Source: Agromyces fucosus
GTDB lineage: Bacteria > Actinomycetota > Actinomycetes > Actinomycetales > Microbacteriaceae
Length of the DNA stretch: 64,000 nt
NCBI RefSeq assembly: GCF_004134865.1
Contig: NZ_SDPO01000004.1
Span: 359,673-423,672 of the forward strand
Reading direction: 5' to 3'
Position 1 is the stretch's first letter, and each line of letters starts with the position of its first letter. Shown here in pieces: positions 1 to 64,000 of the stretch. The position numbers and the translations under genes were made by a program. The notes below the pieces were generated by a model. That model saw only the letters and a list, made by a program, of their open reading frames with translations. It was not told the origin of the DNA and did no database searches.

Positions 1-1
1 G

Positions 2-142
2 ATCGCGGCCTACGAGTCGCTCATCCTTCCGGCCGAGAGCATGGGGCTCTCGGAGGTGGTCGGCCTCCTCCAGGCGAACCTCGACCAGGAGATCCACACC
101 AGCGAGGAGCTGCGCACGACGGTGCAGAAGATCCTCGCCTAG
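2..142 (+). CDS. C-terminal fragment of a ferritin-like (DUF892/YciE-type) protein
   Basis: The open frame runs in from the left edge and stops at TAG 140-142, giving 46 residues starting IAAYESLILPAESMGL. The pattern of a helix with Tyr-Glu, then LGL/MGL followed by a Leu-rich segment and a QEIHTSEEL helix, fits the last helices of DUF892 ferritin-like proteins, where Glu residues of the bundle are candidate iron ligands. Only the tail is present, so start, metal site and length cannot be judged. The 126-bp spacer that follows (143-268) holds no gene; it must contain the promoter of the next operon. Confidence 0.5.
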   Translation: MAAYESLILPAESMGLSEVVGLLQANLDQEIHTSEELRTTVQKILA

Positions 143-268
143 CGAGATCCTCGCCGAGCGGGCGGCGCGCCTGTCAAGCCCTCGACGGCGAATATTCCGA
201 CGGCCTACTGTTACGTCACTGAATGGCCCCGCTCCCACCCAGACCGGGGCCGGCGAAGGGAGTCTCCC

Positions 269-433
269 ATGAACATCCTGCTGATCATCGTCGTCGTCGT
301 CGCCGTGATCCTGGCGATCACCGGTGGCCTCGTGCAATCCCTCAACTTCCTCCTCTGGGTCGGGTTGGTCCTCCTCGCGATCGCCGTGATCGGATGGATC
401 ATCCGGATGGTCGCGGGTCGCAACAGCGTGTGA
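269..433 (+). CDS. small two-helix membrane protein (54 aa)
   Basis: This 54-aa protein (MNILLIIVVVVAVILAITG...) is almost entirely hydrophobic. It has two predicted transmembrane segments (about residues 3-20 and 27-46) and ends in a basic tail, RMVAGRNSV. The start ATG at 269 is preceded by AGGGAG at good spacing. Its stop overlaps the GTG of the CorA-like gene (GTGA, 430-433), so the two are very likely translationally coupled. It may be an accessory subunit or regulator of the channel, but no family is recognised. It was found by eye because it is short. Confidence 0.7.
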   Translation: MNILLIIVVVVAVILAITGGLVQSLNFLLWVGLVLLAIAVIGWIIRMVAGRNSV

Positions 434-1422
434 GCCACGACCTCGACCTGGGACGGCCCCTGGCGGACGCCGTGCCTCCCGAGTTCCGGCCCGTCCTCCT
501 CGTGAATCCGGGCCGGGACGATCTGGAGCGTGCGCGGCGCCGTTTCGGGCTGCACCCGCTCGTCGTGACCGACCTCCTCGAGGGACGCCAGCATCCGAAG
601 TTCGAGACCTTCGACGGTCACCTGTACCTCACCGTCTGGGATCTCAACCCGACGGCCGACGGATCCACGCGTGCCGTCACGGACATCGCGATGGTGCTGC
701 ACGGCGACGAACTCCTCGTCGTGCAGCGCGGGCCCGACGAGGACATCCGCGACATCGGGGCAGTGCTCGACGAACCCGACGAACCCGATGCGCCCGCGCT
801 GAACGCGGTCTCGTCGCCGCTGTCCGCCGTCTACCGCATCCTCGACGCCGTCGTCCGCGACTTCGTCCAACTCGGTGCCGAGGTCGAGCAGGATCTCGAC
901 GAGGTCGAGGCCGAGGTCTTCGACAGCCGAGTGCGCGAGGACTACCGCCGCATCTACCGGCTGCGGCAACGCATCGGCAGGATCGATCGGGCCGCGTCGG
1001 GTCTCGCGGCGGCGCTTCGAGCGGGCACGTCGGAACTCGAGGCGCTCGCCGCGGACGAGCCGGCGCTCCAACCGAGTCTCCTGCACCTCGAGCATGCCGC
1101 AGAGGGTGTGGCGAGCCTCGCGTCCGCCCAGCACGAGGCACTCGACGCCGTCGTCTCCAGCCACGAGAGCAACGTCGCCGCGCGTCAGAACCAGGACATG
1201 CGCACCATCTCGGCGTTCGCGGCGCTGCTCGCGATTCCGACCGTCGCCGCGGGCCTGTACGGCATGAACTTCAAGAACCTGCCGCTCATCAAGTGGGAGT
1301 ACGGCTGGGTCGCCGTGGGCATCGCGCTGCTCGCGCTCGACATCGTGTTCTACGTCGCATTCCGCCGGCGCGGATGGCTCGGCGGGAAGTCCGGCCGACG
1401 CGGAGACGTCGACGAGGGCTGA
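430..1422 (+). CDS. CorA-type divalent cation transporter
   Basis: A 330-aa CorA/Mg2+-transporter-family protein. The N-terminal cytoplasmic alpha/beta domain (about residues 1-110) is followed by a long coiled-coil helix and two C-terminal transmembrane helices. The signature YGMNF sits just after the first membrane helix, where the family pore loop lies, and the protein ends in a basic tail. The GTG at 430 is chosen because it gives a GTGA overlap with the small membrane protein and because the in-frame upstream codons read through that gene in another frame. Mg2+, Co2+ or Zn2+ specificity cannot be read from sequence. Divergence from Mg2+-specific CorA is considerable, so ZntB-like activity is possible. 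Confidence 0.85.
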   Translation: MSHDLDLGRPLADAVPPEFRPVLLVNPGRDDLERARRRFGLHPLVVTDLLEGRQHPKFETFDGHLYLTVWDLNPTADGSTRAVTDIAMVLHGDELLVVQRGPDEDIRDIGAVLDEPDEPDAPALNAVSSPLSAVYRILDAVVRDFVQLGAEVEQDLDEVEAEVFDSRVREDYRRIYRLRQRIGRIDRAASGLAAALRAGTSELEALAADEPALQPSLLHLEHAAEGVASLASAQHEALDAVVSSHESNVAARQNQDMRTISAFAALLAIPTVAAGLYGMNFKNLPLIKWEYGWVAVGIALLALDIVFYVAFRRRGWLGGKSGRRGDVDEG

Positions 1423-1453
1423 TCCGCCGGTCTCTCGAGGGCCGTGGGATCCG

Positions 1454-1831
1454 TCAGTCGCCGTCCTCCACGGGCTGGACGTCCACGCCGACGCGCACCG
1501 GTTGCTCCGGGATCGTCTCGATCGGGGTGGTGTCGAGCTCCTCGGCGACGAGTTGGACCCCGCCGGTGCTGTTCGCGGAACGCATGAGCTCCTCGATCCA
1601 GCGCCGGTTGAGTTCGGGCTGCTCGGGTTCGTCGAAGACGAAGCGCAGCGAGACGGCGGGATGCAGCCAGATGGTGCTCCGCCCGCGCGGCTGATCCTCG
1701 GTGTGCTGCCACGAGAGGGTGAAGCTCTCGCCACGACGGAGTTTCGTGATCACCGCGACCTTGAGGTGTGCGAGCGTGCGATCTTCGATGCCGATAGGGG
1801 TGCCGGAGTCGCCGTAGTACAACGTTCCCAT
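1454..1831 (-). CDS. DUF7882-like small conserved protein (125 aa)
   Basis: The protein starts MGTLYYGDSGTPIGIEDRTL, a conserved opening of a small family abundant in Microbacteriaceae and often mis-named as a DNA ligase in databases. After the N-terminal strand comes LAHLKVAVITKLRRGESFTLSW, then a beta-rich region and a C-terminal helix RRWIEELMRSA followed by a short acidic tail. No catalytic motif is visible and it is not a ligase (125 residues, no nucleotidyl-transfer lysine motif). The open frame extends upstream but the conserved MGTLYYG opening fixes the start at 1831. Function unknown. Confidence 0.8.
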   Translation of the reverse strand: MGTLYYGDSGTPIGIEDRTLAHLKVAVITKLRRGESFTLSWQHTEDQPRGRSTIWLHPAVSLRFVFDEPEQPELNRRWIEELMRSANSTGGVQLVAEELDTTPIETIPEQPVRVGVDVQPVEDGD

Positions 1832-1994
1832 GCGCTGAGGGTACGCCCTCGAGCAGTTCCCGGCACCCCTTGCGGCTTGCGAGAACGCATCGTGGCGAAT
1901 CATCCGATTCGAATGATGCGCCCGTGAGACCGAAGCCATAGCCTCGCGGAAGCCGCAGTGAAACTGCGGCAGACGAAACGAAAGGCCGTCGGCA

Positions 1995-2390
1995 ATGAAC
2001 AGCTTCTGGGACTTCATCATCTGGCTCTTCTGGTTCTACGTGGTCATCGCGTGCATCTGGGTCTTCATCACGGTGATCGTCGACATCTTCCGGGATCACT
2101 CGCTGAACGGCTGGGGGAAGGCTCTCTGGGTCCTGTTCCTGGTGTTCGTGCCCTTCCTCGCGGCGTTCATCTACCTGATCGCGCGCGGTCGCGGCATGGC
2201 GGAGCGCAATGCCGCCCGGGTGGCGGAGTCGCAGGCGGCGAGTGCGGACTACATCCGGAGCGTCGCAGGCTCTTCCTCCTCGTCGTCGACGGCGGCGGAG
2301 ATCGAGAAGGGCAAGCAGCTCCTCGACAGCGGCGCGATCACGCAGGCCGAGTTCGAGTCGCTCAAGGCGAAGGCGCTGCAGTCCGCATAG
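1995..2390 (+). CDS. PLDc_N/SHOCT-domain membrane protein
   Basis: 131 residues. Two membrane helices (about residues 8-28 and 42-64) in an arrangement like the PLD-nuclease N-terminal (PLDc_N) module are followed by a Ser-rich linker (about residues 90-98). The C-terminal short helical SHOCT motif is EIEKGKQLLDSGAITQAEFESLKAKAL, typical for oligomerisation or membrane-associated small proteins. It stands alone between a converging 125-aa gene and a strong terminator at 2421-2460. SHOCT proteins are widespread and functionally undefined; a stress or envelope role is a guess. Confidence 0.8.
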   Translation: MNSFWDFIIWLFWFYVVIACIWVFITVIVDIFRDHSLNGWGKALWVLFLVFVPFLAAFIYLIARGRGMAERNAARVAESQAASADYIRSVAGSSSSSSTAAEIEKGKQLLDSGAITQAEFESLKAKALQSA

Positions 2391-2420
2391 CGCCCCGCGT
2401 GGGTCGAACGACCTGACGAC

Positions 2421-2460
2421 CGAAGGGATCCCGGCCTCGCATGAGGCCGGGATCCCTTCG
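2421..2460 (+). terminator. intrinsic terminator hairpin
   Basis: Perfect 18-bp inverted repeat CGAAGGGATCCCGGCCTC / GAGGCCGGGATCCCTTCG with a 4-nt loop. It lies 30 bp after the SHOCT gene and before the converging universal stress protein gene, so it can serve both strands. Confidence 0.9.
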
Positions 2461-2529
2461 TCGCGGCTGGGGCCGGCGGCTCGGGCCTGCGGCGTGAGCC
2501 TGCGGCGTGAGCCACCTGAGTGCCGCGAC

Positions 2530-3021
2530 TCAGTGGTCGATGCGGCTCAACGGCACGAGCAGCACCGGGCGGTCCTGGCCCATCGCGAGCGACTTCGCGA
2601 CCGAGCCCGCGAAGAACTCCTCGACGCGGTGGAGGCCCCCGTGCCGACGCGTGCCGACCACGAGCATCCTCGAGGAGAGATCAGCGGCGAGTCGCGACAA
2701 CGCGCTCGCCGGATCGCCGGCGAGCACTCGGAACGACCAGGAGACCTCGCTGCCGGCGAGGGCCCCCTCGAGCATGTCGCCGACTTCTGCGGCGACGCCC
2801 GCCATTTCGTCGTCCATCTTGGGATCGAGCGACTCCCGGGTGCGCAGCTCCGTGTCGTCGAGCTCGACGAGGGCGCTGTTGAGCTCGACGTAGGCGAACA
2901 CGACCTCGCACCCGAACGACGCCGCGGTGCGTTCCGCGGTCTCGATGATCCGCAAGGGGATGCCGGGCTTGACGCCCACGACGATCGGTCCGTCGTCGAG
3001 ATGGGTTTCCGATTCCGACAT
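2530..3021 (-). CDS. universal stress protein (UspA family)
   Basis: 163 residues forming one Usp domain: IVVGVKPG first strand, VVFAYVEL second strand, and a C-terminal ATP-binding-type stretch MLVVGTRRHGG with a later AGSVAKSLA, matching the G-2x-G-9x-G(S/T) nucleotide-binding pattern. The canonical first-strand Asp is not obvious (GVKPG rather than GVDGS), so the first nucleotide contact is altered. It is a monocistronic minus-strand gene converging on the terminator at 2421-2460. Probably cytoplasmic and stress- or starvation-induced. Confidence 0.85.
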   Translation of the reverse strand: MSESETHLDDGPIVVGVKPGIPLRIIETAERTAASFGCEVVFAYVELNSALVELDDTELRTRESLDPKMDDEMAGVAAEVGDMLEGALAGSEVSWSFRVLAGDPASALSRLAADLSSRMLVVGTRRHGGLHRVEEFFAGSVAKSLAMGQDRPVLLVPLSRIDH

Positions 3022-3161
3022 GCGCGACCGCCAGTTCTCCGATGTGCACCATGGAACGTCCTCGGTCAGTCAAGCACGACGGGCACGCGCGCGCCAGAGG
3101 CGATCGGGCGCCCGCACGGGACGACGTTCTGGGCGTTCTTCGATGGGTTTGTCAAGTCCCT

Positions 3162-3189
3162 GTTGCACTGTCGATCGGCTCCCGATAAT
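3162..3189 (+). promoter_or_regulatory. candidate promoter of the 76-aa gene
   Basis: GTTGCA/TTGCAC (3162-3168) and GATAAT (3184-3189) are separated by 15-16 bp, a slightly short but plausible sigma-70-type promoter. Transcription would start near 3196, leaving a 125-nt leader before the ATG at 3321. The remainder of the 299-bp gap 3022-3320 is non-coding on both strands as far as I can see. Confidence 0.4.
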
Positions 3190-3218
3190 CGAATGAGTCG
3201 GTGTTCCGAGAGCCGACA

Positions 3219-3316
3219 GAAGGGTCGCACGCGGTACCGCGAGATCGACGCGCACGCCCGGCTCGGGTTCCCCCAAGCGCCGGGAGCGTGCGACCCTTCG
3301 CCCAAGACGGGAGGGT
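3219..3316 (+). promoter_or_regulatory. structured 5' leader with mutually exclusive stems over the ribosome-binding site
   Basis: Arm A (3219-3232, GAAGGGTCGCACGC) is a perfect 14-nt reverse complement of arm C (3286-3299). Arm C can instead pair through its first seven bases with arm B (3251-3262 against 3279-3292, 12 pairs with a 2-nt bulge). When that happens, ACCCT (3293-3297) plus CCC (3301-3303) is free to pair with the Shine-Dalgarno GGGAGGGT (3309-3316) just upstream of ATG 3321. A-C pairing therefore exposes the ribosome-binding site and B-C pairing allows it to be sequestered. This is the layout of a translational switch; the ligand or signal is unknown. Confidence 0.45.
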
Positions 3317-3320
3317 ACGG

Positions 3321-3551
3321 ATGCTTCGAGCAGCAGGCAGCACCGAGAAGGTGGACCTCACCCCGTTGAGCGAGACGATGTGGCGTGTCTGCGACGGCCG
3401 CTTCGAAGACGGCGACCTCCGGATCATCGGCTACCTCCAAGACCTCGACGGCGTGTACGAGATGATGTGGATGCGCCCACGGCTCGGAGTCGTCCGGACC
3501 TATGGCAGCCTCGAAGACGCCCTTCGCGCGATCCACGAGGCGATCGGCTGA
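3321..3551 (+). CDS. orphan 76-aa protein
   Basis: Starts MLRAAGSTEKVDL and ends SLEDALRAIHEAIG. The start is set by GGGAGGG five bases upstream; an open frame further upstream overlaps the structured leader and has non-coding composition. The middle (WRVCDGRF, DLRIIGYLQDLDGVYEMMWM) suggests a small alpha/beta fold with alternating hydrophobic strands and a C-terminal helix. There is no signal peptide or membrane segment. I do not recognise the family. Its unusual leader suggests post-transcriptional control. Confidence 0.65.
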   Translation: MLRAAGSTEKVDLTPLSETMWRVCDGRFEDGDLRIIGYLQDLDGVYEMMWMRPRLGVVRTYGSLEDALRAIHEAIG

Positions 3552-3588
3552 GCTGCGGCCTCGTCGCGAACGGAGCCGTGGTTCGCGT

Positions 3589-5070
3589 TCATCCGGCCGA
3601 TGACAAGCCGTGGAGCATCTTCGCGAGCTGCTCCTGCACCTGCGCGTCCTCGATCTCGAACATGGCGTAACTGATTCCCGCGGACTGGATCGGGCGATTG
3701 GGGTACTTCGTGTAGGTCGGCAGCACGCTGAGGAGACGTGCGGCCATCTGCGGCGCCTGCCAGGTCTTCTCCGCATAACTCGTCATGAAGATGTCGTAGC
3801 GCTCCTGCGGGTCCTGCCAGAGGTCGAACAGTTCCGGGACGATCGCCGTGTACGAGGCGGGGCCACGCCAGCCGTCGCGGATGTTCCACACCGCCTTCCA
3901 CTTGCCGACGCGAATGGCTCCGGGGACCATCTCGGTCTCGGTCATGTAGAGCCAGTGGTCGCGGGTGGACGGCCCGTCGCCCCGAAGGAGGGCGGACTGG
4001 TCGCAGCTGTCGAAGATGGTGGGCTCGCCCTCGCGGTCGTCGGTCGGCAGGTCCACACCGGCGAGGTTCGCGAAGGTGGCCATGAGGTCGAGCGATCCGA
4101 CGATCTCGGAGTTGCGTCGTCCGGCCTCGATCGTGCCTGGCCACCACGCGATCGCGGGAACCCGACTCCCACCCTCGTAGTCGGTGCCCTTCGTGCCGCG
4201 GTAGGGGGTGTACCCGCAGTCGGGGTAGACGTCTTGCCACGCGCCGTTGTCGGTCGTCCAGACGATGAGCGTGTTCTCGGCGATGCCGAGCTCTCGCACC
4301 TTGTCGACGACCTGACCCACCCGATGGTCGAGCTCGACGAGGGAGTCCAGGTACTTCGACTTGGCGAGCGAGGCACCTTCGAAGTCGGGGTGCGGCAGGT
4401 TCGGCTGATGCAGTTTCGCGGTGTTCAGGTAGAGGAAGAACCGGTTCTCGCCGTTCGCGTGGTCGTCGAGATAGTCGAGCGCGTGGTTCGTCGACTTCTC
4501 GTCGATGAAGGGGATGTTCGAGGCGTCGATCTTCTCGACCTCGCGCGCCTCCTCGCCGGCCTTGCCCTCGATCGCCCCGGTGACGTTGCCCCACATCTTC
4601 ATGGTCGCCTCGTCGTCGAACGGGAAGTCGGGGTTGAAGGTCTTGTCGGTGTACGTGTACGCGTTCAGGTGGTACAGCGTCGTGTTGTACATCTCGTCGA
4701 AGCCGTGGGCCGTCGGCATCGCGGAGGGGTCCTCGCCGAGGTGCCACTTCCCGATGTGGCACGTGTCGTAGTCGGCCTTCTTGAGGACGCTCGCGAGGGT
4801 CCACTCCCCTGCGGGCAGACCGCCGCCCTGCCCGGGGAAGGCGACCGTCGTCATGCCGCTGCGGATCGGAAGCCGACCGGTCAGGGCTGCGGCGCGCCCG
4901 GGGGTGCAGCTCGGCTGCCCGTAGAACGACATGAACTGCAGGCCTTCGGCCGCGAGCCGATCGAGGTTCGGCGTGGGCGCACCGCGGTTCTCACCGCCGC
5001 CGTAGCATCCCAGGTCGCCCCACCCGACGTCGTCCGACATGAACAGGATGATGTTCGGCTTCTCGGCCAT
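3589..5070 (-). CDS. type I arylsulfatase
   Basis: 493 residues of alkaline-phosphatase superfamily sulfatase. Metal-binding DD is at 13-14 (FMSDDVGWGDLG). The sulfatase signature CTPGR with Cys55 is the residue converted to formylglycine, followed by the second signature part AAALTGRLP. The downstream IGKWHLG (Lys108, His110) and TTDNG elements complete the active site. The signature is the Cys type, so it requires the adjacent formylglycine-generating enzyme, which lies 93 bp upstream on the same strand. No signal peptide is present, implying cytosolic hydrolysis of imported sulfate esters. Overall it resembles the Pseudomonas AtsA group. The ATG at 5070 has a purine-rich ribosome site (GGGAGACGAAGAG). 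Confidence 0.93.
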   Translation of the reverse strand: MAEKPNIILFMSDDVGWGDLGCYGGGENRGAPTPNLDRLAAEGLQFMSFYGQPSCTPGRAAALTGRLPIRSGMTTVAFPGQGGGLPAGEWTLASVLKKADYDTCHIGKWHLGEDPSAMPTAHGFDEMYNTTLYHLNAYTYTDKTFNPDFPFDDEATMKMWGNVTGAIEGKAGEEAREVEKIDASNIPFIDEKSTNHALDYLDDHANGENRFFLYLNTAKLHQPNLPHPDFEGASLAKSKYLDSLVELDHRVGQVVDKVRELGIAENTLIVWTTDNGAWQDVYPDCGYTPYRGTKGTDYEGGSRVPAIAWWPGTIEAGRRNSEIVGSLDLMATFANLAGVDLPTDDREGEPTIFDSCDQSALLRGDGPSTRDHWLYMTETEMVPGAIRVGKWKAVWNIRDGWRGPASYTAIVPELFDLWQDPQERYDIFMTSYAEKTWQAPQMAARLLSVLPTYTKYPNRPIQSAGISYAMFEIEDAQVQEQLAKMLHGLSSAG

Positions 5071-5163
5071 CTCTTCGTCTCCCCCACTTGGATTCGGCTT
5101 CCGTTCGGACGGTAGCAGAGCCGATGCGGCGACGTCACGTGCCTCGGGCCGATCGGGTGCCGG

Positions 5164-6078
5164 CTATGCGTCCTTCGCGCAGCGGAATCCGATGTGCGAC
5201 ATCCCGGTGTCCTCCGATTGCGGCGACCTCGCCGCCGGCCGGAAGCGCAGGCAGTACTCCGGCGAGCACAGGAAGGACCCGCCCTTGAGGACCCGCCGTG
5301 CCGTCGCGGGGAACGCCTCGTCTGCGCTGGCGCGAGCGAGCAGGTTCGCACGCTTCCCGGCGTCGACCGGTGCATCCGACAATCGCACATGGCGAGGCGT
5401 GTAGAAGTCGCTCGTCCACTCCCAGACGTTGCCGATCATGTCGAACAACCCGAAGCCGTTCGCGGGGTACGTGCCGACCTCGGCCGTTCCGCCCACTCCC
5501 TGGTTGTCGTAGGGAAACCGGCCCAGCCAGGAGTTCGCCTGCGCGACGCCGCCCGGGTAGGGTTCCTCGCCCCACGCGAACGGCGCACCATCGATGCCGC
5601 CGCGCGACGCGAACTCGTGCTCGGCCTCGGTGGGCAGCCGGAGCCCCGCCCATTCCGCGTACGACGTCGCGTCCTCGAAGGAGACATGGACGGCCGGATG
5701 CCGCATGCGCTCGTCGATCGAGGACCCCGGGCCGAAGGGGCTCCGCCAGTACGCACCGGGCTGCCAACGCCACCACCCTCGCCAATCGCGGAGGTCGACT
5801 GGGCCGCTCGTCGGTGTGAACACCATCGCTCCGGGAACGAGATCGGCCGGATCCGCGTCGGGGAACGCTCCCGGGTCCAACTCGCGCTCCGCGACGGTCA
5901 CGTAGCCCGTCGCCTCGACGAACTCGGCGAACTGCTCGTTCGTGACCTCGTGCCGGTCGATCCAGAACGGGTCGACCCGACGCTCGTGAACGGGGCGCTC
6001 GTCGGGGTAGAACTCGTCGGACCCCATACGGAACGATCCGCCCTCGATCAGCACCATGTCACGGTCAACGACTGTCAT
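5164..6078 (-). CDS. formylglycine-generating enzyme (sulfatase modifying factor)
   Basis: 304 residues spanning one FGE-sulfatase (SUMF1) domain: MVLIEGGSFRMGS at the start, ERPVHERRVDPFWIDRHEVTNEQF, RLPTEAEHEFASRGG, IGNVWEWTSDFY, and the C-terminal catalytic segment GGSFLCSPEYCLRFRPAAR, whose Cys271 and Cys276 correspond to the active-site cysteine pair of human FGE. It oxidises the signature Cys of type I sulfatases to formylglycine using O2 and copper. It lies directly upstream of the sulfatase, so enzyme and substrate are probably co-transcribed. The start at 6078 has a weak ribosome site; the internal Met8 is an alternative. Confidence 0.93.
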   Translation of the reverse strand: MTVVDRDMVLIEGGSFRMGSDEFYPDERPVHERRVDPFWIDRHEVTNEQFAEFVEATGYVTVAERELDPGAFPDADPADLVPGAMVFTPTSGPVDLRDWRGWWRWQPGAYWRSPFGPGSSIDERMRHPAVHVSFEDATSYAEWAGLRLPTEAEHEFASRGGIDGAPFAWGEEPYPGGVAQANSWLGRFPYDNQGVGGTAEVGTYPANGFGLFDMIGNVWEWTSDFYTPRHVRLSDAPVDAGKRANLLARASADEAFPATARRVLKGGSFLCSPEYCLRFRPAARSPQSEDTGMSHIGFRCAKDA

Positions 6079-6154
6079 GCATCAACCGTACCGAGTGTCC
6101 GGATCCCGGCCGTGCTGTTCGCCGCACCCCTTCATGTGGTCGGGGCAGAGGGCG

Positions 6155-6189
6155 GAGGGAGCGCCCGATCTCGGGCGGACGCCCCCTCC
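6155..6189 (-). terminator. possible terminator after the hydrolase/membrane gene
   Basis: CGCCCG / CGGGCG (6162-6167 and 6172-6177) with a 4-nt loop, extended by a partly mismatched GGAGGG / CCCTCC outer stem. It lies in the 166-bp spacer between the end of the hydrolase gene and the formylglycine-generating enzyme start. There is no clear U-tract. Confidence 0.4.
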
Positions 6190-6244
6190 TGTTCCGCAGC
6201 GGCGTCGTGGACCGGCGCCTCCTGCTGCGGAATTCGTCAGGTGC

Positions 6245-8185
6245 TCAGACGCGGACTTCGCGCGCTTCTTCACCTGTGGTGCTCTCGGGTTCCTCCGGGG
6301 CGCCACGTCCTCTTCGAGCGAGGAAGACGGCCAGCACGATCAATCCGATGCCGATGAGCATGGGCACCACGATCCTCGCGATGATGGCGCCCGCGCCCCA
6401 CTCACCGCCGTCGTCAGCGTGAATCGTGGTCGTCGTGGTGATGTTCCACACGATCAGGAGGGCGGCCGTGAATGCTCCCGTGTAGACCGAGCCTGAAGCC
6501 TTGTAGAAGTACACGGCCAGGCAAGCGGCGAGCGGGAGCATGATCAGGAACTGGTATCCGATCAGCACGAACTGCGACTTGAGGGGCTCGTTCACCGGCA
6601 TCGTGCCCCCGGTGAGCATCGGCAGGTAGTCGATGAGGAAGCCGACGAGCAGTGGAGCAGCCAGGACGAGTGAGAATGCGATCATCTGCCGCGCCGGCGT
6701 GAGCTTCGCCCCGGTCCATCGCAATTGCGAGCTCAGTCCGACGTTGAGCACGAGGAGGTACGCGACGAACGGGAGCAGGTAGGCAAGGAAGATCGCCCAG
6801 TGCCGCCCGTCGATGATCGCCAGCGCCACCGTGTAGAAGCGGAAGTCCGTCTTGAAGAGCCAGTCGGAGAGCACGAGCAGCAGGTACGCGGACCCCACTG
6901 CGAGCAGCGCGACGGCCGCTGACCTGCCGACGACCGCCCAGCTGAAGCCTCCGCTCGCCGTCAGGCCGAGGTCGTGCACCGAGACGCGGCCGCGCCGCTT
7001 GGAGCGGACGTACCAGGTCGCGATGAGCACCAGCGAGATCGCGCCGTTCAGAACGGCCCAGGCGAGGATGCCGTTGGCCCACGTCTGCGGCCAGAACGGC
7101 AGGCCCGCCAGGCCGATGTTGCCGAGTTCCTGGAACGGCCAGAACGTCACGACCGGGACGACGCCGGTGATCGCCGCCGCGATGAGCCACGGCCACCCGA
7201 AGCGCTCGCCGCGAGCGGGGGGAACCAGTCGACGCGCAGCGGCGAACGCCGGCGAACCCCAGAGCAGGCCGCCCACGGCGAACACGGCGAGGAAGCCGCC
7301 GATGAGCGCGAGGCCTCCCCCGATCTCCTTCCAGATCCATACCTGCCCGTTCAGCGCCGCGCCCCCGTCGAGGGTCTGGCCGTACCAGTCCACGGCATTC
7401 TGGACCGCATCGAAGCTGAAGGTCATGAACGGGTGGTTGCCGGCGACGAGGACCATCTTCCGAGCGGAACCGTCGGCGACGTCACCGTAGACCTCGTCGA
7501 GGACGACGGGCTGGTCGGTGCCGACCTGGGCCATCGCGATGTCACCGTCGGGCACGTTCGCGGGTACGGCTTCGCCCCAGACCGGTTCGGCGAACTCCTC
7601 CAACGACGACATGATGAACAGCGCGTTCTTGAGGGTCGGCGGGTCCTCGGGGTCGGGCAGCGCGTACGGGACCGGGCCCGAGGCTTCGAACACGATCGAC
7701 CGGTACAGGTCGGGTTCGGTCGCGGCGGCGACGTAGGCTTCGGCGCCGCCGCGGGAGTGCCCGCCGATGCCGACGTTGTCCGGATCGATCATCGGAAGCT
7801 CGTGCAGATAGCGCAGGGCTGCCGCGCCGATCCAGCCGGACTCCTGATGTCCGTCGGATCCACCGTGGCCGTACTGGTCGGGCGCGAGCACGACATATCC
7901 GCGTCGGGACAGCTCGATCGCGTAGGCATCCTGCATCTCGCTGGAGTTGTTCGCGCCGTGGATCGCGAGGATTCCCGGCGCGGGTGTCTCCGCCGTTGCG
8001 GAGTCTGGGATGTAGAGCTTGCCGGCGATCATCTCGCCGCGTTCGCCGGCGATCGTGATGTCGCGGACGCTGACAGCGCCGAACGCTGTCTGGACGAGGG
8101 CGCCGAGGGCGCCGCCGAGGAGCACGAGTGCGATCGCAAGGCTCAGGAGCGCCCACTGACGCTTGGGGGGTAAGTCGAAGGTCAT
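6245..8185 (-). CDS. alpha/beta-hydrolase fused to a multi-pass membrane domain
   Basis: 646 residues. An N-terminal signal-anchor (about 10-35) is followed by an alpha/beta-hydrolase domain (about 40-300) with HGANNS oxyanion region, nucleophile elbow GGHSRGG (Ser144) and a candidate catalytic His in GNHPFMTF. The C-terminal half (about 320-640) is strongly hydrophobic with roughly eight to nine membrane helices, ending in a basic tail. The hydrolase would face outside, anchored by the helices. Start 8185 is the second of two adjacent ATGs and has the better spacing from AGAGG. It sits 120 bp downstream of the TetR gene on the same strand and is likely its target. Substrate unknown. Confidence 0.75.
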   Translation of the reverse strand: MTFDLPPKRQWALLSLAIALVLLGGALGALVQTAFGAVSVRDITIAGERGEMIAGKLYIPDSATAETPAPGILAIHGANNSSEMQDAYAIELSRRGYVVLAPDQYGHGGSDGHQESGWIGAAALRYLHELPMIDPDNVGIGGHSRGGAEAYVAAATEPDLYRSIVFEASGPVPYALPDPEDPPTLKNALFIMSSLEEFAEPVWGEAVPANVPDGDIAMAQVGTDQPVVLDEVYGDVADGSARKMVLVAGNHPFMTFSFDAVQNAVDWYGQTLDGGAALNGQVWIWKEIGGGLALIGGFLAVFAVGGLLWGSPAFAAARRLVPPARGERFGWPWLIAAAITGVVPVVTFWPFQELGNIGLAGLPFWPQTWANGILAWAVLNGAISLVLIATWYVRSKRRGRVSVHDLGLTASGGFSWAVVGRSAAVALLAVGSAYLLLVLSDWLFKTDFRFYTVALAIIDGRHWAIFLAYLLPFVAYLLVLNVGLSSQLRWTGAKLTPARQMIAFSLVLAAPLLVGFLIDYLPMLTGGTMPVNEPLKSQFVLIGYQFLIMLPLAACLAVYFYKASGSVYTGAFTAALLIVWNITTTTTIHADDGGEWGAGAIIARIVVPMLIGIGLIVLAVFLARRGRGAPEEPESTTGEEAREVRV

Positions 8186-8305
8186 CATTGTCCTCTTTCT
8201 GAACGTGCATGGAATTGCCGTCTCGTCGGCGCGGGCGCACGACGAGGCCGGGCGTGTGTGCCTGGGGCGACAGGGCACGCGGAACCTGGAGGGGTGACGC
8301 TCCGG

Positions 8306-8944
8306 CTAGGGCCTCGACGGTCCGGCCTGGGCGAGGCGATCGAAGCCGTCGAGGATGAGATCGAGGATGAGCTCGAACTCGGCGTCTTCGTCGTGAACTG
8401 CTTCGGTCATCGATTCCGCGATGCGGGGGTACTGCGCCGACAGCTCGCCGGCGCGAAGGGCTGCCACCTCGACACCTGCGTCCGCCTCGCCGTCATTTCG
8501 GGCTTGCCGGTGCATCGAGCCCATGACGTGACCGTCGTAGGCATGCAACGCATAGTGCGCCAGCTGCACGGAGAGCCCTCCTTCGCGGAGGCGGTCCAGC
8601 ACGGCATCGACGTAGCGCAGCCGCTCCGGGCCGACATGTCCGCGCGAAGCGAGGGGGGCTGACGCCCACGGGTGTTCCTTCAGTACCTCGTATGCGGCGA
8701 TCCCGCTCGCTCGCAGCGCGCCTTTCCAGCCCGTTTCCGTCGGCGGAACGCTGAACCGGGCGGCCACCCGCTCGACCATCGAGTTCACAAGCTCGTCCTT
8801 GTTGCTCACGTGGCGATAGAGGGCCATCGCCTCGACCGCGAGCTGCTCGCCGACCCGGCGCATGCTGATCGCTTCAAGGCCGCCGTCATCGGCGATCGCG
8901 ATGGCGGCGTCGATCACTCGATCTTTCGTCAGCTTCTCACGCAT
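8306..8944 (-). CDS. TetR/AcrR-family repressor
   Basis: 212 residues. The N-terminal helix-turn-helix (about residues 8-55) reads RVIDAAIAIADDGGLEAISM..VGEQLAVEAMALYRHVSNKDEL, a classic TetR DNA-binding domain with the ALYRHV recognition helix. The C-terminal ligand domain resembles the TetR_C_1 type (tetracycline-repressor-like). The start ATG 8944 has a strong GGAGGGG site. A 30-bp imperfect palindrome 22 bp upstream (8966-8995) is the evident operator, implying autorepression and control of the membrane hydrolase downstream. Effector unknown. Confidence 0.9.
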   Translation of the reverse strand: MREKLTKDRVIDAAIAIADDGGLEAISMRRVGEQLAVEAMALYRHVSNKDELVNSMVERVAARFSVPPTETGWKGALRASGIAAYEVLKEHPWASAPLASRGHVGPERLRYVDAVLDRLREGGLSVQLAHYALHAYDGHVMGSMHRQARNDGEADAGVEVAALRAGELSAQYPRIAESMTEAVHDEDAEFELILDLILDGFDRLAQAGPSRP

Positions 8945-8965
8945 CGCCCCTCCATTTCCGAGCCG

Positions 8966-8995
8966 TGTTTACAGCATAAGCATACGCCGTAAACA
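8966..8995 (-). promoter_or_regulatory. TetR operator palindrome
   Basis: A 30-bp near-palindrome with outer arms TGTTTAC / GTAAACA and internal matching GC-TA-GC steps (24 of 30 positions symmetric). It is placed 22 bp upstream of the TetR start, where it would cover the promoter. Size and placement are as expected for a TetR dimer-pair operator. Confidence 0.8.
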
Positions 8996-9182
8996 ACCAA
9001 CAGCAATCGCACATCCTCCCAGGAAACCGAGCTCGATCGGCCGGTCGACGAGTCAGGGGGCCGCTGTCCGCCCAACAGGGTGCACGTTCGTGCAGTCAAC
9101 GGTCGGCCGCGCCGCTTACCGCACCGCTGAGCGGCAGCTGACGTGCATCTGGCCGAAAGCGACGACTCGTCACCGTGAACGC

Positions 9183-9216
9183 AGAAATCCCGGCCTCATT
9201 CGAGACCGGGATTTCT
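9183..9216 (-). terminator. terminator of initiator tRNA copy 1
   Basis: AGAAATCCCGG ... CCGGGATTTCT stem with inner CTC/GAG pairs and an ATTC loop, 22 bp beyond the 3' end of the tRNA. Confidence 0.8.
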
Positions 9217-9238
9217 TCGTGGGTTCTGACGAACACCT

Positions 9239-9315
9239 TGGTTGCGGGGGCAGGATTTGAACCTACGACCTCTGGGTTATGAGCCCAGCGAGCTACCGAA
9301 CTGCTCCACCCCGCG
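9239..9315 (-). tRNA. initiator tRNA-fMet (CAT anticodon), copy 1
   Basis: A 77-nt gene including an encoded 3' CCA. The 5' end CGCGGGGTGGAGCAG, the anticodon arm GGGCTCATAACCC with three consecutive G-C pairs, and the unpaired C1-A72 are hallmarks of the initiator rather than elongator tRNA-Met. The T-arm reads GGTTCAAATCC. Anticodon CAT. An identical gene lies at 23487-23563. Confidence 0.97.
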
Positions 9316-9442
9316 TCACCGACTGCCTTGCGGCAGTCATCCACCGGATGATCGAGTCATCTGCGGTGGTTCGACCAGTTTACGTCACGGTTCGAGACCG
9401 CTCGACCACTTCAGAGGAACCGCTGGGTCGACTCCCCTACGG

Positions 9443-10036
9443 CTACCAGGTCGCGACGTACTCCGACACCGGCAGCACCGTGCTCCGAACGACCGGGAGA
9501 CCGCGGCTGATGGCTTGCTCGATGCGGTCGCGCAGCGCCTGCGAATCGATGCGGTAGTCGACGAAGTCGGTGTCGCTGGCGTACACGCCGATCGGCAGGG
9601 TGATCGCCTGGAAGAACGAGAACAGCGGCCGGAACTGGTGCTCGATGATGAGCGCATGCCGGTCGCTGCCTCCCGTCGCCGCGAGCAGCACCGGCTTGTC
9701 GATGAGCGCGTACTGCCCGACGAAGTCGAACACGTGCTTGAACAGGCCCGTGAACGAGGCCCGGTACACCGGGCTGGCGACGACGAGGAGCGTGGCCGAC
9801 TCGATGCGGCGCAGCGCCTCCTCGGCGATCGGGCTCAGGTCGGAGCGGCTCAGCGCTCCCGAGAACTCGCGGCCGATGTCGGAGAGCTCGATGAGGTGCG
9901 TATCGACCTCGAGGTCATCGCCCTGACCCGAACGCAGGGCGGTGGCGAAACCCTCGAGGATCTCGCGGGCGAGCACGGTGGTCTTCGACGGCGAGTGCAG
10001 GCTTCCGGAGACGGCGACGATGGAGATGTTCGGCAT
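9443..10036 (-). CDS. LLM-partnered NAD(P)H:FMN reductase (CE1759/MsuE-like)
   Basis: 197 residues of flavodoxin-like NAD(P)H-dependent FMN reductase: the phosphate-binding loop VSGSLHSPSKTTVLA (residues 8-22), ASPVYRASFTGLFKHVFDF (about residue 85 onward), and the ATGGSDRHALIIEHQFRPLF segment characteristic of the reductases that supply FMNH2 to luciferase-like monooxygenases. CE1759-family reductases are normally paired with CE1758-family LLM enzymes; here such an LLM gene lies at 21257-22420 within the same cluster. Start ATG 10036 is the first Met before the Rossmann-like strand. Cytoplasmic. Confidence 0.88.
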   Translation of the reverse strand: MPNISIVAVSGSLHSPSKTTVLAREILEGFATALRSGQGDDLEVDTHLIELSDIGREFSGALSRSDLSPIAEEALRRIESATLLVVASPVYRASFTGLFKHVFDFVGQYALIDKPVLLAATGGSDRHALIIEHQFRPLFSFFQAITLPIGVYASDTDFVDYRIDSQALRDRIEQAISRGLPVVRSTVLPVSEYVATW

Positions 10037-10199
10037 GGATGGGACGCTAACCCCCTTCGGCCCATGCCGGGATCGCATCGGACGCGCAGGGTAAGCGAGC
10101 GAAACGGGCCTTCACGCGGCGTATCCGGGTGTCACGAATGGGCCGTCGAACGCGATCGGATGCCCCGCGGATGTCGCCGCGTGACCGCGCCCTGCTGCG

Positions 10200-11534
10200 T
10201 CACGCCTCGCGGAGAAGTCGCCACGTGACGCGCGCGGAGAAGTACAGGGCGTCGACCGGGATGTGCTCGTCAGCCGTGTGGAACTGCGAGAACACGTCGA
10301 AGTCGTCGGGCACCCGCAGCGGCACGAAGCCGTAGCCGGCGATGCCGAGGCGGGCGAGGTGCTTGTTGTCGGTGCTCGCAGGCAGCAGGTAGGGCACGAC
10401 GACGCCGTGGTCGTCCTCGGCGGCGATCGCATGCTGGGCGATCCCGAGGAGCGGGGAATCGAGTGGCGCGGCGATGGGCGGGATCCATCGCCCCACCTCG
10501 AGCTCGACGTCGTCGCCCACGAGGCGCTGCAGGTCGGCGCGGAACGTGTCCTCGTGTCCGGGCAGGATCCGGAGGTCGAGCGCGGCGGTCGCCACGGCGG
10601 GGATGACGTTGGTCTTCGATCCGGCCTCGAGCACGGTCGGCGACGCGGTGTCGCGCAGGGTCGCGCCGACGATGCCGCCGACGAACCCGAGCTCGTCGAG
10701 CTGCGTCTCGAGCGCGGCATCCGTGAACTCGACGCCGCGCGCCGCTCCGAACCGCTCGAGGAACGCGTCGAGGGCGGGGGTGCGCGTCACCGGGAAGCGG
10801 TGCTCGCCGACCGCCGCGACGGCGCGGGCGAGGCGCACGACGGCGTTGTCCGCCGTCGGCCGCGAGCCGTGGCCTGGGCGGCCGCGCGTGCGCAACCGGG
10901 CCCATGCGACGCCCTTCTCGGCGGTCGCAATGAGGTAGGCGCGGCGCCCGGGCGCGAGCGGCACGGAGAACCCGCCGACCTCGCTGAGCGCCTCGGTGGC
11001 TCCCTCGAACAACTCGGGGTGGTGCTCGACGAGCCACTTCGCGCCCCACACGCCCCCGGCCTCCTCATCGGCGAAGAACGCGAAGACCAGGTCCCGCTCT
11101 GGCACCTCGGCGTCGCGCTTGAACGCTCGCGCGGCCGCGAGGATGACGCCGGCGAAGTTCTTCATGTCGACGGCGCCGCGCCCGTAGAGCACGCCGTCCT
11201 CGATCTCGGCCCCGAAGGGCGGATGCGTCCAGTCCTGCCCCTCGACGGGGACGACGTCGAGATGCGCGTGCACGACGAGCGCCCCGCGGGACGGATCGCG
11301 TCCCGCGAGGCGGGCGACGACGCTCCCCCGGCCCGGCCGGGACTCGAGCAGGGTCGTCTCGTACCCGACCTCCTCGAGCGCGGCCTGCACGTACCGGGCG
11401 GCGCGGGTCTCACCATCGCCGATGGCGTCGGGACGGCCGGTGTTGACGCTCTCGATGCGGATGAGGTCGCGGATGAACCGCAGGGCCTCCTCCTCGAGGA
11501 GCGAGCCTGCGGCGGGGACTCGGCTGGAAGTCAT
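10200..11534 (-). CDS. M20-family metallopeptidase / N-acyl amino-acid amidohydrolase
   Basis: 444 residues of M20 dinuclear zinc hydrolase: first metal motif VVHAHLDVVP, second metal Asp in YGRGAVDMKNF, catalytic and bridging Glu pair in FADEEAGG, and a dimerisation lid domain in the middle (about 190-310) with GRPGHGS. Family members include ArgE, DapE, aminoacylase and carboxypeptidase. Context (LLM monooxygenases, acetyltransferases, amino-acid transporter) favours deacylation of an N-acetylated, oxidised amino-acid derivative, as proposed for Bacillus YxeP/YtnL. It diverges from the LLM operon across a 231-bp control region (11535-11765). ATG 11534 is chosen; the upstream frame is low quality. 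Confidence 0.88.
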   Translation of the reverse strand: MTSSRVPAAGSLLEEEALRFIRDLIRIESVNTGRPDAIGDGETRAARYVQAALEEVGYETTLLESRPGRGSVVARLAGRDPSRGALVVHAHLDVVPVEGQDWTHPPFGAEIEDGVLYGRGAVDMKNFAGVILAAARAFKRDAEVPERDLVFAFFADEEAGGVWGAKWLVEHHPELFEGATEALSEVGGFSVPLAPGRRAYLIATAEKGVAWARLRTRGRPGHGSRPTADNAVVRLARAVAAVGEHRFPVTRTPALDAFLERFGAARGVEFTDAALETQLDELGFVGGIVGATLRDTASPTVLEAGSKTNVIPAVATAALDLRILPGHEDTFRADLQRLVGDDVELEVGRWIPPIAAPLDSPLLGIAQHAIAAEDDHGVVVPYLLPASTDNKHLARLGIAGYGFVPLRVPDDFDVFSQFHTADEHIPVDALYFSARVTWRLLREA

Positions 11535-11706
11535 GTCGTTCAGTCTCCTGTCGCTGGTCGCGCGCCACCACTGTGCCGAGGCCGACGACCGACGGCAAGC
11601 CGCATGGTGTCGCGTGACGCGCCGTGAAGCGATGTGAGCGAATGCGACGGCGGATGACGCGCGCGATCCGCCCCGCGGCATCCTGCGTGAAGGGATGTTG
11701 CGATCG

Positions 11707-11730
11707 ACGGCGCCCCGTGACGGGCGCCGT
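11707..11730 (+). promoter_or_regulatory. inverted repeat in the divergent control region
   Basis: ACGGCGCCC (11707-11715) and GGGCGCCGT (11722-11730) form a perfect 9-bp inverted repeat with a 6-bp spacer, 35 bp upstream of the first LLM gene. It could be an operator shared with the divergent M20 gene or an RNA hairpin in the leader. No recognisable promoter hexamers were confirmed in this 231-bp region. Confidence 0.4.
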
Positions 11731-11765
11731 TGCAGTGATCGGATACCGGGCGGAGAGTGGCCGCC

Positions 11766-12956
11766 ATGACACGACGAACGACCATCGCAGTCGCCCTCGA
11801 CGGCGCCGGCTGGCACCCGGCCGCGTGGCGCGACCCCTCGGCGCGACCAACGGAACTCTTCAGCACCGGCTACTGGATCGACCTCGCACGCACCGCCGAA
11901 CGAGCCGGCGTCGACTTCCTCACGATCGAGGACGCCCTCGGCCTGCAGTCAGCGGCGTTCGGCGCCGCCGACGACCGGACCGACGAGGTGCGCGGCCGCC
12001 TCGACGCCCTCCTCATCGCCTCCTTCATCGCGCCGACGACGACCCGCATCGGGCTCGTGCCGACGGTGACGACCACGCACACGGAGCCGTTCCACGTCGC
12101 GACCGGCCTGCAGACGCTCGACTTCGCGAGCCGCGGGCGTGCGGGATGGCGCGTGCAGGTCTCGGGCGCGGCGCACGAGGCGCGTCACTTCGGTCGCCGG
12201 ACCCTCGCGCCCCTCGACCTCGAAGCGGTGCGCCGGGGCGACTCCGCCCTCCTCCGCGAACTGTTCGACGAGGCCCGCGACGCGGTCGAGGTCGTGCGGC
12301 GCCTCTGGGACGGCTGGGAGGACGACGCCATCATCCGGGATGCCGCGACCGCGCGCTTCGTCGACCGCGACAAGCTGCACTACGCCGACTTCGAGGGCGC
12401 GCAGTTCTCGGTGAAGGGCCCATCGATCACCCCGCGATCACCGCAGGGCCAGCCGCTCGTGACCGCGCTCGCGCACCAGACGATTCCGTACGAGCTCGCC
12501 GCGACGAGCGCAGACCTCGTCTTCGTCACGCCGCACGACGACAGCCAGGCGAGATCGATCCTCGACGAGGTGCGCAACGCCGAACTGCGGGTCGGCCGCA
12601 CGGGCCGGCCGCTCTCGGTGCTCGCCGACGTCGTCGTGCTGCTCGAGGCGACGCCCGAGCTGGCGACCGCCGCGCTCGAACGCCTCGACGCCGAGCACGG
12701 CGCGCCGGCGACATCCGACGCCCTCATCTTCGCCGGCACGCCCGAGGCACTCGTCGAGCGCATCGGCGCCTGGACCGACGCCGGCTACGACGGCGTGCGA
12801 CTGCGCCCCGCCCGCCTCACTCGCGACCTCGAGCAGCTCGCCGAATGGGTGCTGCCCGCATTCGACCGAGCGGATGCCCCGGGGGCGACCCTGCGCGAAC
12901 GCCTCGGGTTCGAGCGCCCCGCCAACCGCTACGCCGTGGAGGAGACCGCAGCATGA
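11766..12956 (+). CDS. LLM-class flavin-dependent monooxygenase (NtaA/SnaA/DszA-like) 1
   Basis: 396 residues of luciferase-like TIM-barrel oxidoreductase, group of the FMNH2-dependent NtaA/SnaA/DszA enzymes: FSTGYWIDLARTAERAGVDFLTIEDALG, then GLVPTVTTTHTEPFHVATGLQTLDFASRGRAGW with the SxGRxGW-type motif, and a C-terminal GTPEALVERIGAWTDAGYDG. It needs reduced FMN from a separate reductase (9443-10036 is the candidate). It opens a three-gene operon; its stop overlaps the next start (ATGA at 12953). ATG 11766 is used because GGAG lies about 10 bp upstream; GTG 11757 is less well placed. Confidence 0.88.
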   Translation: MTRRTTIAVALDGAGWHPAAWRDPSARPTELFSTGYWIDLARTAERAGVDFLTIEDALGLQSAAFGAADDRTDEVRGRLDALLIASFIAPTTTRIGLVPTVTTTHTEPFHVATGLQTLDFASRGRAGWRVQVSGAAHEARHFGRRTLAPLDLEAVRRGDSALLRELFDEARDAVEVVRRLWDGWEDDAIIRDAATARFVDRDKLHYADFEGAQFSVKGPSITPRSPQGQPLVTALAHQTIPYELAATSADLVFVTPHDDSQARSILDEVRNAELRVGRTGRPLSVLADVVVLLEATPELATAALERLDAEHGAPATSDALIFAGTPEALVERIGAWTDAGYDGVRLRPARLTRDLEQLAEWVLPAFDRADAPGATLRERLGFERPANRYAVEETAA

Positions 12957-14323
12957 CGACGACACCCCGCCAGGTCCACCTGGCCGCCCACTTCCCGGGC
13001 GTCAACAACACGACCGTCTGGAACGACCCGCTGCAGCGCAGCCAGATCGACTTCGCCGCCTTCGAGCACTTCGCCAGCACCGCTGAGCGCGGCCGGTTCG
13101 ACTACCTGTTCCTCGCCGAGGGGCTGCGGCTCCGCGAGCACAAGGGGCGGATCCACGAACTCGACGTCGTCGGCCGCCCGAACACCCTCGCGGTGCTCGC
13201 CGCGCTGGCGGCGGTCACCCACCACATCGGCCTCGTCGGCACGCTGAGTGCCACGTTCAACGAGCCCTATGAGCTCGCCCGCCAGCTCGCGACGCTCGAC
13301 CACCTCTCGAACGGCCGGGCCGGCTGGAACGTCGTGACGAGCTCGGATGCGTTCCACGGCGCGAACTTCCGCCGTGGCGGCTACCTCGACCACGGCGATC
13401 GCTACTCGCGCGCCTCGGAGTTCGTCAGCGTGGCGAAGGAGCTGTGGGACAGCTGGTCGCCCGACGCCGTCGTGGCCGACCGCGCGAGCGGGCGCTTCCT
13501 CGCCGACGACGCGATCGAGCCGTTCGCGCATCACGGGCCGCAGTTCGACGTGGCGGGCCGGTTCAACGTGCCGCGCAGCCCGCAGCGATATCCCGTGATC
13601 GTGCAGGCGGGCGACTCGGCCGATGGCCGCGACTTCGCCGCCGATCACGCCGAGGTCATCTTCTCGCGGCACAGCGTGTTCGAGGAGGCGCAGCAGTTCT
13701 ACCGCGACGTGAAGGGCCGGCTCGCCGGCCGTGGCCGCACCGAGGACTCGCTGAAGATCCTGCCCGCCGTCACCTTCGCCCTCGGCGACACCGAGGCCGA
13801 GGCCGCGGAGCGGGCCCGCGAGGACGCGCTCGCGCAGGTCGGACCGAAGACCGCGATCACGGTGCTCGAGCAGGTCTGGGGCGTCGATCTCTCCGACCGC
13901 GACCCCGATGGGCCGCTCCCCGAGTTCGACCCCGATCCCGAGGCGTCGATCACCAAGGGCTGGGCACCGCGCTATCCCAACGCCGTGCAGGTCGCCCGAG
14001 CCTGGCGAGCCAGGTCGGAGGCCGAGGGGCTCAGCATCCGCGAGCTCGTCATCGCGGTCACCGGACGCCAGTCGTTCGTCGGCACGCCCGCAAGCGTCGC
14101 CCGTGAGCTCGACCGCTACGTGCAGGAGCGCGCGACCGACGGCTTCGTCATCGTCGGCACCACCTCGCCGCACGGCCTCGACGAGTTCGTCGAGCGGGTC
14201 ATCCCCGAGCTGCAGGAGCGCGGGGTATACCGCACCGAGTACGAGGAGGGCGCGACCCTGCGCCGCACGCTCGGGCTGCCGGAACCCACCCAGATCGCCG
14301 AGGAGGTGCGTCGTGTCGGTTGA
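12953..14323 (+). CDS. LLM-class flavin-dependent monooxygenase (NtaA/SnaA/SoxA/DszA family) 2
   Basis: 456 residues. Typical family landmarks: LAAHFPGVNNTTVWNDP, FAEGLRLRE-like FLAEGLRLREH, VGTLSATFNEPYELARQLATLDHLSNGRAGWNVVTS, GRFNVPRSPQRYPVIVQAGDSADGR, and FVGTPASVARELDRYV near the end. These enzymes oxidise sulfur- or nitrogen-substituted substrates (nitrilotriacetate, dibenzothiophene sulfone, and in Bacillus YtnJ/YxeK S-substituted N-acetylcysteines) with FMNH2 and O2. Its start overlaps the previous stop by 4 bp, and its end overlaps the next gene by 11 bp. The substrate is inferred only from context. Confidence 0.9.
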   Translation: MTTTPRQVHLAAHFPGVNNTTVWNDPLQRSQIDFAAFEHFASTAERGRFDYLFLAEGLRLREHKGRIHELDVVGRPNTLAVLAALAAVTHHIGLVGTLSATFNEPYELARQLATLDHLSNGRAGWNVVTSSDAFHGANFRRGGYLDHGDRYSRASEFVSVAKELWDSWSPDAVVADRASGRFLADDAIEPFAHHGPQFDVAGRFNVPRSPQRYPVIVQAGDSADGRDFAADHAEVIFSRHSVFEEAQQFYRDVKGRLAGRGRTEDSLKILPAVTFALGDTEAEAAERAREDALAQVGPKTAITVLEQVWGVDLSDRDPDGPLPEFDPDPEASITKGWAPRYPNAVQVARAWRARSEAEGLSIRELVIAVTGRQSFVGTPASVARELDRYVQERATDGFVIVGTTSPHGLDEFVERVIPELQERGVYRTEYEEGATLRRTLGLPEPTQIAEEVRRVG

Positions 14324-15608
14324 GTCGACGGATGCCGCGGGCCGCGGGCCGCGCGCGAGGCGCGTGCCGCTCGCGGTGCTCGACCTCGTGCCCATCGCCG
14401 ACGGTGACACCGCGGGCGGAGCGCTGCGCAACTCGATCGACCTCGCGCGGCACGCCGAGGCGTTCGGGTACGCCCGCTACTGGCTGGCCGAGCACCACCT
14501 GAACCCCGGCGTCGCCGGGTCGGCGCCGCACACCCTGCTCGGCATCATCGCCGGCGCGACCGAGCGAATCCGTGTCGGCACCGCCGCGACGATCCTCGGC
14601 AATTACGAGCCGCTTCAGGTGGCCGAGGCGTTCGGCACCGTCGCGTCGCTGTGGCCCGACCGGGTCGACCTCGGGCTCGGCCGCTCGGGGTTCCCGCCCC
14701 CGGCATCGGCGGGGGCCGCGGCGTCAGCTCCGGCCGCCTCACCGCCGGCCGCAGCGCCGGCTGCGGAGCCCGCGGTCGCGGCATCCGGGGCCCTCGTCAA
14801 CCGCATCGTCGAAGGCCTCGTCGTGCCCCCGGTGCGCCCGTTCCACACCGACCGAGCGCGCTTCGCGCTGCAGGGACGGCTCCTCGGGCGGGAGCCCGGC
14901 GACGCCGCGCGGTTCGCCGACACGGTCGACGACCTGCTGGCCTTCTTCGCCGGAGACTACGAGGGCGACGGCATCGCCGTCACCGTGCAGCCCGCCGAGG
15001 GCAGCGGCGTGCAGGTCTGGATCCACGGCTCGACCGCCGGGGAGAGCGCCCGCATCGCCGGGCGCCTCGGCCTTCCCTACGGCGCCAACTACCATGTCGC
15101 GCCCAGCGGGGTCATCGAGTCGCTGGCGGAGTACCGCGCGCACTTCCAGCCGTCGGCAGGGCTCGACCGACCGCACACGATCGTGTCGGTCGACGTCGTC
15201 GTCGCCGAGACCGACGCCGAGGCGCACCGCATCGCGGCAGGCTACGCCGAGTGGGTGCTCTCGATCCGCGAGGGCCAGGGCGCCGTGCCGTACCCGCGCC
15301 CGGAGGAGGCCCTGCCCGACTCCGCACTCGCCTCCATCGAGCTCACCGCCGTGCAGGACCGGCTCGACACGCGCTTCGTCGGCTCCCCCGAGACCGTCGT
15401 CGGGCTGCTCGAGACCCTCCAGCGCGTCACCGGCGCCGACGAGCTGCTCGTCACGACGATCACGCACGACCACGACGCACGAGTCGCGTCGTACCGGCTG
15501 CTCGCCGACGCCTGGTCGGGGGCGGGAGCATCCGGCCTCGCCGACGCAGCGGATCTCGCCGAGGGCGCCCGTACCGCCCACGATCGGGAGGCTCTCACGA
15601 GCGCCTGA
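14313..15608 (+). CDS. LLM-class flavin-dependent oxidoreductase (MsnO8/YtmO-like) 3 with a Pro/Ala insert
   Basis: 431 residues. Opening PLAVLDLVPIADG, then AEAFGYARYWLAEHHLNPGVAGSAPHTLLGIIAGATERIRVGTAATILGNYEPLQVAEAFGTVASLWPDRVDLGLGRSGFPPP is the MsnO8 (luciferase-like group 1) pattern, the family of Bacillus YtmO. A Pro/Ala-rich stretch (about residues 128-158; PPPASAGAAASAPAASPPAA) interrupts the barrel where relatives usually have a short loop. The GTG at 14313 has a perfect AGGAGG six bases upstream. It is the last gene of the operon, followed by a strong terminator at 15626-15663. Confidence 0.87.
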   Translation: MSVESTDAAGRGPRARRVPLAVLDLVPIADGDTAGGALRNSIDLARHAEAFGYARYWLAEHHLNPGVAGSAPHTLLGIIAGATERIRVGTAATILGNYEPLQVAEAFGTVASLWPDRVDLGLGRSGFPPPASAGAAASAPAASPPAAAPAAEPAVAASGALVNRIVEGLVVPPVRPFHTDRARFALQGRLLGREPGDAARFADTVDDLLAFFAGDYEGDGIAVTVQPAEGSGVQVWIHGSTAGESARIAGRLGLPYGANYHVAPSGVIESLAEYRAHFQPSAGLDRPHTIVSVDVVVAETDAEAHRIAAGYAEWVLSIREGQGAVPYPRPEEALPDSALASIELTAVQDRLDTRFVGSPETVVGLLETLQRVTGADELLVTTITHDHDARVASYRLLADAWSGAGASGLADAADLAEGARTAHDREALTSA

Positions 15609-15625
15609 ACTGCGAACGCGAACGA

Positions 15626-15663
15626 ACGGATGCCGCGTGGCCCATCGGCCACGCGGCATCCGT
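15626..15663. terminator. bidirectional terminator between LLM operon and transporter operon
   Basis: A perfect 17-bp stem ACGGATGCCGCGTGGCC / GGCCACGCGGCATCCGT with a CATC loop, exactly between two convergent genes. It includes two copies of the over-represented octamer CGGATGCC/GGCATCCG. Confidence 0.92.
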
Positions 15664-15676
15664 CGTTCTCAGGCTG

Positions 15677-16699
15677 CTACTCGGACTTCGGCAGCCCCGG
15701 CGGGTTGATCTCCGACTCCTCCACGGCCTCCGTGGTCAGCGCCCAGCGATCGAGGACCTCCTGGTAGGTGCCGTCGTCGATGATCGACTGCAGCACGAGC
15801 TGCACCGGCTCGATGAGCCCGTTGCCCTTCAGCGTTCCCGTCGCGATCGGCGCGGTCTCGGGCCATCCGCCGTTCAAGGTGCCGACGAGCTTCGTCTCGC
15901 CGGTCGTCGCGGCGCGGTACGCCGCGGTCGCGTTCGGCCCGAACGAGGCGTCGACGCGGCCCGACGACAGCGCGAGGTCCGATGCCGCCTGGTCGTCGTA
16001 GTACACGAGCTCGGCCGGCGCGTCGCCGCCCTCCTCGAGTTCGGCGTTCCAGGCGAGCAGGATCTTCTCCTGGTTGGTCCCCGAGCCGACGACGATCTTC
16101 AGGCCCGAGATGTCCGCTGCGCTCTCGATCGCGTCGATGTCGCTGTCGGCCTGCACGTAGAAGCCGAGCAGGTCCTGACGGTAGCTCGCGAAGTCGTAGA
16201 GCTCCTTGCGCTCCTCGGTGACCGTGACGTTCGACGCGACGAGGTCGTACTTGCCCGACTGGATGCCGAGCGGCCAGTCGGCCCAGTTCACGGCGACCGG
16301 GTTGTACTCGAGGCCGAGGCCGTCGGCGACGAGCGAGCCGAAGTCCGCCTCGGCACCGATGATCGTGGCGTCGTCGTCCGAGGCGAGCACGCCGAGCGGC
16401 GCCGCGAACGGCGAGATCGCCACGGTGAGCTTGCCGGCCTCGATGGGCGTGAACCCGCTCGCCTCGAGCGCGTCGACCGCGGCCTGCACGGGCTCGACCG
16501 TGGGCCGGTCTTCGGCGTTCTGCGACGTGAGGTCGAACTGCGACGCCGCCTGCACCTGCTCCTCGGTGCTGCCGGACGCCGCATCCTCGGCCGCGGCGGA
16601 GTTGCCGGCGCCGACCGCCCAGACGACGCCGCCGCCGATGATGGCGATGGCCGCGACGCCCGCGACGATCACCCCCAGCTGCTTCTTGTTGATTGCCAT
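15677..16699 (-). CDS. polar amino-acid ABC transporter substrate-binding protein
   Basis: 340 residues. N-terminal membrane segment (residues 8-30, VIVAGVAAIAIIGGGVVWAV) acts as signal or anchor; notably there is no lipobox Cys, unusual for a Gram-positive binding protein. After a long linker (about 31-88) the family-3 solute-binding fold begins (KLTVAISPFAAPLGV), with DWPLGIQSGKYDLVASNVTVTEERKELYDFASY, GLKIVVGSGTNQEKIL and NGLIEPVQLVLQSIIDDGTYQEVLDRW. It is the last gene of the transporter operon and delivers an amino-acid-like ligand to the permease at 17633-18817. Start ATG 16699 with upstream GGAGAG. Confidence 0.9.
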   Translation of the reverse strand: MAINKKQLGVIVAGVAAIAIIGGGVVWAVGAGNSAAAEDAASGSTEEQVQAASQFDLTSQNAEDRPTVEPVQAAVDALEASGFTPIEAGKLTVAISPFAAPLGVLASDDDATIIGAEADFGSLVADGLGLEYNPVAVNWADWPLGIQSGKYDLVASNVTVTEERKELYDFASYRQDLLGFYVQADSDIDAIESAADISGLKIVVGSGTNQEKILLAWNAELEEGGDAPAELVYYDDQAASDLALSSGRVDASFGPNATAAYRAATTGETKLVGTLNGGWPETAPIATGTLKGNGLIEPVQLVLQSIIDDGTYQEVLDRWALTTEAVEESEINPPGLPKSE

Positions 16700-16756
16700 G
16701 AGAGGACTCTCCTAGTGTTGGTTCCGTCCGATAGCCGGGTCGGTTTCTCGGATTCG

Positions 16757-16788
16757 CCCGGTGCCTGCAGTGCGATGCGGGCACCGGG
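16757..16788 (-). other. intercistronic stem-loop in the transporter operon
   Basis: CCCGGTGCC / GGCACCGGG, a 9-bp perfect stem with a 14-nt loop, in the 112-bp gap between ATPase and binding-protein genes. Such hairpins commonly stabilise or attenuate transcripts so that the binding protein is expressed differently from the membrane components. Confidence 0.55.
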
Positions 16789-16811
16789 TCCTCCTCGCCG
16801 GGCGCTCTGGT

Positions 16812-17636
16812 CTAGAGCACCTTCGCGAGGAAGTCGCGGGTGCGACGGTGCCGGGCGTTCCGCAGCACCTGGCCGGGGGTTCCCTGCTCGACGATCTCGC
16901 CGTGATCGAGGAACACGATGCGATCGGCGACCTCACGGGCGAATCCGATCTCGTGCGTGACGATCACGAGCGTCGTCCCGTCGCGGGCGAGGCCGCGGAT
17001 GACGTCGAGCACCTCGCCGACGAGTTCGGGATCGAGCGCCGAGGTCGGTTCGTCGAACAGCAGCACCTTGGGCGACAGCGCGAGCGCCCTCGCGATCGCG
17101 ACGCGCTGCTGCTGGCCGCCCGACAGCTGCCTCGGGTAGTGGTCCGCCTTGTCGGCGAGGCCGACCCGTGCGAGCAGGCCCTCGGCCAGCGCGCGAGCAT
17201 CCGGCCTCGTGAGCCGCTTGTGCGCGACCGGCGCCTCGATGATGTTCTCGATCGCCGTGAGGTGCGGGAACAGGTTGAAGTTCTGGAAGACGAGTCCGAC
17301 CTGGGTGCGTCGCCGAAGGATCTCGGCCTCGCGCAGTTCGTGGAGCGTGTCGCCCCTCCGCTCGTACCCGATGTACTGCCCGTCGACCGTCACCGATCCT
17401 CGGTCGACGGTCTCGAGGTGGTTGATCGCCCGCAGCAGGGTCGACTTGCCCGACCCCGACGGCCCGATCAGCGCCACGACCTGGCCGGGCTCGATCGCGA
17501 GGGAGACGTCGCGGAGCACCGTGTTCGCACCGTAGGACTTGGTGACGTCCGAGATCTCGACGCGGCCGACGGTCGCGACCTTCCGTGTCGCGACGTACTG
17601 CTCGTCGAACGATGGCGTGAGCGTCGTGCTGGTCAT
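16812..17636 (-). CDS. polar amino-acid ABC transporter ATP-binding protein
   Basis: 274 residues: Walker A GPSGSGKST, Q-loop region GLVFQNFNLFPHLT, signature LSGGQQQR, Walker B VLLFDEPTSALDPE, and switch His in IVTHE. It matches the GlnQ/TcyN subfamily of amino-acid importers (short EIxxGxPxQVL tail). The N-terminal 25 residues are a non-conserved extension. The start ATG 17636 overlaps the permease stop (ATGA), indicating coupling. Confidence 0.95.
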   Translation of the reverse strand: MTSTTLTPSFDEQYVATRKVATVGRVEISDVTKSYGANTVLRDVSLAIEPGQVVALIGPSGSGKSTLLRAINHLETVDRGSVTVDGQYIGYERRGDTLHELREAEILRRRTQVGLVFQNFNLFPHLTAIENIIEAPVAHKRLTRPDARALAEGLLARVGLADKADHYPRQLSGGQQQRVAIARALALSPKVLLFDEPTSALDPELVGEVLDVIRGLARDGTTLVIVTHEIGFAREVADRIVFLDHGEIVEQGTPGQVLRNARHRRTRDFLAKVL

Positions 17637-18817
17637 GCGGCACCTCCGGTGCGGGACTGGTCGGATGCCGCAGCAGCGGCCGACACGGCGGGTTCGGGTC
17701 GTGCGGGGGCGGGTCGAGCGGGCGGCGGGTCGGCCGAGGTCTGCCCGTCGCCGAGCCGGTTCCAGTGCTCCGCGACCCAGCGCCGGGCCCGTTGCACGGG
17801 CGTCGGCGGCAGCTCGCGCACCGAACCGCGGGCGTAGCGTCGCTCCACGTAGTACTGGGCGATCGAGAGCACCGTCGTGATGAGGGCGTACCAGACGACC
17901 GCCACGAGCAGCAGCGGGATGACGCGCTGGTTGCGGTTGTAGATGACCTGCACGGTGTAGAACAGCTCGGGCAGCGCGACGATGAACACGACCGAGGTGC
18001 CCTTCACGAGCCCGATGATCTCGTTGAAGGCGTTCGGCACGATGGCCCGAGCGGCCTGCGGCAGCGTGATGCGGAAGAAGCGGATGCTGCGGGGCAGGCC
18101 GAGCGCGCCGGCGGCCTCGAGCTGGCCCTGGTCGACCGAGAGGATGCCGGCCCGGATGATCTCGGCCGAATAGGCGGCCTGGTGCAGCGACAGGCCGATG
18201 GCCGCCGCGGCGAACGCGCTGATGAGCGTCGTCGTGGGGAACTCGACGATCCAGAAGTCCGTGGTGAACGGCGTGCCGAGTCCGAGCGTCGGATACAGGT
18301 ATCCGAGGTTGTACCAGACGAGGATCTGCACGACGAGCGGCACGGACCGGAAGAACCAGACGTACCACCATGCCGCCGCGTTCAGCAGCGGCGACTTCGA
18401 CAGGCGGAAGACGGCGAGCACGGCGCCGAGCACGAAGCCCGCGACGCCCGAGACGACCGTGAGACCGAGCGTCAGCCACAGGCCGTTGATCACCGACGGT
18501 GCGAAGAAGTACTCCGCGAACACGTCCCATTGCCACTGCGGGTTCGTCGCGAGCGACCACAGGAACTGGAGGATGACGAATGCGACGATCGCAGAGAACG
18601 CCCAGCGACCCCAGTGCTTGACGGGCACGACCCGGAGGCCGGCGTCCGGCCGGCCGCCCGTGGGGCCGGCCTGCGCCCCGGAGTCCGCCGAGGCATCCGC
18701 CGGTCGCTCGCTCGCCGACGTCGCCTCGCCGGTCGCGGCATCCGCGTCACTCGTGGGCGTCGCCGTTCCTGCCGGATGCGCCGTGGTCTCGGATCGGGGG
18801 GCGACGATGCGGCTCAT
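17633..18817 (-). CDS. polar amino-acid ABC transporter permease with extended termini
   Basis: 394 residues. A disordered Ala/Ser/Thr-rich N-terminus (about 1-65) is followed by a HisM/TcyM-type permease with about five to six helices: NGLWLTLGLTVVSGVAGFVLGAVLAVFRLS, the conserved WWYVWFFRSVPLVVQILVWYNL, and the EAA loop AAYSAEIIRAGILSVDQGQLEAAGALGLPR that contacts the ATPase. The C-terminal about 60 residues are Pro/Ala-rich. A single permease implies a homodimer. It overlaps its neighbours on both sides by 4 bp, in the order acetyltransferase-permease-ATPase. Confidence 0.92.
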   Translation of the reverse strand: MSRIVAPRSETTAHPAGTATPTSDADAATGEATSASERPADASADSGAQAGPTGGRPDAGLRVVPVKHWGRWAFSAIVAFVILQFLWSLATNPQWQWDVFAEYFFAPSVINGLWLTLGLTVVSGVAGFVLGAVLAVFRLSKSPLLNAAAWWYVWFFRSVPLVVQILVWYNLGYLYPTLGLGTPFTTDFWIVEFPTTTLISAFAAAAIGLSLHQAAYSAEIIRAGILSVDQGQLEAAGALGLPRSIRFFRITLPQAARAIVPNAFNEIIGLVKGTSVVFIVALPELFYTVQVIYNRNQRVIPLLLVAVVWYALITTVLSIAQYYVERRYARGSVRELPPTPVQRARRWVAEHWNRLGDGQTSADPPPARPAPARPEPAVSAAAAASDQSRTGGAA

Positions 18818-19317
18818 GCGCGGACTCCTTCGGTGACGAGCGCCTTGTCGAACGCGTGGATGCCGATCTGGTCGGCCGGGAGCGACGGGTCGAAGCGAGG
18901 CGTGTACCCGCTCGCCAGGTACAGCGCGACGGCTTCGGGCTGGCGCGGCCCGGTCGTGAGCGTCACGGCGGTGTAGCCGCGGCTCCGCGCGACGGCCTCG
19001 AGTTCGGCGACGACCCGTCGACCGAGGCCGCGGCCACGATGATCGGGGTGCGTCCACACGCGCTTGAGTTCGGCGGTGCGGTCGTCGAACCGCTTGAACG
19101 CACCGCCCGCGATCGGCTCGCCGTCGTCCAGGATGACGAGGAACGCGCCGTGGGGCGGCGCGAAGTCCGACGCCGGATATCGGGTCAGCTCCGTGCTCGC
19201 ACGTTCGCCGAAGAAGTCGCCGTAGCGGCCGTCGTACTCGCGCTCGAGGTCGGCGAGCAACGGCTTCGCCAACGTGTCGTCCGCGCTCACGTGCCGCACG
19301 CTCAACTGGGTGGTCAT
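18814..19317 (-). CDS. GNAT N-acetyltransferase, transporter-linked
   Basis: 167 residues, single GNAT fold. The acetyl-CoA loop is HPDHRGRGLGRRVVAELEAVARSRG (Q/RxxGxG/A pattern) near residue 98, followed by YTAVTLTTGPRQPEAVALYLASGYTP. It overlaps the permease by 4 bp and so is made together with the importer. That position, as for Bacillus YtmI/SnaA and YxeL/SnaB, suggests it acetylates the imported amino-acid derivative to start its catabolism. The spacer upstream (19318-19552) contains no gene that I can see. Confidence 0.88.
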   Translation of the reverse strand: MTTQLSVRHVSADDTLAKPLLADLEREYDGRYGDFFGERASTELTRYPASDFAPPHGAFLVILDDGEPIAGGAFKRFDDRTAELKRVWTHPDHRGRGLGRRVVAELEAVARSRGYTAVTLTTGPRQPEAVALYLASGYTPRFDPSLPADQIGIHAFDKALVTEGVRA

Positions 19318-19552
19318 CGCTCACTCCGTCCTGCTCGTCGATGCATTCCGCTGCCGAGATGGAGCGGGTCGAGTCGAAGCTACGGAGCGGCGAAGGGCGG
19401 GGCAACGGGGTGATTCATGGGGCGACCGATAGCGTCACCCCACGTCAACTCCGACGCGAGAACGTCGGAATGGCGGCCTTCACGGATCGACACATGACGA
19501 ATTCCGTCGTCGGCATGTGGCGAACTCCTACGCCGGCGCAGGCGGTGCCGGT

Positions 19553-20668
19553 TCAGGCTGTGGTGAATCGCCCCAGTCGGAAGATGCCCGACGACGGACG
19601 CCCGTCGGCCAGGTCGGCGAGGATGCGGCCGACCGCGGGCGTGAACTTGAAGCCGTGCCCCGAGAAGCCGGCGCCGACCGTGATCGGCCCCGAGGCGTCG
19701 AGCACGAAGGTCGAGTCGGGCGTGGTCGTGTACGTGCAGCTGATCGGGGTCGCGACGTCGGCGTCGACGCCGGGCAGCCATTCGCGGGCGTACCGGCGGA
19801 GCGCCGCGAACTGCACGGGCTCGGCCTCGTAGTCGCGCCGGTCGGGATCGACCACGGGGCCGACCCCGTGCCATCCGGCCTTGACGCCCTCGCCTGGGGT
19901 GAACATGCCGTAGGTGCCCGAGTACCACCAGTCGTCGTCGGCACCCGGATGGTGGTTGAATCCCGGCCAGGTGATCGTCTCGTCGCGCACAGCGAAGTGC
20001 GCGGGCTGCTCCTGCGTGACGACGAGGCGCGGCAGGGCGACGAGGCCGCCGAGCAGCTTCGAGGTCCAGCCGCCGACGGCCACCACTGCGCGGCGGGCCG
20101 TGATCGTTCCGCGATCGGTCTCGACCTGCACGCGGTCGTCGTCGAGCACGCGGATGCTGCGCACGGGGGTCTCATGCCGGACGTCGGCTCCGCGAGCGGC
20201 CGCCGCCGACTGGAACGCCCGCACCGCGGCATCCGCGTTCAGACGACCGGCCGTCGGCAGGTGCAGGGCCCTCGTCGTGAATCGCAGGCCCGGCCAGCGT
20301 CGCCCCGCCTCTTCGGGCGGCAGGAACTCGCTCGGGATGCCGGCCGCGGCGAGCGCGGCGTGCACGTGGTCGTGGCCGGGATTGCGCCCGTGGTCGACGA
20401 GGCCCACCTGGTCGAGGATCGCGGTGCCCGTCTCGGCCTCGAGCTCGCGCCACTCGAGCTGCGACTCGAGCAGCATGGCGACGTGTGCGGGCTCGGCGTA
20501 CGCGAGGTTGAAGTTGCGGGAGGCACCGTGCGAGGCGCCGTTGCGATGGCCCGGCGCGAAGCGTTCGAGCAGGGTGACCTCGCGACCGCGGCGCGCGAGG
20601 TTCCACGCGGCCGAGGAGCCCATCGCTCCCCCGCCGATCACCACGACGTCGGTGTCGAGCGCGTTCAT
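19553..20668 (-). CDS. sarcosine-oxidase-like FAD-dependent amine oxidase
   Basis: 371 residues of the DAO/MSOX family. The N-terminal dinucleotide fold is VVVIGGGAMGSSAAWNLARRG (GxGxxG at 12-17). The RNFNLAY and VVAVGGWTSKLL segments are typical, and Cys311 in ISCTYTTTPDSTF aligns with the Cys that covalently holds FAD in monomeric sarcosine oxidase and N-methyltryptophan oxidase. It ends with GFSGHGFKFTPAVGRILADL. It oxidises a secondary or N-methyl amino acid to an imine, producing H2O2. It overlaps the upstream GNAT gene by 4 bp (20665-20668). Confidence 0.9.
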   Translation of the reverse strand: MNALDTDVVVIGGGAMGSSAAWNLARRGREVTLLERFAPGHRNGASHGASRNFNLAYAEPAHVAMLLESQLEWRELEAETGTAILDQVGLVDHGRNPGHDHVHAALAAAGIPSEFLPPEEAGRRWPGLRFTTRALHLPTAGRLNADAAVRAFQSAAAARGADVRHETPVRSIRVLDDDRVQVETDRGTITARRAVVAVGGWTSKLLGGLVALPRLVVTQEQPAHFAVRDETITWPGFNHHPGADDDWWYSGTYGMFTPGEGVKAGWHGVGPVVDPDRRDYEAEPVQFAALRRYAREWLPGVDADVATPISCTYTTTPDSTFVLDASGPITVGAGFSGHGFKFTPAVGRILADLADGRPSSGIFRLGRFTTA

Positions 20669-21219
20669 GAGGCGACGCCGAGCTCGTCGCGCCCGGCCTC
20701 AGCTCCGGCGTGCACGTCGATGGTGAACGCGAGCAGCCGGAATGTGCGGCCCCCGTCGACGATCTCGCGCTCGCGGTCGGTGAGGCGGGTGAACCCCAGC
20801 TTCTCGTAGAGCGCGTGCGCCCCCACCATCTGCGGGCCGCTGTTCATGACGACCCGGTCGAGCCCACGCTGCCGGGCGAGTTCGATGACATGGCGGGTGA
20901 GGAGCGCGCCGACACCGCGTCCGCGAGCCGACGGGTCGACGGCGAGCAGCCGGAAGTCGAGTTCGCCGGGCTCCGCGAGCGGGGAGATGGTGCGGCCCGG
21001 CCGAGGCGTCGCGACGGAACCGAGCAGGGCGCCCGTCGCGGCATCCGCGGCGACCCACACCTCGTGCTCGGCGGCGCGATCGCCGACGGCGAGGATCGAG
21101 GCGCGGTATCCGTCGGAGATCTCGTAGTCGAGCTCGTAGGCGCGAAGCGACAGGGCGGCGACCTCGTCGTAGTCGTCGGGTCGTGCGAGACGCACCTGTG
21201 TCTGCTGGGTGTCGCTCAT
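20665..21219 (-). CDS. GNAT N-acetyltransferase, oxidase-linked
   Basis: 184 residues. GNAT fold with AVDPSARGRGVGALLTRHVIELARQRG as the acetyl-CoA-binding loop (about residue 92) and NSGPQMVGAHALYEKLGFTRL as the following strand-helix. The C-terminal residues (about 165-184) are extra. It is coupled to the amine-oxidase gene by a 4-bp overlap and lies 37 bp downstream of an LLM gene. It is the second acetyltransferase in the cluster, and its sequence differs clearly from the first, suggesting a different acceptor. Confidence 0.88.
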   Translation of the reverse strand: MSDTQQTQVRLARPDDYDEVAALSLRAYELDYEISDGYRASILAVGDRAAEHEVWVAADAATGALLGSVATPRPGRTISPLAEPGELDFRLLAVDPSARGRGVGALLTRHVIELARQRGLDRVVMNSGPQMVGAHALYEKLGFTRLTDREREIVDGGRTFRLLAFTIDVHAGAEAGRDELGVAS

Positions 21220-21256
21220 CGATCCTCGATCCTACGGGCGACACCTGACACGCCGC

Positions 21257-22420
21257 TCACCGGGCCGCTCCTCGAGACTCGGCGAGTCGGCCAACGGGCG
21301 CCGAGGCGGCCTCGACGACGGCCGCGGCATCCGCTTCGACGCCGCCGCCGACCGCCGGCCGCAGCGCATACGGATCTCCGGGCCCCCAGAGCGTGCTCGG
21401 GAACTCGCGCCGCGCGACGGGCGCGACCTCGGCCGCGAACCGCTCGATGAGCTCGACCTGCTGCTCGACCGGCAGTGTCGTCGGCAGGCTGATCGACTGC
21501 AGGTCGTGCCCGAGTGCGCCGTGGAAGCGGCCGATCTTGTCGATGACCTGCTGCGGGCTGCCGACGAGCGCGGGCCCCTCGGCGATCGCGTGGTCGATGT
21601 CGCGGAACGTCGAGTTGTTGCCAGGCACGTTCGTCGCCGCGACGAGCGCTTCGTAGACCGGGCCGTACAGCTCGCGCGCCTGCTGCGTCGTGTCGGCGAT
21701 GAACAGCGCACCGGCGCCGGCCCCCACGTACGCGAACCGCGGATCGTGGCCGTGACGGGCGACCTCGTCGCGGTAGTGCTGCACGAGCACCGCGTAGTTG
21801 CGCAGCGGCTGGATCGCGTTCGCACTGAACAGCGGGTCGCCCCAGCGCGCGGCCAGTGCAGCCGAGGCGAGCGTGGTCGCCGACCCGTGCCACACCCGCG
21901 GCGCCCCGGCGTACGGCCGCGGCAGCGTCGTGGTGCCGCGCTGCGCACGCGTGTACGGCGTCGCCTCCCAGTCGACGTCGGTCTCACGCCAGAGCCGTCG
22001 CAGCAACGCGTACCGGTCGGCGAGGAGCTCCCACTGGTCGTCGATCTCGAGCCCGAAGAGCGGGAACTGCGCCGCCTCGTTGCCCTTGCCGATCGTGAGG
22101 TCGAGGCGCCCGCGCGAGAGCTGGTCGATGGTCGCGTAGTCCTCGGCGACGCGCACCGGGTCGAGCACCGACAGCACGGTCACCCCCGTCTGAAGTCGGA
22201 TGGTCGACGTCACGGCCGCGATCGCACCGAGCAGCACGGTGGGCGACGACGAGAGGAAGTGTCCCGCGTGGCGCTCCCCCACCGCGAAGGCGTCGAAGCC
22301 GAGGCGCTCGGCCCGGCCGGCGAACTCGACGGTCTGGTCGAGCCGTTCCGCCGGGCTCACGAGCCGGCCGGTGAGCGGGTTCCGAACGTACGGGACGATA
22401 TCGAGGATCTGGAAGCGCAT
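21257..22420 (-). CDS. LLM-class flavin-dependent oxidoreductase (CE1758-like)
   Basis: 387 residues. MRFQILDIVPYVRNPLTG, RLGFDAFAVGERHAGHFLSSSPTVLLGAIAAVTSTIRLQTGVTVLSVLDPVRVAEDYATIDQLSRGRLDLTIGKGNEAAQFPLFGL is the CE1758-family pattern (GKGNE, LFG, then DDQWELLADRYALLRRLW). The family is named for being paired with the CE1759 FMN reductase; the matching reductase here is at 9443-10036, about 11 kb away but inside the same tRNA-bounded block. The C-terminal 40 residues are Ala-rich. It is followed by the GNAT gene in the same direction. Confidence 0.88.
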   Translation of the reverse strand: MRFQILDIVPYVRNPLTGRLVSPAERLDQTVEFAGRAERLGFDAFAVGERHAGHFLSSSPTVLLGAIAAVTSTIRLQTGVTVLSVLDPVRVAEDYATIDQLSRGRLDLTIGKGNEAAQFPLFGLEIDDQWELLADRYALLRRLWRETDVDWEATPYTRAQRGTTTLPRPYAGAPRVWHGSATTLASAALAARWGDPLFSANAIQPLRNYAVLVQHYRDEVARHGHDPRFAYVGAGAGALFIADTTQQARELYGPVYEALVAATNVPGNNSTFRDIDHAIAEGPALVGSPQQVIDKIGRFHGALGHDLQSISLPTTLPVEQQVELIERFAAEVAPVARREFPSTLWGPGDPYALRPAVGGGVEADAAAVVEAASAPVGRLAESRGAAR

Positions 22421-22440
22421 GGATTCTCTCCGCTCGAAGG

Positions 22441-23316
22441 TCAGGCGATGTCAGCGACGTCGCGTTCGATCGGCGTCTTCTCGCCAGCCTCGATGCCGAC
22501 GGGCAGCCGGTTGCCCGCGGGCGGCAGTGGGCACGTGGCGTGGTCGGTGTAGGCGCAGGGCAGGTTCACGGCTCGGTTGAAGTCGAGCAGCACGCCGCCG
22601 TCGGCGTCGGGAGCGTCGATCTCGAGGGAGCGATTGGCTGCGTAGGTGGTGAGCCCGCTCGTGGCGTCGGTGAAGAGCACGGTGAGCGTTCCGGGCGCGT
22701 GGCCGTTGAACGCGACGAGCCGGAAGGTCTCGCCGCGCAGCTCGAACTCCACCTCGCCGGGCACCTCGTAGACGTGCTGCAGGCCCTCGGCGGCCGAGCC
22801 GACCGTGACCTCGCGTGCCGTCTCGGCGGGGACGAACCGCCCGCGAGCGAGCCAGCGCGGGTTCGGCAGGTAGGTGGGCGTGCCCGTGAAGCGCGCCAGG
22901 TAGGGGTTCGAGGGGTCGCGAGGTCGCACGATGTCGCGGCCACCGCGGCGCGCCACCTCGACGGCGACGTCACCGGCTCGCACCACGACACCGCCGCGCT
23001 CGACGATCGGACCGAAGGCGTGGCGCCCCGTGATGCCCGTGCCGTCGGCTGCCACGAGGGACTCGCCGTCGTCGAGTTCGACGACGGGCCCCGTGGCATC
23101 CGTCCACCAGTTGCCCGGGATGCCGTCGTAGCGGGTGGGCGTCTCGTCGAGCCAGTGGATCGCGGTCACGGCGAGGAAGCCGTGCGGGTCGGCCCGACGG
23201 GCCTCGTGGTCGCGGTGCCAGTCCTCCCACTCGCGGGCGAAGGCCGCGCGATCAAACTTGGCGGTGGTGGCAGGAGTAGCGGCGGTGGCGGTGGCAGTGG
23301 CGTCGAGTGTCGTCAT
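22441..23316 (-). CDS. DUF1684 family protein
   Basis: 291 residues. Diagnostic C-terminal block LLDFNRAVNLPCAYTDHATCPLPPAGNRLPVGIEAGEK, with conserved Asn, Cys and Pro residues, plus LTVLFTDATSGLTTYAANRSLEI and the N-terminal EWEDWHRDHEARRADPHGFLAVTAIHWL. The fold is beta-rich and no biochemical role is established. It starts the minus-strand operon DUF1684-LLM-GNAT-oxidase. MTTLD at 23316 is chosen; the first about 20 residues are a Thr/Ala low-complexity leader (TATATAATPATTA), not a signal peptide. Upstream in-frame Met codons exist but have no ribosome site. Confidence 0.82.
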   Translation of the reverse strand: MTTLDATATATAATPATTAKFDRAAFAREWEDWHRDHEARRADPHGFLAVTAIHWLDETPTRYDGIPGNWWTDATGPVVELDDGESLVAADGTGITGRHAFGPIVERGGVVVRAGDVAVEVARRGGRDIVRPRDPSNPYLARFTGTPTYLPNPRWLARGRFVPAETAREVTVGSAAEGLQHVYEVPGEVEFELRGETFRLVAFNGHAPGTLTVLFTDATSGLTTYAANRSLEIDAPDADGGVLLDFNRAVNLPCAYTDHATCPLPPAGNRLPVGIEAGEKTPIERDVADIA

Positions 23317-23432
23317 GTCGCCACTGTCATGCCTGCGAGCCTGCATCGCCAGCGGCTCCGTCACGGATCGCCGCCGACCGCAACATCCGGTCACGGGACG
23401 AGGGAGGGGCCGTCATGGAACGCCGCAAACGC

Positions 23433-23466
23433 AGAAATCCCGGCCTCGTTCGAGACCGGGATTTCT
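23433..23466 (-). terminator. terminator of initiator tRNA copy 2
   Basis: Same AGAAATCCCGG / CCGGGATTTCT stem as at 9183-9216, differing in one loop base (GTTC against ATTC). Confidence 0.8.
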
Positions 23467-23486
23467 TGTGCGTTCTGACGAACGTT

Positions 23487-23563
23487 TGGTTGCGGGGGCA
23501 GGATTTGAACCTACGACCTCTGGGTTATGAGCCCAGCGAGCTACCGAACTGCTCCACCCCGCG
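23487..23563 (-). tRNA. initiator tRNA-fMet (CAT anticodon), copy 2
   Basis: A 77-nt gene with encoded CCA, identical to copy 1 at 9239-9315, including the three G-C pairs of the anticodon stem and the C1-A72 mismatch of initiators. It has the same orientation and the same terminator. Confidence 0.97.
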
Positions 23564-23758
23564 GCACAAGAAGAAACTCTATCACGAGTGTCGGGCCCCG
23601 TCGAATCGAGGCGGAGGAGGTGATGAAACGAGCGGCGGATGCCGCGGCATCCGCTTTCACGCACCCGAAGAGGTGTGCACGGACTGCACAGTTCGCCCGA
23701 TTCGATGGAGGAATCCGCAACGATCCCGCCGCGAGCTGCACCCGATCCCCCATTCTTT

Positions 23759-23777
23759 GTTAGGAATCTTTCCAAAC
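23759..23777. promoter_or_regulatory. palindromic operator candidate upstream of the chitinase gene
   Basis: GTTAGGAATCTTTCCAAAC is an imperfect 19-bp palindrome (14 of 18 off-centre positions symmetric), 73 bp before the chitinase ATG. It resembles GGAAAnTTTCC-type boxes described for ROK-family repressors of secreted glycosidases in actinobacteria; the regulator assignment is inference. A possible -10 (TAGGTT, about 23793) follows. Confidence 0.5.
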
Positions 23778-23849
23778 TCGATCCGAGCTTGCTAGGTTCA
23801 CCGCAACCGTTCACCCAGCACGGCTCCGACGACGATCGATGAGGATTCA

Positions 23850-25232
23850 ATGTCACCACGCCACCTGCTCCGCGGAGCGGCCGTCACGGCCGCCGCCGCC
23901 GCGCTCATCGCCGCTTCGGCGGTCTCCCCCGCACTCGCCCACGGAAACGGCGGCCATGGCCAGGGCCACCACGATCACGCCGGCTCCGGCGGCCCGGCCG
24001 ACATCAACGGCTACCGCTCCGTCGGCTACCTCATGGCGGACACCCCGGTCACCCGCGACTACCAGATCGAGGACCTCCTGCGCACGGGGGCCATCGATGA
24101 CGTCACCCACATCAACTACGCCTTCGGCAACGTCACGACGAACCTGAAGTGCGAGATCACGGATGTCCCGGGCGAGGGCGACGCCCAGAACGACTACCTG
24201 CGGCTCGTGTCGGCGGCCGACTCCGTCGACGGCAAGAAGGACAAGGCGAACAAGCACCAGCGGCTCGCCGGCAACTTCAATCAGTTGAAGAAGCTGAAGG
24301 AGGTCAGCCCCGACACGAAGGTGCTCATCTCCCTCGGCGGCTGGACCTGGTCGGACAACTTCTCCGAGGCGGCATCCACCCCCGAGAGCCGCGCCGCGCT
24401 CGTCTCCTCGTGCATCGACGTCTACCTCAAGGGCGACCTGCCGAAGGTCGGCACCCTCGGCGGCCCGGGCGCCGCGGCCGGCATCTTCGACGGCATCGAC
24501 GTCGACTGGGAGTGGCCCGTCAACGGCGGCGAGACGGCGAACGCGAAGCCCGAGGACAAGGAGAACTTCCTCGCGCTCATGGAGGAGTTCCGCGCGCAAC
24601 TCGATGCCTACGGCGCCGAGACGGGCGAGGACTACCTGCTCACCGCGTTCGGCCCCGCCGGCGGCTGGAACACGAACGCGGGCGGCTGGAACACCGCTCG
24701 CCTCTTCGACTCGATCGACTGGCTCAACGTGCAAGGCTACGACTACGCCGGCGGATGGACCGGCAACACCGGGCACCAGGGCAACCTGCACCCCGACGGC
24801 GCCAACAACTGGGGCCTCGCGATCGACAACGCCATCGCGCTCTACACCGCCGGCGGCGCCCGCCCCGACCAGCTGAACGTCGGCCTCGCGGCCTACGGGC
24901 AGGGCTGGACCGGAGTGACAGTCGGCGACCGCGCCGGATGGACTCCCGACCCCGCGGTCACCTCGCTCGGCACGAAGCCGTACTACGAGATCCGCGACCT
25001 CGGCGAGGCGTACTTCGACCCCGCACTCGGCGCCTCGTGGCGGTACGACGCCGCGAGCGGCCAGTGGTGGAGCCTCGACGACCCGAACTCGGTCACCGCG
25101 AAGGCCGAGTGGCTCGCCTCCCAGGGCTACGGCGGCGCGATGTGGTGGGACCTCTCGGGCGACTACCGGGGCGAGCTCGGCAGCGCACTCGGCGACGCCC
25201 TGCGGTCAGCTGAGGAGGGCCCGCTCGACTGA
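23850..25232 (+). CDS. secreted GH18 chitinase
   Basis: 460 residues. Signal peptide (residues 1-30, basic start, Ala-rich core, cut after SPALA) is followed by a His/Gly-rich mature N-terminus (HGNGGHGQGHHDH). The GH18 barrel runs from about residue 52, SVGYLMADTP, through VLISLGGWTWSDNF to the catalytic FDGIDVDWEWP with acid Glu221, then LNVQGYDYAGGW and YGGAMWWDLSGDY. There is no chitin-binding or fibronectin domain, so it is a catalytic-domain-only enzyme. The start has GAGGA at ideal distance. It is a monocistronic gene ended by the hairpin at 25241-25288. Confidence 0.95.
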   Translation: MSPRHLLRGAAVTAAAAALIAASAVSPALAHGNGGHGQGHHDHAGSGGPADINGYRSVGYLMADTPVTRDYQIEDLLRTGAIDDVTHINYAFGNVTTNLKCEITDVPGEGDAQNDYLRLVSAADSVDGKKDKANKHQRLAGNFNQLKKLKEVSPDTKVLISLGGWTWSDNFSEAASTPESRAALVSSCIDVYLKGDLPKVGTLGGPGAAAGIFDGIDVDWEWPVNGGETANAKPEDKENFLALMEEFRAQLDAYGAETGEDYLLTAFGPAGGWNTNAGGWNTARLFDSIDWLNVQGYDYAGGWTGNTGHQGNLHPDGANNWGLAIDNAIALYTAGGARPDQLNVGLAAYGQGWTGVTVGDRAGWTPDPAVTSLGTKPYYEIRDLGEAYFDPALGASWRYDAASGQWWSLDDPNSVTAKAEWLASQGYGGAMWWDLSGDYRGELGSALGDALRSAEEGPLD

Positions 25233-25240
25233 TTCCGGAG

Positions 25241-25288
25241 AACAGCGGATGCCTCGGAGCAGACTCGCTCCGAGGCATCCGTGCTGTT
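25241..25288. terminator. bidirectional terminator between chitinase and methyltransferase genes
   Basis: CGGATGCCTCGGAGC / GCTCCGAGGCATCCG, a 15-bp perfect stem with a 6-nt loop, extended by AACAG / CTGTT. It lies between convergent genes. Confidence 0.92.
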
Positions 25289-25321
25289 CAGGGGCCGTGG
25301 CCGCGACGAGCGCCGACCTGC

Positions 25322-26185
25322 TCAGGCCGATGGCGTGCGCGGCACCGCGACGAGCTCGTACGAGAGCGGCAGCCACTGCTCGGCGGGCCAGCCGTACATG
25401 CCCTCGCCCACCTCGACGGTCGCCGGGAAGATGCGCCACGGCACGCGGTAGTGCTCGGTGAACGTCTCGACGTCGAGGCCGGCCTCGCGGAGCGCCCCGA
25501 AGACCTCGGCGAGCGGATGCATCCACTCCCACGTGCATGCGTTGGCGAGGGATGCCTCGGCGTCGGCGTAGTCGCTGGAATCGTCGATGACGTCGGGCGA
25601 CTCGTTCGAGTACGGGTAGGCGAACACCGGCAGGCCGCCGGGCCCGCCGTCGCCGTCGAACACGAACGCGGCGGGGTGCCCGTCGGCGAAGACGAACCGG
25701 CCGCCGGGCTTCACGAACCACGCGACGATGCGCGCCCACTCCGCGACATCCGGAAGCCAGCCGATCGTGCCCCACGAGGTGAACACGAGGTCGAACGACT
25801 CGGGCTCGGGCAGCATGTGGCGGGCATCGTAGACGTTCGCCTCGATGAACCGGGCGCGGTGCGAGAGCTCGAGCTCTTCGGCGATGCGGCGCGCCTCGGC
25901 GACCGCCTGCGGCGAGAAGTCGATACCGACGACGGTGGCGCCGAGATTCGCGAGCGACAGGGTATCGGAGCCGAAGTGGCACTGCAGGTGCAGCACCCGC
26001 ACACCCTCGAGGCCGTTCGGATAGAGCCGGTCGAGCGTCTCCCGCACGATCGGGTCGAGCACGTCGCCGCCCTCGCGGAGCCGGGTGCGGTCGTACATCT
26101 CGGATGCCACGTGCACCGCGACGCGTTCGTCCCAGTTCGCGAGATTGTCGTCGAGCCACTCGCCTCCGCGCAGGTCGACGCCCAC
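25322..26185 (-). CDS. class I SAM-dependent methyltransferase
   Basis: 287 residues. The SAM-binding region is VRVLHLQCHFGSDTLSLANLGATVVGIDFSPQAVAEAR (motif I HLQCHFGSD, Asp/Glu of motif II in GIDFS), then SFDLVFTSWGTIGWLPDVAEWARIVAWFVKPGGRFVFADGHP. The HLQCHFG version of motif I is typical of a small-molecule methyltransferase group. Substrate unknown. The start lies 1 bp downstream of the UPF0182 stop, so the two are co-transcribed. Confidence 0.88.
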   Translation of the reverse strand: MGVDLRGGEWLDDNLANWDERVAVHVASEMYDRTRLREGGDVLDPIVRETLDRLYPNGLEGVRVLHLQCHFGSDTLSLANLGATVVGIDFSPQAVAEARRIAEELELSHRARFIEANVYDARHMLPEPESFDLVFTSWGTIGWLPDVAEWARIVAWFVKPGGRFVFADGHPAAFVFDGDGGPGGLPVFAYPYSNESPDVIDDSSDYADAEASLANACTWEWMHPLAEVFGALREAGLDVETFTEHYRVPWRIFPATVEVGEGMYGWPAEQWLPLSYELVAVPRTPSA

Positions 26186-26186
26186 G

Positions 26187-29081
26187 TCACTCCGCCTTGG
26201 TGGCTTCGAGCAGCTTCGCGATGATCTCGGCGAGCTGCGCGTCGGCGGCGCCGTACGCAGCCCAGTCGCCGGCAGCGAGCGCGGCCTGCTTGTTCTTCAG
26301 CGCCTGCGACGCCTGGTTCAGCAGCGCCTGCACCTCATCGCTCGGCGCCGTCGGATCGGTCGGCGTCTCGCCGCCCTCCTCGGTCGGCGGCGGCGTCGCG
26401 CCCGGATCCACCTCGTTGTCACCGGCATCGGCACCCGAGTCGCCGCCGAAGAGCACGTCGAGCGCGAGGTCGAGCGTGTCCTGGAAGGCGATCTGGTCGC
26501 CGAAGGCGACGAGCACCTTCTGCAGCAGCGGATAGCTCGTGTTGCCGGTCGACTCGACGTAGACGGGTTGCACGTAGAGGAGGCCGCCGCCCACCGGCAC
26601 CGTCAGCAGGTTGCCGTTGATCACGTTCGACTGACCCTGCTTCAGCAGGTTCAGCGATTGCGAGACCGTCGGGTCGGAGTTGAACTTGGCCTGCACCTGA
26701 CCGGGGCCTGGCACGTTGTCGTCTTCGGGCAGCGTCAGCAGCCTGAGCTTGCCGTACCCGTCGGCGCGTTCGCCGTCGGTGGCACCGGCATCGGCGTCGA
26801 CCGCGAGATAGCCGCGCAGGACGTTGCGGCTCTGCTCGCCGCGCGCCTCGGGGATGAAGGTCGAGTAGAGCGAGTATGCCGGCTCGTCTTGACCGGGCAT
26901 CTGCATCGTCAGGTAGTACGGCGGCTGCAGCAGCGTGCTGCCGGTGTCGGCGGTCGGGTCCTTCGGCGTCGTCCACGCGTCTTCACGCGAGTAGAACGGA
27001 ACCGCTTCGGTCACGTGGTAGCGGCCGAGCACCTCACGCTGCACCTTGAACAGGTCGGACGGGTAGCGCACGTGGCTCATGAGGTCGCCCGACATCTTGC
27101 TCATCGGTTCGAGCGTCGTCGGGAAGACCTTCTGCCAGGTCTGGAGGATCGGGTCCTTCTCGTCCCACGCGTAGAGCGTCACGGTGCCGTCGTACGCGTC
27201 GACCGTGGCCTTCACCGAGTTGCGGATGTAGTTGACCTCGTCGAAGGCGAGCGTCGGCGCTTGCGTCTCGCTGTCGGCGATCGCCTCGCTCATGCTGACC
27301 TTGTTGGAGTACGGGTACTGGTCGGAGAGGGTGTACCCGTCGACGATCCAGACGACCTTGCCGTCGACGACCGACGGGTAGGTGTCGGAATCGAGCGTCA
27401 GGTACGGGGCGACCTTCTGCACGCGCTGCACGGGGTCGCGGTCGTAGAGGATCTGCGAGTCGGTCGTGACCTGGTCGGAGAGGAAGATCTGCTCGGACTG
27501 GAACTTCAGCGCGTACACGAGCTTCGTGAAGGCGTTGTCGAGCTTGGGACCGCCGTCGCCCGCGAAGGTCGTCTGCGTCTGGTCGGCGCCCTCGGAGCCC
27601 GACGGATAGTCGAGCTCGATTGGCTTCGCGTCCTTCGGCGCACCGACGATCGAGTACGCGGGCGAATTCTCGCCGAAGTACACGCGCGGCTGGAAGTCGC
27701 CGAGCACGCCCGACGAGGGAATGCCGGACTGCAGGAACACCGGCTGGCCGTCGACCGAGCGCTGGTTGCCCGCAGCGGCGACCAGTCCGTAGCCGTGCGT
27801 GTAGACGAGGTGCGAGTTGAACCAGGTCTCGGCGTCGCCGAGGCCCGAGAGGTTCACGTCGCGCACCGCGACGACCGTGTCTTGCGAGGCGCCGTCGATC
27901 TCGTACCGGTCGACGTCGAGGGCCGACGGGAACTGGTAGTACTGGCGGAACTGCTCGAGCTGCTGGAATGCCGGGCCGATCACGAGCGGGTCCATCAGGC
28001 GGATGCTCGCCGTCGTCGCGGCGTCTTCTCGCAGCGCACCCTGCTCGGCATCGGTCTTCGCCTCGAACGGGATCTCCTCGACGTCGGCGATGCCGTACGC
28101 GTCTCGAGTGAGGTCGATGTTGCGCTGGATGTACGGCTCCTCGAGCGAACGCGCGCTCGGGTCGACCTGGAAGCGCTGGATGACCCAGGGGTAGAGGGAG
28201 CCGATCAGCAGGCTCGAGACCACGAGCAGCGCCGTGCCGACGAGGGGCAGGCGCCAGCGCCCGATGATCGCGGTGATGAAGAAGAGCACGGCGACGACCG
28301 CGGCGATCGCGGCGAGGATGCCCCGGCCCGGGATCGTGGCGTTGACGTCGGTGTAGGAGGCACCCGTGATGAGGGAGCCGGTCTCGGTCACCGTCGCGTA
28401 CTGGTCGAGCCAGATGCTGACGGCCTGCAGCAGCAGGTAGATGCCGGCGGTCACCGCGATCTGGATACGCGCCGACTTCGAGATGACGATCTCGCGACCG
28501 CTCACGCGGAGCGCGCCGTAGAGGTAGTTCGTGGCGATGACGAGCAGCAGCGACAGCAGCACGACGGCGGAGGCGAAGCCCACGACGGAGCGGTAGAACG
28601 GCAGCTCGAACACGTAGAAGCCGACGTCGAACCCGAACTGCGGGTCGGTCGTGCCGAACGGCGTGCGGTTCAGCCACGCGAGGGTGCCCTCCCAGCGGCT
28701 CGACGCCGAGACGCCGGCGAAGATGCCGAGCACCACCGGGATGCCGTACATCGCGAGCCGGCGCAGCGGCTCGAACACCTCTTGGTAGCGGTCGAGCTGC
28801 GAGTTCAGCTTCGCGTAGACGGGACGCGAACGATAGGCGATCTGGATGGATCCCCAGACGGGCAGCGCCATGGCCACGAAGCCGACGAGGAAGAGCACGA
28901 TGCGTGCGATCCACTCGGTGGTGAGCACCGAGAGGAAGCCGAGCTGGTCGTACCAGAGCACGTCGGCGTAGATGCCGGCGAAGGCGAAGAACGCGACGAC
29001 GAGCGCGGCAACGACGCCGATCGTGATCGCGATCGGGGCGCGCCTGCGCGGGATCCTCGGTTCTTGCGGCTGTGCTGACAC
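26187..29081 (-). CDS. UPF0182 (COG1615) integral membrane protein
   Basis: 964 residues. Seven or so membrane helices in the first third (AITIGVVAALVVAFFAFAGIY through LLLVIATNYLYGAL and VVAVLFFITAIIG). A large extracellular domain (about 300-860) follows with the family landmarks RFQVDPSARSLEEPYIQRNIDLTRDAYG, LVYTHGYGLVAA and FYSREDAW..PKDP. An acidic Gly/Thr-rich linker and a C-terminal helical tail (QALKNKQAALAAGDWAAYGAADAQLAEIIAKL) complete it. Length fits the family. Function is unknown but gene order is conserved with the mycobacterial Rv3193c region. Start ATG 29081. Confidence 0.92.
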   Translation of the reverse strand: MSAQPQEPRIPRRRAPIAITIGVVAALVVAFFAFAGIYADVLWYDQLGFLSVLTTEWIARIVLFLVGFVAMALPVWGSIQIAYRSRPVYAKLNSQLDRYQEVFEPLRRLAMYGIPVVLGIFAGVSASSRWEGTLAWLNRTPFGTTDPQFGFDVGFYVFELPFYRSVVGFASAVVLLSLLLVIATNYLYGALRVSGREIVISKSARIQIAVTAGIYLLLQAVSIWLDQYATVTETGSLITGASYTDVNATIPGRGILAAIAAVVAVLFFITAIIGRWRLPLVGTALLVVSSLLIGSLYPWVIQRFQVDPSARSLEEPYIQRNIDLTRDAYGIADVEEIPFEAKTDAEQGALREDAATTASIRLMDPLVIGPAFQQLEQFRQYYQFPSALDVDRYEIDGASQDTVVAVRDVNLSGLGDAETWFNSHLVYTHGYGLVAAAGNQRSVDGQPVFLQSGIPSSGVLGDFQPRVYFGENSPAYSIVGAPKDAKPIELDYPSGSEGADQTQTTFAGDGGPKLDNAFTKLVYALKFQSEQIFLSDQVTTDSQILYDRDPVQRVQKVAPYLTLDSDTYPSVVDGKVVWIVDGYTLSDQYPYSNKVSMSEAIADSETQAPTLAFDEVNYIRNSVKATVDAYDGTVTLYAWDEKDPILQTWQKVFPTTLEPMSKMSGDLMSHVRYPSDLFKVQREVLGRYHVTEAVPFYSREDAWTTPKDPTADTGSTLLQPPYYLTMQMPGQDEPAYSLYSTFIPEARGEQSRNVLRGYLAVDADAGATDGERADGYGKLRLLTLPEDDNVPGPGQVQAKFNSDPTVSQSLNLLKQGQSNVINGNLLTVPVGGGLLYVQPVYVESTGNTSYPLLQKVLVAFGDQIAFQDTLDLALDVLFGGDSGADAGDNEVDPGATPPPTEEGGETPTDPTAPSDEVQALLNQASQALKNKQAALAAGDWAAYGAADAQLAEIIAKLLEATKAE

Positions 29082-29152
29082 TCTCGGCCTCGTGTTCGGT
29101 CGGGATGGGATCGGGATTCCATCCTAGAGTTGCGTTCCTTTGAATCGCCTGT

Positions 29153-30304
29153 TCAGGCGGGACAGGAGGGGTAGGACCCCGTCACGTCGCCGTCGGCGAC
29201 GTCTTCGACGATCGTGCGGGCCTCGTCGAGGGTCTTCACGGCGAACACCGTTACGCCGTCGGGCACGTTGCCACTCACTTCGTCGCAGTTCGACTCGGGG
29301 GCGAGGAACCAGTCGGCACCGGCGCGCTCGGCGCCCCAGAGCTTCTGGCGGATGCCTCCGATGGGTCCGACCCGGCCGGCCGAGTCGATGGTGCCCGTGC
29401 CCGCGAAGATCTCGCCGCCCGTCATTGGCCCGGGCGTGAGCTTGTCGACGATGCCGAGCGCGAACATCATGCCGGCGCTCGGGCCGCCGACGTCGTCGAG
29501 TTGCAGCTCGACGTCGATCGGGAACTCGTAGACCATGCGCACGCCCACGCCGATGACGGCCGTGCCGTCGCGGTCGACGGGGGTCACCTCGACGGTCAGC
29601 GGGGCGCCGTCGCGGATGATGTCGACCTGCGCCGGGGCATCCGTGCCGTGCTCGCGCACCGCCGTCTGGAGTTCGGTGATCGAGTTCACGTCGGTGCCGT
29701 CGAACGAGACGATGACGTCTCCCTCTTCGAGGATGCCGTCGGCGGGCGAGCCCTCGAGGAGCCCGGCGACCGTCACCTCGCGCGGGAAGTCGTAGTCGAG
29801 CTCGACGAGCGCGGCCGCGATCGCGTCTTGTTGGGAGTCGACCATGGCGGCTTGGTTCTGGGCGTCGCGGTCTTCGCTGCTGATGCCCGGCGGGAAGATC
29901 GCCTCGACCGGGATGACGGAGCGCGTGCGATCGAACCACGCGGCCAGCACCTCGAGCCAGTTCGGCGTCTGGCCGGGGCGACCGACGACCGAGACCGTGA
30001 GGAGGTTGAGCTCGCCGTCGGTGGGGTAGGTGGTCTCATCGGGGATCTCGATGAGCGGCACCTCTTCGTCGTCTCCGTTCTCGGCGACGCCGAGGGTGTC
30101 GTAGACGGGACCGGGCTGCTCGATCACGTAGGGCGACGGCATGAACGCGAAGATCACGCCGATCACGATCGCGACCGTGATCGCGATCCATCCGATGCGC
30201 TCGCGCAGTGGGCGACGCCCCTCGTTCGGCTCGGACTTCCAGCGGGACTGGTCTGGCGCTGAGGTGTGGTCCGACCCTGGGGTCTCGTCGTCGAAGATGC
30301 TCAA
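29153..30304 (-). CDS. membrane-anchored PDZ/Lon-type serine protease (YlbL family)
   Basis: 383 residues. A cytoplasmic N-terminus is followed by one membrane helix (about 39-57), a divergent PDZ domain (about 165-240; PREVTVAGLLEGSPADGILEEGDVIVSFDG) and a Lon-type proteolytic domain with catalytic Ser276 (GGPSAGMMF) and Lys321 (GGIRQKLWGAERAG), about 45 residues apart as in Lon. The only sensible start in this frame is TTG 30304, with AGGA six bases upstream. It corresponds by family and neighbourhood to Rv3194c/YlbL, proposed to process membrane or secreted proteins. Confidence 0.9.
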   Translation of the reverse strand: MSIFDDETPGSDHTSAPDQSRWKSEPNEGRRPLRERIGWIAITVAIVIGVIFAFMPSPYVIEQPGPVYDTLGVAENGDDEEVPLIEIPDETTYPTDGELNLLTVSVVGRPGQTPNWLEVLAAWFDRTRSVIPVEAIFPPGISSEDRDAQNQAAMVDSQQDAIAAALVELDYDFPREVTVAGLLEGSPADGILEEGDVIVSFDGTDVNSITELQTAVREHGTDAPAQVDIIRDGAPLTVEVTPVDRDGTAVIGVGVRMVYEFPIDVELQLDDVGGPSAGMMFALGIVDKLTPGPMTGGEIFAGTGTIDSAGRVGPIGGIRQKLWGAERAGADWFLAPESNCDEVSGNVPDGVTVFAVKTLDEARTIVEDVADGDVTGSYPSCPA

Positions 30305-30454
30305 CCGACATCCTTCCGGGCGGTGTTCGAACTCGCGTGCCGGCCCTGTTCGCGAAGGGCGGACACCCGGAACGCCCAGCCTAGGCCATTTCCCAGACAC
30401 TCCGCCGTGCCCCCGCGTTACGGTTGAACCAGACGCGACTGGGAGGTGGCGAAA

Positions 30455-31825
30455 GTGGCCGATCGGCAAGATGAGCCCGACGACCGGAGCCCCGAAGACG
30501 AGTTCCGCGAGATGCTCCGCGAGATGCTCTCGGGCGGCGGCGGCATCGATCCGTCGAGCCTCGCGGGCGCAGCAGGCCTGCCCAACGACCCGGCGAGCCT
30601 GGCAGCACTGTTCTCGCAATTGCAGCAGGCGATGAACAAGGCCGACGACGGCATCGACTGGGGCGTGGCGGTCAAGCAGGGAGAGGAGCGCGCCGCGAGC
30701 GGCCAGCTCCAGGTCGGCGACGACGAGCGAGCGCGGTTCGACCAGGCCTTCCAGGTCGCCTCGCTGTGGCTCGACGAGGCCGTCGACTTCGGCGCACTGC
30801 CCACCACTCCCGAGCTCATGACGCGACGCGCGTGGGTCGCCGCCACGATGCCGATCTGGTCCCAGCTGGCAGAGCCCGTCGCCCTCTCGATCTCCGACGC
30901 GCTCACGCGGGTCATGAGCGAGCAGGCTCCCGAAGAGATGCGCTCGATGATCGAGGGCGCGAGCCGCATGATGCGCGGCATCGGCGGAGCACTGTTCGCG
31001 ATGCAGCTCGGCCAGGTCGTCGGCCAGCTCGCCACCGAGGTCGTCTCGGGCGGAGACATCGGCATCCCCCTCCTCGACGACGGCCGTGCCGCGATCCTGC
31101 CGCAGAACGCCGCGGAGTTCGGCAACGACCTCGACATCCCGACCGATCAGATCGAGCTCTACCTCGCCGTTCGCGAGCTCGCCCACGCGCGCCTCTTCCG
31201 GCACGCGCGCTGGCTGCGCCTCCACCTCATCACCGCCATCACGGCGTTCGCCCGCGGCATCGACATCGACACCGACCGGCTCGAGGAGCTCGCAGAGGGC
31301 TTCGACCCGTCGAACACCGAAGAGCTGCGCAACGCCGTCGTCAACGGTGCGCTGATCCGCGCGAAGAGCGAGTCGCAGCAAGCGGCGCTCGCACGTCTCG
31401 AGACGATGCTCGCGCTCGTCGAGGGCTGGGTCGACGCGGCGACCGCCGATGCCACGGCTCGACTGCCGAAGTCCGTCGCCATCGCCGAGACGATCCGTCG
31501 CCGCCGCGCTTCGGGCGGTCCGGCCGAGTCGGCCTTCGCGACCCTCGTCGGCCTCGAACTGCGGCCACGCCGCCTTCGCGAGGCGACCGCCATGTGGCGC
31601 GCGGTCACCGATGCGGTGGGCGTCGAGGCGCGCGACGCCCTCTGGTCGCATCCCGACCTGCTGCCGACCGCCGAAGACCTCGACGACCCCACGGGCCTCA
31701 TCGCTCGCCTCACGGGCACCGAGACCACCGAGGCCGACGACGAGTTCGACCAGGCCCTCGAACAGCTGCTCCGCGGAGAGACGCCGGCGGCGCCCGGCGA
31801 AGACGGCGAAGAACCCCCGAGCTGA
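30455..31825 (+). CDS. zinc-dependent metalloprotease-like protein (DUF2342, F420-associated)
   Basis: 456 residues, almost all helical. Family landmarks are VAKVADR-type start, MRGIGGALFAMQLGQVVGQLATEVVSGGDIGIPLL, and the segment YLAVRELAHARLFRHARWLRLHL. In relatives this position carries a metal-binding ExxxH-like helix; here RELAHARLF preserves Glu and His. GTG 30455 is chosen because GGGAGG (30441-30446) is 8 bases upstream; the GTG at 30446 would overlap that ribosome site. It is divergent from the PDZ-Lon gene, as in mycobacteria (Rv3195). The biochemical role is unproven. Confidence 0.85.
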   Translation: MADRQDEPDDRSPEDEFREMLREMLSGGGGIDPSSLAGAAGLPNDPASLAALFSQLQQAMNKADDGIDWGVAVKQGEERAASGQLQVGDDERARFDQAFQVASLWLDEAVDFGALPTTPELMTRRAWVAATMPIWSQLAEPVALSISDALTRVMSEQAPEEMRSMIEGASRMMRGIGGALFAMQLGQVVGQLATEVVSGGDIGIPLLDDGRAAILPQNAAEFGNDLDIPTDQIELYLAVRELAHARLFRHARWLRLHLITAITAFARGIDIDTDRLEELAEGFDPSNTEELRNAVVNGALIRAKSESQQAALARLETMLALVEGWVDAATADATARLPKSVAIAETIRRRRASGGPAESAFATLVGLELRPRRLREATAMWRAVTDAVGVEARDALWSHPDLLPTAEDLDDPTGLIARLTGTETTEADDEFDQALEQLLRGETPAAPGEDGEEPPS

Positions 31826-31935
31826 ACGCGGGCTGAGCCGCCGCGCTGAACGACTCGCAGGCCGAGCCGTTCCCGCGCGCGCGAACCTGTGGAGGGATTC
31901 CGCGGATCGGCGCGCGATTCCGGCATGCTCTCGGC

Positions 31936-32817
31936 ATGTCCCCGCGCATCGACCCGGTCCTGCCCATCGTATGGCGCTCCCCCACCGAGTTGCAGTTCGG
32001 TGCCACGCCGCGCGTCGTGCTGCACGATCCCGGCGCGTTCGAGACGGGGCTCATCTCGGCGCTCCGGCACGGCGCATCGACCTCGACCCTCGAAACCATC
32101 GGCACGGCCCTCGGCGGCACTCCCGACGACGTGCGGGCATTGCTCGAGCTGCTCGCCCCGGCGTTCGAAGCGGTGACGGATGCCGCGGCATCCGCTCGAC
32201 CGCGACATCGCATCGCCGTGGACGCACCGCGCGAGATCGCCGACCGCCTCGCCGAGCACCTCACGATGCTCGGCTACGAGCCGGTGCGCGCCGATGACGA
32301 TGCGCTCGCGGCCGAGGACGTGGCGCTCGCGGTCATCGCCGCGACCTGGGTGGTCTCGCCCGCCCGGCACCTGCCGTGGCTGCGTGCCGACGTGCCGCAC
32401 CTCGCGGTCGTGTTCGACGACGAGGGCGCGCGCGTCGGCCCGCTCATCGAGCCGGGCGACGGGCCGTGCCTGCGCTGCCTCGAGCTGGCACGGCGCGACG
32501 CCGACCCCGCCTGGCCCGTGATCGCCGCCCAACTCGCCGGTCGTCCGGCAGCGAGCTGCACGCCGAGGGCCGTGCACGATGTCGCCGCACTCGTCGCCTC
32601 AGTCGTCGACGACCGACTCGCCTGGTCGCGGCACCCGCTGCGGGGCGCCTCGATCAGGCTCGGCCGACCGGGCGAGACCGCGACGCCGGCGCAGCACCCG
32701 TGGCACCCCGAGTGCGGGTGCCGAGCTCCTGCAGGAAGCGCGACGGCTCCCGTTCGCCTCGATACCCGCCGCCCTGACGCGGCCAGCTCAACTCGAGGCG
32801 CCGCCGTGCCCGCGTGA
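31936..32817 (+). CDS. cyclodehydratase-like Cys4 protein (Rv3196-type)
   Basis: 293 residues. The N-terminal half has a winged-helix-like segment, and the core (residues about 90-250) resembles the E1-like or 'bacteriocin biosynthesis cyclodehydratase' domain without an obvious ATP-binding glycine loop. GPCLRCLEL (Cys pair near residues 177-180) and HPECGC near residue 260 make a Cys4 zinc site. Its last 164 bp overlap the 3' end of the converging UvrD2-like gene; conserved sequence ends at the CGC motif. Function unknown; gene order is shared with mycobacteria. Confidence 0.75.
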   Translation: MSPRIDPVLPIVWRSPTELQFGATPRVVLHDPGAFETGLISALRHGASTSTLETIGTALGGTPDDVRALLELLAPAFEAVTDAAASARPRHRIAVDAPREIADRLAEHLTMLGYEPVRADDDALAAEDVALAVIAATWVVSPARHLPWLRADVPHLAVVFDDEGARVGPLIEPGDGPCLRCLELARRDADPAWPVIAAQLAGRPAASCTPRAVHDVAALVASVVDDRLAWSRHPLRGASIRLGRPGETATPAQHPWHPECGCRAPAGSATAPVRLDTRRPDAASSTRGAAVPA

Positions 32818-34474
32818 TGCCGACGTACAGCAGTCGCCGTTCCTCGTCGATGGCGTCGAAGCTCTTCGCGTAGGCGATCGGGAGCATGCCCTCGGTCAGT
32901 CCGACGATGTAGACGTGGTCCCACTCGAGGCCCTTGGCCGAGTGCATGGTCGCCAGCGTCACGGCGGCGACGGTCGGCTCGTGCTGGGCCTCGGCCCGGG
33001 CGCGCAGCTCGTCGGCGAACGTCCGGAACGTCGTGCCGGGCGGCGCGTCGTCGACGAGCCTCGCGATCGCGTTCAACGACTCCCATCGGGCGCGCACCGC
33101 GCCCGGACCGTCGGGCGCCTGTGCGCTCCAGCCGAGGGCGCGCAGCACGTCGCTGACCGACTTGAAGAGCGGCTCGCCCGCCACGGTGAGCGCGGCGGCG
33201 CGCAGGGCGTGCACCGCTTCGCGCACCTCGGGCTGGTCGAAGAAGCGCGAGGCACCGCGCACGCGCGAGGCCACCCCGACCTCGTCGAGCGCCCGCTCGA
33301 GGATCGCGGTCTGCGAGTTCACGCGCATCAGCACCGCGATGGACTCGGGTGCGGCACCGGCGTCGATGCTCGCGCGGATGCGGGTCGCGACGCCTCGGGC
33401 CTCGGCGAGGTCGTCGGCGTACTCGGTGATCGAGGGCTCGCCGGTGTCCTTCAGGGAAGTCTGCGGCTTCGTCGCACCCGACGGCGTCGGGGTGGCGGCT
33501 GACGCCGGCGCCGCGGCATCCGTCTCGTCTGCATCGGTGACGGCCTCGAGCCGCAACGCGCCCGCACGACCTCGCATGAGCCGGTTCGCAGTGTCGACGA
33601 TCTCGCTCGTCGAACGGTAGTTGCGCTCGAGCCGCACGACCGTGGCGCCCTCGTAGCGGCGCTCGAAGTCGAGCAGGTAGTCGGCGCTCGCGCCCGCGAA
33701 CGAGTAGATGGTCTGGCTGGCGTCTCCGACGACGCAGAGATCGCGGCGACCGCCGAGCCAGAGGTCGAGCAGCTGCTGCTGCGCGGGCGAGACGTCCTGG
33801 TACTCGTCGACGATGAAGTGACGGTAGCTCTCGCGCACGTGCATGGCGACGGATGCCTCGGACTCGATCATTCCGGCCATGGCGAGCAGCACGTCTTCGA
33901 AGTCGAGCATGCGCCGTTCGTCCTTCAGCGACTCGTAGGCGTCGACGACCGCGAGGAACTGCTCTGCGGTGAGGTTGCCCGGCGCACCCCGCGTCGCGAG
34001 GCGAGTGGCGTAGCTCTCTGGCCCAGCCCCAGAGACCTTGCGCCACTCGATCTCGGCCGCGACGTCGCGCAGGGTCGCCGTGTCGACCCGCACCCGAGCA
34101 CGCTCGGCCGCCTGGCCGAGCAGACGCCCCTTGAACTCGAGCACCCGGGGCGCACCGCCGCCGACGACGATCGGCCAGAAGTGGTTGAGCTGCGCGAGGG
34201 CCGCCGCGTGGAACGTGCGCGCCTGCACGGCACCCGCTCCGAGGGCCCTGAGCCGCGCCCGCAGCTCGGCGGCGGACCGCGAGGTGAAGGTCAGGGCCAT
34301 CACCCGGGCCGGGTCGTAGGTCCCCGAGGCCACGCCGTACGCGATGCGATGGGTGATCGCCCGGGTCTTGCCGGTGCCCGCGCCCGCGAGCACGCACACG
34401 GGCCCGAGCAACGCCTCTGCCGCGACGCGCTGCTCGTCGTCGAGCGCGTCGAGCAGGGGGTCGGACACAGTCAC
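32654..34474 (-). CDS. UvrD/PcrA-type 3'-5' DNA helicase (UvrD2-like, no HRDC)
   Basis: 606 residues of SF1A helicase: Walker A CVLAGAGTGKTRAITHRIAYG, motif II IVDEYQDVSPAQQQ, motif III VVGDASQTIYSFAGA, motif IV VRLERNYRST, and C-terminal motifs TMHSAKGLEWDHVYIVGL and LYVGITRARRRLELSWP. Mycobacterial UvrD2 carries an additional HRDC domain; here the protein stops soon after motif VI (PSRFLQEL plus about 22 tail residues). GTG 34474 gives a GTGA overlap with NudC; TTG 34486 and GTG 34468 are alternatives. It acts in DNA repair. Confidence 0.9.
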   Translation of the reverse strand: MTVSDPLLDALDDEQRVAAEALLGPVCVLAGAGTGKTRAITHRIAYGVASGTYDPARVMALTFTSRSAAELRARLRALGAGAVQARTFHAAALAQLNHFWPIVVGGGAPRVLEFKGRLLGQAAERARVRVDTATLRDVAAEIEWRKVSGAGPESYATRLATRGAPGNLTAEQFLAVVDAYESLKDERRMLDFEDVLLAMAGMIESEASVAMHVRESYRHFIVDEYQDVSPAQQQLLDLWLGGRRDLCVVGDASQTIYSFAGASADYLLDFERRYEGATVVRLERNYRSTSEIVDTANRLMRGRAGALRLEAVTDADETDAAAPASAATPTPSGATKPQTSLKDTGEPSITEYADDLAEARGVATRIRASIDAGAAPESIAVLMRVNSQTAILERALDEVGVASRVRGASRFFDQPEVREAVHALRAAALTVAGEPLFKSVSDVLRALGWSAQAPDGPGAVRARWESLNAIARLVDDAPPGTTFRTFADELRARAEAQHEPTVAAVTLATMHSAKGLEWDHVYIVGLTEGMLPIAYAKSFDAIDEERRLLYVGITRARRRLELSWPRQGGGYRGEREPSRFLQELGTRTRGATGAAPASRSRPVGRA

Positions 34475-35421
34475 GACGTCGACCAAGCGAGCCCCGCCCC
34501 CTCGGCATCGAGCGGGGCGCCGTACCAGCGCTCGAGCAGCCAGCGTGCGATCGAGATGCCTCCCGGCAGCCCGATCTCGGCCTGCGCGGCGACGATCTCG
34601 TCACGTGAGAACCAGCGGAGCTCGAGGATCTCCTCACCGTCGGGCACCGCCGAAGAGGGCACCGCGCCCGCTGCGATGCGCGCCGTGAAGCCCAGCATGA
34701 GACTCGCCGGGAACGGCCACGGCTGCGAGGCGACGTACTCGACCCGGTCGACGAGGATGCCCGCCTCCTCCTCGATCTCGCGCACCACAGCTGCCTCGAG
34801 CGCCTCGCCGGGCTCGACGAAGCCCGCGAGCAGCGAGTAGCGGTTCTGCGCCCAGAGGGCGTTCGATCCGAGCAGCACGCGGTCGTCGTCATCGGTCACG
34901 AGCACGATGACGGCAGGATCGGTGCGCGGGAAGTGCAGGCTCTCGTCGACCGTGCACCGCCGGGCCCACCCGGCCTGCACGGGAGTCGTCTCGGCGCCGC
35001 AGCGCGGGCAGCGACCGTGGCGTTCGTGCCAGTTCGCGAGGGCGACGGCCTCGACCAGGAGGCTCGAATCGCGAACGCCCAGCACGGCCGCGGCATCGCG
35101 GAGTCCCTGCCACCTGGCCGATTCGGGCTCGATGGTCGCCGCGGCATCCTCATCGAAGACCCGCAGTTCGAAGCGGGAGCCGTCGGCCCGGCCGAGGTAG
35201 CAGCGCAGCACCGGCTCGGGAAGGGCGTGCGGGTGCGACAGCTGCAGCGCCGGCGCCGAACCGTCGATGCGCTCGGCCATCAGCGCCCGCCCCCGGTGCA
35301 CGGCAACGACCTTCGTCTCGGGGTCGGCGTCGAGCACGGCCTCGAGCTCGCCATCCGCGCGCGACGCGGCATCCCGGTCGATCGTCGATTGCGCGAACAC
35401 CGGCGATGTCGGTTCGATCAC
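34471..35421 (-). CDS. nudC: NAD(+) diphosphatase / NAD-cap hydrolase
   Basis: 316 residues. An N-terminal NudC domain, a zinc ribbon RCPRCGAETTPVQAGWARRC (about 136-155), the Nudix box GFVEPGEALEAAVVREIEEEAGI (about 198-220), and the diagnostic SQPWPFPASLM array that distinguishes NADH diphosphatases. It hydrolyses NAD(H) to NMN(H) and AMP and removes NAD caps from RNA. Start GTG 35421. It overlaps the helicase gene by 4 bp and is divergent from the APH-fold gene with only 92 bp between. Confidence 0.95.
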   Translation of the reverse strand: MIEPTSPVFAQSTIDRDAASRADGELEAVLDADPETKVVAVHRGRALMAERIDGSAPALQLSHPHALPEPVLRCYLGRADGSRFELRVFDEDAAATIEPESARWQGLRDAAAVLGVRDSSLLVEAVALANWHERHGRCPRCGAETTPVQAGWARRCTVDESLHFPRTDPAVIVLVTDDDDRVLLGSNALWAQNRYSLLAGFVEPGEALEAAVVREIEEEAGILVDRVEYVASQPWPFPASLMLGFTARIAAGAVPSSAVPDGEEILELRWFSRDEIVAAQAEIGLPGGISIARWLLERWYGAPLDAEGAGLAWSTS

Positions 35422-35513
35422 GTGCCACCCCTCGTTGCCCGGGTCGGAGTCGGAGTCGGCCGGAAGGCGTGGCGGTCGCCCGCAGTCGCGATTGCCTGCT
35501 TAAGCTGAATGCC

Positions 35514-36803
35514 ATGGCCAGACCTCCTCTCACTCTAGCCGCGTTGGCCACGGCGGCGGTGCCCGGACTCGAGGTGCGAGCCGTGCGTGCGCACACTCGC
35601 AGGAGCCACGGCGCCTACGACGCGGTGCTGCTGCACAGCACGGACGACCGCATGCTCGTGCTGCGCGTGCCCCGCTCGCAAGCCGCCGAGTCCGAGCAGT
35701 CGGCCGACCTCGTGGCACTCCGCGCACTCACCCCCGGCATCCGCTCGCGCCTGCCGTTCGCCCTGCCCGAGGTCGTCGGCCAGGCGCCCATCGACGGCAC
35801 CCGCGCCGTCGTCACGACCTTCGTTCCCGGTGCCGCGCGCTCCGCCGACGAGCTCACCGAGCACGACGGCATCGCCACCTCGGTCGGCCTCGCCCTCGCC
35901 GCGGTGCACGCGCTGCCGACGGGCTTCATCGCCGACGCAGGCCTGCCCCGCCAGACCGCCGACGAATCGCACGACGCCGTCGTCGAACTGATCGACCGGG
36001 CCGCCGACACCGGACACCTGCCCGCCGCGCTGCTCCGGCGCTGGGAGGAGGCGACCGATGACGCCGCACTGTGGCGGTTCCGGCCGACCGTCGTGAACGG
36101 CGCGCTCGCAGCCGACTCGCTCCTCGTCGACGGCGACACCGTCACGGGCCTGATCGGCTGGTCGGCGCTCGCGCAGGGCGACCCCGCCCGCGACCTGCAC
36201 TGGCTGCTCACCTCGCGCGGTGCTGCCGCCGAGCGTGCACTCGACGCCTACTTCGGCGCCCGCGCCGGTGAGGCCGATTCCCACCTGCCGCAGCGAGCGC
36301 TGCTCTACGGCGAGCTCGAGCTCGCGAAGTGGCTCCTGCACGGCGTCGAGGTGCGCGACGATGCCATCATCGCCGACGCGGTCGGACTCCTCGACGGGCT
36401 CGTCGAGAGCGTGCACGACCGCTCGAGCGAACCGCTCTCCCCCGAGACCGGGCCCATCCTCACCGTGGGCGACGTCGAGCGCATGCTCGACGAGACGCCA
36501 CGCGACGGCCTGTCGCGTGAAGCCGGCGGCAGCCTGCTCACCGACAGCTACGACTTCTCCGATCTCGAGCGTCGCGAGGCGGGCGAACGCGATACGGCGC
36601 CGTTCGACGCGACCGCGCCCATTCCGCTCGACCTCTCGGACTGGGGCGACGCGTCACCTTCAGCTGAAGAGCGGGCCGAGCCGGCTGAACCGGTCGGCCC
36701 GGCAGATCCGGCCGCCGATCGACGGACTGGTCAGCGCGGCGAGGGCACCGGCTCGGATGCCGCGACCGACGCCCAGGCACGCCGCAACGCCGCCTCGTCG
36801 TAG
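35514..36803 (+). CDS. APH-fold pseudokinase-like protein
   Basis: 429 residues. Residues about 10-300 follow the aminoglycoside/macrolide phosphotransferase fold: the N-lobe with VLLHSTDDRMLVLRVPRS, LRALTPGIRSRLPFALPEVVG, and the C-lobe FRPTVVNGALAADSLLVDGDTVTGLIGWSALAQGDPARDLHWLL. In active enzymes this stretch carries HGDxxxxN and a metal-binding Asp in xIDWExA. Here these read NGAxxxxS and LIGWSAL, so the catalytic Asp, Asn and metal Asp are all replaced. The C-terminal 110 residues are acidic and disordered. Start ATG 35514. Its 3' end overlaps the AdnB-like gene by 73 bp on the opposite strand. Confidence 0.75.
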   Translation: MARPPLTLAALATAAVPGLEVRAVRAHTRRSHGAYDAVLLHSTDDRMLVLRVPRSQAAESEQSADLVALRALTPGIRSRLPFALPEVVGQAPIDGTRAVVTTFVPGAARSADELTEHDGIATSVGLALAAVHALPTGFIADAGLPRQTADESHDAVVELIDRAADTGHLPAALLRRWEEATDDAALWRFRPTVVNGALAADSLLVDGDTVTGLIGWSALAQGDPARDLHWLLTSRGAAAERALDAYFGARAGEADSHLPQRALLYGELELAKWLLHGVEVRDDAIIADAVGLLDGLVESVHDRSSEPLSPETGPILTVGDVERMLDETPRDGLSREAGGSLLTDSYDFSDLERREAGERDTAPFDATAPIPLDLSDWGDASPSAEERAEPAEPVGPADPAADRRTGQRGEGTGSDAATDAQARRNAASS

Positions 36804-39800
36804 ATGGCGTCGGGCCTGATGACCTGGTCGTCTTCGACGAAGTAGAAGACCGCGTCGATCGCGTCGGGTTCGACGCCGGCCCAGTTCGCGTAGGCGAGCC
36901 GGTAGAGGGCGAGCTGCGTCTGCTTCAGTTCGAGATCGTGGGCGTCGCGCGGTGCCTTGCCCGTCTTCCAGTCGACGACCTGATGACGGATGCCTCGCCG
37001 ACCGAGTTCGCTCGACGGCTCGACGTCGAACACGGCATCGAGCTTGCAGACGAAGACGTTGTCGCCGATCGGCAGGTGCAACTCGATCTCGACGGCGGAG
37101 GGCTTGCGACCACCCCACTCCGACGCCTCGAACGTGGCCTGCAGCGTTCGGAGCCGCTCGGCGGTCGGGTCGGCCACCCGTTCGTCCGGCGGGATGTCGA
37201 GTTCGGCGTACGCCTCGAGTCCGTCGAGGGCATCGATGGCGGCGGCCTCGAGCTCGCCCGTCGAGCGCTGTTCGACCCACTGGTGGAACAGCGTGCCGAT
37301 ACGGGTCGCCCGGTACGGCCGCTGGGGCATCGGCCGGCGCAATTGCGCGGCGACGGCGGCGGGATCGTCGACGTAGTCCTTGAATCGGGAGGCGGGCACG
37401 CGCACGGGCACCTCGGCGGTCGCCGGCCCCTCGGCGCGACGTCGACGCTCTTCGAGCAGCAGCCGGATGCGATCGGCGAGCACGGGACCGATGCCCTCTC
37501 CGCTCGGGCGAGCAGCGGCAGCCCGCACGGCTTCGGCGGCGGCGACAACCGTGTGGTGGCGCACGCCGAGCGGGTCGAGCGGCCAGCGGACGCGCTCGGT
37601 CGAGCCGGCGCGCGGGTTCTCGTCGTGTTCGGGCGCGCCGGGCAGCACGCCTGCATCGATCACCCCGGCGGTCACGAGCTCGCGCAGGAACGGGCTCGGC
37701 TTGCGCGGCGCCTTCTGGCTCGCCCACCACGACCCGGTCAGCAGCAGGTCGCTGCGAGTGCGGGTGAGCGCGACGTAGGCGAGGCGGCGCTCCTCTTCGG
37801 CATGACGCTGCTTGTTCTCCTCGGCGAAGTCCCCGACCGCGCGGTCGAAGTCGGCTTGGCTCTGCACGCCTCGCCACTGCAGTTCGGGCAGCTCGTCGGC
37901 GTCGCCCTTGAACTCGTTGGGAAGCTCGCCGAACGAGAGCCACCCCTTCGACGAGCGCGGCTTCGACGGCAATTCGTCGTCGACCATGCGCGGAATGGCC
38001 ACGATGTCCCACTCGAGACCCTTCGATCCGTGGATCGACAGCACCTGCACCGCGCCCGGCTCGGGCTCGTCTTGACGCGGCGCGAGGCGGTCGCGCTGCT
38101 CGGCCTCGGTGAGCCAGCCGAGGAAGGCGCCGAGCGTGGCGTGCTCCGAGACCTCGGCGAATCCCGCGAGCAGTTCGTCGAACGCCTCGAGGCTCGGCGC
38201 CCCGAGCGGTTGCGAGGAGTTCGCGGCGACCTCGATGTCGAGCAGGAGCTCTTGCTGCACGAGGCTGACGAAGTCGACGAGGCCGAGCCCGGCCCGGCGA
38301 CGCAGCGACTGCAGCTGCGCACCGGCGCGCCGCATTCGGGCGAGCCCGACCTCGCTGAACGCGGCGAGCGCCGAGTGCGAATCGGGCGCGACGAGCAGGA
38401 AGTCGAGGGCGTCGACGATGGAGGGCGATTCATCGGGGGCGATCGAGGCACGGAGCCCCGCGCGCACCTCATCGCCGAGTCGCCTCGTCGAGAGGTCGCG
38501 ATCGGCGAGCCATTTCGCGAGCGAGTGCAGCGCCGCGAGATCGGCCGGCCCGATGCGCCAGCGTGCGCCGCCGAGTACCCGCACGAGCTCGGAGCCTGCG
38601 GTCGGGTCGTTGAGCACCCGGAGCACGCACACGAGGTCGGCGATCACGGGCTGGTCGAGGAGGCCCGCCATGCCGAGCACGTGCACGGGCACACCCCGCG
38701 CACGGAGCGCGGCGGTGAAGATGCCGACGTTCGCGAAGGTGCGGCAGAGCAGCGCACCGCTCCGTGCTCCCGTTTCGGGTGCCACGCCACGCCCCGCACG
38801 ACCGAGGCGCTCGGCGAACCACGAGGCCACGAGGTCGGCCTCCTCTTCGATCGTCTCGGACCAGGCGGCCTCGAGCCGGCCGGGCTGGGCGAAGGGTGAC
38901 GCCCCGAGCGGGGCCTTCGGAATGCCCGCGTCGAGCGGCAGGATCAGCGTGTTCGCGCCCTCGAGCACGATCTTCGGATTGCGCCAGCTCGTCGAGAGGT
39001 CGTAGACGGCGGCGTCGCCCCCGGGCGCGAAGTCGCGGCCGAAACGTGCGAGGTTCGCCGCACTCGCGCCGCGCCATCCGTAGATCGACTGGTCGGGGTC
39101 GCCGACCGCCATGACCGACTGCTCGCCGAACAGGGCCGAGAGCAGGCGGGTCTGCACGATGCTCGTGTCTTGGTATTCGTCGAGCAGCACGGTGCGGTAG
39201 CGCTCGCGGTGCGCGGCGACGACCTCGGGATGGCGCTCGCAGATCGCGAGGGCGAGCGCGACCTGGTCGGAGAACTCGACGAAGCCCTGCTGCTGCTTCG
39301 CCTCGGCGTACGCGTCGGCGAGTTCGAGCAGCGGCGGCAGCGCCCCGACGATGCCGAGGGCGTCGACGAACGACGCGAAGTCGGTGCGCTTGCGCGGTGC
39401 CTCGATGGGCAGCCCCTCCATGGCGAGGAAGTCGCGAGTCATCGCGCGCACGTCGCGGCTGTCGGCGACGTTCTCGGCGAGCGCGCGACTGAGCGACAGC
39501 ACCGCGCCCGTGACCTTGTCGAGCGAGGCGTCGAGCTCGACGAGCCGCGGGTCGGCCGAGGCCGCCACGACCGAGCGTGCGAGCTGCCAGGCGGATGCCT
39601 CGCCGAGCACCGCCGCATCGGGCTCGCGCCCGATGAGCATCGCGTGCTCGCGGTAGATGGCGCTCGCGAAGGCGTTATAGGTGCCGACCGACGCCGACTC
39701 GAGCGGGTCGAGCGAGACGTCGGCGATGCCGAGCGAGACGAGCTGGGCGATGCGCTCGCGGATGCGCTCCGCGAGCTCGCCCGCCGCCTTGCGGGTGAAC

Positions 39801-40093
39801 GTGAGCCCGAGCACCTCGGGCACGGCGACGTGCCCGTTCGCGAGCAGCCAGACCACGCGGTTGGCCATCGTCTCGGTCTTGCCGCTGCCGGCGCCCGCGA
39901 CGACGATGCTCTGGCCGCGCGGGTCGGCCTCGATCACCGCTCGCTGCTCTGCCGTCGGCGCATGCAGCCCGAGCCGTGCGGCGATGTCGGCAGCGGCGAT
40001 GTCGCTCGGCGCGCTGTCGCCCGCGGCGATGCCGCCCGCCCCGATGCCGCCCGCCCCGATGCCACCCGTGGCGAGACCGCCCGCCGCCGTCAT
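36731..40093 (-). CDS. adnB: AdnB-like UvrD-family helicase-nuclease subunit
   Basis: 1120 residues. After a repetitive Gly/Ala/Ile leader (about 1-37; see 40028-40072) comes a full SF1A motor: Walker A VVAGAGSGKTETMANRVVWL, motif II LLDEYQDTSIVQ, motif III AVGDPDQSIYGWRGA, motif IV STSWRNPK, motif V VLSIHGSKGLEWDIVAIP, motif VI LAYVALTRTRSDLLL. The C-terminal PD-(D/E)xK nuclease is RHQVVDWKTGKAP ... KQTQLALYRLAYA. With AdnA it forms the actinobacterial end-resection machine analogous to RecBCD/AddAB. ATG 40093 overlaps the AdnA stop (ATGA). Confidence 0.9.
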   Translation of the reverse strand: MTAAGGLATGGIGAGGIGAGGIAAGDSAPSDIAAADIAARLGLHAPTAEQRAVIEADPRGQSIVVAGAGSGKTETMANRVVWLLANGHVAVPEVLGLTFTRKAAGELAERIRERIAQLVSLGIADVSLDPLESASVGTYNAFASAIYREHAMLIGREPDAAVLGEASAWQLARSVVAASADPRLVELDASLDKVTGAVLSLSRALAENVADSRDVRAMTRDFLAMEGLPIEAPRKRTDFASFVDALGIVGALPPLLELADAYAEAKQQQGFVEFSDQVALALAICERHPEVVAAHRERYRTVLLDEYQDTSIVQTRLLSALFGEQSVMAVGDPDQSIYGWRGASAANLARFGRDFAPGGDAAVYDLSTSWRNPKIVLEGANTLILPLDAGIPKAPLGASPFAQPGRLEAAWSETIEEEADLVASWFAERLGRAGRGVAPETGARSGALLCRTFANVGIFTAALRARGVPVHVLGMAGLLDQPVIADLVCVLRVLNDPTAGSELVRVLGGARWRIGPADLAALHSLAKWLADRDLSTRRLGDEVRAGLRASIAPDESPSIVDALDFLLVAPDSHSALAAFSEVGLARMRRAGAQLQSLRRRAGLGLVDFVSLVQQELLLDIEVAANSSQPLGAPSLEAFDELLAGFAEVSEHATLGAFLGWLTEAEQRDRLAPRQDEPEPGAVQVLSIHGSKGLEWDIVAIPRMVDDELPSKPRSSKGWLSFGELPNEFKGDADELPELQWRGVQSQADFDRAVGDFAEENKQRHAEEERRLAYVALTRTRSDLLLTGSWWASQKAPRKPSPFLRELVTAGVIDAGVLPGAPEHDENPRAGSTERVRWPLDPLGVRHHTVVAAAEAVRAAAARPSGEGIGPVLADRIRLLLEERRRRAEGPATAEVPVRVPASRFKDYVDDPAAVAAQLRRPMPQRPYRATRIGTLFHQWVEQRSTGELEAAAIDALDGLEAYAELDIPPDERVADPTAERLRTLQATFEASEWGGRKPSAVEIELHLPIGDNVFVCKLDAVFDVEPSSELGRRGIRHQVVDWKTGKAPRDAHDLELKQTQLALYRLAYANWAGVEPDAIDAVFYFVEDDQVIRPDAIYDEAALRRAWASVAASEPVPSPR
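40028..40072 (-). repeat. 15-bp tandem repeat encoding the AdnB leader
   Basis: Three units of GATGCCGCCCGCCCC-type sequence (40028-40042 and 40043-40057 identical, 40058-40072 diverged) followed by a fourth weaker one. They encode the repeated Gly-Gly-Ile-Gly-Ala leader of the AdnB-like protein and could vary in copy number by slippage. Confidence 0.85.
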
Positions 40094-43000
40094 GCCGAGA
40101 CCGCCGGCACGAGGTGCACGCGATACTGCCAGCCGCCGAACCTGGAGCGGTAGCCGAGTTCGGCCGGCCCATCGAACTCACTGCCCGACATCGTGCGGGC
40201 GACGTCGCCGAGGCGCTGCCGGAACTCGGCCTCGGCCTCGTCGTCGAACGGCTGCTGGGCCCGCTCGGTGAAGGCGTTGCCGCGCGTCGGCTTGGCGAGG
40301 TAGACGAGCTTCGCACCGCCGAGCGTGCCGCTGTTCGGCACCTCACCGGCCCGTGCGGCCAGCTGGTACGCGGCGAGCTGCGGGTGCGCGGCCGTCTCGG
40401 CGGCCGACGGCGGGGTGCGCCCCGTCTTCAGGTCGACGATGACCGTGGTGCCGTCGGCCGAGGCCTCTACGCGGTCGATCGTGCCCGAGATGCGCACCCG
40501 GTCGACGATGAGCGTGAAGCGCCCCTCTGCGCCGAGCAGCACCTTTCCGTCGTCGACGAAGTTGGCGAGGTAGTCGGATGCGCCTTCGGCCATGCGCCGT
40601 GCACCCCGGCGTTCGCGCTCGGCCACCCAGCCCGCCTCGAACCGCAGTTCGCGCCAGCGCTCTTCGACGGCGGCCCACAGCGTCTCGATGCTCGTGTCGC
40701 CGTCGTCGCGGGCGCCCGCCTCTTCGACGACGGCGTGCACGATCGTGCCGATCGAGGCGGCCAGACCCGACGGCGGCGAGGCCACGTGGTCGATGAACCA
40801 GCCGAGCGGAGACTCCTCTGCGCGATCGATCTGCGACGGCGAGACCGAGACGAGCGCCTCGGGATCGCCCTCGAGGTCGACGAGCGGTGCCGTGGTCGAC
40901 GGCTCGGCGAGTCCGTACCACTCGTCGGGGTGAGCACCGGGTACGCCCTGCTCGGCGAGCAGCGCGAGCGCGGCGGGGGCCTCACCGCCGCCCGAGCTCG
41001 TCGCCTCTTCGCGCAGGGCGCCGACGAGGCCGCGCAGGTGCAGCGGCCGACGACGGGAGGTCTTGATGCGCTCGCTCGCGTAGCCCATGAGCATCGACGG
41101 CTGCTCGTCGTCGTTGGCCGTGCAGCTCAGCACGAGCTGGCGGCTCGCACGCGAGGCCGCGAGCACGAAGAGCCGCAGCTCGTCGCCGCGAACGAACGCA
41201 CGGGCCTCGGCGACCGTCTCGGGCGCGGGAAGCGGCGCACCGGCGCGGGCGGCGGCGACGACGCGCGGCAGCAGGGCGGCATGCAGCAGGGTGCCGCGTG
41301 GCCGGAGGTTCGGCCAGACGCCGTCTTGCAGCCCCGCGATCACGACGACTTCGAACTCCCGGCCGATGACGGCAGGCGGCGTCGTCACGACGACGGTCTC
41401 GGCCGAGCGCTGCGGCGCGAGCGAGTCTTCGGGCAGCTCGCTCGCGAGCACCTCGTCGACGAATCGCACTGGCGGTGCGTCGGGCTCGCGTTCGACGAAG
41501 CGCTGTGCGGCGGCGAAGAGGGCCACCGCAGCATCGAGTGCTCGGTTGGCCTCTTCGGCCAGCACGCCCGTGCCTGCGGCCTGCGCGGCCCACTCCGTCG
41601 CGAGCCCGCTGCCCTCCCAGATCGACCAGAGCACCTCTTCGATCGTGCCGCCGCGCAGGGCGACGCCTCGCGCCGTCGCGAGCAGTTTCGCGAGTCGTGC
41701 CGCACGTCGTGCGGGCGCGGCGTCGATCGTCTCGAATCCGCCTGGCGCGCCGAGCGCCTCGACGAGCAGTTCATCGGCCGTGCGCGAGCCTTCGTTCGCA
41801 AGCTCTTCGTGCCGCAGGGCGAGGCGGAGCCGGCGGAGGCCCACGCTGTCGAGCCGGCCGATCGGCCCGGTCAACACGGTCACCGCGAGCTCGGGCGTGA
41901 GCGGCTCCCGGTCGAGCACGAGCGAGGCCGCCGCGAGCAGCGCTGCGGCGGCAGGGGCGTCGCGCAGCGCGGTGCGCGCGGCGTTGCCGGCGGTGGGCAC
42001 GTCGGCGAGCGCGAGACCCCGCTCGAAGGCGGGCACGTCGCCACCCGAGCGCAGCACGACGGCCATCGACGACCACGGCACGCCGTCGAGCAGGTGGCGT
42101 TCACGCAGCACGGCGGCGACCGCCTGGCACTCGGCCGCGTGCGACGGCGCCTCGATGCCGAGCACGGCGGCGAGCGGGTCGATCTCGGCATCGGCCGGCG
42201 TCTCGCGCACAGCCGAGCGATGCGTGCCGCCGAGCGCGGTGCCGATGTGGCTGCTCACCGATTGCACGATCGAGCGCAGCTCTGGTCGACCCCGGTGCAC
42301 GACGGGCAGTTCGATGCGCTGCACGGCCCCGGTGCCGAGCACCGAGCCGAGCGAGCCGAGCAGCTCGGCGCGACCCCCGCGGAATCCGTTGGAGGCGACG
42401 TCGGGGTCGCCGAGCGCGATCACCGCGACCCCGCGGGCCGCGAACGCCCCGAGCAGCGCGGCGGTCGACTCGGTCGCCTCTTGGGCGTCGTCGACGACGA
42501 TGAGCCGCACGCGCGCGAGCAGCCCGAGGGCCGCCTCGGCCGAGGCATCCGTCGTGCTGCGGCGCACGATCGCGGCCGCGAACGCGCCGAGTTCGGAGGA
42601 GTCGTACTGGTTGGGTCGCAACTGCGCCTTCACCTCGTCGTACTCCTCGAGGAACGCCGCGGCCGCGACCCACTCGGGTCGGCCGGTGCGCTCGCCGAGC
42701 GCGGCGAGGGAAGGCCCGTCGACCCCGTGCTCGACGGCCCGCATGAGCAGGTCGCGAAGCTCTGAACGGAACCCCCGCAGCACGCGCACCTCGGGCGTCA
42801 GCGGATCGGGCCAGACGGGCCCGAACCCGTCGCGGATGCCGCCCTCGAGCAGCTCGCCGATGATCTGATCGTGCTCGGCACCCGTGAGCAGCGTCACCGG
42901 GGCACCGGTGAACGCGCGCACCAGCTGGAACGCGAGCGAGTTCGCCGTGCGGGCGAGCGGCCCTCGCGTGGTGACGCCCAGGCGCACCGCGAGCCGGTCG

Positions 43001-43197
43001 CGCAGCGCGGTCGCCGCGACCCGTGTCGCCGACAGCACGAGCACCTCGTCGGTGGCGTGGCCGAGACGCTCGATGCGGTCGGCCACGAGCTCGACCGCGA
43101 AGGTCGTCTTGCCGCTGCCGGGTGCCCCGAAGACCGCCACGTGCCCATCTGCCGCGAGCCTCGAAACTGGGGCGTCGGATGTCGCGGTGACCTGCAT
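40090..43197 (-). CDS. adnA: AdnA-like UvrD-family helicase-nuclease subunit
   Basis: 1035 residues. Walker A is intact (VAVFGAPGSGKTTFAVELV), but motif II reads VVDDAQEAT instead of DExxQ and motif III reads LGDPDVASNGFRGG, lacking the usual Gln, so the motor looks degenerate. The C-terminal nuclease is well preserved: ISGTIDRVEASADGTTVIVDLKTGRTPPSAAETAAHPQLAAYQLAA. This matches the division of labour reported for AdnAB, with AdnB as the main motor and both subunits carrying nucleases. First gene of the adnA-adnB pair; ATG 43197. Confidence 0.88.
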   Translation of the reverse strand: MQVTATSDAPVSRLAADGHVAVFGAPGSGKTTFAVELVADRIERLGHATDEVLVLSATRVAATALRDRLAVRLGVTTRGPLARTANSLAFQLVRAFTGAPVTLLTGAEHDQIIGELLEGGIRDGFGPVWPDPLTPEVRVLRGFRSELRDLLMRAVEHGVDGPSLAALGERTGRPEWVAAAAFLEEYDEVKAQLRPNQYDSSELGAFAAAIVRRSTTDASAEAALGLLARVRLIVVDDAQEATESTAALLGAFAARGVAVIALGDPDVASNGFRGGRAELLGSLGSVLGTGAVQRIELPVVHRGRPELRSIVQSVSSHIGTALGGTHRSAVRETPADAEIDPLAAVLGIEAPSHAAECQAVAAVLRERHLLDGVPWSSMAVVLRSGGDVPAFERGLALADVPTAGNAARTALRDAPAAAALLAAASLVLDREPLTPELAVTVLTGPIGRLDSVGLRRLRLALRHEELANEGSRTADELLVEALGAPGGFETIDAAPARRAARLAKLLATARGVALRGGTIEEVLWSIWEGSGLATEWAAQAAGTGVLAEEANRALDAAVALFAAAQRFVEREPDAPPVRFVDEVLASELPEDSLAPQRSAETVVVTTPPAVIGREFEVVVIAGLQDGVWPNLRPRGTLLHAALLPRVVAAARAGAPLPAPETVAEARAFVRGDELRLFVLAASRASRQLVLSCTANDDEQPSMLMGYASERIKTSRRRPLHLRGLVGALREEATSSGGGEAPAALALLAEQGVPGAHPDEWYGLAEPSTTAPLVDLEGDPEALVSVSPSQIDRAEESPLGWFIDHVASPPSGLAASIGTIVHAVVEEAGARDDGDTSIETLWAAVEERWRELRFEAGWVAERERRGARRMAEGASDYLANFVDDGKVLLGAEGRFTLIVDRVRISGTIDRVEASADGTTVIVDLKTGRTPPSAAETAAHPQLAAYQLAARAGEVPNSGTLGGAKLVYLAKPTRGNAFTERAQQPFDDEAEAEFRQRLGDVARTMSGSEFDGPAELGYRSRFGGWQYRVHLVPAVSA

Positions 43198-43290
43198 GTC
43201 GGCAACGCTAACGGGTTCCGCCGACAGTGAACCTGCACCGGCCCCGCGAGCCGGTGTCGTAGGGTTGGCGCAAGAGCAGAAAGGCGTACC

Positions 43291-43515
43291 GTGGACGTTC
43301 GCATCGGCATTCAGAACTCCCCCCGTGAACTCGGTTTCGAGACCTCGCAGTCAGCTGCGGAGGTCGAGCAGGCGGTCGCCGCGGCCCTCGCCGGCCAGTC
43401 GCCGCTGCTGACCCTCACCGACGACAAGGGCACCCGCTACGTCGTGCCCTCGGCCGCACTCGCGTACGTCGAGATCGGTTCAGAGGAGTCGCGCCGCGTC
43501 GGATTCGTCGCCTGA
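43291..43515 (+). CDS. DUF3107 protein
   Basis: 74 residues: VRIGIQNSPRELGFETSQSAAEVEQAVAAAL, then LLTLTDDKGTRYVVPSAALAYVEIGSEESRRVGF, the DUF3107 pattern (mycobacterial TB9.4/Rv3208A). A small beta-alpha-beta protein of unknown role, conserved in actinobacteria and positioned next to adnA. Start GTG 43291 with AGAAAGG upstream. The following membrane-protein gene begins 1 bp after the stop. Confidence 0.88.
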   Translation: MDVRIGIQNSPRELGFETSQSAAEVEQAVAAALAGQSPLLTLTDDKGTRYVVPSAALAYVEIGSEESRRVGFVA

Positions 43516-43516
43516 C

Positions 43517-43828
43517 ATGGAGCTCATCTTCGTCGTCGTCGGCGGCGCCATCCTCGGCCTCGCCACGCAGTTCGTGGTGCCGCTCCGGCACCTCCGCGGC
43601 GTGGCCGTGGGCTCGGCGATCGGCGCCGGCGTCGCCGCCGTCGTGTGGGTCGCGTTGACCTGGCTCGGCTGGCCGTGGGACGGCGGATGGATCTGGGTCG
43701 CCGCCCTCGTGGCGTCGGCACTCGTGCCGGCCGCGGTGCTCTACCTCATCTCGCCGCGCCGGGAGCGAGCGGATGCCGTGCTCTTCGAGCGCCTGTCCCG
43801 ACCGGGCGCAGACGCCGCGAGCGCCTGA
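43517..43828 (+). CDS. three-helix membrane protein
   Basis: 103 residues with three hydrophobic segments (about 2-20, 27-48, 56-77) and a charged C-terminus (SPRRERADAVLFERL). ATG 43517 lies one base after the DUF3107 stop, so the pair is surely an operon. No signature motif or family recognised. Confidence 0.78.
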   Translation: MELIFVVVGGAILGLATQFVVPLRHLRGVAVGSAIGAGVAAVVWVALTWLGWPWDGGWIWVAALVASALVPAAVLYLISPRRERADAVLFERLSRPGADAASA

Positions 43829-43918
43829 CGCGTACCGCGCCGCTCGTTGTTCGGCCGTGAGGTCGAGCGCGCGCAGGTGGTGGTTCAGCGCCCGCTCAGA
43901 GGATGAGTCGCTGCACGC

Positions 43919-44641
43919 TCAGGCCGTGAGGCCGAGCGCGTCCATGCGCCGCGTGTGCGCCGCGATGAGCTCGGTGAAGACCGGCTCGACATCGGCACCG
44001 CGGTCACGCGAGTCCGACGCGCGCAGCGCGGATCGCGCGATGAGCAGCGTGTCGCCGACGAGGCTGCGCCCCCAGAGGGCCAGTCGGTCGGCGAGACCGG
44101 GCTCGGCCTCGGCCTCGATCGCGGCGAACAGCTCGTCGTGCAGCACGCCCGCCGACGCCTCGTCTTCCGCGAGGATGGCGCGCACCCGCGTCGCGAGTTC
44201 GCCGGGCAGGCCTTCGGCGAGCCTGGAGAAGTAGTCGTCGAGCATGCCCGACGTCACGTGGATGCCGAGCAGCAGCTCGTACCAGTCGGCGCCCGCGCTG
44301 GCCTGGCGGAATCGCTCGGCCGCAGGCGCGAACGGCGCCATCACCTCGACCGGCTCGGCTCCGAGCCGTCGGAGCTCGGCGATCAGGGCGTGGTGCTGAC
44401 GCAGCGCGCCGCCGGCGGCGCGACTGAGCCCCTCTTTCGCCGAGAGCGTGGGGGCCGTCGCGACGGAACGCGCGAGCGACTCGAAGAACTCGAGCTGGAT
44501 GTACGCGGCTTGGCCGAGGAACGGCACGGGCTCGGGCACGAGCTCGGTGAAGTCCACCTTCGCGAGGTCGGTCGGAGCGACGCGCGGGCGCAGCCGAGGC
44601 AACTCGGGGCGCGCGATGCGCCGATTCGACCAGAAGACCAC
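43919..44641 (-). CDS. ferritin-like domain protein (Rv3210c-type)
   Basis: 240 residues, helical. After a basic N-terminus the protein contains FLGQAAYIQLEFFESLARSVATAPTLSAKEGLSRAAGGALRQHHALIAELRRLG (helices with Glu and HH positions like ferritin-like metal ligands), a central YELLLGIHVTSGMLDDYFSRLAEGL, and AEDEASAGVLHDELFAAIEAEAEP. These Glu/His repeats fit a four-helix ferritin-like bundle. The position before the DEAD-box gene is conserved in mycobacteria. Start GTG 44641. Enzymatic role unknown. Confidence 0.78.
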   Translation of the reverse strand: MVFWSNRRIARPELPRLRPRVAPTDLAKVDFTELVPEPVPFLGQAAYIQLEFFESLARSVATAPTLSAKEGLSRAAGGALRQHHALIAELRRLGAEPVEVMAPFAPAAERFRQASAGADWYELLLGIHVTSGMLDDYFSRLAEGLPGELATRVRAILAEDEASAGVLHDELFAAIEAEAEPGLADRLALWGRSLVGDTLLIARSALRASDSRDRGADVEPVFTELIAAHTRRMDALGLTA

Positions 44642-44832
44642 GCAGACAGCTTACCGACGCGTGCCGCCGGACTCGGCTCCGGGCGGCGACGAAAGGCAGC
44701 TTCCGAGGCGTTCAGGGAGTCTCGGATAGGGTAGAGGGTGCATGCGGGCGATGGATCCGCAGCCGTGCGCCTGGAGTTGAGAACGGGGCGCGCATCCGAC
44801 CGCCACCTCGAGCAACACGAACAGGCAGACTT

Positions 44833-46416
44833 TTGACCACATTCACCGACCTCGGCATCGCGTCCGACATCGTCGACGCCCTCGCCGGGAAGGGCATCAT
44901 CGATGCCTTCCCCATCCAGGAACAGACCATCCCCCTCGCCCTCGCGGGCCAGGACATCATCGGCCAGGCCAAGACCGGCACGGGCAAGACCTTCGGGTTC
45001 GGCCTCCCGATCATCCAGCGCCTCGGCGACGACCCCGAGGGCGGCGTCAAGGCGCTCGTCGTGGTGCCGACCCGCGAGCTCTGCGTGCAGGTCACCGAAG
45101 ACCTCGAGCTCGCGACATCCAATCGCCCGACCAAGATCGTGTCGATCTACGGCGGCAAGGCCTACGAAGGTCAGATCGAGCAGCTGAAGGCCGGCGCGCA
45201 GATCGTCGTCGGCACCCCCGGCCGCCTCCTCGACCTCGCCTCGCAGCGACTCCTCTCCCTGAAGAACGTTCAGGAGATGGTGCTCGACGAGGCCGACAAG
45301 ATGCTCGACCTCGGCTTCCTCGCCGACATCGAGAAGCTCATGGCGCAGACGCCCGCGACCCGCCACACGATGCTGTTCTCGGCGACCATGCCGGGCCCGA
45401 TCGTGGCACTCGCGCGCCGCTTCATGGTGCGCCCCATCCACATCCGCGCGACCGACCCCGACGAGGGCCTCACGCAGGCGAACATCAAGCACCTCGTCTA
45501 CCGCGCGCACTCGCTCGACAAAGACGAGGTCATCTCGCGCATCCTGCAGGCCGAGGGTCGCGGCAAGACCGTCATCTTCACGCGCACGAAGCGCGCGGCG
45601 GCCAAGCTCGTCGAGGAGCTCAACGACCGCGGCTTCAACGCCGCTGCCGTGCACGGCGACCTGAACCAGGACCAGCGCGAGCGCGCCATGGCCGCGTTCA
45701 AGGCCGGCAAGAAAGACGTGCTCATCGCCACGGATGTCGCGGCGCGCGGCATCGACGTCGACGACGTGACGCACGTCATCAACCACACCATCCCCGACGA
45801 CGACAAGGCGTACCTGCACCGCGTCGGCCGCACCGGCCGCGCCGGCAAGACCGGCATCGCCGTGACGTTCGTCGACTGGGACGACCTGCACAAGTGGGCG
45901 CTCATCAACCGCGCCCTCGAGTTCGGCCAGCCCGAGCCGACCGAGACCTACTCGTCGAGCCCGCACCTCTTCAGCGACCTCGACATCCCCGCCGGCACCA
46001 AGGGCCGCCTGAAGCCGTCGTCCGCGGTCGCCGCTCCCACGCGCTCCGCCACGGCCGGTCGCAGCGAGGGCCGCTCCGGCGGTCGTTCGGAGGGTCGTTC
46101 CGGCGGCCGTTCCGAGGGCGGTTCCGAGCGAGCGGATGCGGGCGCTGAGCGCGCACCCCGCACCCGCAGCCGTAACCGCACGCGCGGCGGCAAGCCGGCC
46201 GGCGAGACCGCGGGCGTCGTCGCCGAGTCCGCGCCGACCGAGGCCGCCGCAGCATCCGTTGCTCACGCTGCCCCCGCGGAGGCCGTTGCGGTCAAGGAGC
46301 CCGGCACGGGCACGCACGACGGCAAGGGCCACGAGCACCACGACGGCAACGCCGCTCCCCCGCGCCGTCGCCGTCGCCGCGGACCGCGCACCGGTGGCAC
46401 GACGCCGCAGGCGTAA
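44833..46416 (+). CDS. DEAD-box ATP-dependent RNA helicase (RhlE-like) with RG/S-rich tail
   Basis: 527 residues. Q motif FPIQEQTIPLALAGQDIIGQAKTGTGKT, motif Ia VVVPTRELC, GTPGRLLDL, DEAD box VLDEADKMLDLGF, SAT motif FSATMPGPIV, and helicase C domain with TDVAARGIDVDDVTHVIN and HRVGRTGRAGKTG. The C-terminal about 130 residues hold GRSEGRSGGRSEGRSGGRSEGGSE repeats and a basic Arg-rich end (RRRRRRGPRTGG), an RNA-binding tail. The start is TTG 44833 (TTG-ACC-ACA) with no strong Shine-Dalgarno and a 191-bp spacer upstream, suggesting a regulated leader. Confidence 0.93.
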   Translation: MTTFTDLGIASDIVDALAGKGIIDAFPIQEQTIPLALAGQDIIGQAKTGTGKTFGFGLPIIQRLGDDPEGGVKALVVVPTRELCVQVTEDLELATSNRPTKIVSIYGGKAYEGQIEQLKAGAQIVVGTPGRLLDLASQRLLSLKNVQEMVLDEADKMLDLGFLADIEKLMAQTPATRHTMLFSATMPGPIVALARRFMVRPIHIRATDPDEGLTQANIKHLVYRAHSLDKDEVISRILQAEGRGKTVIFTRTKRAAAKLVEELNDRGFNAAAVHGDLNQDQRERAMAAFKAGKKDVLIATDVAARGIDVDDVTHVINHTIPDDDKAYLHRVGRTGRAGKTGIAVTFVDWDDLHKWALINRALEFGQPEPTETYSSSPHLFSDLDIPAGTKGRLKPSSAVAAPTRSATAGRSEGRSGGRSEGRSGGRSEGGSERADAGAERAPRTRSRNRTRGGKPAGETAGVVAESAPTEAAAASVAHAAPAEAVAVKEPGTGTHDGKGHEHHDGNAAPPRRRRRRGPRTGGTTPQA

Positions 46417-46433
46417 CCCCGGCAGTCACGTTT

Positions 46434-46467
46434 CAGCGCCCGCTCGGCTTCGGCCGGGCGGGCGCTG
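46434..46467 (+). terminator. terminator of the DEAD-box helicase gene
   Basis: CAGCGCCCGCTCGGC / GCCGGGCGGGCGCTG with a TTCG tetraloop: 15 pairs including one G-U, 18 bp past the stop. Confidence 0.88.
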
Positions 46468-46503
46468 TGCGTTGCCGCTGTGCGTTGCCGCTGTGCGTTG
46501 CCG
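46465..46503. repeat. three perfect 13-bp tandem repeats
   Basis: CTGTGCGTTGCCG occurs three times head to tail, with the first unit overlapping the end of the terminator stem. It is non-coding, lying in the convergent spacer before the membrane-protein gene stop at 46515. Confidence 0.97.
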
Positions 46504-46514
46504 CTCCGGAAGGT

Positions 46515-46991
46515 TCAGGACACCGAAGCAGAGGTCGGCGATTCGGTTCGCACGCGGTCGTCGTCGGGCGCGCTCTGCTCGCTCGAAGCGGTCGCGGTCG
46601 GCTGATACCTCAACGCCCACGCGGCCAGTGCGACGGCGAGGAGGATCGTGATCACCGCGAGCGGCACGTGCAGGGCGGGCAGCGAACGGAACCCGGCGAA
46701 CGCCAGCAGCGACATGAGCGCGAGCAATCCGGTCGTCGCCCAGATCGGCCACAGCGGGGCCTGCCCGAGTCGTCGTGCGAGGATCGCGGCGACGATGCTC
46801 ACGATCAAGGCGATGCCTGTGACCGTCGCCATCTCGCGATGCCATCCGAATGCCGACGACTGCCCGCCCATGAACAGGCCGGCGAGCACCGCCTGGCCGA
46901 ACATGAGCAGGGCGGTGACCGTCAGTGAGATCCGCAGGAACCGCATCGGCCACCGGCGCGGTTCGCGGGCCGTTTCGTTAATGGAGGACAT
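46515..46991 (-). CDS. four-helix membrane protein controlled by the adjacent MarR
   Basis: 158 residues with four membrane helices (about 20-40, 52-72, 80-100, 105-127) and a Ser/Thr-rich acidic tail. ATG 46991 follows GGAG-type purines. It is divergently arranged with a MarR regulator across a 68-bp gap that is largely occupied by a palindrome, so it is probably the regulated target. The layout resembles small integral membrane proteins of unknown function next to MarR genes. Confidence 0.75.
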   Translation of the reverse strand: MSSINETAREPRRWPMRFLRISLTVTALLMFGQAVLAGLFMGGQSSAFGWHREMATVTGIALIVSIVAAILARRLGQAPLWPIWATTGLLALMSLLAFAGFRSLPALHVPLAVITILLAVALAAWALRYQPTATASSEQSAPDDDRVRTESPTSASVS

Positions 46992-47010
46992 GATCGGAGC
47001 CTACTGAATA

Positions 47011-47039
47011 GATCCAAATGGATCAATTGCATTTGGATC
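47011..47039. promoter_or_regulatory. MarR operator palindrome
   Basis: GATCCAAATG and CATTTGGATC are perfect 10-bp arms separated by 9 bp (GATCAATTG, itself nearly symmetric). It is A/T-rich relative to the surrounding DNA and sits in the middle of the divergent 68-bp spacer; binding here would block both promoters. Confidence 0.8.
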
Positions 47040-47059
47040 GAATTTGAGAGAATCGAGCC

Positions 47060-47485
47060 ATGAGCGATGACAGCGGGCAGGTCTCGATCGAGGTGGGGCT
47101 GCTGCTCCACCAGGTCTACTCACTGGCGACGCAACGACTGAACGACGCGTTGCGGCCGATGAAACTCACCAGCCGCCACGTCACGGTGATGTTCCTGATC
47201 CGAGATGGCGTGCAGACCCAGCGCGACCTCGTCGCGCGTCTGAACACCGACAAGACCGGCATGGTGCGTGTGGTCGACGACCTCGAACGGCTCGGCTACG
47301 TCACCCGAACGCCATCGACGCTCGACCGCCGGGTGACGATCCTCGCCCTCACGAACGACGGAGAAGACGCCCTCCGAACTGCGCAGCGGCACACCAAGCG
47401 CGTCTCGGCAGAGCTGTTCCACGCGGTGAGCTCCGACGAACTCGGCACGCTGAAGTCGATCCTGCAGCGCACGATCGCGCCATGA
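47060..47485 (+). CDS. MarR-family transcriptional regulator
   Basis: 141 residues: long N-terminal dimerisation helix VGLLLHQVYSLATQRLNDALRPMKL, then winged helix-turn-helix TQRDLVARLNTDKTGMVRVVDDLERLGYVTRTPSTLDRRVTILALTNDGEDAL, with the DRR wing motif typical of MarR. It likely represses itself and the divergent membrane protein through the palindrome at 47011-47039. Inducer unknown; no Cys is present, so a thiol-redox mechanism is unlikely. Confidence 0.9.
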   Translation: MSDDSGQVSIEVGLLLHQVYSLATQRLNDALRPMKLTSRHVTVMFLIRDGVQTQRDLVARLNTDKTGMVRVVDDLERLGYVTRTPSTLDRRVTILALTNDGEDALRTAQRHTKRVSAELFHAVSSDELGTLKSILQRTIAP

Positions 47486-47515
47486 TCGGCGTCTTGCTCC
47501 GCGGCGAGTGATCGG

Positions 47516-48391
47516 CTAAGGCAGCACGGGCGCAGACCCACGCCCCTCGGCGATGATCGCCTCGACGACATCGGGAGCAGTACGGCACTCGCCGAGCCGG
47601 TTCGGCTTGCCGGTGCCGTGATAGTCGCTGGAGCCCGTGATGCGCAGGCCGAAGCGTGCGGCGAGCGCCCGCAATCGCGGCTTCGCGTCCTCGCGGTTCT
47701 CGGGGTGGTCGATCTCGAGCCCGAAGAGGCCGGCCTCGACGAGCTGTTCGAGGCGCGCAGGCGGGATGACCCGCTCGGCGCCGCGGGTGCCGGGGTGCGC
47801 GAGCACGGGCACCCCTCCTGCCGCGCGGATGAGCCGCACGCCGGTGAGCGGATCGGGCGCGTAGTGCGGCTGCGCGTAGCCCGCACGCGGGTGCAGGATG
47901 CCGTCGAACGCCGCCGATCGCGTGGAGGCGTGGCCGCGGGCGACGAGCGCGTCGGCGATGTGCGGGCGCCCGATCGTCGTGCCCTCGACGGTCTGTGCGA
48001 GCACGTCGTCCCAGGTGAGCGCGTAGTCGCGTCCGATGCTGCGCACGATCGCCTCGGCGCGGGTGAACCGGGACTCGCGGATGTGCGCAGTCTCGGCGAT
48101 GAGCGCCTCGTCGAGCGGATCGATCAGGTACGCGAGCATGTGCACGCTCGTGTAGCCCTCGCGGGTCGAGAGCTCCATGCCGGGGATGAGCGCGACACCC
48201 GTCTCGGACACGGCGGCGGCGGCTTCGGCCCATCCGCTCGTCGAGTCGTGGTCGGTGAGTGCGACGCCCCAGAGCCCGGCGCGCGCCGCCTGCCGCATGA
48301 GTTCGGCGGGAGCCTCGGTGCCGTCGGAGACCGTCGAGTGCGTGTGCAGGTCGGCTTCGCCTGCCGCGCCCCGGTCGTGGGCGCGATTCAC
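47516..48391 (-). CDS. PHP-domain phosphoesterase (YciV/Rnm-like)
   Basis: 291 residues. PHP motifs: DLHTHSTVSDGT (residues 14-25), ALTDHDSTSGW, IPGMELSTREG, VHMLAYLID, VLAHPGTRG and GSSDYHGTGK, which give the His/Asp set for a trinuclear metal site. The family includes RNase AM (5'-3' trimming of rRNA 5' ends) and 3',5'-nucleotide bisphosphatase. The GTG start 48391 overlaps the stop of the RhuM-Fic gene (GTGA), implying co-transcription, though the partnership has no obvious logic. Confidence 0.88.
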   Translation of the reverse strand: MNRAHDRGAAGEADLHTHSTVSDGTEAPAELMRQAARAGLWGVALTDHDSTSGWAEAAAAVSETGVALIPGMELSTREGYTSVHMLAYLIDPLDEALIAETAHIRESRFTRAEAIVRSIGRDYALTWDDVLAQTVEGTTIGRPHIADALVARGHASTRSAAFDGILHPRAGYAQPHYAPDPLTGVRLIRAAGGVPVLAHPGTRGAERVIPPARLEQLVEAGLFGLEIDHPENREDAKPRLRALAARFGLRITGSSDYHGTGKPNRLGECRTAPDVVEAIIAEGRGSAPVLP

Positions 48392-49341
48392 GAACCCTCC
48401 CCCGCGAGCATCCGCATGAGCAGCGCGATCATGAGGTCCTTCTCCTTCGGATCGCTCATCGCGACCATGAGGGTGATCGCGGCGAGAGCGTTGTTCGTGA
48501 TGCGCGGTCGCCCGAGGTCGTCGGCGAGCACGCCGTTGTGTGCAAGGAAGTGTACGAAGAGCGCGGCCGCGCTGCGCTTGTTGCCGTCGGAGAGGGGGTG
48601 GTCTTTCACGACGAGGTAGAGCAGGTTCGCCGCCTTGTCTTGAACCGTCGGGTACAGGTCTCGGCCGGCGAATCCCTGGTACACGGTTGCGACGATGCCA
48701 CGCAGCGCGTCGCCACGCTCGCGGCCGAAGAGATGGTCATCGGGAAACTCCGCGCGCACATGGTCGATGACCGCCCGAGCGTCGGAATAGCTCAACGTCC
48801 AGGTCGGCGCATCACCGGCTGGCGGAACGATCGTGCCGTCGTCGTAATCCCTGAGCGTCTGGAGACCCGGTAGGTAACCCGAGAGCACGTCCGCGACGCC
48901 TGACACGAGCTCATCGGTCGAGCGCGCGAGCACACGTACGATTCGACCAATCTGCGTGAGCCGCTGCTCATTCAGTGCAACACCCTCGAGCACGTACCGG
49001 CGGAGCACCTGTGTGGCCCACTGTCGAAAGCGGACGCCCTCGGCTGACTTGACCCGATACCCGACCGAGATCACGACGTCGAGGTCGTAGTGGGCGACCA
49101 GATATGTCTTGCCATCGCTCGCAGTTGTTGCAAATTCTGCAACAACTGCCTCGCGCTCGAGTTCTCCGTCGGCGAAGAGGTTTCGGAGATGGCGGGAGAT
49201 CGTCGACTTGTCACGGCCGAAGAGCTCGGAGATCTGGTCGGCAGAGAGCCACACGCTCTCGGCGTCGGTGCGCACGCCGAGTGTGATCGCGCCATCTGCA
49301 GACTGGTATAGCTCGATCTGACTCTGAATCGGATCGGTCAT
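48388..49341 (-). CDS. RhuM-Fic/Doc fusion protein
   Basis: 317 residues. N-terminal RhuM-like domain (about 1-145): VWLSADQISELFGRDKSTISRHLRNLF (helix-turn-helix-like), VAEFATTASDGKTYLVAHYDLDVVISVGYRVKSAEGVRFRQWATQVLRRYVLEGVALNE. The C-terminal Fic/Doc domain (about 190-300) has HPLSDGNKRSAAALFVHFLAHNG, retaining the catalytic His, Gly-Asn-Lys-Arg of the Fic motif with Leu in place of Phe. Such proteins could AMPylate or phosphorylate a target, possibly as a toxin. No antitoxin gene is adjacent. ATG 49341. The 5' part is visibly lower in G+C than its neighbours, consistent with acquisition. Confidence 0.85.
   Translation of the reverse strand: MTDPIQSQIELYQSADGAITLGVRTDAESVWLSADQISELFGRDKSTISRHLRNLFADGELEREAVVAEFATTASDGKTYLVAHYDLDVVISVGYRVKSAEGVRFRQWATQVLRRYVLEGVALNEQRLTQIGRIVRVLARSTDELVSGVADVLSGYLPGLQTLRDYDDGTIVPPAGDAPTWTLSYSDARAVIDHVRAEFPDDHLFGRERGDALRGIVATVYQGFAGRDLYPTVQDKAANLLYLVVKDHPLSDGNKRSAAALFVHFLAHNGVLADDLGRPRITNNALAAITLMVAMSDPKEKDLMIALLMRMLAGEGS
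49121..49149. repeat. perfect 12-bp inverted repeat inside the RhuM-Fic gene
   Basis: GCAGTTGTTGCA and TGCAACAACTGC separated by AATTC. It lies about 190 bp into the coding sequence (region encoding AVVAEFATTA) and would form a stable hairpin in the mRNA or bind a dimeric protein. Confidence 0.95.
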
Positions 49342-49544
49342 CCAGTCGCTCCCTTTCGGTCTTCGACGATCGCGCAATGGCACTCGCGTTCGGAATCCCG
49401 ACGCCGACTCTCAGGCTATCGGCGACAGCCGACACGCGCTGCGCCTCGTATGCGGAACAGATACGAGTACGTCGAGCCACCTCACCGGCGACTCCCAGCG
49501 GCTCGACCGGCATCCGCTCGACTCGCTCGCCTAGGGTTGGTGGA

Positions 49545-50564
49545 ATGCTCCCCCGCATCCTCGGCTGGGCCATCGTGCTCGGCACCGCCGCCATTGCGCT
49601 CGTGCTCGTGTGGCCGCAGGCCTTCGGCCTGCAGAACCAGTGGGTGGCTGCACACGTCGTCGCGCTGAGGGGCACCGCGGCCGCGGGGGGCGTGGTGGCA
49701 CTGGTCGTCTTCCTGCTGCTCGCCCTCGTGCGGCCGATCCGGGTCTTCGCGTTCGCGATGGCGGCCGTCTTCGCACTCTTCGCCGCGGGCAACGTGGCAG
49801 TGCTGACGGCGCGCGGGTTCGGGGCATCCGCTGCCGATTCGGGTCCCGAGTCCGTGACGGTGCTCTCGTGGAACACGCTCGGCGAGGTGCCCGAGGCGTC
49901 GACGATCGCCGATCTCGCGATCGAGCGCGGTGCCGACATCGTCGTGCTGCCCGAGACCACCGAGCCGCTCGGCGAGGAGGTCGCGATCGCGATGCGCGAG
50001 GGCGGCAGCCCGATGTGGGTGCACACCGCCGCCTACGACGACATCGCGAAGGCACGGTCGACGACGATCCTGATCAGCCCCGACCTCGGCGACTACGACG
50101 TGATCACGCCCGAGGTCCCGGGCCCGCCCGGCAACACGAACACGGTGCCGAGCGTGGTGGCCGACCCGTCCGACGGCGACGGCCCGCGCATCGTCGCCGT
50201 GCACGCCGTGGCACCAATCCGGTGGGAGCTGCGCAACTGGCGCAGCGACCTCGACTGGCTCGCCGAGCAGTGCGCCGGCGACGACGTGATCATGGCGGGC
50301 GACTTCAACGCGACGGTCGATCACTTCGCCGGTCACGGCATCGATGGCGGCGACATGGGCCAGTGCACGGATGCCGCGGCGCAGGCCGGTGCCGCAGGCC
50401 TCGGCACCTGGCCGACCGACGTGCCGCCGTTCTTCGGCAGCCCGATCGACCATGTGATGGCAACGCCGAACTGGAGCGTCGAGGCGTTCGAGGTGCTCGA
50501 GGGCTACGACGACGCGGGCAGCGATCACCGGCCCATCGTGTCCACGCTCGTCGCGGCTGGCTGA
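49545..50564 (+). CDS. endonuclease/exonuclease/phosphatase-family membrane protein
   Basis: 339 residues. Three N-terminal membrane helices (about 3-25, 36-60, 64-88) are followed by an extracellular EEP domain with VLSWNTLGEVPEAS (Asn metal contact), VVLPETTEPL (catalytic Glu), IMAGDFNATVDHF (Asp/Asn), IDHVMATPNW and the terminal SDHRPIVSTL (catalytic Asp-His). The same architecture occurs in actinobacterial membrane-tethered EEP proteins that may cleave phosphodiesters at the surface. ATG 49545 with GGTGG upstream. Substrate unknown. Confidence 0.87.
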   Translation: MLPRILGWAIVLGTAAIALVLVWPQAFGLQNQWVAAHVVALRGTAAAGGVVALVVFLLLALVRPIRVFAFAMAAVFALFAAGNVAVLTARGFGASAADSGPESVTVLSWNTLGEVPEASTIADLAIERGADIVVLPETTEPLGEEVAIAMREGGSPMWVHTAAYDDIAKARSTTILISPDLGDYDVITPEVPGPPGNTNTVPSVVADPSDGDGPRIVAVHAVAPIRWELRNWRSDLDWLAEQCAGDDVIMAGDFNATVDHFAGHGIDGGDMGQCTDAAAQAGAAGLGTWPTDVPPFFGSPIDHVMATPNWSVEAFEVLEGYDDAGSDHRPIVSTLVAAG

Positions 50565-50614
50565 GCCGCCGATGGCCTGATCCGACCATCAGCCGACGGT
50601 GCGAGAATGGTCGC

Positions 50615-52186
50615 ATGGCCAACACCAGCGACACTTCCACGACCGAGACGACGTCGTCCGTCACGACCGCGAGCGAGGAGGGCGGCCGCAACGCGAACCG
50701 CTCGACGACGCCCGGCTCCGAGGGCTTCAAGAACTTCATCGGCACCGGCTGGGCCGAGCGCGACGAGACCCTCCCGCAGGCGCGTGAGCAGGCCTCCTTC
50801 GCCGCCGCCCGCCGTGCGAAGGTCTCGGCGGCGTTCACGGGCCAGCGACTCATCGTGCCCGCGGGCGACATGAAGCAGCGCGCCAACGACACCGACTACC
50901 CGTTCCGCGCGCATTCGGCATTCGCGCACCTGACCGGCTGGGGCTCCGACTCCGAGCCCGGGGCCGTGCTCGTCTTCGAGCCGACCACCGGCGGCCACGA
51001 GGCGACCGTCTACTTCCGCGAACGCGCCGGCCGCGACTCCGAGGAGTTCTACGCGAACCCCGCCATCGGCGAGTTCTGGATCGGCGCGCGCCCCTCGCTC
51101 GCGCACGTCGCCGCCGACCTCGACGTGGCGACCCGCGGACTCGAGGAGTTCGACCGGGTCATCGACGCCGTCGACACGGCGACCCTCGTGCTGCGCGAGG
51201 CCGATGCATCCGTCACCGAGCGCGTCGACCACGCCCGCATCCGCTTCGCGGCCGAGCAGGCGCTGTCGACGAACGCCTCCGACGCCCCGTTCTCGCTCGA
51301 GGTCGGCGGCTCGCACGAGCCCGACGCCGAGCTCGCCCGCGTGCTCTCCGAGCTCCGCCTCGTGAAGGACGCGTTCGAGATCGCCGAGATGCGAGCCGCG
51401 ATCGATGCCACGCAGCGCGGCTTCACCGAGGTCATCGGCGAGCTGCCCCGCATCACCGCCGAGGTTCGCGGCGAGCGCGTCATCGAGGGCGTCTTCGCGA
51501 CGCGCGCACGCCTCGACGGCAACGACGTCGGCTACGACTCGATCGCCGCCGCCGGCCCGCACGCGACGATCCTGCACTGGACCCGCAACGACGGCCCCGT
51601 CGTGCCCGGCGACCTCGTGCTGCTCGACGCCGGCGTCGAGATGGACTCCTACTACACCGCCGACATCACCCGCACGTTCCCGGTGAACGGCACGTTCTCC
51701 GAGGTGCAGCGCAAGATCTACGAGGCCGTGCGCGAGGCTGCCGATGCCGCCTTCTCGATCGTGCGGCCCGGCATCGTCTTCCGCGAGGTGCACGCCGCGG
51801 CGATGCAGGTCATCGCGCGCAAGACCGCCGAGTGGGGGTTCCTCCCGGTCTCGGCTGAGGAGTCGCTCGAGCCCGAGAACCAGTTCCACCGCCGCTACAT
51901 GGTGCACGGCACGAGCCACCACCTCGGCCTCGACGTGCACGACTGCGCGCAGGCGCGACGCGAGATGTACCTCGACGGCGTGCTCGAGGCGGGCATGGTC
52001 TTCACGATCGAGCCCGGCCTGTACTTCCAGCCAGACGACCTCACGGTGCCCGTGGAGTTCCGCGGCATCGGCGTGCGCATCGAAGACGACATCCTCGTCA
52101 CCGCCGACGGCGCCGAGAACCTCTCCGCCGGCATCCCCCGCACGGCCGACGAGGTCGAGGCGTGGGTGCGCGGCGGCGTTCGGTAG
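50615..52186 (+). CDS. pepP: Xaa-Pro aminopeptidase (M24B)
   Basis: 523 residues. A disordered Ser/Thr N-terminus (1-50), the aminopeptidase P N-terminal domain (about 55-200; MKQRANDTDYPFRAHSAFAHLTGW), and a pita-bread catalytic domain with metal ligands in LLDAGVEMDSYYTADITRTF (two Asp), HGTSHHLGLDVHD (His), FTIEPGLYF (Glu) and GIGVRIEDDILVT (Glu). It removes an N-terminal residue preceding Pro. Start ATG 50615; an upstream ATG at 50607 is in another frame. The spacer after it (52187-52361) carries no intact gene, only a coding-like minus-strand fragment. Confidence 0.92.
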   Translation: MANTSDTSTTETTSSVTTASEEGGRNANRSTTPGSEGFKNFIGTGWAERDETLPQAREQASFAAARRAKVSAAFTGQRLIVPAGDMKQRANDTDYPFRAHSAFAHLTGWGSDSEPGAVLVFEPTTGGHEATVYFRERAGRDSEEFYANPAIGEFWIGARPSLAHVAADLDVATRGLEEFDRVIDAVDTATLVLREADASVTERVDHARIRFAAEQALSTNASDAPFSLEVGGSHEPDAELARVLSELRLVKDAFEIAEMRAAIDATQRGFTEVIGELPRITAEVRGERVIEGVFATRARLDGNDVGYDSIAAAGPHATILHWTRNDGPVVPGDLVLLDAGVEMDSYYTADITRTFPVNGTFSEVQRKIYEAVREAADAAFSIVRPGIVFREVHAAAMQVIARKTAEWGFLPVSAEESLEPENQFHRRYMVHGTSHHLGLDVHDCAQARREMYLDGVLEAGMVFTIEPGLYFQPDDLTVPVEFRGIGVRIEDDILVTADGAENLSAGIPRTADEVEAWVRGGVR

Positions 52187-52361
52187 CGAGCGACCCGGTG
52201 GTCAGGCCGTCGACTTCGACAGTCGGCGCGCCTGCCGCCACGCCTAGAAGCGCGAGCTGACGCTTGACGAGCGCGGCGACCCGTTTCGCCCACGCGAACT
52301 CGGTGCCGAGGATCGCGAGCCTGGGAAATGCCCCGACCTCGAGAGACGGGACTTCAGGCTC

Positions 52362-53105
52362 TCAGCGCTCCGAGGCGGGCGGCTCGGCGGCCTTCGACGC
52401 CTCGGCGCCGTCGTCGTCTGACTGCGCTGCAGCGGATGCCGCGTCGCCGGCGTCGGCCGTCGGCGCGAGTTCCCCATAGCGCGGGCGAACAGGAGCCTGC
52501 GCACCCCGGGCCCCTTCGGCGGCGGCGCGCTTCGCGGCATCCGTCGCCTCGCCGTAGCTCAGCGGTCGCCCGCCGTTCTCGACCGGCAGGTTCGCGGCCG
52601 GGCGCTCGGGCGCCGGCGCGTCGACGCCGAGCACGCTGCGGGCCCGGTCGACGTGCGCGCTCTCGGCGATGATCGCGTACCTGGTCGCGAGCACCTGCCC
52701 GACCGAGGTGAAGTCGCGGCGGCGCCGGTTCAACGAGTACGAGACGACGCTGAAGATCATGCCGAACCCGGCGCCGATGAGCACCGCGGAGATGAGGATG
52801 CCGACCGAGGCGCCGGTCGGCGCGAAGATGAAGAACAGCAGGCCGAGGAAGGTGCCGAACCAGGCGCCCGACAGGGCGCCGGCGCCGGCGGCGCGGCCCC
52901 ACGTGAGCTTGCCGGTGATGCGCTCGACGCTCGTGAGGTCGGTGCCCACGATCGCGAGCTCCTTCACGGGGAACTCAGCCTTGGCGAGGGCGTCGACCGC
53001 GGCCTGCGCTTCGGCGTAGGTCTCGAAGCTCGCCACCGTCTCGCCCTTGGGCAGGATCGGGTAGGCACGGCCGACTCGGCCACCGAACGGGGATTGAGTG
53101 CTCAC
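52362..53105 (-). CDS. YflT-domain general stress-type membrane protein
   Basis: 247 residues. N-terminal YflT/GSP17M-like module KGETVASFETYAEAQAAVDALAKAEFPVKELAIVGTDLTSVERITGKLTW, then two membrane helices (AGALSGAWFGTFLGLLFFIFAP and VGILISAVLIGAGFGMIFSVVSYSLN), a short basic region and an Ala/Glu/Pro-rich cytoplasmic tail (about 165-247). GTG 53105 begins STQSPFGG, the usual opening of Microbacteriaceae homologues; upstream codons are Arg-rich non-coding. Divergent from the MgtE-N/CBS gene. Confidence 0.82.
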   Translation of the reverse strand: MSTQSPFGGRVGRAYPILPKGETVASFETYAEAQAAVDALAKAEFPVKELAIVGTDLTSVERITGKLTWGRAAGAGALSGAWFGTFLGLLFFIFAPTGASVGILISAVLIGAGFGMIFSVVSYSLNRRRRDFTSVGQVLATRYAIIAESAHVDRARSVLGVDAPAPERPAANLPVENGGRPLSYGEATDAAKRAAAEGARGAQAPVRPRYGELAPTADAGDAASAAAQSDDDGAEASKAAEPPASER

Positions 53106-53185
53106 CCGGCCATTCTCCCACGACGCGCACGCTCGAGGCCGGGAAGCGGGCCGCGCACGAGGCATCCGGGACTAAGTTGGTAGGC

Positions 53186-54514
53186 GTGAGCGCCACGAGA
53201 GTCTTCGTCGCCCGACTCGCCGGGTGCGCCGTCTTCGACCCCGCCGGTGATCGGGTCGGCAAGGTGCGCGACGTCCTCGTCGTGTACCGCAAGAGCGACC
53301 CTCCGCGCGTCGTCGGTCTCATCGTCGAGATCCCCGGCAAGCGCCGCGTCTTCCTCTCGATCGGCCGGGTGACCTCCATCGGTGGCGGCCAGATCATCAC
53401 GACGGGTCTCATCAACCTCCGACGCTTCGAGCAGCGCGGCGGCGAGGTGCGCGTCATCGCCGAGATGCTCGGTCGCAAGGTCGCCTTCGTCGACGGTTCG
53501 GGCACGGCCTCGATCGAAGACGTCGCGATCGAGGAGCTCGAGCCCGGCGAGTGGCAGGTCGACCAGCTCTTCGTGCGTCGCCCCAAGGGCGCTTCCCCGT
53601 TCTCGAAGGGTCAGTCGGCGTACGTCACCTGGCGCGAGGTGCGCGAGGTGAACCCTCCGGGTGAGGCGCAGTCCGCCGAGCACCTCATCGCGTCGTACTC
53701 CGAGCTGAAGCCCGCCGACCTCGCGAACACGCTCCTCGACCTTCCGGCCCAGCGGCGCCAAGAGGTCGCCGAAGAGCTCTCCGACGACCGCCTGGCCGAC
53801 GTGCTCGAAGAGATGCCCGAGTCCGACCAGGTGGTGATCCTCGCCGGTCTCGGCGACGACCGCGCCGCCGATGTGCTCGACCACATGCAGCCCGACGACG
53901 CCGCCGACCTCATCGCGCAGCTCCCCGAGGGCCGCGGCGAGCACCTGCTCGAGCTCATGGAGCCCGAAGAGGCCGACGACGTGCGCTTCCTGCTCTCGTA
54001 CGGGCCCGACACCGCCGGCGGCCTCATGACCCCCGAGCCGATCATCGTCTCGGCCGATGCCACGGTGGCCGAGGGTCTCGCGCTCATCCGTCGCCACGAC
54101 CTGCCGCCCGCCCTCGGTGCGGCGGTCTGCGTGACGCTGCCGCCGTACGAGCCGCCGACCGGGCGATTCCTCGGCATCGTGCACTTCCAGCGCATGTTGC
54201 GCTACCCGCCGCACGAGCGGCTCGGCACGCTCATCGACCAGGGCCTCGAACCCGTGCGCGCCGACACGTCAGCCGCCGAGGTCAGCCGCATCCTCGCGAG
54301 CTACGACCTCGTCTCGGTGCCGGTCGTCGACGAGAAGCATCGACTCGTCGGGGTGGTGACGATTGACGACGTGCTCGACTACCTCCTGCCCGATGACTGG
54401 CGAAGTCATCCCGAAGATACCGAGGTGGGGCGCCGCGCAGCCGCGCGAGCCCAGCTGACGACGGGGAGTATCCCCATCTCGAACGGAAGGAGGGCAGGAG
54501 ATGGCACGCGCTGA
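53186..54514 (+). CDS. PRC/MgtE-N/CBS regulatory-type protein (Rv1232c-like)
   Basis: 442 residues. A PRC-barrel-like N-terminus (RVFVARLAGCAVFDPAGDRVGKVRDVLVV), a second barrel, then MgtE intracellular N domain repeats (about 180-275; DLANTLLDLPAQRRQEVAEELSDDRLADVLEEMPESDQVVILAGL), and two CBS motifs (about 285-410; TAGGLMTPEPIIVSADATVAEGL and SVPVVDEKHRLVGVVTIDDVLDYLLPDDW). The MgtE channel helices are absent, so it is not itself a transporter but could sense Mg2+ or nucleotide. GTG 53186 has GG-rich upstream; TTG 53177 is an alternative. Confidence 0.85.
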   Translation: MSATRVFVARLAGCAVFDPAGDRVGKVRDVLVVYRKSDPPRVVGLIVEIPGKRRVFLSIGRVTSIGGGQIITTGLINLRRFEQRGGEVRVIAEMLGRKVAFVDGSGTASIEDVAIEELEPGEWQVDQLFVRRPKGASPFSKGQSAYVTWREVREVNPPGEAQSAEHLIASYSELKPADLANTLLDLPAQRRQEVAEELSDDRLADVLEEMPESDQVVILAGLGDDRAADVLDHMQPDDAADLIAQLPEGRGEHLLELMEPEEADDVRFLLSYGPDTAGGLMTPEPIIVSADATVAEGLALIRRHDLPPALGAAVCVTLPPYEPPTGRFLGIVHFQRMLRYPPHERLGTLIDQGLEPVRADTSAAEVSRILASYDLVSVPVVDEKHRLVGVVTIDDVLDYLLPDDWRSHPEDTEVGRRAAARAQLTTGSIPISNGRRAGDGTR

Positions 54515-55022
54515 CGCAGACGACCGGCGGTTCGACACCCCGAAGGGCACGCGCCGCGCCCCGTCCTTCCGGGGCTCGGGCGACAGCGACCGATTCGGTC
54601 GCTTCACCGAGCTGGTGGCCCGCGGTATGGGCACGCCCGGATTCCTGCTGGCCCTCTCGGTGTTCGCGATCGGCTGGATGGTCTGGAACACGTTCGCACC
54701 CGAGCAGTGGCGCTTCGACTCGATCGCGATCGGCTTCACGGCCCTCACGCTCGTGCTCTCGCTGCAGGCGTCGTACGCCGCGCCCCTCATCCTGCTCGCG
54801 CAGAACCGTCAAGACGACCGCGACCGCGTGCAGATCGAGCAGGATCGCCAGCGCGCCGAGCGCAACCTCGCCGACACCGAGTACCTCGCCCGCGAGGTCG
54901 TGGCGCTGCGCCTCGCGATGAAAGACCTCGCGTCGCGCGAGTTCATCCGCTCGGAGCTGCGCTCGATCATCGAGGAGCTCGACCGACGCGACGAGGAGGA
55001 CGCGGAGCATGCCGGCCGCTGA
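54501..55022 (+). CDS. DUF1003 membrane protein
   Basis: 173 residues. Two membrane helices (FLLALSVFAIGWMVWNTFAP and IAIGFTALTLVLSLQASYAAPLILL) followed by the DUF1003 signature NRQDDRDRVQIEQDRQRAERNLADTEYLAREV. It overlaps the upstream MgtE-N/CBS gene by 14 bp and the mrp gene by 14 bp, forming a tight operon whose order matches mycobacterial Rv1232c-Rv1231c-mrp. Role unknown. Confidence 0.92.
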   Translation: MARADADDRRFDTPKGTRRAPSFRGSGDSDRFGRFTELVARGMGTPGFLLALSVFAIGWMVWNTFAPEQWRFDSIAIGFTALTLVLSLQASYAAPLILLAQNRQDDRDRVQIEQDRQRAERNLADTEYLAREVVALRLAMKDLASREFIRSELRSIIEELDRRDEEDAEHAGR

Positions 55023-56202
55023 CCACGCCGCGGTCGACCCGGCCGCCCTCGAGACCGCCGTTCGCGCGGCGCTCACGGGCGTCATCGACCCCGAGATCCG
55101 AAAGCCCATCACCGAGCTCGACATGGTCGACCGCGTCGTCGTCGGCGACGACGGCCGCGTCGAGGTCGGCATCCGCCTGACGATCGTCGGATGCCCCGCC
55201 TCCGACCGCATCGAACGTGACGTGCGGCAGGCGACCGAGACGGTCGTCGGCGCCGGCAACGCCGAGGTCGTGCTCGGCGTCATGACGCCCGAGCAGCGTG
55301 CTGCGCTCACCGAGCGCCTCCGCGGCGGCAAGGCGGCGCGCGGCAACCCCTTCGGCCCGGGCAGCCTCACCCGGGTGATCGCGGTCACGAGCGGCAAGGG
55401 CGGCGTCGGCAAGTCGACGATCACCGCGAACCTGGCCGTCGCGCTCGCCGCCCGCGGCTTGTCGGTCGGGCTCGTCGACGCCGACGTGCACGGCTTCTCG
55501 ATCCCGGGGCTCGTCGGGCTCGTCGACGAGTCGGGGCTCGCTGCCCGGCCCACCCGGGTCGACGACATGATCCTCCCGCCCGTCGCGCACGGCGTGAAGG
55601 TCATCTCGATCGGCATGTTCGTCGAACCGAGCGAAGCGGGTGGGCGCGCGTCATCCGTCGCCGTCGCGTGGCGCGGACCGATGCTGCACCGCACGCTCTC
55701 GCAGTTCCTCACCGACGTGTACTTCGGCGACCTCGACGTGCTGCTCGTCGACCTGCCGCCCGGCACGGGCGACGTCGCGATCTCGCTCGGGCAGCTGCTG
55801 CCGAACGCCGAGGTCGTCGTCGTGACGACTCCGCAGCCCGCAGCGGCCGACGTCGCGGAGCGCTCGGGCGTCGTGGCGCGCCAGACCGGCCAGAAGATCG
55901 TGGGCGTCGTCGAGAACATGGCCGGCTTCGCGCAGCCCGGCGGCGAGATCTTCGACCTCTTCGGCGCCGGCGGCGGCGAGATCGTCGCCGAGCGGCTCTC
56001 AGCGGGTCAGCCCGCACCCGTGCCGCTGCTCGCGAGCGTGCCGCTCAGCGTCGCCCTCCGTCGCGGCGGCGACGACGGCATGCCGGTCGTGCTCGCGGAG
56101 CCCGACGATCCCGCTGCCCGTGCGATCGAGCAGGTCGCGGCGCAGCTCGCCGCCGTGCCCCGCTCGCTGGCGGGGCGACGACTCGACGTGACGGTCCGGT
56201 GA
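55009..56202 (+). CDS. mrp: Mrp/NBP35-family Fe-S carrier ATPase
   Basis: 397 residues. N-terminal MIP18/DUF59 domain (about 10-95), then a P-loop ATPase: deviant Walker A AVTSGKGGVGKSTITANLAVAL, GLVDADVHGFSIPGLVG, VLLVDLPPGTGDVAISLGQLLPNAEVVVVTTPQPAAADVAERSG. The CxxC cluster-ligand pair of classic ApbC/NBP35 near ENMxxF is absent: the segment reads VVENMAGFAQPGGEIFDLFG. This absence appears also in mycobacterial Mrp. It probably delivers Fe-S clusters with other ligands, or acts in another ATPase role. Start ATG 55009. Confidence 0.92.
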   Translation: MPAADHAAVDPAALETAVRAALTGVIDPEIRKPITELDMVDRVVVGDDGRVEVGIRLTIVGCPASDRIERDVRQATETVVGAGNAEVVLGVMTPEQRAALTERLRGGKAARGNPFGPGSLTRVIAVTSGKGGVGKSTITANLAVALAARGLSVGLVDADVHGFSIPGLVGLVDESGLAARPTRVDDMILPPVAHGVKVISIGMFVEPSEAGGRASSVAVAWRGPMLHRTLSQFLTDVYFGDLDVLLVDLPPGTGDVAISLGQLLPNAEVVVVTTPQPAAADVAERSGVVARQTGQKIVGVVENMAGFAQPGGEIFDLFGAGGGEIVAERLSAGQPAPVPLLASVPLSVALRRGGDDGMPVVLAEPDDPAARAIEQVAAQLAAVPRSLAGRRLDVTVR

Positions 56203-56206
56203 GCGG

Positions 56207-57115
56207 ATGTCGCGCGCCCGCCTGACCCGCCGGCTCGCGACATCCGTCATCGCCGTCTTCGCGGTCGCCTCGATGGCGTTCGGGCTCTCCGCATGCGGTC
56301 CACTGGCCCGGATTCCCGCAGCCGAGCTGCCCGAGGGCCTCTCCGCGCGCGTGCAGCAGGGTCGCCTCGACATCGAGGCGCACCGGCTCGTCGTGCGCAT
56401 CGAGAACGGCGGCGACGAGCCGGTGACGGTCGAGCGGCTCGAGGTCGACTCGCCGACGCTCGCTCCCGGCATGGTGCGGAGCGACCCGTTCGAGGTCGGG
56501 CCCGGCGACGCACTGCAGATCCGGCTCCCGCTGTCGGCGAGCGAGTGCGGCGACGGTTCGACGGTGCCCGATCCCGAGGCGACGATCCTGCTCGAGGTGG
56601 CGGTGCCCTCGGGCCGGGCCTCCGGCGAACTCACCGCCGACGATCCGCACGGCACGCTGGCGCGCGTCGCGAACGCCGACTGCCTCGCCGAGTCGGTCGA
56701 GCGCGTCGCCGCGATCGAGATGCCGGAGCATCTGCGCACGACGGGCACCGGCGCCGAGCAGCGTGCGTTCATCGACGTCGAGGTCGTGCCCGCGGCATCC
56801 GATGCCGACGCCGACGCCGCGGGCTCGTTCGTGATCGACCGCGTGTACGGCACCACGCTGCTGAACGCCGAGGGCGGCGTCGACTGGCCGCTCGGCACCG
56901 AGGTGGCGGTGGGCGGCGACCCGCTGACGATCACCCTCCCGGTGAGACCTGCCCGCTGCGACGCCCACGCGATCGCCGACGACAAGCGCGGCACGATCCT
57001 GCCCTTCGAGATCCGCACGGCCGACGGTCGCGAGGGTCGGCTCGACCGATCGTCGGGCGACGCGCTGAAGGCCGAGCTCTACGCCTACTACGGCGAACGC
57101 TGCGGGCTGGAGTGA
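56207..57115 (+). CDS. predicted lipoprotein of unknown function
   Basis: 302 residues. Type II signal: basic start RARLTRRL, hydrophobic stretch TSVIAVFAVASMAFG, lipobox LSAC at about residue 30. The mature part has two beta-rich halves, each with an acidic GD/ALxIRLP-type strand and Cys residues (SASECGDGS, ARVANADCLAE, RPARCDAHA, YGERCGLE) that could form disulfides. It follows mrp by 4 bp. No family recognised. Confidence 0.8.
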   Translation: MSRARLTRRLATSVIAVFAVASMAFGLSACGPLARIPAAELPEGLSARVQQGRLDIEAHRLVVRIENGGDEPVTVERLEVDSPTLAPGMVRSDPFEVGPGDALQIRLPLSASECGDGSTVPDPEATILLEVAVPSGRASGELTADDPHGTLARVANADCLAESVERVAAIEMPEHLRTTGTGAEQRAFIDVEVVPAASDADADAAGSFVIDRVYGTTLLNAEGGVDWPLGTEVAVGGDPLTITLPVRPARCDAHAIADDKRGTILPFEIRTADGREGRLDRSSGDALKAELYAYYGERCGLE

Positions 57116-57175
57116 CCGGCACCGCGTGACGCCTTCGCACCGGTGCGGCCGGGGTTCGCTCGATAGAATCCCGGC

Positions 57176-57463
57176 ATGAGCACCCCGAATCCATCCCCTG
57201 CCGCGCTCTCCGACGAGTCGCGTGCCCAACTGCTCAATGCCGAGGTCGCGAAGTACGCGCAGCGCGGCTGGACGGTGCAGTCCGTCGCCGCGGGCCAGGC
57301 CGTCGTCTCCAAGAACAAGCGCATCGGCTGGTTCTGGAACCTCATCCTCGTGATCCTGACCGGCGGCCTGTGGCTCATCTACGTCGTCTACCGGGCGCTC
57401 AATCGCAAGGTGCAGACGGTCGTCATCACGGTCGACCCCACGGGCAGGATCCGTACGACCTGA
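57176..57463 (+). CDS. small membrane protein (95 aa)
   Basis: A soluble N-terminus (RAQLLNAEVAKYAQRGWTVQSVAAGQAVVSKNK) is followed by one membrane segment WFWNLILVILTGGLWLIYVVY, a basic stretch and a C-terminal beta strand QTVVITVDPTGRI. Similar small proteins with a WxVxSxxxxxAxxxK-plus-TM layout are common in Micrococcales. It may be tail-anchored. ATG 57176 is preceded by GATAGAATCCCGGC without an obvious strong Shine-Dalgarno; a promoter near GATAGAAT is possible. Confidence 0.75.
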   Translation: MSTPNPSPAALSDESRAQLLNAEVAKYAQRGWTVQSVAAGQAVVSKNKRIGWFWNLILVILTGGLWLIYVVYRALNRKVQTVVITVDPTGRIRTT

Positions 57464-57495
57464 GGTGCGACCACCGCCTTCGGTAGCCTCGAAGC

Positions 57496-57873
57496 ATGAC
57501 GACACCGGCTGACTGGATCGAGCATCGTCGCGGCGACGGTGAACTGCTCGGGTGGATGCGCCCCGACGGCGAGGGCTTCGTCGTGATCGACCTCCTCGGT
57601 CGGCCCCTGACCGACGCGCTCGACTGGCTGAGCGCCGAAGAGACGCTCGAGGAGACGGGAATCGGCTACCTCGCCGACCTGTACGAACTGCGGCTCGACG
57701 ACGGCACGTGGCTTCGCGTGCGCATCACCGAGGTCTCGTCGACCGCGGTGCGCGTGAAGAAGGACGACTTCGGCGCCATCGACGCGCCCGCGATCGAGCA
57801 CGTGGTGCCGTTCCCGATCACCGGCCAGTTGCGCCCGCTGACGGGCGAGCGCGCGTTCATCCTCGACGCCTGA
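57496..57873 (+). CDS. conserved small cytoplasmic protein (125 aa)
   Basis: 125 residues: DWIEHRRGDGELLGWMRPDGEGFVVIDLLGRPLTDALDWLSAEETLEETGIGYLADLYELRLDDGTWLRVRITEVSSTAVRVKKDDFGAIDAPAIEHVVPFP. It is acidic and beta-strand-rich, ending in PLTGERAFILDA. No catalytic motif or membrane segment. The reading frame and codon use are convincing; function unknown. It may be cotranscribed with the preceding small membrane protein (32 bp gap). Confidence 0.78.
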   Translation: MTTPADWIEHRRGDGELLGWMRPDGEGFVVIDLLGRPLTDALDWLSAEETLEETGIGYLADLYELRLDDGTWLRVRITEVSSTAVRVKKDDFGAIDAPAIEHVVPFPITGQLRPLTGERAFILDA

Positions 57874-57889
57874 TCGACTGACGAGGCGC

Positions 57890-59437
57890 TCAGGAACCGG
57901 GGGCCGGCTCCACGACCCGGGCGAGCAGCTCCACGAGCAGACGCTCGGTGAGCTGCGGCGGCAGCGCACCGACGAGCGCGAGCACCGGGGCGAGCCGGTC
58001 GGGCAGCGCACCATCGGCGCCGGCAGCCTCGTCATCGGCAACGGCACCCCCGAGCAGCCCGAACGCTCGCAGCAGGCCCGCAGCGCCCTCCGAGTCGAGG
58101 CCGGCGGATGCCCCGGCGAGCGCGTCGAGGCCACCGGGCAACGTCTCAGCCAGCCCGGCGACGAGCGCACGACCGTCGACGGGTGGCACGCCCCGCACGA
58201 CATCGGCGGCGGCGACGAGCGCCTTCGACAGTTCGCCGATCACGGCCTCCGTCACCGGCGTCACCGTGAGGTGGGTCGTGTGGGGCAGTCGCGTGCCGTC
58301 GGCCTGGGTGAGCGCGGGCTGCAGCTGCAGGTGCCATCCCGATGCGCGCGCGGCATCCGCCCAGTGGTGGGGGTCGACTCTCCGGTCGGCCGGCACCGAC
58401 TCGTCGACGGCGACCGCGAAGAGCGGGCCGGTCGGCGTGCCGACGATCTTCAGCCCGTCGATGCCCGCGACGACGCCGCGCAGCGCATCGGTCGCTCGCG
58501 CCGCCTGCGCGGTGAGTCCGGCGAAGCCCTCTTCGCCGAGCGCCTCGATGATCGACCAGGCGGCGGCGAGGGGCCCGGCGGGCTTCGAGCCGGTGAGCGT
58601 GGGGTTCACGACCGGGTACCCCGGCCAGGCGGTCGTCGCGAAGTACTGGAACCGCTGGCGGTCGCGGCCGCGCGTGAGCAGCACCGAGACGCCCTTCGGC
58701 GCGTACCCGTACTTGTGGAGGTCGGCGGAGAGGCTCGTGACGCCGGGAACAGCGAGGTTCCACGCGGGCAGCTCGTCGGGCCAGAACGCGAGGGCGAAAC
58801 CGCCGATGCAGGCGTCGACGTGCAGCGCGATCCCGCGCGGGCCGGTGATCGACGCGACATCCGCGACCGGATCGAGCGCCGCGAACGGATAGGACGGCGC
58901 GCTCACCACGACGAGCGCGACGTCGTCGCCGAGCCGCTCCTCGATCGCGGCGGCGGAGACGACGCCCGTCAGCGGGTCGACCGGCACGAGGTCGAGCTCG
59001 AGCCCGAAGTACTCGGCGGCCTTGTGGAATGCGGCGTGCACGGTGACCGGGGCGACGATGCGGGGCACGCGCGGGCTGCCCGCTCGCACCGATCGCCAGA
59101 GGTCGCGTGCCGACTTCACCGCGAGCAGGCAGCTCTCGGTGCCCCCCGAGGTGACCGACCCGACGATGTCGTCGTCGCCCGCGCCGCCGAGCACGCGTCG
59201 CGCGAAGCCGACGACGCCGGCCTCCATCGCGGCGACCGAGGTGAACGTCGTCGGGTCGAGTCCGTTCACGGGCTGCACGAGACGGGCCGCGCCGGCGGCG
59301 AGCTCGTCGAGCTCGGCGAGGCCCGAGTCGTAGACGTACGAGAGCACCCGGCCACCGTGCGTCGGGGCGTCGAGGGCGCGCATCGCCTCGAGCTCGGCGA
59401 GGATCTCGGATGCCTCGCGGCGGAAGTGGGTCATCAT
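57890..59437 (-). CDS. PLP-dependent lyase/decarboxylase resembling sphingosine-1-phosphate lyase
   Basis: 515 residues. Fold-type I group II decarboxylase: SGGTESCLLAVKSAR (phosphate cup), HAAFHKAAEYFGL (stacking His), IALHVDACIGGFALAFW (PLP Asp), the Schiff-base Lys in SLSADLHKYGYAPKGVSVL, then RFQYFATTAWPGYPVVNPTLTGSKPAGPLAAAWSIIEALGEEGF. This last set closely follows eukaryotic and bacterial S1P lyases rather than glutamate or aromatic decarboxylases. There is no membrane anchor. The C-terminal about 110 residues are an Ala/Leu-rich extension. ATG 59437 overlaps the transporter stop (ATGA). The substrate is uncertain. Confidence 0.85.
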   Translation of the reverse strand: MMTHFRREASEILAELEAMRALDAPTHGGRVLSYVYDSGLAELDELAAGAARLVQPVNGLDPTTFTSVAAMEAGVVGFARRVLGGAGDDDIVGSVTSGGTESCLLAVKSARDLWRSVRAGSPRVPRIVAPVTVHAAFHKAAEYFGLELDLVPVDPLTGVVSAAAIEERLGDDVALVVVSAPSYPFAALDPVADVASITGPRGIALHVDACIGGFALAFWPDELPAWNLAVPGVTSLSADLHKYGYAPKGVSVLLTRGRDRQRFQYFATTAWPGYPVVNPTLTGSKPAGPLAAAWSIIEALGEEGFAGLTAQAARATDALRGVVAGIDGLKIVGTPTGPLFAVAVDESVPADRRVDPHHWADAARASGWHLQLQPALTQADGTRLPHTTHLTVTPVTEAVIGELSKALVAAADVVRGVPPVDGRALVAGLAETLPGGLDALAGASAGLDSEGAAGLLRAFGLLGGAVADDEAAGADGALPDRLAPVLALVGALPPQLTERLLVELLARVVEPAPGS

Positions 59438-60825
59438 GCCACCGTCTCTGCGGTCGTGGCGGCGGCATCGGCTTCGATGTCCGCGCGTCGGAGCGGGTAC
59501 TTGCGCAGCGCCACGAGGCTCGCGGCGACGAGCAGCGCGGGAATCGCGCTGAAGCTGATCGCGATGCCCGCGATCGCGGCCGGAGACTGGGTCACCGTCT
59601 GGGAGCCGATCGACTCCACGTAGCCGGTCAACGCGAGCACGATCGTGAGGACCGTGGCGCCGAGCGCCATGCCGGCGGTCTCCCCCGCGGTCCAGACGCC
59701 GCCGAAGCTGCCGGCGCGGCCGATGCCGTGCGTGCGGGCGTCGTGCGAGATCACGTCGGGCAGCATGGCCATCGGCAGCGACTGCATGCCCGCGTAGCCG
59801 GCGCCGGCGAGCGCGACGGGCACGTACACCCACGCGCCCGGCGCCCAGATCATGCCGACCAGGGTGAGGGCGGCGATGCCGAAGAGGGTGCTCGCGAGGG
59901 CGAACCCGCGCTCCTTGCCCACGCGGCGGGCGATCGCCTGCCAGACGGGCGCGAAGAGCACCGCCGGGCCGATGAGCGCGACGAAGAGGTAGGTCACCGC
60001 GCGCTCGTCACGGAGCACCCAGGTCGCGACGAACTGGGCGCCCGCGAGCATGAGCCCCGTCGCGAGGCCCTGCAGCACGAATGCCGCGAGCAGCGCGCGG
60101 AAGGCGGGGCTGCGCTTGAGGGCGGCGAAGCCCTCGGCGTACCCGGCGCGGATGTCGCGGCGCGGCGCGGCATCCGTCGACGGACTGGGCACGGGCGCAC
60201 CGGCCTTCGCCGCCGTCGAGGTCGCGACGAACATGCCCGCCCCGATCACGAGGCCCGCGACGATCGCCATCACGAGGTAGCCCGTGTGCTCGTCGTCGAA
60301 CGCCGCACGCACCTCTGGGCCGCCGGCGCCGAAGAGCAGGATCGCGATCGTGAGCACGACGACGCGCCAGGTCAGCAGCCGCGTGCGTGCGTCGTAGTCG
60401 GCGGTGAGCTCGGCCGGGAGTGCGATGTAGGGCACCTGGAAGAGGCTGAACGCCGTCGCCGTCGCGAGGAAGGCCAGGAACACCCAGATGCCGGATGCCC
60501 CGGGGTCGAGGCCCGCCGGCACCGCGAACGTGACGATGAAGCCGACGGGCAGCGCGAGGGCACCCACGATCATCCACGTGCGACGAGTGCCGGTGCGCGC
60601 GAGGGCGCGGTCGCTGCGCTCGCCGATCCACGGGTCGATCACGACGTCCCACACCTTGGCGGCGGTCACGACGAGTCCCGCGACGAGCGCCGTCACGCCG
60701 AGGGTGTCGGTCAGGTAGTACACGAGCACGAGACCGGGCAGCGTGGCGAAGCCGCCCGTGCCGATGGAGCCGATCGCATAGCGGGCCACGACACCGCGGG
60801 AGAGGGGACGCACCGATGCGGTCAT
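59434..60825 (-). CDS. GPH-type (MelB-like) MFS symporter
   Basis: 463 residues with twelve predicted membrane helices. Start YAIGSIGTGGFATLPGLVLVYYLTDTLGVTALVAGLVVTAAKVWDVVIDPWIGERSDRALARTGTRRTWM has the GPH signature DVVxDPxxGxxSDRxxxRxGxRRxW of glycoside-pentoside-hexuronide/cation symporters. It is coupled by ATGA with the PLP enzyme gene, suggesting that it imports that enzyme's substrate or a related lipid or sugar head-group. ATG 60825 is used; an in-frame upstream start falls inside the control repeats. Confidence 0.9.
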   Translation of the reverse strand: MTASVRPLSRGVVARYAIGSIGTGGFATLPGLVLVYYLTDTLGVTALVAGLVVTAAKVWDVVIDPWIGERSDRALARTGTRRTWMIVGALALPVGFIVTFAVPAGLDPGASGIWVFLAFLATATAFSLFQVPYIALPAELTADYDARTRLLTWRVVVLTIAILLFGAGGPEVRAAFDDEHTGYLVMAIVAGLVIGAGMFVATSTAAKAGAPVPSPSTDAAPRRDIRAGYAEGFAALKRSPAFRALLAAFVLQGLATGLMLAGAQFVATWVLRDERAVTYLFVALIGPAVLFAPVWQAIARRVGKERGFALASTLFGIAALTLVGMIWAPGAWVYVPVALAGAGYAGMQSLPMAMLPDVISHDARTHGIGRAGSFGGVWTAGETAGMALGATVLTIVLALTGYVESIGSQTVTQSPAAIAGIAISFSAIPALLVAASLVALRKYPLRRADIEADAAATTAETVA

Positions 60826-60865
60826 GGAGGCAGTGTACTCACCTGTCGGCACGCTTCGGACCGCG

Positions 60866-60905
60866 AACTGGGTCAACTGACCTAGAACTGGGTCGACTGT
60901 CCTAG
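60866..60905. repeat. two 20-bp tandem repeats in the divergent control region
   Basis: AACTGGGTCAACTGACCTAG (60866-60885) is followed directly by AACTGGGTCGACTGTCCTAG (60886-60905). They differ at two positions. The first contains GGTCA-AC-TGACC, a perfect inverted repeat with a 2-bp spacer. This is probably a tandem operator for a dimeric regulator of the divergent genes. Confidence 0.92.
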
Positions 60906-60914
60906 ACTGTGCGC
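60903..60914 (+). promoter_or_regulatory. leaderless-type -10 element of the dehydrogenase gene
   Basis: TAGACT at 60903-60908 lies six bases before ATG 60915, the spacing expected when the transcript starts at the A of the start codon. It overlaps the second 20-bp repeat, so operator binding would block it. No good -35 is seen, suggesting an activator. Confidence 0.5.
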
Positions 60915-62465
60915 ATGCGCGCCCCCACGGCCTCCCCCGACCTGTACGCGAGCCTCGCCGACGATGTCGTCGCCTCCGGCTCCGAGACCATCGCCGTCCC
61001 GACCCCCTCGACGGGCGAGACGCTGCACGAGCTGCCGCGATCGAGCGCCGACGACGTGCTCGACGCGTTCGCCCGCGCGAAGCTCGCCCAGCTCGCGTGG
61101 GCCCGTGCCGGCTTCGCCGAGCGCCGCCGCGTGCTGCTGCGGGCGCACGACCTCATCCTCGAGCGACGCGAGATGCTGCTCGACCTCATCCAGCTCGAGA
61201 GCGGCAAGACCCGCGGTCAGGCCTTCGAGGAGATCTTCGAGGCCGTCTCCGTCACCCGCTACAACGCGCTCGCCGCCCGCAAGGTGCTGCACGGTCGACC
61301 CATCCGCTCCGGCCTTCCGACCGTGGCGACGAGCCGGGTGCAGTTCCGGCCGAAGGGCGTCGTCGGCGTCATCACCCCGTGGAACTTCGCGCTGAGCCTC
61401 GCCGCGATGGACGTCGTGCCCGCCCTCGCCGCCGGATGCGGCGTCGTGCAGAAGGCCGACGACCAGGGTGCGCTCTCGATCCTCGCCCTCCGTCGCGCCT
61501 ACATCGATGCCGGCGTGCCCGCAGCGCTCTGGGCCGTCGTGGCGGGCCCGGCCGCCGAGGTCGGCGAGGCGCTGACGGATGCCGCGGACTACATCTGCTT
61601 CACCGGCTCGACGGCGACCGGCCGGAAGATCGGCGAGAAGGCGGGCCGCCGTCTCATCGGCTCCTCGCTCGAACTCGGCGGCAAGAACGCCCTGCTCGTC
61701 CTCGACGACGTCGACCCCGCAGAGGCCGCGGCGAACTCCGCGCACGCCGCGTTCTCGGCGATGGGCCAGCTCTGCGTCTCGGTCGAGCGCATCTACGTGC
61801 ACCAGAAGGTCGCGGGCCCGTTCCAGCGGGCGCTCGTCGAGCGACTGCGGTCGGCCAAGCTCGGCTCCGGCCTCGACTTCAGCGCCGACTTCGGGTCGCT
61901 CGCGAGTGCCGCGCAGCTCGAGCGGGTGCAGGCGCACCTCGACGACGCCGTCGCGAAGGGGGCCGTCGTGCTCGTCGGCGGCACGCACCGGCCCGACATC
62001 GGGCCGTGGTTCTTCGAGCCGACGATCCTCACCGGCGTCACTCCCGACATGGACGTCTACGCCGAGGAGACCTTCGGCGCGATCGCCTCGCTCTACCTCA
62101 TCGACAGCGACGACGAGGGGGTGCTCGCGGCCAATTCGAGCGAGTACGGCCTGAACGCCGCCGTCTTCACGTCATCCGCCGGGCGTGCGCGCCGCGTCGC
62201 GGACGCCCTCGACGCCGGCAGCGTCAACATCAACGAGGGATACCGCGGCTCGTTCGCATCCGTGGCGGCACCGATGGGTGGCGTGAAGCAATCGGGCCTC
62301 GGACGCCGCAACGGCGAGGCGGGACTCCTGCGCTTCGTGGAGCCCGTCACGATCTCATCGGTCACCGGGCTCCTGCAACTGCCGCGCACCGCGAAGGAGT
62401 ACGAGCAGAAGGCTCCGCTTCTCGTGCTGCTCGCGCAGGCGCTGAAGGTGCTGCGGCTGCGCTGA
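60915..62465 (+). CDS. succinate-semialdehyde dehydrogenase-like aldehyde dehydrogenase
   Basis: 516 residues. ALDH superfamily, GabD2-like: GVITPWNFALSLAAMDVVPALAAGC (Asn of the oxyanion site), FTGSTATGRKIGEKAGRRLIGSSLELGGKN with the catalytic Glu, and the nucleophile Cys in SAMGQLCVSVERIYVH, then PDMDVYAEETFGAIASLY. It oxidises succinate semialdehyde or another aldehyde with NAD(P)+. ATG 60915 fits the leaderless promoter; GTG 60909 is an in-frame alternative. It is divergent from the S1P-lyase-like/MFS pair, whose lyase would yield an aldehyde. Confidence 0.9.
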   Translation: MRAPTASPDLYASLADDVVASGSETIAVPTPSTGETLHELPRSSADDVLDAFARAKLAQLAWARAGFAERRRVLLRAHDLILERREMLLDLIQLESGKTRGQAFEEIFEAVSVTRYNALAARKVLHGRPIRSGLPTVATSRVQFRPKGVVGVITPWNFALSLAAMDVVPALAAGCGVVQKADDQGALSILALRRAYIDAGVPAALWAVVAGPAAEVGEALTDAADYICFTGSTATGRKIGEKAGRRLIGSSLELGGKNALLVLDDVDPAEAAANSAHAAFSAMGQLCVSVERIYVHQKVAGPFQRALVERLRSAKLGSGLDFSADFGSLASAAQLERVQAHLDDAVAKGAVVLVGGTHRPDIGPWFFEPTILTGVTPDMDVYAEETFGAIASLYLIDSDDEGVLAANSSEYGLNAAVFTSSAGRARRVADALDAGSVNINEGYRGSFASVAAPMGGVKQSGLGRRNGEAGLLRFVEPVTISSVTGLLQLPRTAKEYEQKAPLLVLLAQALKVLRLR

Positions 62466-62537
62466 GCGCCCGGCACGAGGCATCCGCTCACCGCCGCGCG
62501 TGCCTCTGGGCGGCGCAGGCGACGTCGAGCGGGCGGC

Positions 62538-62930
62538 TCAGGTCGCTTCGGAGTCGAACGGCGCGGGTTCGTCGGCGCCGAGCGCGTCACGCTGGCGCTT
62601 GCGCTGCAGGTAGGCGGAGTTCTCGTTGACCGATGCCCGGGCGACGACGGGCGCCGGCGCCTCCTCGGCGAACGGGTCGACGTCGGTGAGCGCCTCGCGG
62701 ATGATGCGACGCGGGTCGTACTGACGCGGGTCGAGCTTCTTCCAGTCGACGTCGTCGAAATCGGGGCCCATCTCGTCGCGCATGCGGTCTTTCGCGCCGT
62801 TGGCCATGTCTCGCAGTGATCTCACCAACCGACCCAATTGCGCGGCGTAGTGCGGCAGCCGCTCCGGCCCGAGCAGGAAGACAGCGATCACCCCGATGAT
62901 GAGGAGCTTCTCGAACGTCAGACCGAACAC
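62538..62930 (-). CDS. tatB: twin-arginine translocase subunit TatB
   Basis: 130 residues. N-terminal helix VFGLTFEKLLIIGVIAVFLLGPERLPHYAAQLGRLVRSLRDMANGAKDR: a single membrane helix, then the conserved LGPERLP hinge and amphipathic helix of TatA/TatB. The longer acidic tail with FDDVDWKKLDPRQYDPRRIIREAL is characteristic of actinobacterial TatB. GTG 62930 is preceded by TGTAGGG. It belongs to the Tat export receptor complex with TatC, which is not in the window. The gene lies near a methyltransferase, as in mycobacteria. Confidence 0.92.
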   Translation of the reverse strand: MFGLTFEKLLIIGVIAVFLLGPERLPHYAAQLGRLVRSLRDMANGAKDRMRDEMGPDFDDVDWKKLDPRQYDPRRIIREALTDVDPFAEEAPAPVVARASVNENSAYLQRKRQRDALGADEPAPFDSEAT

Positions 62931-63020
62931 CCCTACAGGATAGTGGGCGGCGAGGCGTGCAAACGCCACTGCGTGTTCACCGTAGGCTGAGGGCTGAGAG
63001 ATCCATCCGGGAGCCGCCAC

Positions 63021-63653
63021 GTGTCCGATCACGACCTGAACTGGAAGTACGTCGACGACTCGGTCGCCGTGACCGAGTCGATCGCCAAGGCCCGTCAGCA
63101 ATCGCTCGAGCTCGGCGTCGAGCCGGTCTCGCCCGCCGTGGGCGCGCAACTCGCCGTGCTCGCCGCCGCCTCGCGCGCCCAGTCGATCATCGAGGTCGGC
63201 ACCGGAGTCGGCGTCTCGGGCCTCTGGATGCTCCAGGCTGCCCGCAGAGCACTGCTCACCTCGATCGACACCGAGAACGAGTACCAGCAGCATGCGCGCC
63301 AGCATTTCGCCGACGCCGGCATCGCCGCAGCGCGAGTGCGACTCATCGCCGGGCGTGCGAGCGAAGTGCTGCCGCGCATGAACGAGAGCTCGTACGACAT
63401 CGTCTTCATCGACGCAGACGCGCCGTCGGTCATCGAGTACGCCGAGCACGGACTGCGCCTCGCGAAGCCCGGGGGCATGGTCCTCGTCGCACGCGCCCTC
63501 TGGAAGGGCCGAGTCGCCGACCCGGCTCGCCGCGACGAATCGGCGAGCGCCTACCGCACCCTCATCTCGGAGCTCTCGACCTCGACCGCGGTCGCGACGG
63601 CGATCTCGCCAGCCGGCGACGGGCTGCTGCAGATCGTCAAGCTCGGCGTCTGA
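63021..63653 (+). CDS. SAM-dependent O-methyltransferase (Rv1220c-like)
   Basis: 210 residues of the class I O-methyltransferase family 3 type: AVLAAASRAQSIIEVGTGVGVSGLWMLQAA (SAM motif I IEVGTGVG), LTSIDTENEYQQHARQHF, and YDIVFIDADAPSVIEYAEHGLRLAKPGGMVLVARALWKGRVADPARRDE with metal-binding Asp in FIDAD. Homologues occur beside sigE in mycobacteria; the acceptor is unknown. Start GTG 63021. It diverges from tatB with 90 bp between. Confidence 0.9.
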   Translation: MSDHDLNWKYVDDSVAVTESIAKARQQSLELGVEPVSPAVGAQLAVLAAASRAQSIIEVGTGVGVSGLWMLQAARRALLTSIDTENEYQQHARQHFADAGIAAARVRLIAGRASEVLPRMNESSYDIVFIDADAPSVIEYAEHGLRLAKPGGMVLVARALWKGRVADPARRDESASAYRTLISELSTSTAVATAISPAGDGLLQIVKLGV

Positions 63654-63667
63654 CGCCGGAAACGACT

Positions 63668-63692
63668 CGAGCCCCGAGAGTATCGGGGCTCG
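63668..63692. terminator. terminator between convergent methyltransferase and DUF3117 genes
   Basis: CGAGCCCCGA / TCGGGGCTCG, 10-bp perfect stem with a 5-nt loop, 15 bp after the methyltransferase stop. Confidence 0.85.
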
Positions 63693-63708
63693 ATTCGAGT
63701 GATGTGAC

Positions 63709-63882
63709 TCAGGCGGGATTCACGACGCCGCCGAGGACGTCGTACAGCTCCTTGGCCTCAGCATCGTTCACCGAGACGACGAGGCGCCCGCCACCCTCGA
63801 GTGGAACTCGAACGATGATGAGTCGACCCTCCTTCACAGCCTCCATTGGCCCGTCTCCGGTGCGTGGCTTCATGGCCGCCAT
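63709..63882 (-). CDS. DUF3117 protein (57 aa)
   Basis: MAAMKPRTGDGPMEAVKEGRLIIVRVPLEGGGRLVVSVNDAEAKELYDVLGGV is the DUF3117 pattern, a very highly conserved small actinobacterial protein (mycobacterial Rv1211 group). The basic MKPRTGDGP head is followed by two strands and a helix. ATG 63882 has GGGGAGC upstream. Its function is unknown; strong conservation and small size suggest an essential or regulatory role. Confidence 0.93.
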   Translation of the reverse strand: MAAMKPRTGDGPMEAVKEGRLIIVRVPLEGGGRLVVSVNDAEAKELYDVLGGVVNPA

Positions 63883-63910
63883 TGAGCTCCCCTTTCGTGG
63901 CTGAGATTCC

Positions 63911-63916
63911 ATTATC
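63911..63916 (-). promoter_or_regulatory. -10 element of the DUF3117 gene
   Basis: GATAAT on the minus strand (ATTATC at 63911-63916) is placed 28 bp upstream of the start codon, giving a leader of about 20 nt. No clear -35 hexamer is seen. Confidence 0.45.
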
Positions 63917-63953
63917 TGCTAACACAGGCGGCGCTGGGAAATCGCCGCGAGCC

Positions 63954-63962
63954 TGTGGACAA
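63954..63962 (-). promoter_or_regulatory. single consensus actinobacterial DnaA box
   Basis: TTGTCCACA (minus strand) exactly matches the DnaA box consensus used in high-GC actinobacteria. A weaker related sequence (TTCCCACAG, 63976-63984 plus strand) lies close by. It is isolated at the window edge. Confidence 0.4.
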
Positions 63963-64000
63963 GCCGATTGACGACTTCCCACAGACGGAGGGCATCCTCC

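Follow-up and report, generated by a model that had tools for sequence, protein, structure and literature searches.

A gene cluster between two tRNA-Met copies in Agromyces fucosus as a candidate for the salvage of S-substituted cysteines

Comparison with the described Bacillus operons

Two operons of Bacillus subtilis are among the closest described systems. The ytm/ytn (CmoO-CmoJ) operon contains a GNAT, a cystine-type importer, LLMs of the MsnO8 and CmoJ families and a deacylase, and it follows a logic of acetylation, breakdown and deacetylation; the glutaredoxin-like YtnI also plays a role in this operon. The scm/yxe operon for S-(2-succino)cysteine contains an importer, a GNAT, an NtaA-family LLM and an M20 hydrolase. 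PMC9706529 assigns a locus to the latter type when three or more of five components are present; a 2SL gene or a YxeK protein of over 50% identity is a further mark of such loci. The chemistry of CmoO and then CmoJ on N-acetyl-S-alkylcysteine has been published (PMC10863075), and ScmP, YhaA and YtnL are described as N-acetylcysteine deacetylases in PMC12757645.

We analysed one stretch of 64,000 nucleotides from Agromyces fucosus, called the window here. A cluster of thirteen genes, all open, occupies ~14 kb at 9443-23316 (Table 1). The comparison with family models matched the claimed families, which confirms the gene inventory given in the original prediction. Apart from YtnI, the cluster shares with ytm/ytn and scm/yxe, at the level of families, the components listed above. 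It differs from ytm/ytn in the constant neighbour LLM1, which lacks FMN-contact residues, beside LLM2, in an aminoacylase-type M20, in the added LLM4-DUF1684 and oxidase-GNAT2 modules and in the tRNA bracket; moreover, a family search of the thirteen genes found no glutaredoxin-like (YtnI) gene. It differs from scm/yxe in its extra LLMs, and neither a 2SL-type lyase nor a YxeQ-type gene was found among the thirteen, so that a specific assignment to S-(2-succino)cysteine is not supported.

Table 1. Features of the cluster and its surroundings (positions within the window)
Feature	Position	Strand	Remark
45-nt repeat, hairpin-like, beside left tRNA	9173..9217	.	93% identity with 23423-23467
tRNA-Met (CAT), left bracket	9239..9315	-	
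FMN reductase, MsuE-type	9443..10036	-	TIGR03566 MsuE, 233 bits vs cutoff 212
CGTGAAGG... element upstream of FMN reductase	10100..10116	-	weak match to shared element
M20 amidohydrolase	10200..11534	-	NF005913, 568 vs cutoff 382
three GTGA words, M20/LLM1 divergent region	11614..11637	+	10 bp spacing (11614, 11624, 11634)
21-nt element upstream of LLM1	11686..11706	+	one of only two exact genome copies
LLM1, NtaA-fold protein	11766..12956	+	TIGR03860-like, below cutoff: 228 vs 280
LLM2, NtaA/CmoJ-type FMN monooxygenase	12953..14323	+	TIGR03860 above cutoff, 434
LLM3, MsnO8/CmoO-type monooxygenase	14313..15608	+	TIGR03558 MsnO8 above cutoff
SBP, family 3, polar amino acid importer	15677..16699	-	
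importer ATPase, cystine TcyN-like	16812..17636	-	best model cystine TcyN, below cutoff
importer permease, cystine type	17633..18817	-	
GNAT1	18814..19317	-	4 bp overlap with permease gene
TTGA/GTGA words upstream of GNAT1	19430..19465	-	10-bp phased
FAD amino acid oxidase	19553..20668	-	sarcosine/N-methyl-Trp oxidase-like, under those cutoffs; covalent-flavin Cys present
GNAT2	20665..21219	-	4 bp overlap with oxidase gene
LLM4, CE1758-like monooxygenase	21257..22420	-	255 bits vs TIGR04036 cutoff 479, hence not a CE1758 member by that model
DUF1684 protein	22441..23316	-	Pfam PF07920 above cutoff; invariant C254-x7-C262
element upstream of DUF1684	23375..23395	-	second exact copy of the 21-nt element
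45-nt repeat, hairpin-like, beside right tRNA	23423..23467	.	
tRNA-Met (CAT), right bracket	23487..23563	-	identical to left copy

The cluster M20 is a cluster-specific paralogue of another M20 that is general in the genus. By sequence, aminoacylase-1 is its closest match in the PDB; the protein is of the aminoacylase type (NF005913) rather than the TIGR01891 type, to which the ScmP and YtnL deacetylases presumably belong. An amidohydrolase that does exceed the TIGR01891 cutoff comes after LLM1-3 in one relative (G026), and similar genes are found in G008, G005 and Leifsonia. Aligned with monomeric sarcosine oxidase, whose numbering is used here, the oxidase retains the Cys of covalent flavin attachment as well as equivalents of K265, H269 and K348, and has Asn at the R52 equivalent.

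The LLM1-LLM2 pair and the genes found with it

LLM1 and LLM2 form an actinobacterial operon that is common (at least 570 matched stretches). Their genes overlap by 4 bp in the window. Both were found in 78 of 80 loci, and in 77 of these 78 the two genes are no more than 400 bp apart. The five FMN contacts of NtfO2 (F56, A58, T133, Y155 and Q203) are kept in 87/87 LLM2 homologues and lost in 85/85 LLM1 homologues; H151 is retained in just 13/87 LLM2 homologues. Single mutations at F56, T133, Y155 and Q203 lower the activity of NtfO2, as reported in PMC8027225. Having lost these residues, LLM1 probably does not work as a flavin enzyme. Where four distinct LLM enzymes had been counted originally, the presence of the contacts in LLM2 and their absence from LLM1 point to three flavin LLMs and, probably, one pseudoenzyme partner.

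By analogy with the heterodimeric StmO1-StmO2/NtfO1-NtfO2 (PDB 7E36), LLM1 is probably a structural or pseudoenzyme partner of LLM2. In both cases two LLM genes lie side by side, overlap and encode proteins of one fold family, and in sequence LLM1-LLM2 fits the StmO1-StmO2 type, its FMN contacts being on one product only. The FMN site of one StmO/NtfO partner was probed by docking and mutation. The substrate of StmO1-StmO2 is a polyketide, unlike the one proposed here, and the LLM1-LLM2 complex is putative. The proposal makes a sharp and testable claim, namely that one of the two LLMs is devoid of a flavin site and would serve its twin. If this holds, it would be misleading to annotate LLM1 homologues as flavin-dependent oxidoreductases, as is done in NZ_CP109366 and NZ_CP108387.

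The best PDB match of LLM2 is YtnJ with 275.5 bits, and 3SDO is nearly equal with 265.8 bits, so that LLM2, a member of the CmoJ-containing family, is a candidate CmoJ orthologue. The title of PDB 6ASK names CmoJ, earlier YtnJ, and that of 3SDO a nitrilotriacetate monooxygenase. LLM3 falls into the CmoO-containing family by TIGR03558, at the family level only. Against the SsuD models, LLM1 and LLM2 score far below cutoff or not at all.

We surveyed 60 genomes of the same genus, 12 of which carry LLM1 and 48 of which do not. The cluster M20 and GNAT1 are each present in 11 of the 12 carriers and in none of the 48 others (Fisher p 3.5e-11 for each), and LLM4 and the oxidase orthologues also co-occur with LLM1 (Fisher p 1.5e-8 and 4.1e-10), all these p values being too small because the 60 genomes are related. 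The oxidase is less specific, since it occurs in 11/12 LLM1 carriers and also in G015, and an oxidase group at 66-69% is found in 14 LLM1-negative genomes. The oxidase reading frame is interrupted by a TGA codon in G075 and G061, whereas in G082 and G027 the match is only partial or falls into pieces. Among the LLM1 carriers, G028 is without M20 and LLM4, G005 without GNAT1 and G019 without the oxidase; LLM4 is also missing in G027 and G082, both fragmented assemblies. Around LLM1 in 80 loci outside the genus, we counted DUF1684 and GNAT1 10 times each, the FMN reductase and the oxidase 4 times each, M20 and GNAT2 3 times each and M20D once, counts from one tblastn threshold that misses divergent copies. 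The expected co-conservation of the families holds within the genus for LLM4, M20, GNAT1 and the oxidase with LLM1; outside the genus, the modules are rare near LLM1.

A Cys-type leader peptide accompanies the pair in Streptomycetaceae and speaks for a role in sulfur metabolism. Its motif lies 138-303 nt upstream of LLM1 in 42/80 loci, all of this family, and was absent in 29/29 loci from other families. As a strict short ORF it is found in 41/80 loci vs 0/744 control stretches, and in a loose form in 42 loci of 80 vs 5 of 744; all six typed leader peptides (6/6) pass NF042934. No such leader was found upstream of the cluster's units in the window. The Streptomyces plasmid NZ_CP109366 carries permease, ATPase, SBP, GNAT, LLM1, LLM2 and two LLM genes in a row, adjoining homoserine acetyltransferase, O-acetylhomoserine/O-acetylserine sulfhydrylase and ssuE, with an annotated leader beside a GST gene. 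In NZ_CP108387, the leader is annotated directly upstream of LLM1. Both operons resemble our cluster in the importer genes, a GNAT, LLM1, an NtaA-family LLM2 and two further LLMs, but no M20, oxidase or DUF1684 is annotated in the stretches seen, and the GNAT of the related loci belongs to a different family.

Candidate pathway and alternatives

We consider it reasonably probable that the cluster is a sulfur-salvage island for S-substituted cysteines, working in a CmoO/CmoJ-like way on a putative substrate of this class. The logic of acetylation, monooxygenation and deacetylation of an S-modified amino acid, as first proposed, is upheld by the importer-coupled GNAT, the CmoO-/CmoJ-family LLMs, the MsuE-type reductase and the aminoacylase-1-like M20. 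Operon structure and analogy suggest that the amino acid importer would take the compound in and GNAT1 would N-acetylate it. LLM3 would then oxidise the thioether sulfur as its family member CmoO does, and LLM2, held with LLM1, would cleave the C-S bond of the sulfoxide like CmoJ, giving an aldehyde and N-acetylcysteine sulfenate. DUF1684 or another thiol might, more speculatively, reduce the sulfenate, and the M20 hydrolase would remove the acetyl group to give cysteine, with FMNH2 presumably provided by the MsuE-type reductase. LLM4, the sarcosine-oxidase-like enzyme and GNAT2 may act on another class of substrate or on by-products, for instance adducts of cysteine with aldehydes. Several observations speak against this reading: the CmoO/CmoJ route has no step for LLM4 or the oxidase, the window M20 differs in type from ScmP and YtnL, no YtnI-like gene is found among the thirteen, LLM2 scores nearly as well with 3SDO as with YtnJ, the leader is missing from the window and from the loci outside Streptomycetaceae, the oxidase is less specific to LLM1 carriers, H151 is seldom kept in LLM2, and the added modules are rare near LLM1 outside the genus.

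DUF1684 is a family without known function, for which a candidate role is offered here. The invariant Cx7C pair, C254 and C262, is what suggests that it might be a sulfenate reductase. Its haloarchaeal members, including HVO_1043, have no assigned function, and HVO_1043 is listed with Haloferax thiol-relay genes in PMC9426492.

A bolder and doubtful version is mercapturate salvage. Mycothiol detoxification yields N-acetyl-S-conjugates of cysteine. Such compounds, or free S-conjugates imported and then acetylated, would be cleaved by an obligate heteromer in which LLM1 is a pseudo-LLM lacking flavin and LLM2 its active twin, with DUF1684 as sulfenate reductase and the sarcosine-oxidase-like enzyme clearing cysteine-aldehyde adducts. 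If this were true, sulfur-scavenging LLMs would include a conserved pseudoenzyme-enzyme pair, and DUF1684 would receive its first function. The main reading would in itself link a common actinobacterial LLM operon to cysteine-conjugate salvage. The literature that we searched, with partial coverage, contained neither a functional study of this operon nor a description of the actinobacterial cluster.

Scavenging of sulfonates or sulfonate esters in an Ssu/Seu-like way, for which ssuI-seuABC of Corynebacterium glutamicum is a precedent, seems unlikely. In this case an organosulfonate, once imported, would be desulfonated by the LLMs, for which the reductase would supply FMNH2, and the GNATs and M20 would be bystanders. 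An MsuE-type FMN reductase above cutoff and several LLMs together fit this idea, but the importer is of the amino acid type, LLM1 and LLM2 score so poorly on the SsuD models, and GNAT1, which co-occurs with LLM1, overlaps the importer permease gene.

We regard it as quite unlikely that the cluster degrades an amino acid substituted on its nitrogen, be it an N-methyl compound or an aminopolycarboxylate, using NTA/EDTA-type LLMs and the sarcosine-oxidase-like enzyme. The Cys-type leader on the LLM1-LLM2 operon of Streptomycetaceae relatives favours sulfur over an N-methyl substrate, oxidase orthologues and the LLMs each occur in places where the other is missing, and the R52 equivalent is Asn; these points outweigh, in our judgement, the placement of LLM2 in the NtaA/DmoA group with its good 3SDO score and the retained flavin Cys and K265, H269 and K348 equivalents. 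It is very unlikely that the cluster breaks down S-(2-succino)cysteine as scm/yxe does: a GNAT, an amino acid importer, an NtaA-type LLM and an M20 are all present, but no 2SL-type lyase or YxeQ-type gene is found among the thirteen, and LLM2 is accompanied by a partner of its own, LLM1, and by the MsnO8-type LLM3, which are not among the yxe components given in PMC9706529. Natural-product tailoring, with the LLM pair hydroxylating a metabolite, has the StmO1-StmO2 heterodimer as its precedent and is highly improbable given the amino acid importer, the leader in relatives and the lack of any biosynthetic core gene among the thirteen.

tRNA-Met bracket and upstream elements

The cluster stands between two tRNA-Met copies, which form a direct repeat of 82 nt and are the only hits in an Rfam scan of the window. 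In 4 of 17 home-site stretches from relatives (G018, G013, G015 and G008), a tandem tRNA-Met pair is found without the cluster, and the two copies in G018 lie ~650 bp apart; the other 13 stretches have a single tRNA-Met. By this comparison, the cluster lies between tandem tRNA-Met genes that relatives have with nothing of the cluster between them. An integrase-made island is not supported, since none of the thirteen genes was found to encode an integrase and relatives have the tRNA pair but no cluster there. Synteny is shown for the right flank only: TetR and an alpha/beta hydrolase, the genes to the left of the island, had no counterpart in the stretches from G021 and G018. Six genomes of the genus have the cluster elsewhere and rearranged. 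No tRNA fragment match of at least 12 nt was found elsewhere in the cluster stretches of G009, G028 and G008, and a CAT-anticodon tRNA at the G008 cluster was rejected as the same gene, being a different tRNA. A tRNA-Leu lies near the cluster in G009 (~1 kb) and in G028 (~80 bp).

Phased words were evaluated with 300 shuffles on orthologous upstream regions, a procedure that overstates independence because the regions share ancestry and some nominal starts are tblastn edges. At lag 10, there was no hit for the FMN reductase, M20 or SBP group and a single one for DUF1684, a level that 31/300 shuffles also reach. RTGA words 10, 20 or 30 bp apart occur upstream of LLM1 in only 4/80 named loci (L101, L104, L123 and L155), so the phasing belongs mainly to the genus, although Leifsonia and Cryobacterium show hints of it.

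A co-conserved gene cluster in the genus

The cluster is a real unit that is co-conserved in the genus and located at several chromosomal places. All thirteen genes of the original prediction are present and open in the window sequence, and the family models agree with most of the names given to them, but LLM1, the first of four LLM-family proteins, scores under the TIGR03860 cutoff and LLM4 under the CE1758 cutoff. The genes make up four groups, as listed in the table, and neither an integrase nor a regulator gene was found among the thirteen.

Features of the cluster and its surroundings
Feature	Position	Strand	Remark
TetR-type regulator	8306-8944		directly outside left tRNA-Met
tRNA-Met, left bracket	9239-9315	minus
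tRNA-Met, right bracket	23487-23563	minus	identical to left copy
tRNA-Met with 45-nt repeat, blocks bracketing the cluster	9173-9319 and 23423-23567
21-nt element	11686-11706		exact copy upstream of LLM1
21-nt element	23375-23395		exact copy upstream of DUF1684
LLM1-LLM2-LLM3		plus	genes overlapping
GNAT1-permease-ATPase-SBP			overlaps among GNAT1, permease and ATPase
DUF1684-LLM4-GNAT2-oxidase
M20, then FMN reductase
GH18 chitinase	23850-25232		right of the cluster
Large protein, presumably UPF0182	26187-29081		right of the cluster
UvrD-like helicase, NUDIX protein, two UvrD/PD-(D/E)XK proteins	32654-43197		the last two in AddAB-like layout

We surveyed 60 genomes of the genus, own genome included, and found LLM1 orthologues in 12 and none in 48. 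The acetyltransferase GNAT1 occurs in 11 of the 12 versus none of the 48. The same holds for the cluster M20 amidohydrolase (at least 72%), while every one of the 60 genomes gives some M20 match and a paralogue at 43-50% identity is general; LLM4 orthologues (at least 83%) are found in 9/12 and 0/48. The sarcosine-oxidase-like protein (at least 72%) is encoded in 11 of the 12; in two of these copies a TGA lies in frame, and two others were matched in pieces or partially. It is also found in G015, and a group at 66-69% covers 14 LLM1-negative genomes and G082, hence the oxidase is less tied to LLM1. The Fisher values for these co-occurrences ignore the kinship among the 60 genomes. G061 has an additional LLM1 copy (C19, 86642-87811), which is more distant (53%) and carries a single in-frame TGA.

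The bracketing tRNA-Met genes, each adjoined by a second repeat of 45 nt, are the sole close copies in their genome, the third match being 72% identical. The same cluster likewise lies between two tRNA-Met copies in G021. The pair is also seen with no cluster between its members in 4 of the 17 home-site stretches of the genus, spaced by ~650 bp in G018 (with a UPF0182 neighbour 95% identical), within ~310 bp in G013 and G015 and by 2.7 kb in G008, and the remaining 13 have a single tRNA-Met; the tRNA duplication thus needs no insertion. The tandem copies of G018 are separated by ~570 bp of DNA (L081, 15970-16541), so this spot has held other DNA too. The right flank is syntenic, and no counterpart of the left neighbours, a TetR regulator and an alpha/beta hydrolase, turned up in the stretches from G021 and G018. 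Six relatives (G009, G028, G008, G026, G019 and G005) encode the cluster genes at a different genomic site or on a separate contig, with altered order and some genes missing, and G043 of another family has LLM1-LLM2-LLM3 alone of the cluster within the stretch examined.

The 21-nt element has, besides its two exact copies, two matches with three mismatches in the 4.0 Mb genome at up to three mismatches, using a pattern built from the LLM1 and DUF1684 copies themselves. RTGA words 10 bp apart occur 13 times upstream of LLM1 in nine genomes, versus 0.16 times on average and 3 at most in shuffled sequences, these nine regions sharing ancestry.

The LLM1-LLM2 pair

LLM1 and LLM2 lie within 400 bp of each other in 77 of the 78 loci with both. 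A crystallised heterodimer of two LLMs, NtfO1-NtfO2, is described with FMN docked in NtfO2, where mutations at F56, T101, T133, H151, Y155, Q203 and F222 abolish or reduce activity (PMC8027225). We aligned 85 LLM1 and 87 LLM2 homologues from 99 loci, some supplying two LLM2, with coverage of at least 90%, identity of at least 45% or 50% and no stop, dropping the remaining matches. F56, A58, T133, Y155 and Q203 (NtfO2 positions) are invariant in all 87 LLM2 and each altered in all 85 LLM1, namely to T, E/D, I/V/L/A, F/L/I and A/V/S, respectively. The non-Streptomyces sequences alone give the same picture (lost in 37/37 LLM1, kept in 37/37 LLM2). T101 is retained in 80 of the 85 LLM1; H151, retained in merely 13 of the 87 LLM2, was left out of the comparison. 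AlphaFold predicts the NtaA fold for LLM1 (pLDDT 84.6). These substitutions suggest that FMN binding has been lost in LLM1, which is probably not a flavin enzyme, and by analogy to NtfO1-NtfO2 the two proteins may form a heteromer. The new element is the conserved pairing in which one partner lacks the FMN-contact residues.

Organosulfur salvage as the leading reading

Our best reading of the cluster is organosulfur salvage via N-acetylated cysteine conjugates. The CmoO/CmoJ route for S-alkylcysteines in B. subtilis is described as acetylation, S-oxidation, C-S cleavage by CmoJ, sulfenate reduction and deacetylation (PMC10863075). The cluster has a family-level candidate for each step except the sulfenate reductase. 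We suggest that DUF1684 could be this reductase through C254-x7-C262, which is invariant in 18/18 aligned sequences; a Haloferax member was assigned to a thiol-relay group on the same Cys motif (PMC9426492), and the solved structure of a relative comes from crystals with mercury. The best PDB sequence match of the cluster M20 is aminoacylase-1. An extra amidohydrolase follows LLM3 in G026 (TIGR01891), G008, G005 and Leifsonia. Compared with monomeric sarcosine oxidase, the cluster oxidase retains the Cys that binds the flavin covalently and other catalytic residues, with one Arg changed to N.

A peptide-type importer accompanies cluster relatives in G026 (L072/L073), G008, G005 and G009, its G026 binding protein being KPN_01854-like under cutoff, and a KPN_01858-like LLM is found in G008, G026 and G005. 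A PF00144 beta-lactamase-fold protein, under the listed class C cutoffs, adjoins the G026 cluster (L072, 4926-6548) and has a relative in G008.

Wider distribution and a leader peptide

Searching genome contigs with the LLM1 alignment gave at least 594 stretches, at least 570 being relatives, and the best 80 were examined. By record title 48 are Streptomyces and 79 are presumably actinobacteria, the other being titled Melainabacteria (L168, a 5.9-kb contig). At a single fixed tblastn threshold, which misses divergent copies, LLM2 is found in 78 of the 80, LLM3 in 48, LLM4-like proteins in 44, the importer binding protein (SBP) and permease in 40, DUF1684 and GNAT1 in 10 each, the FMN reductase and oxidase in 4 each, M20 and GNAT2 in 3 each and M20D in 1. 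These counts make the LLM set and importer the core, the other modules being regional. The co-occurrence expected in the original prediction is seen for LLM4, M20 and GNAT1 with LLM1 in the genus; beyond it most added modules are rare near LLM1. In 18/80 loci a gene upstream of LLM1 encodes a GNAT of another family, whose representative is FR47-type.

A HIDLxRVAGALC-type motif lies 138-303 nt upstream of LLM1 in 42 of the 80 loci, with no second copy in any of them. Counted as a strict short ORF, it is present at 41/80 loci versus 0/744 random stretches of the same loci, and in loose form at 42 versus 5. All six typed leaders pass the NF042934 'putative leader peptide' model, and NZ_CP108387 has a leader peptide annotated at the same place. 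In mycobacteria, short ORFs containing consecutive Cys codons are described as cysteine-responsive attenuators (PMC9031893). The motif occurs in 39 of the 48 Streptomyces loci and in 3 of the other 32 (Streptantibioticus, Actinacidiphila and Wenjunlia), which under our assumed family placement means 42/51 Streptomycetaceae and 0/29 others. The window has no Cys-type leader. The NZ_CP109366 operon adjoins homoserine O-acetyltransferase, O-acetylhomoserine/O-acetylserine sulfhydrylase and ssuE.

A family whose representative, L134 4625-5488, has a GST C-terminal domain occurs in 29 of the 80 named loci, often ~6 kb upstream of LLM1; in NZ_CP109366 a gene of this type is adjoined by an annotated leader peptide. 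To the right of the cluster in the window, the large presumed UPF0182 protein was matched in 40/40 genomes, and the genes at 32654-43197 are ordinary repair genes.
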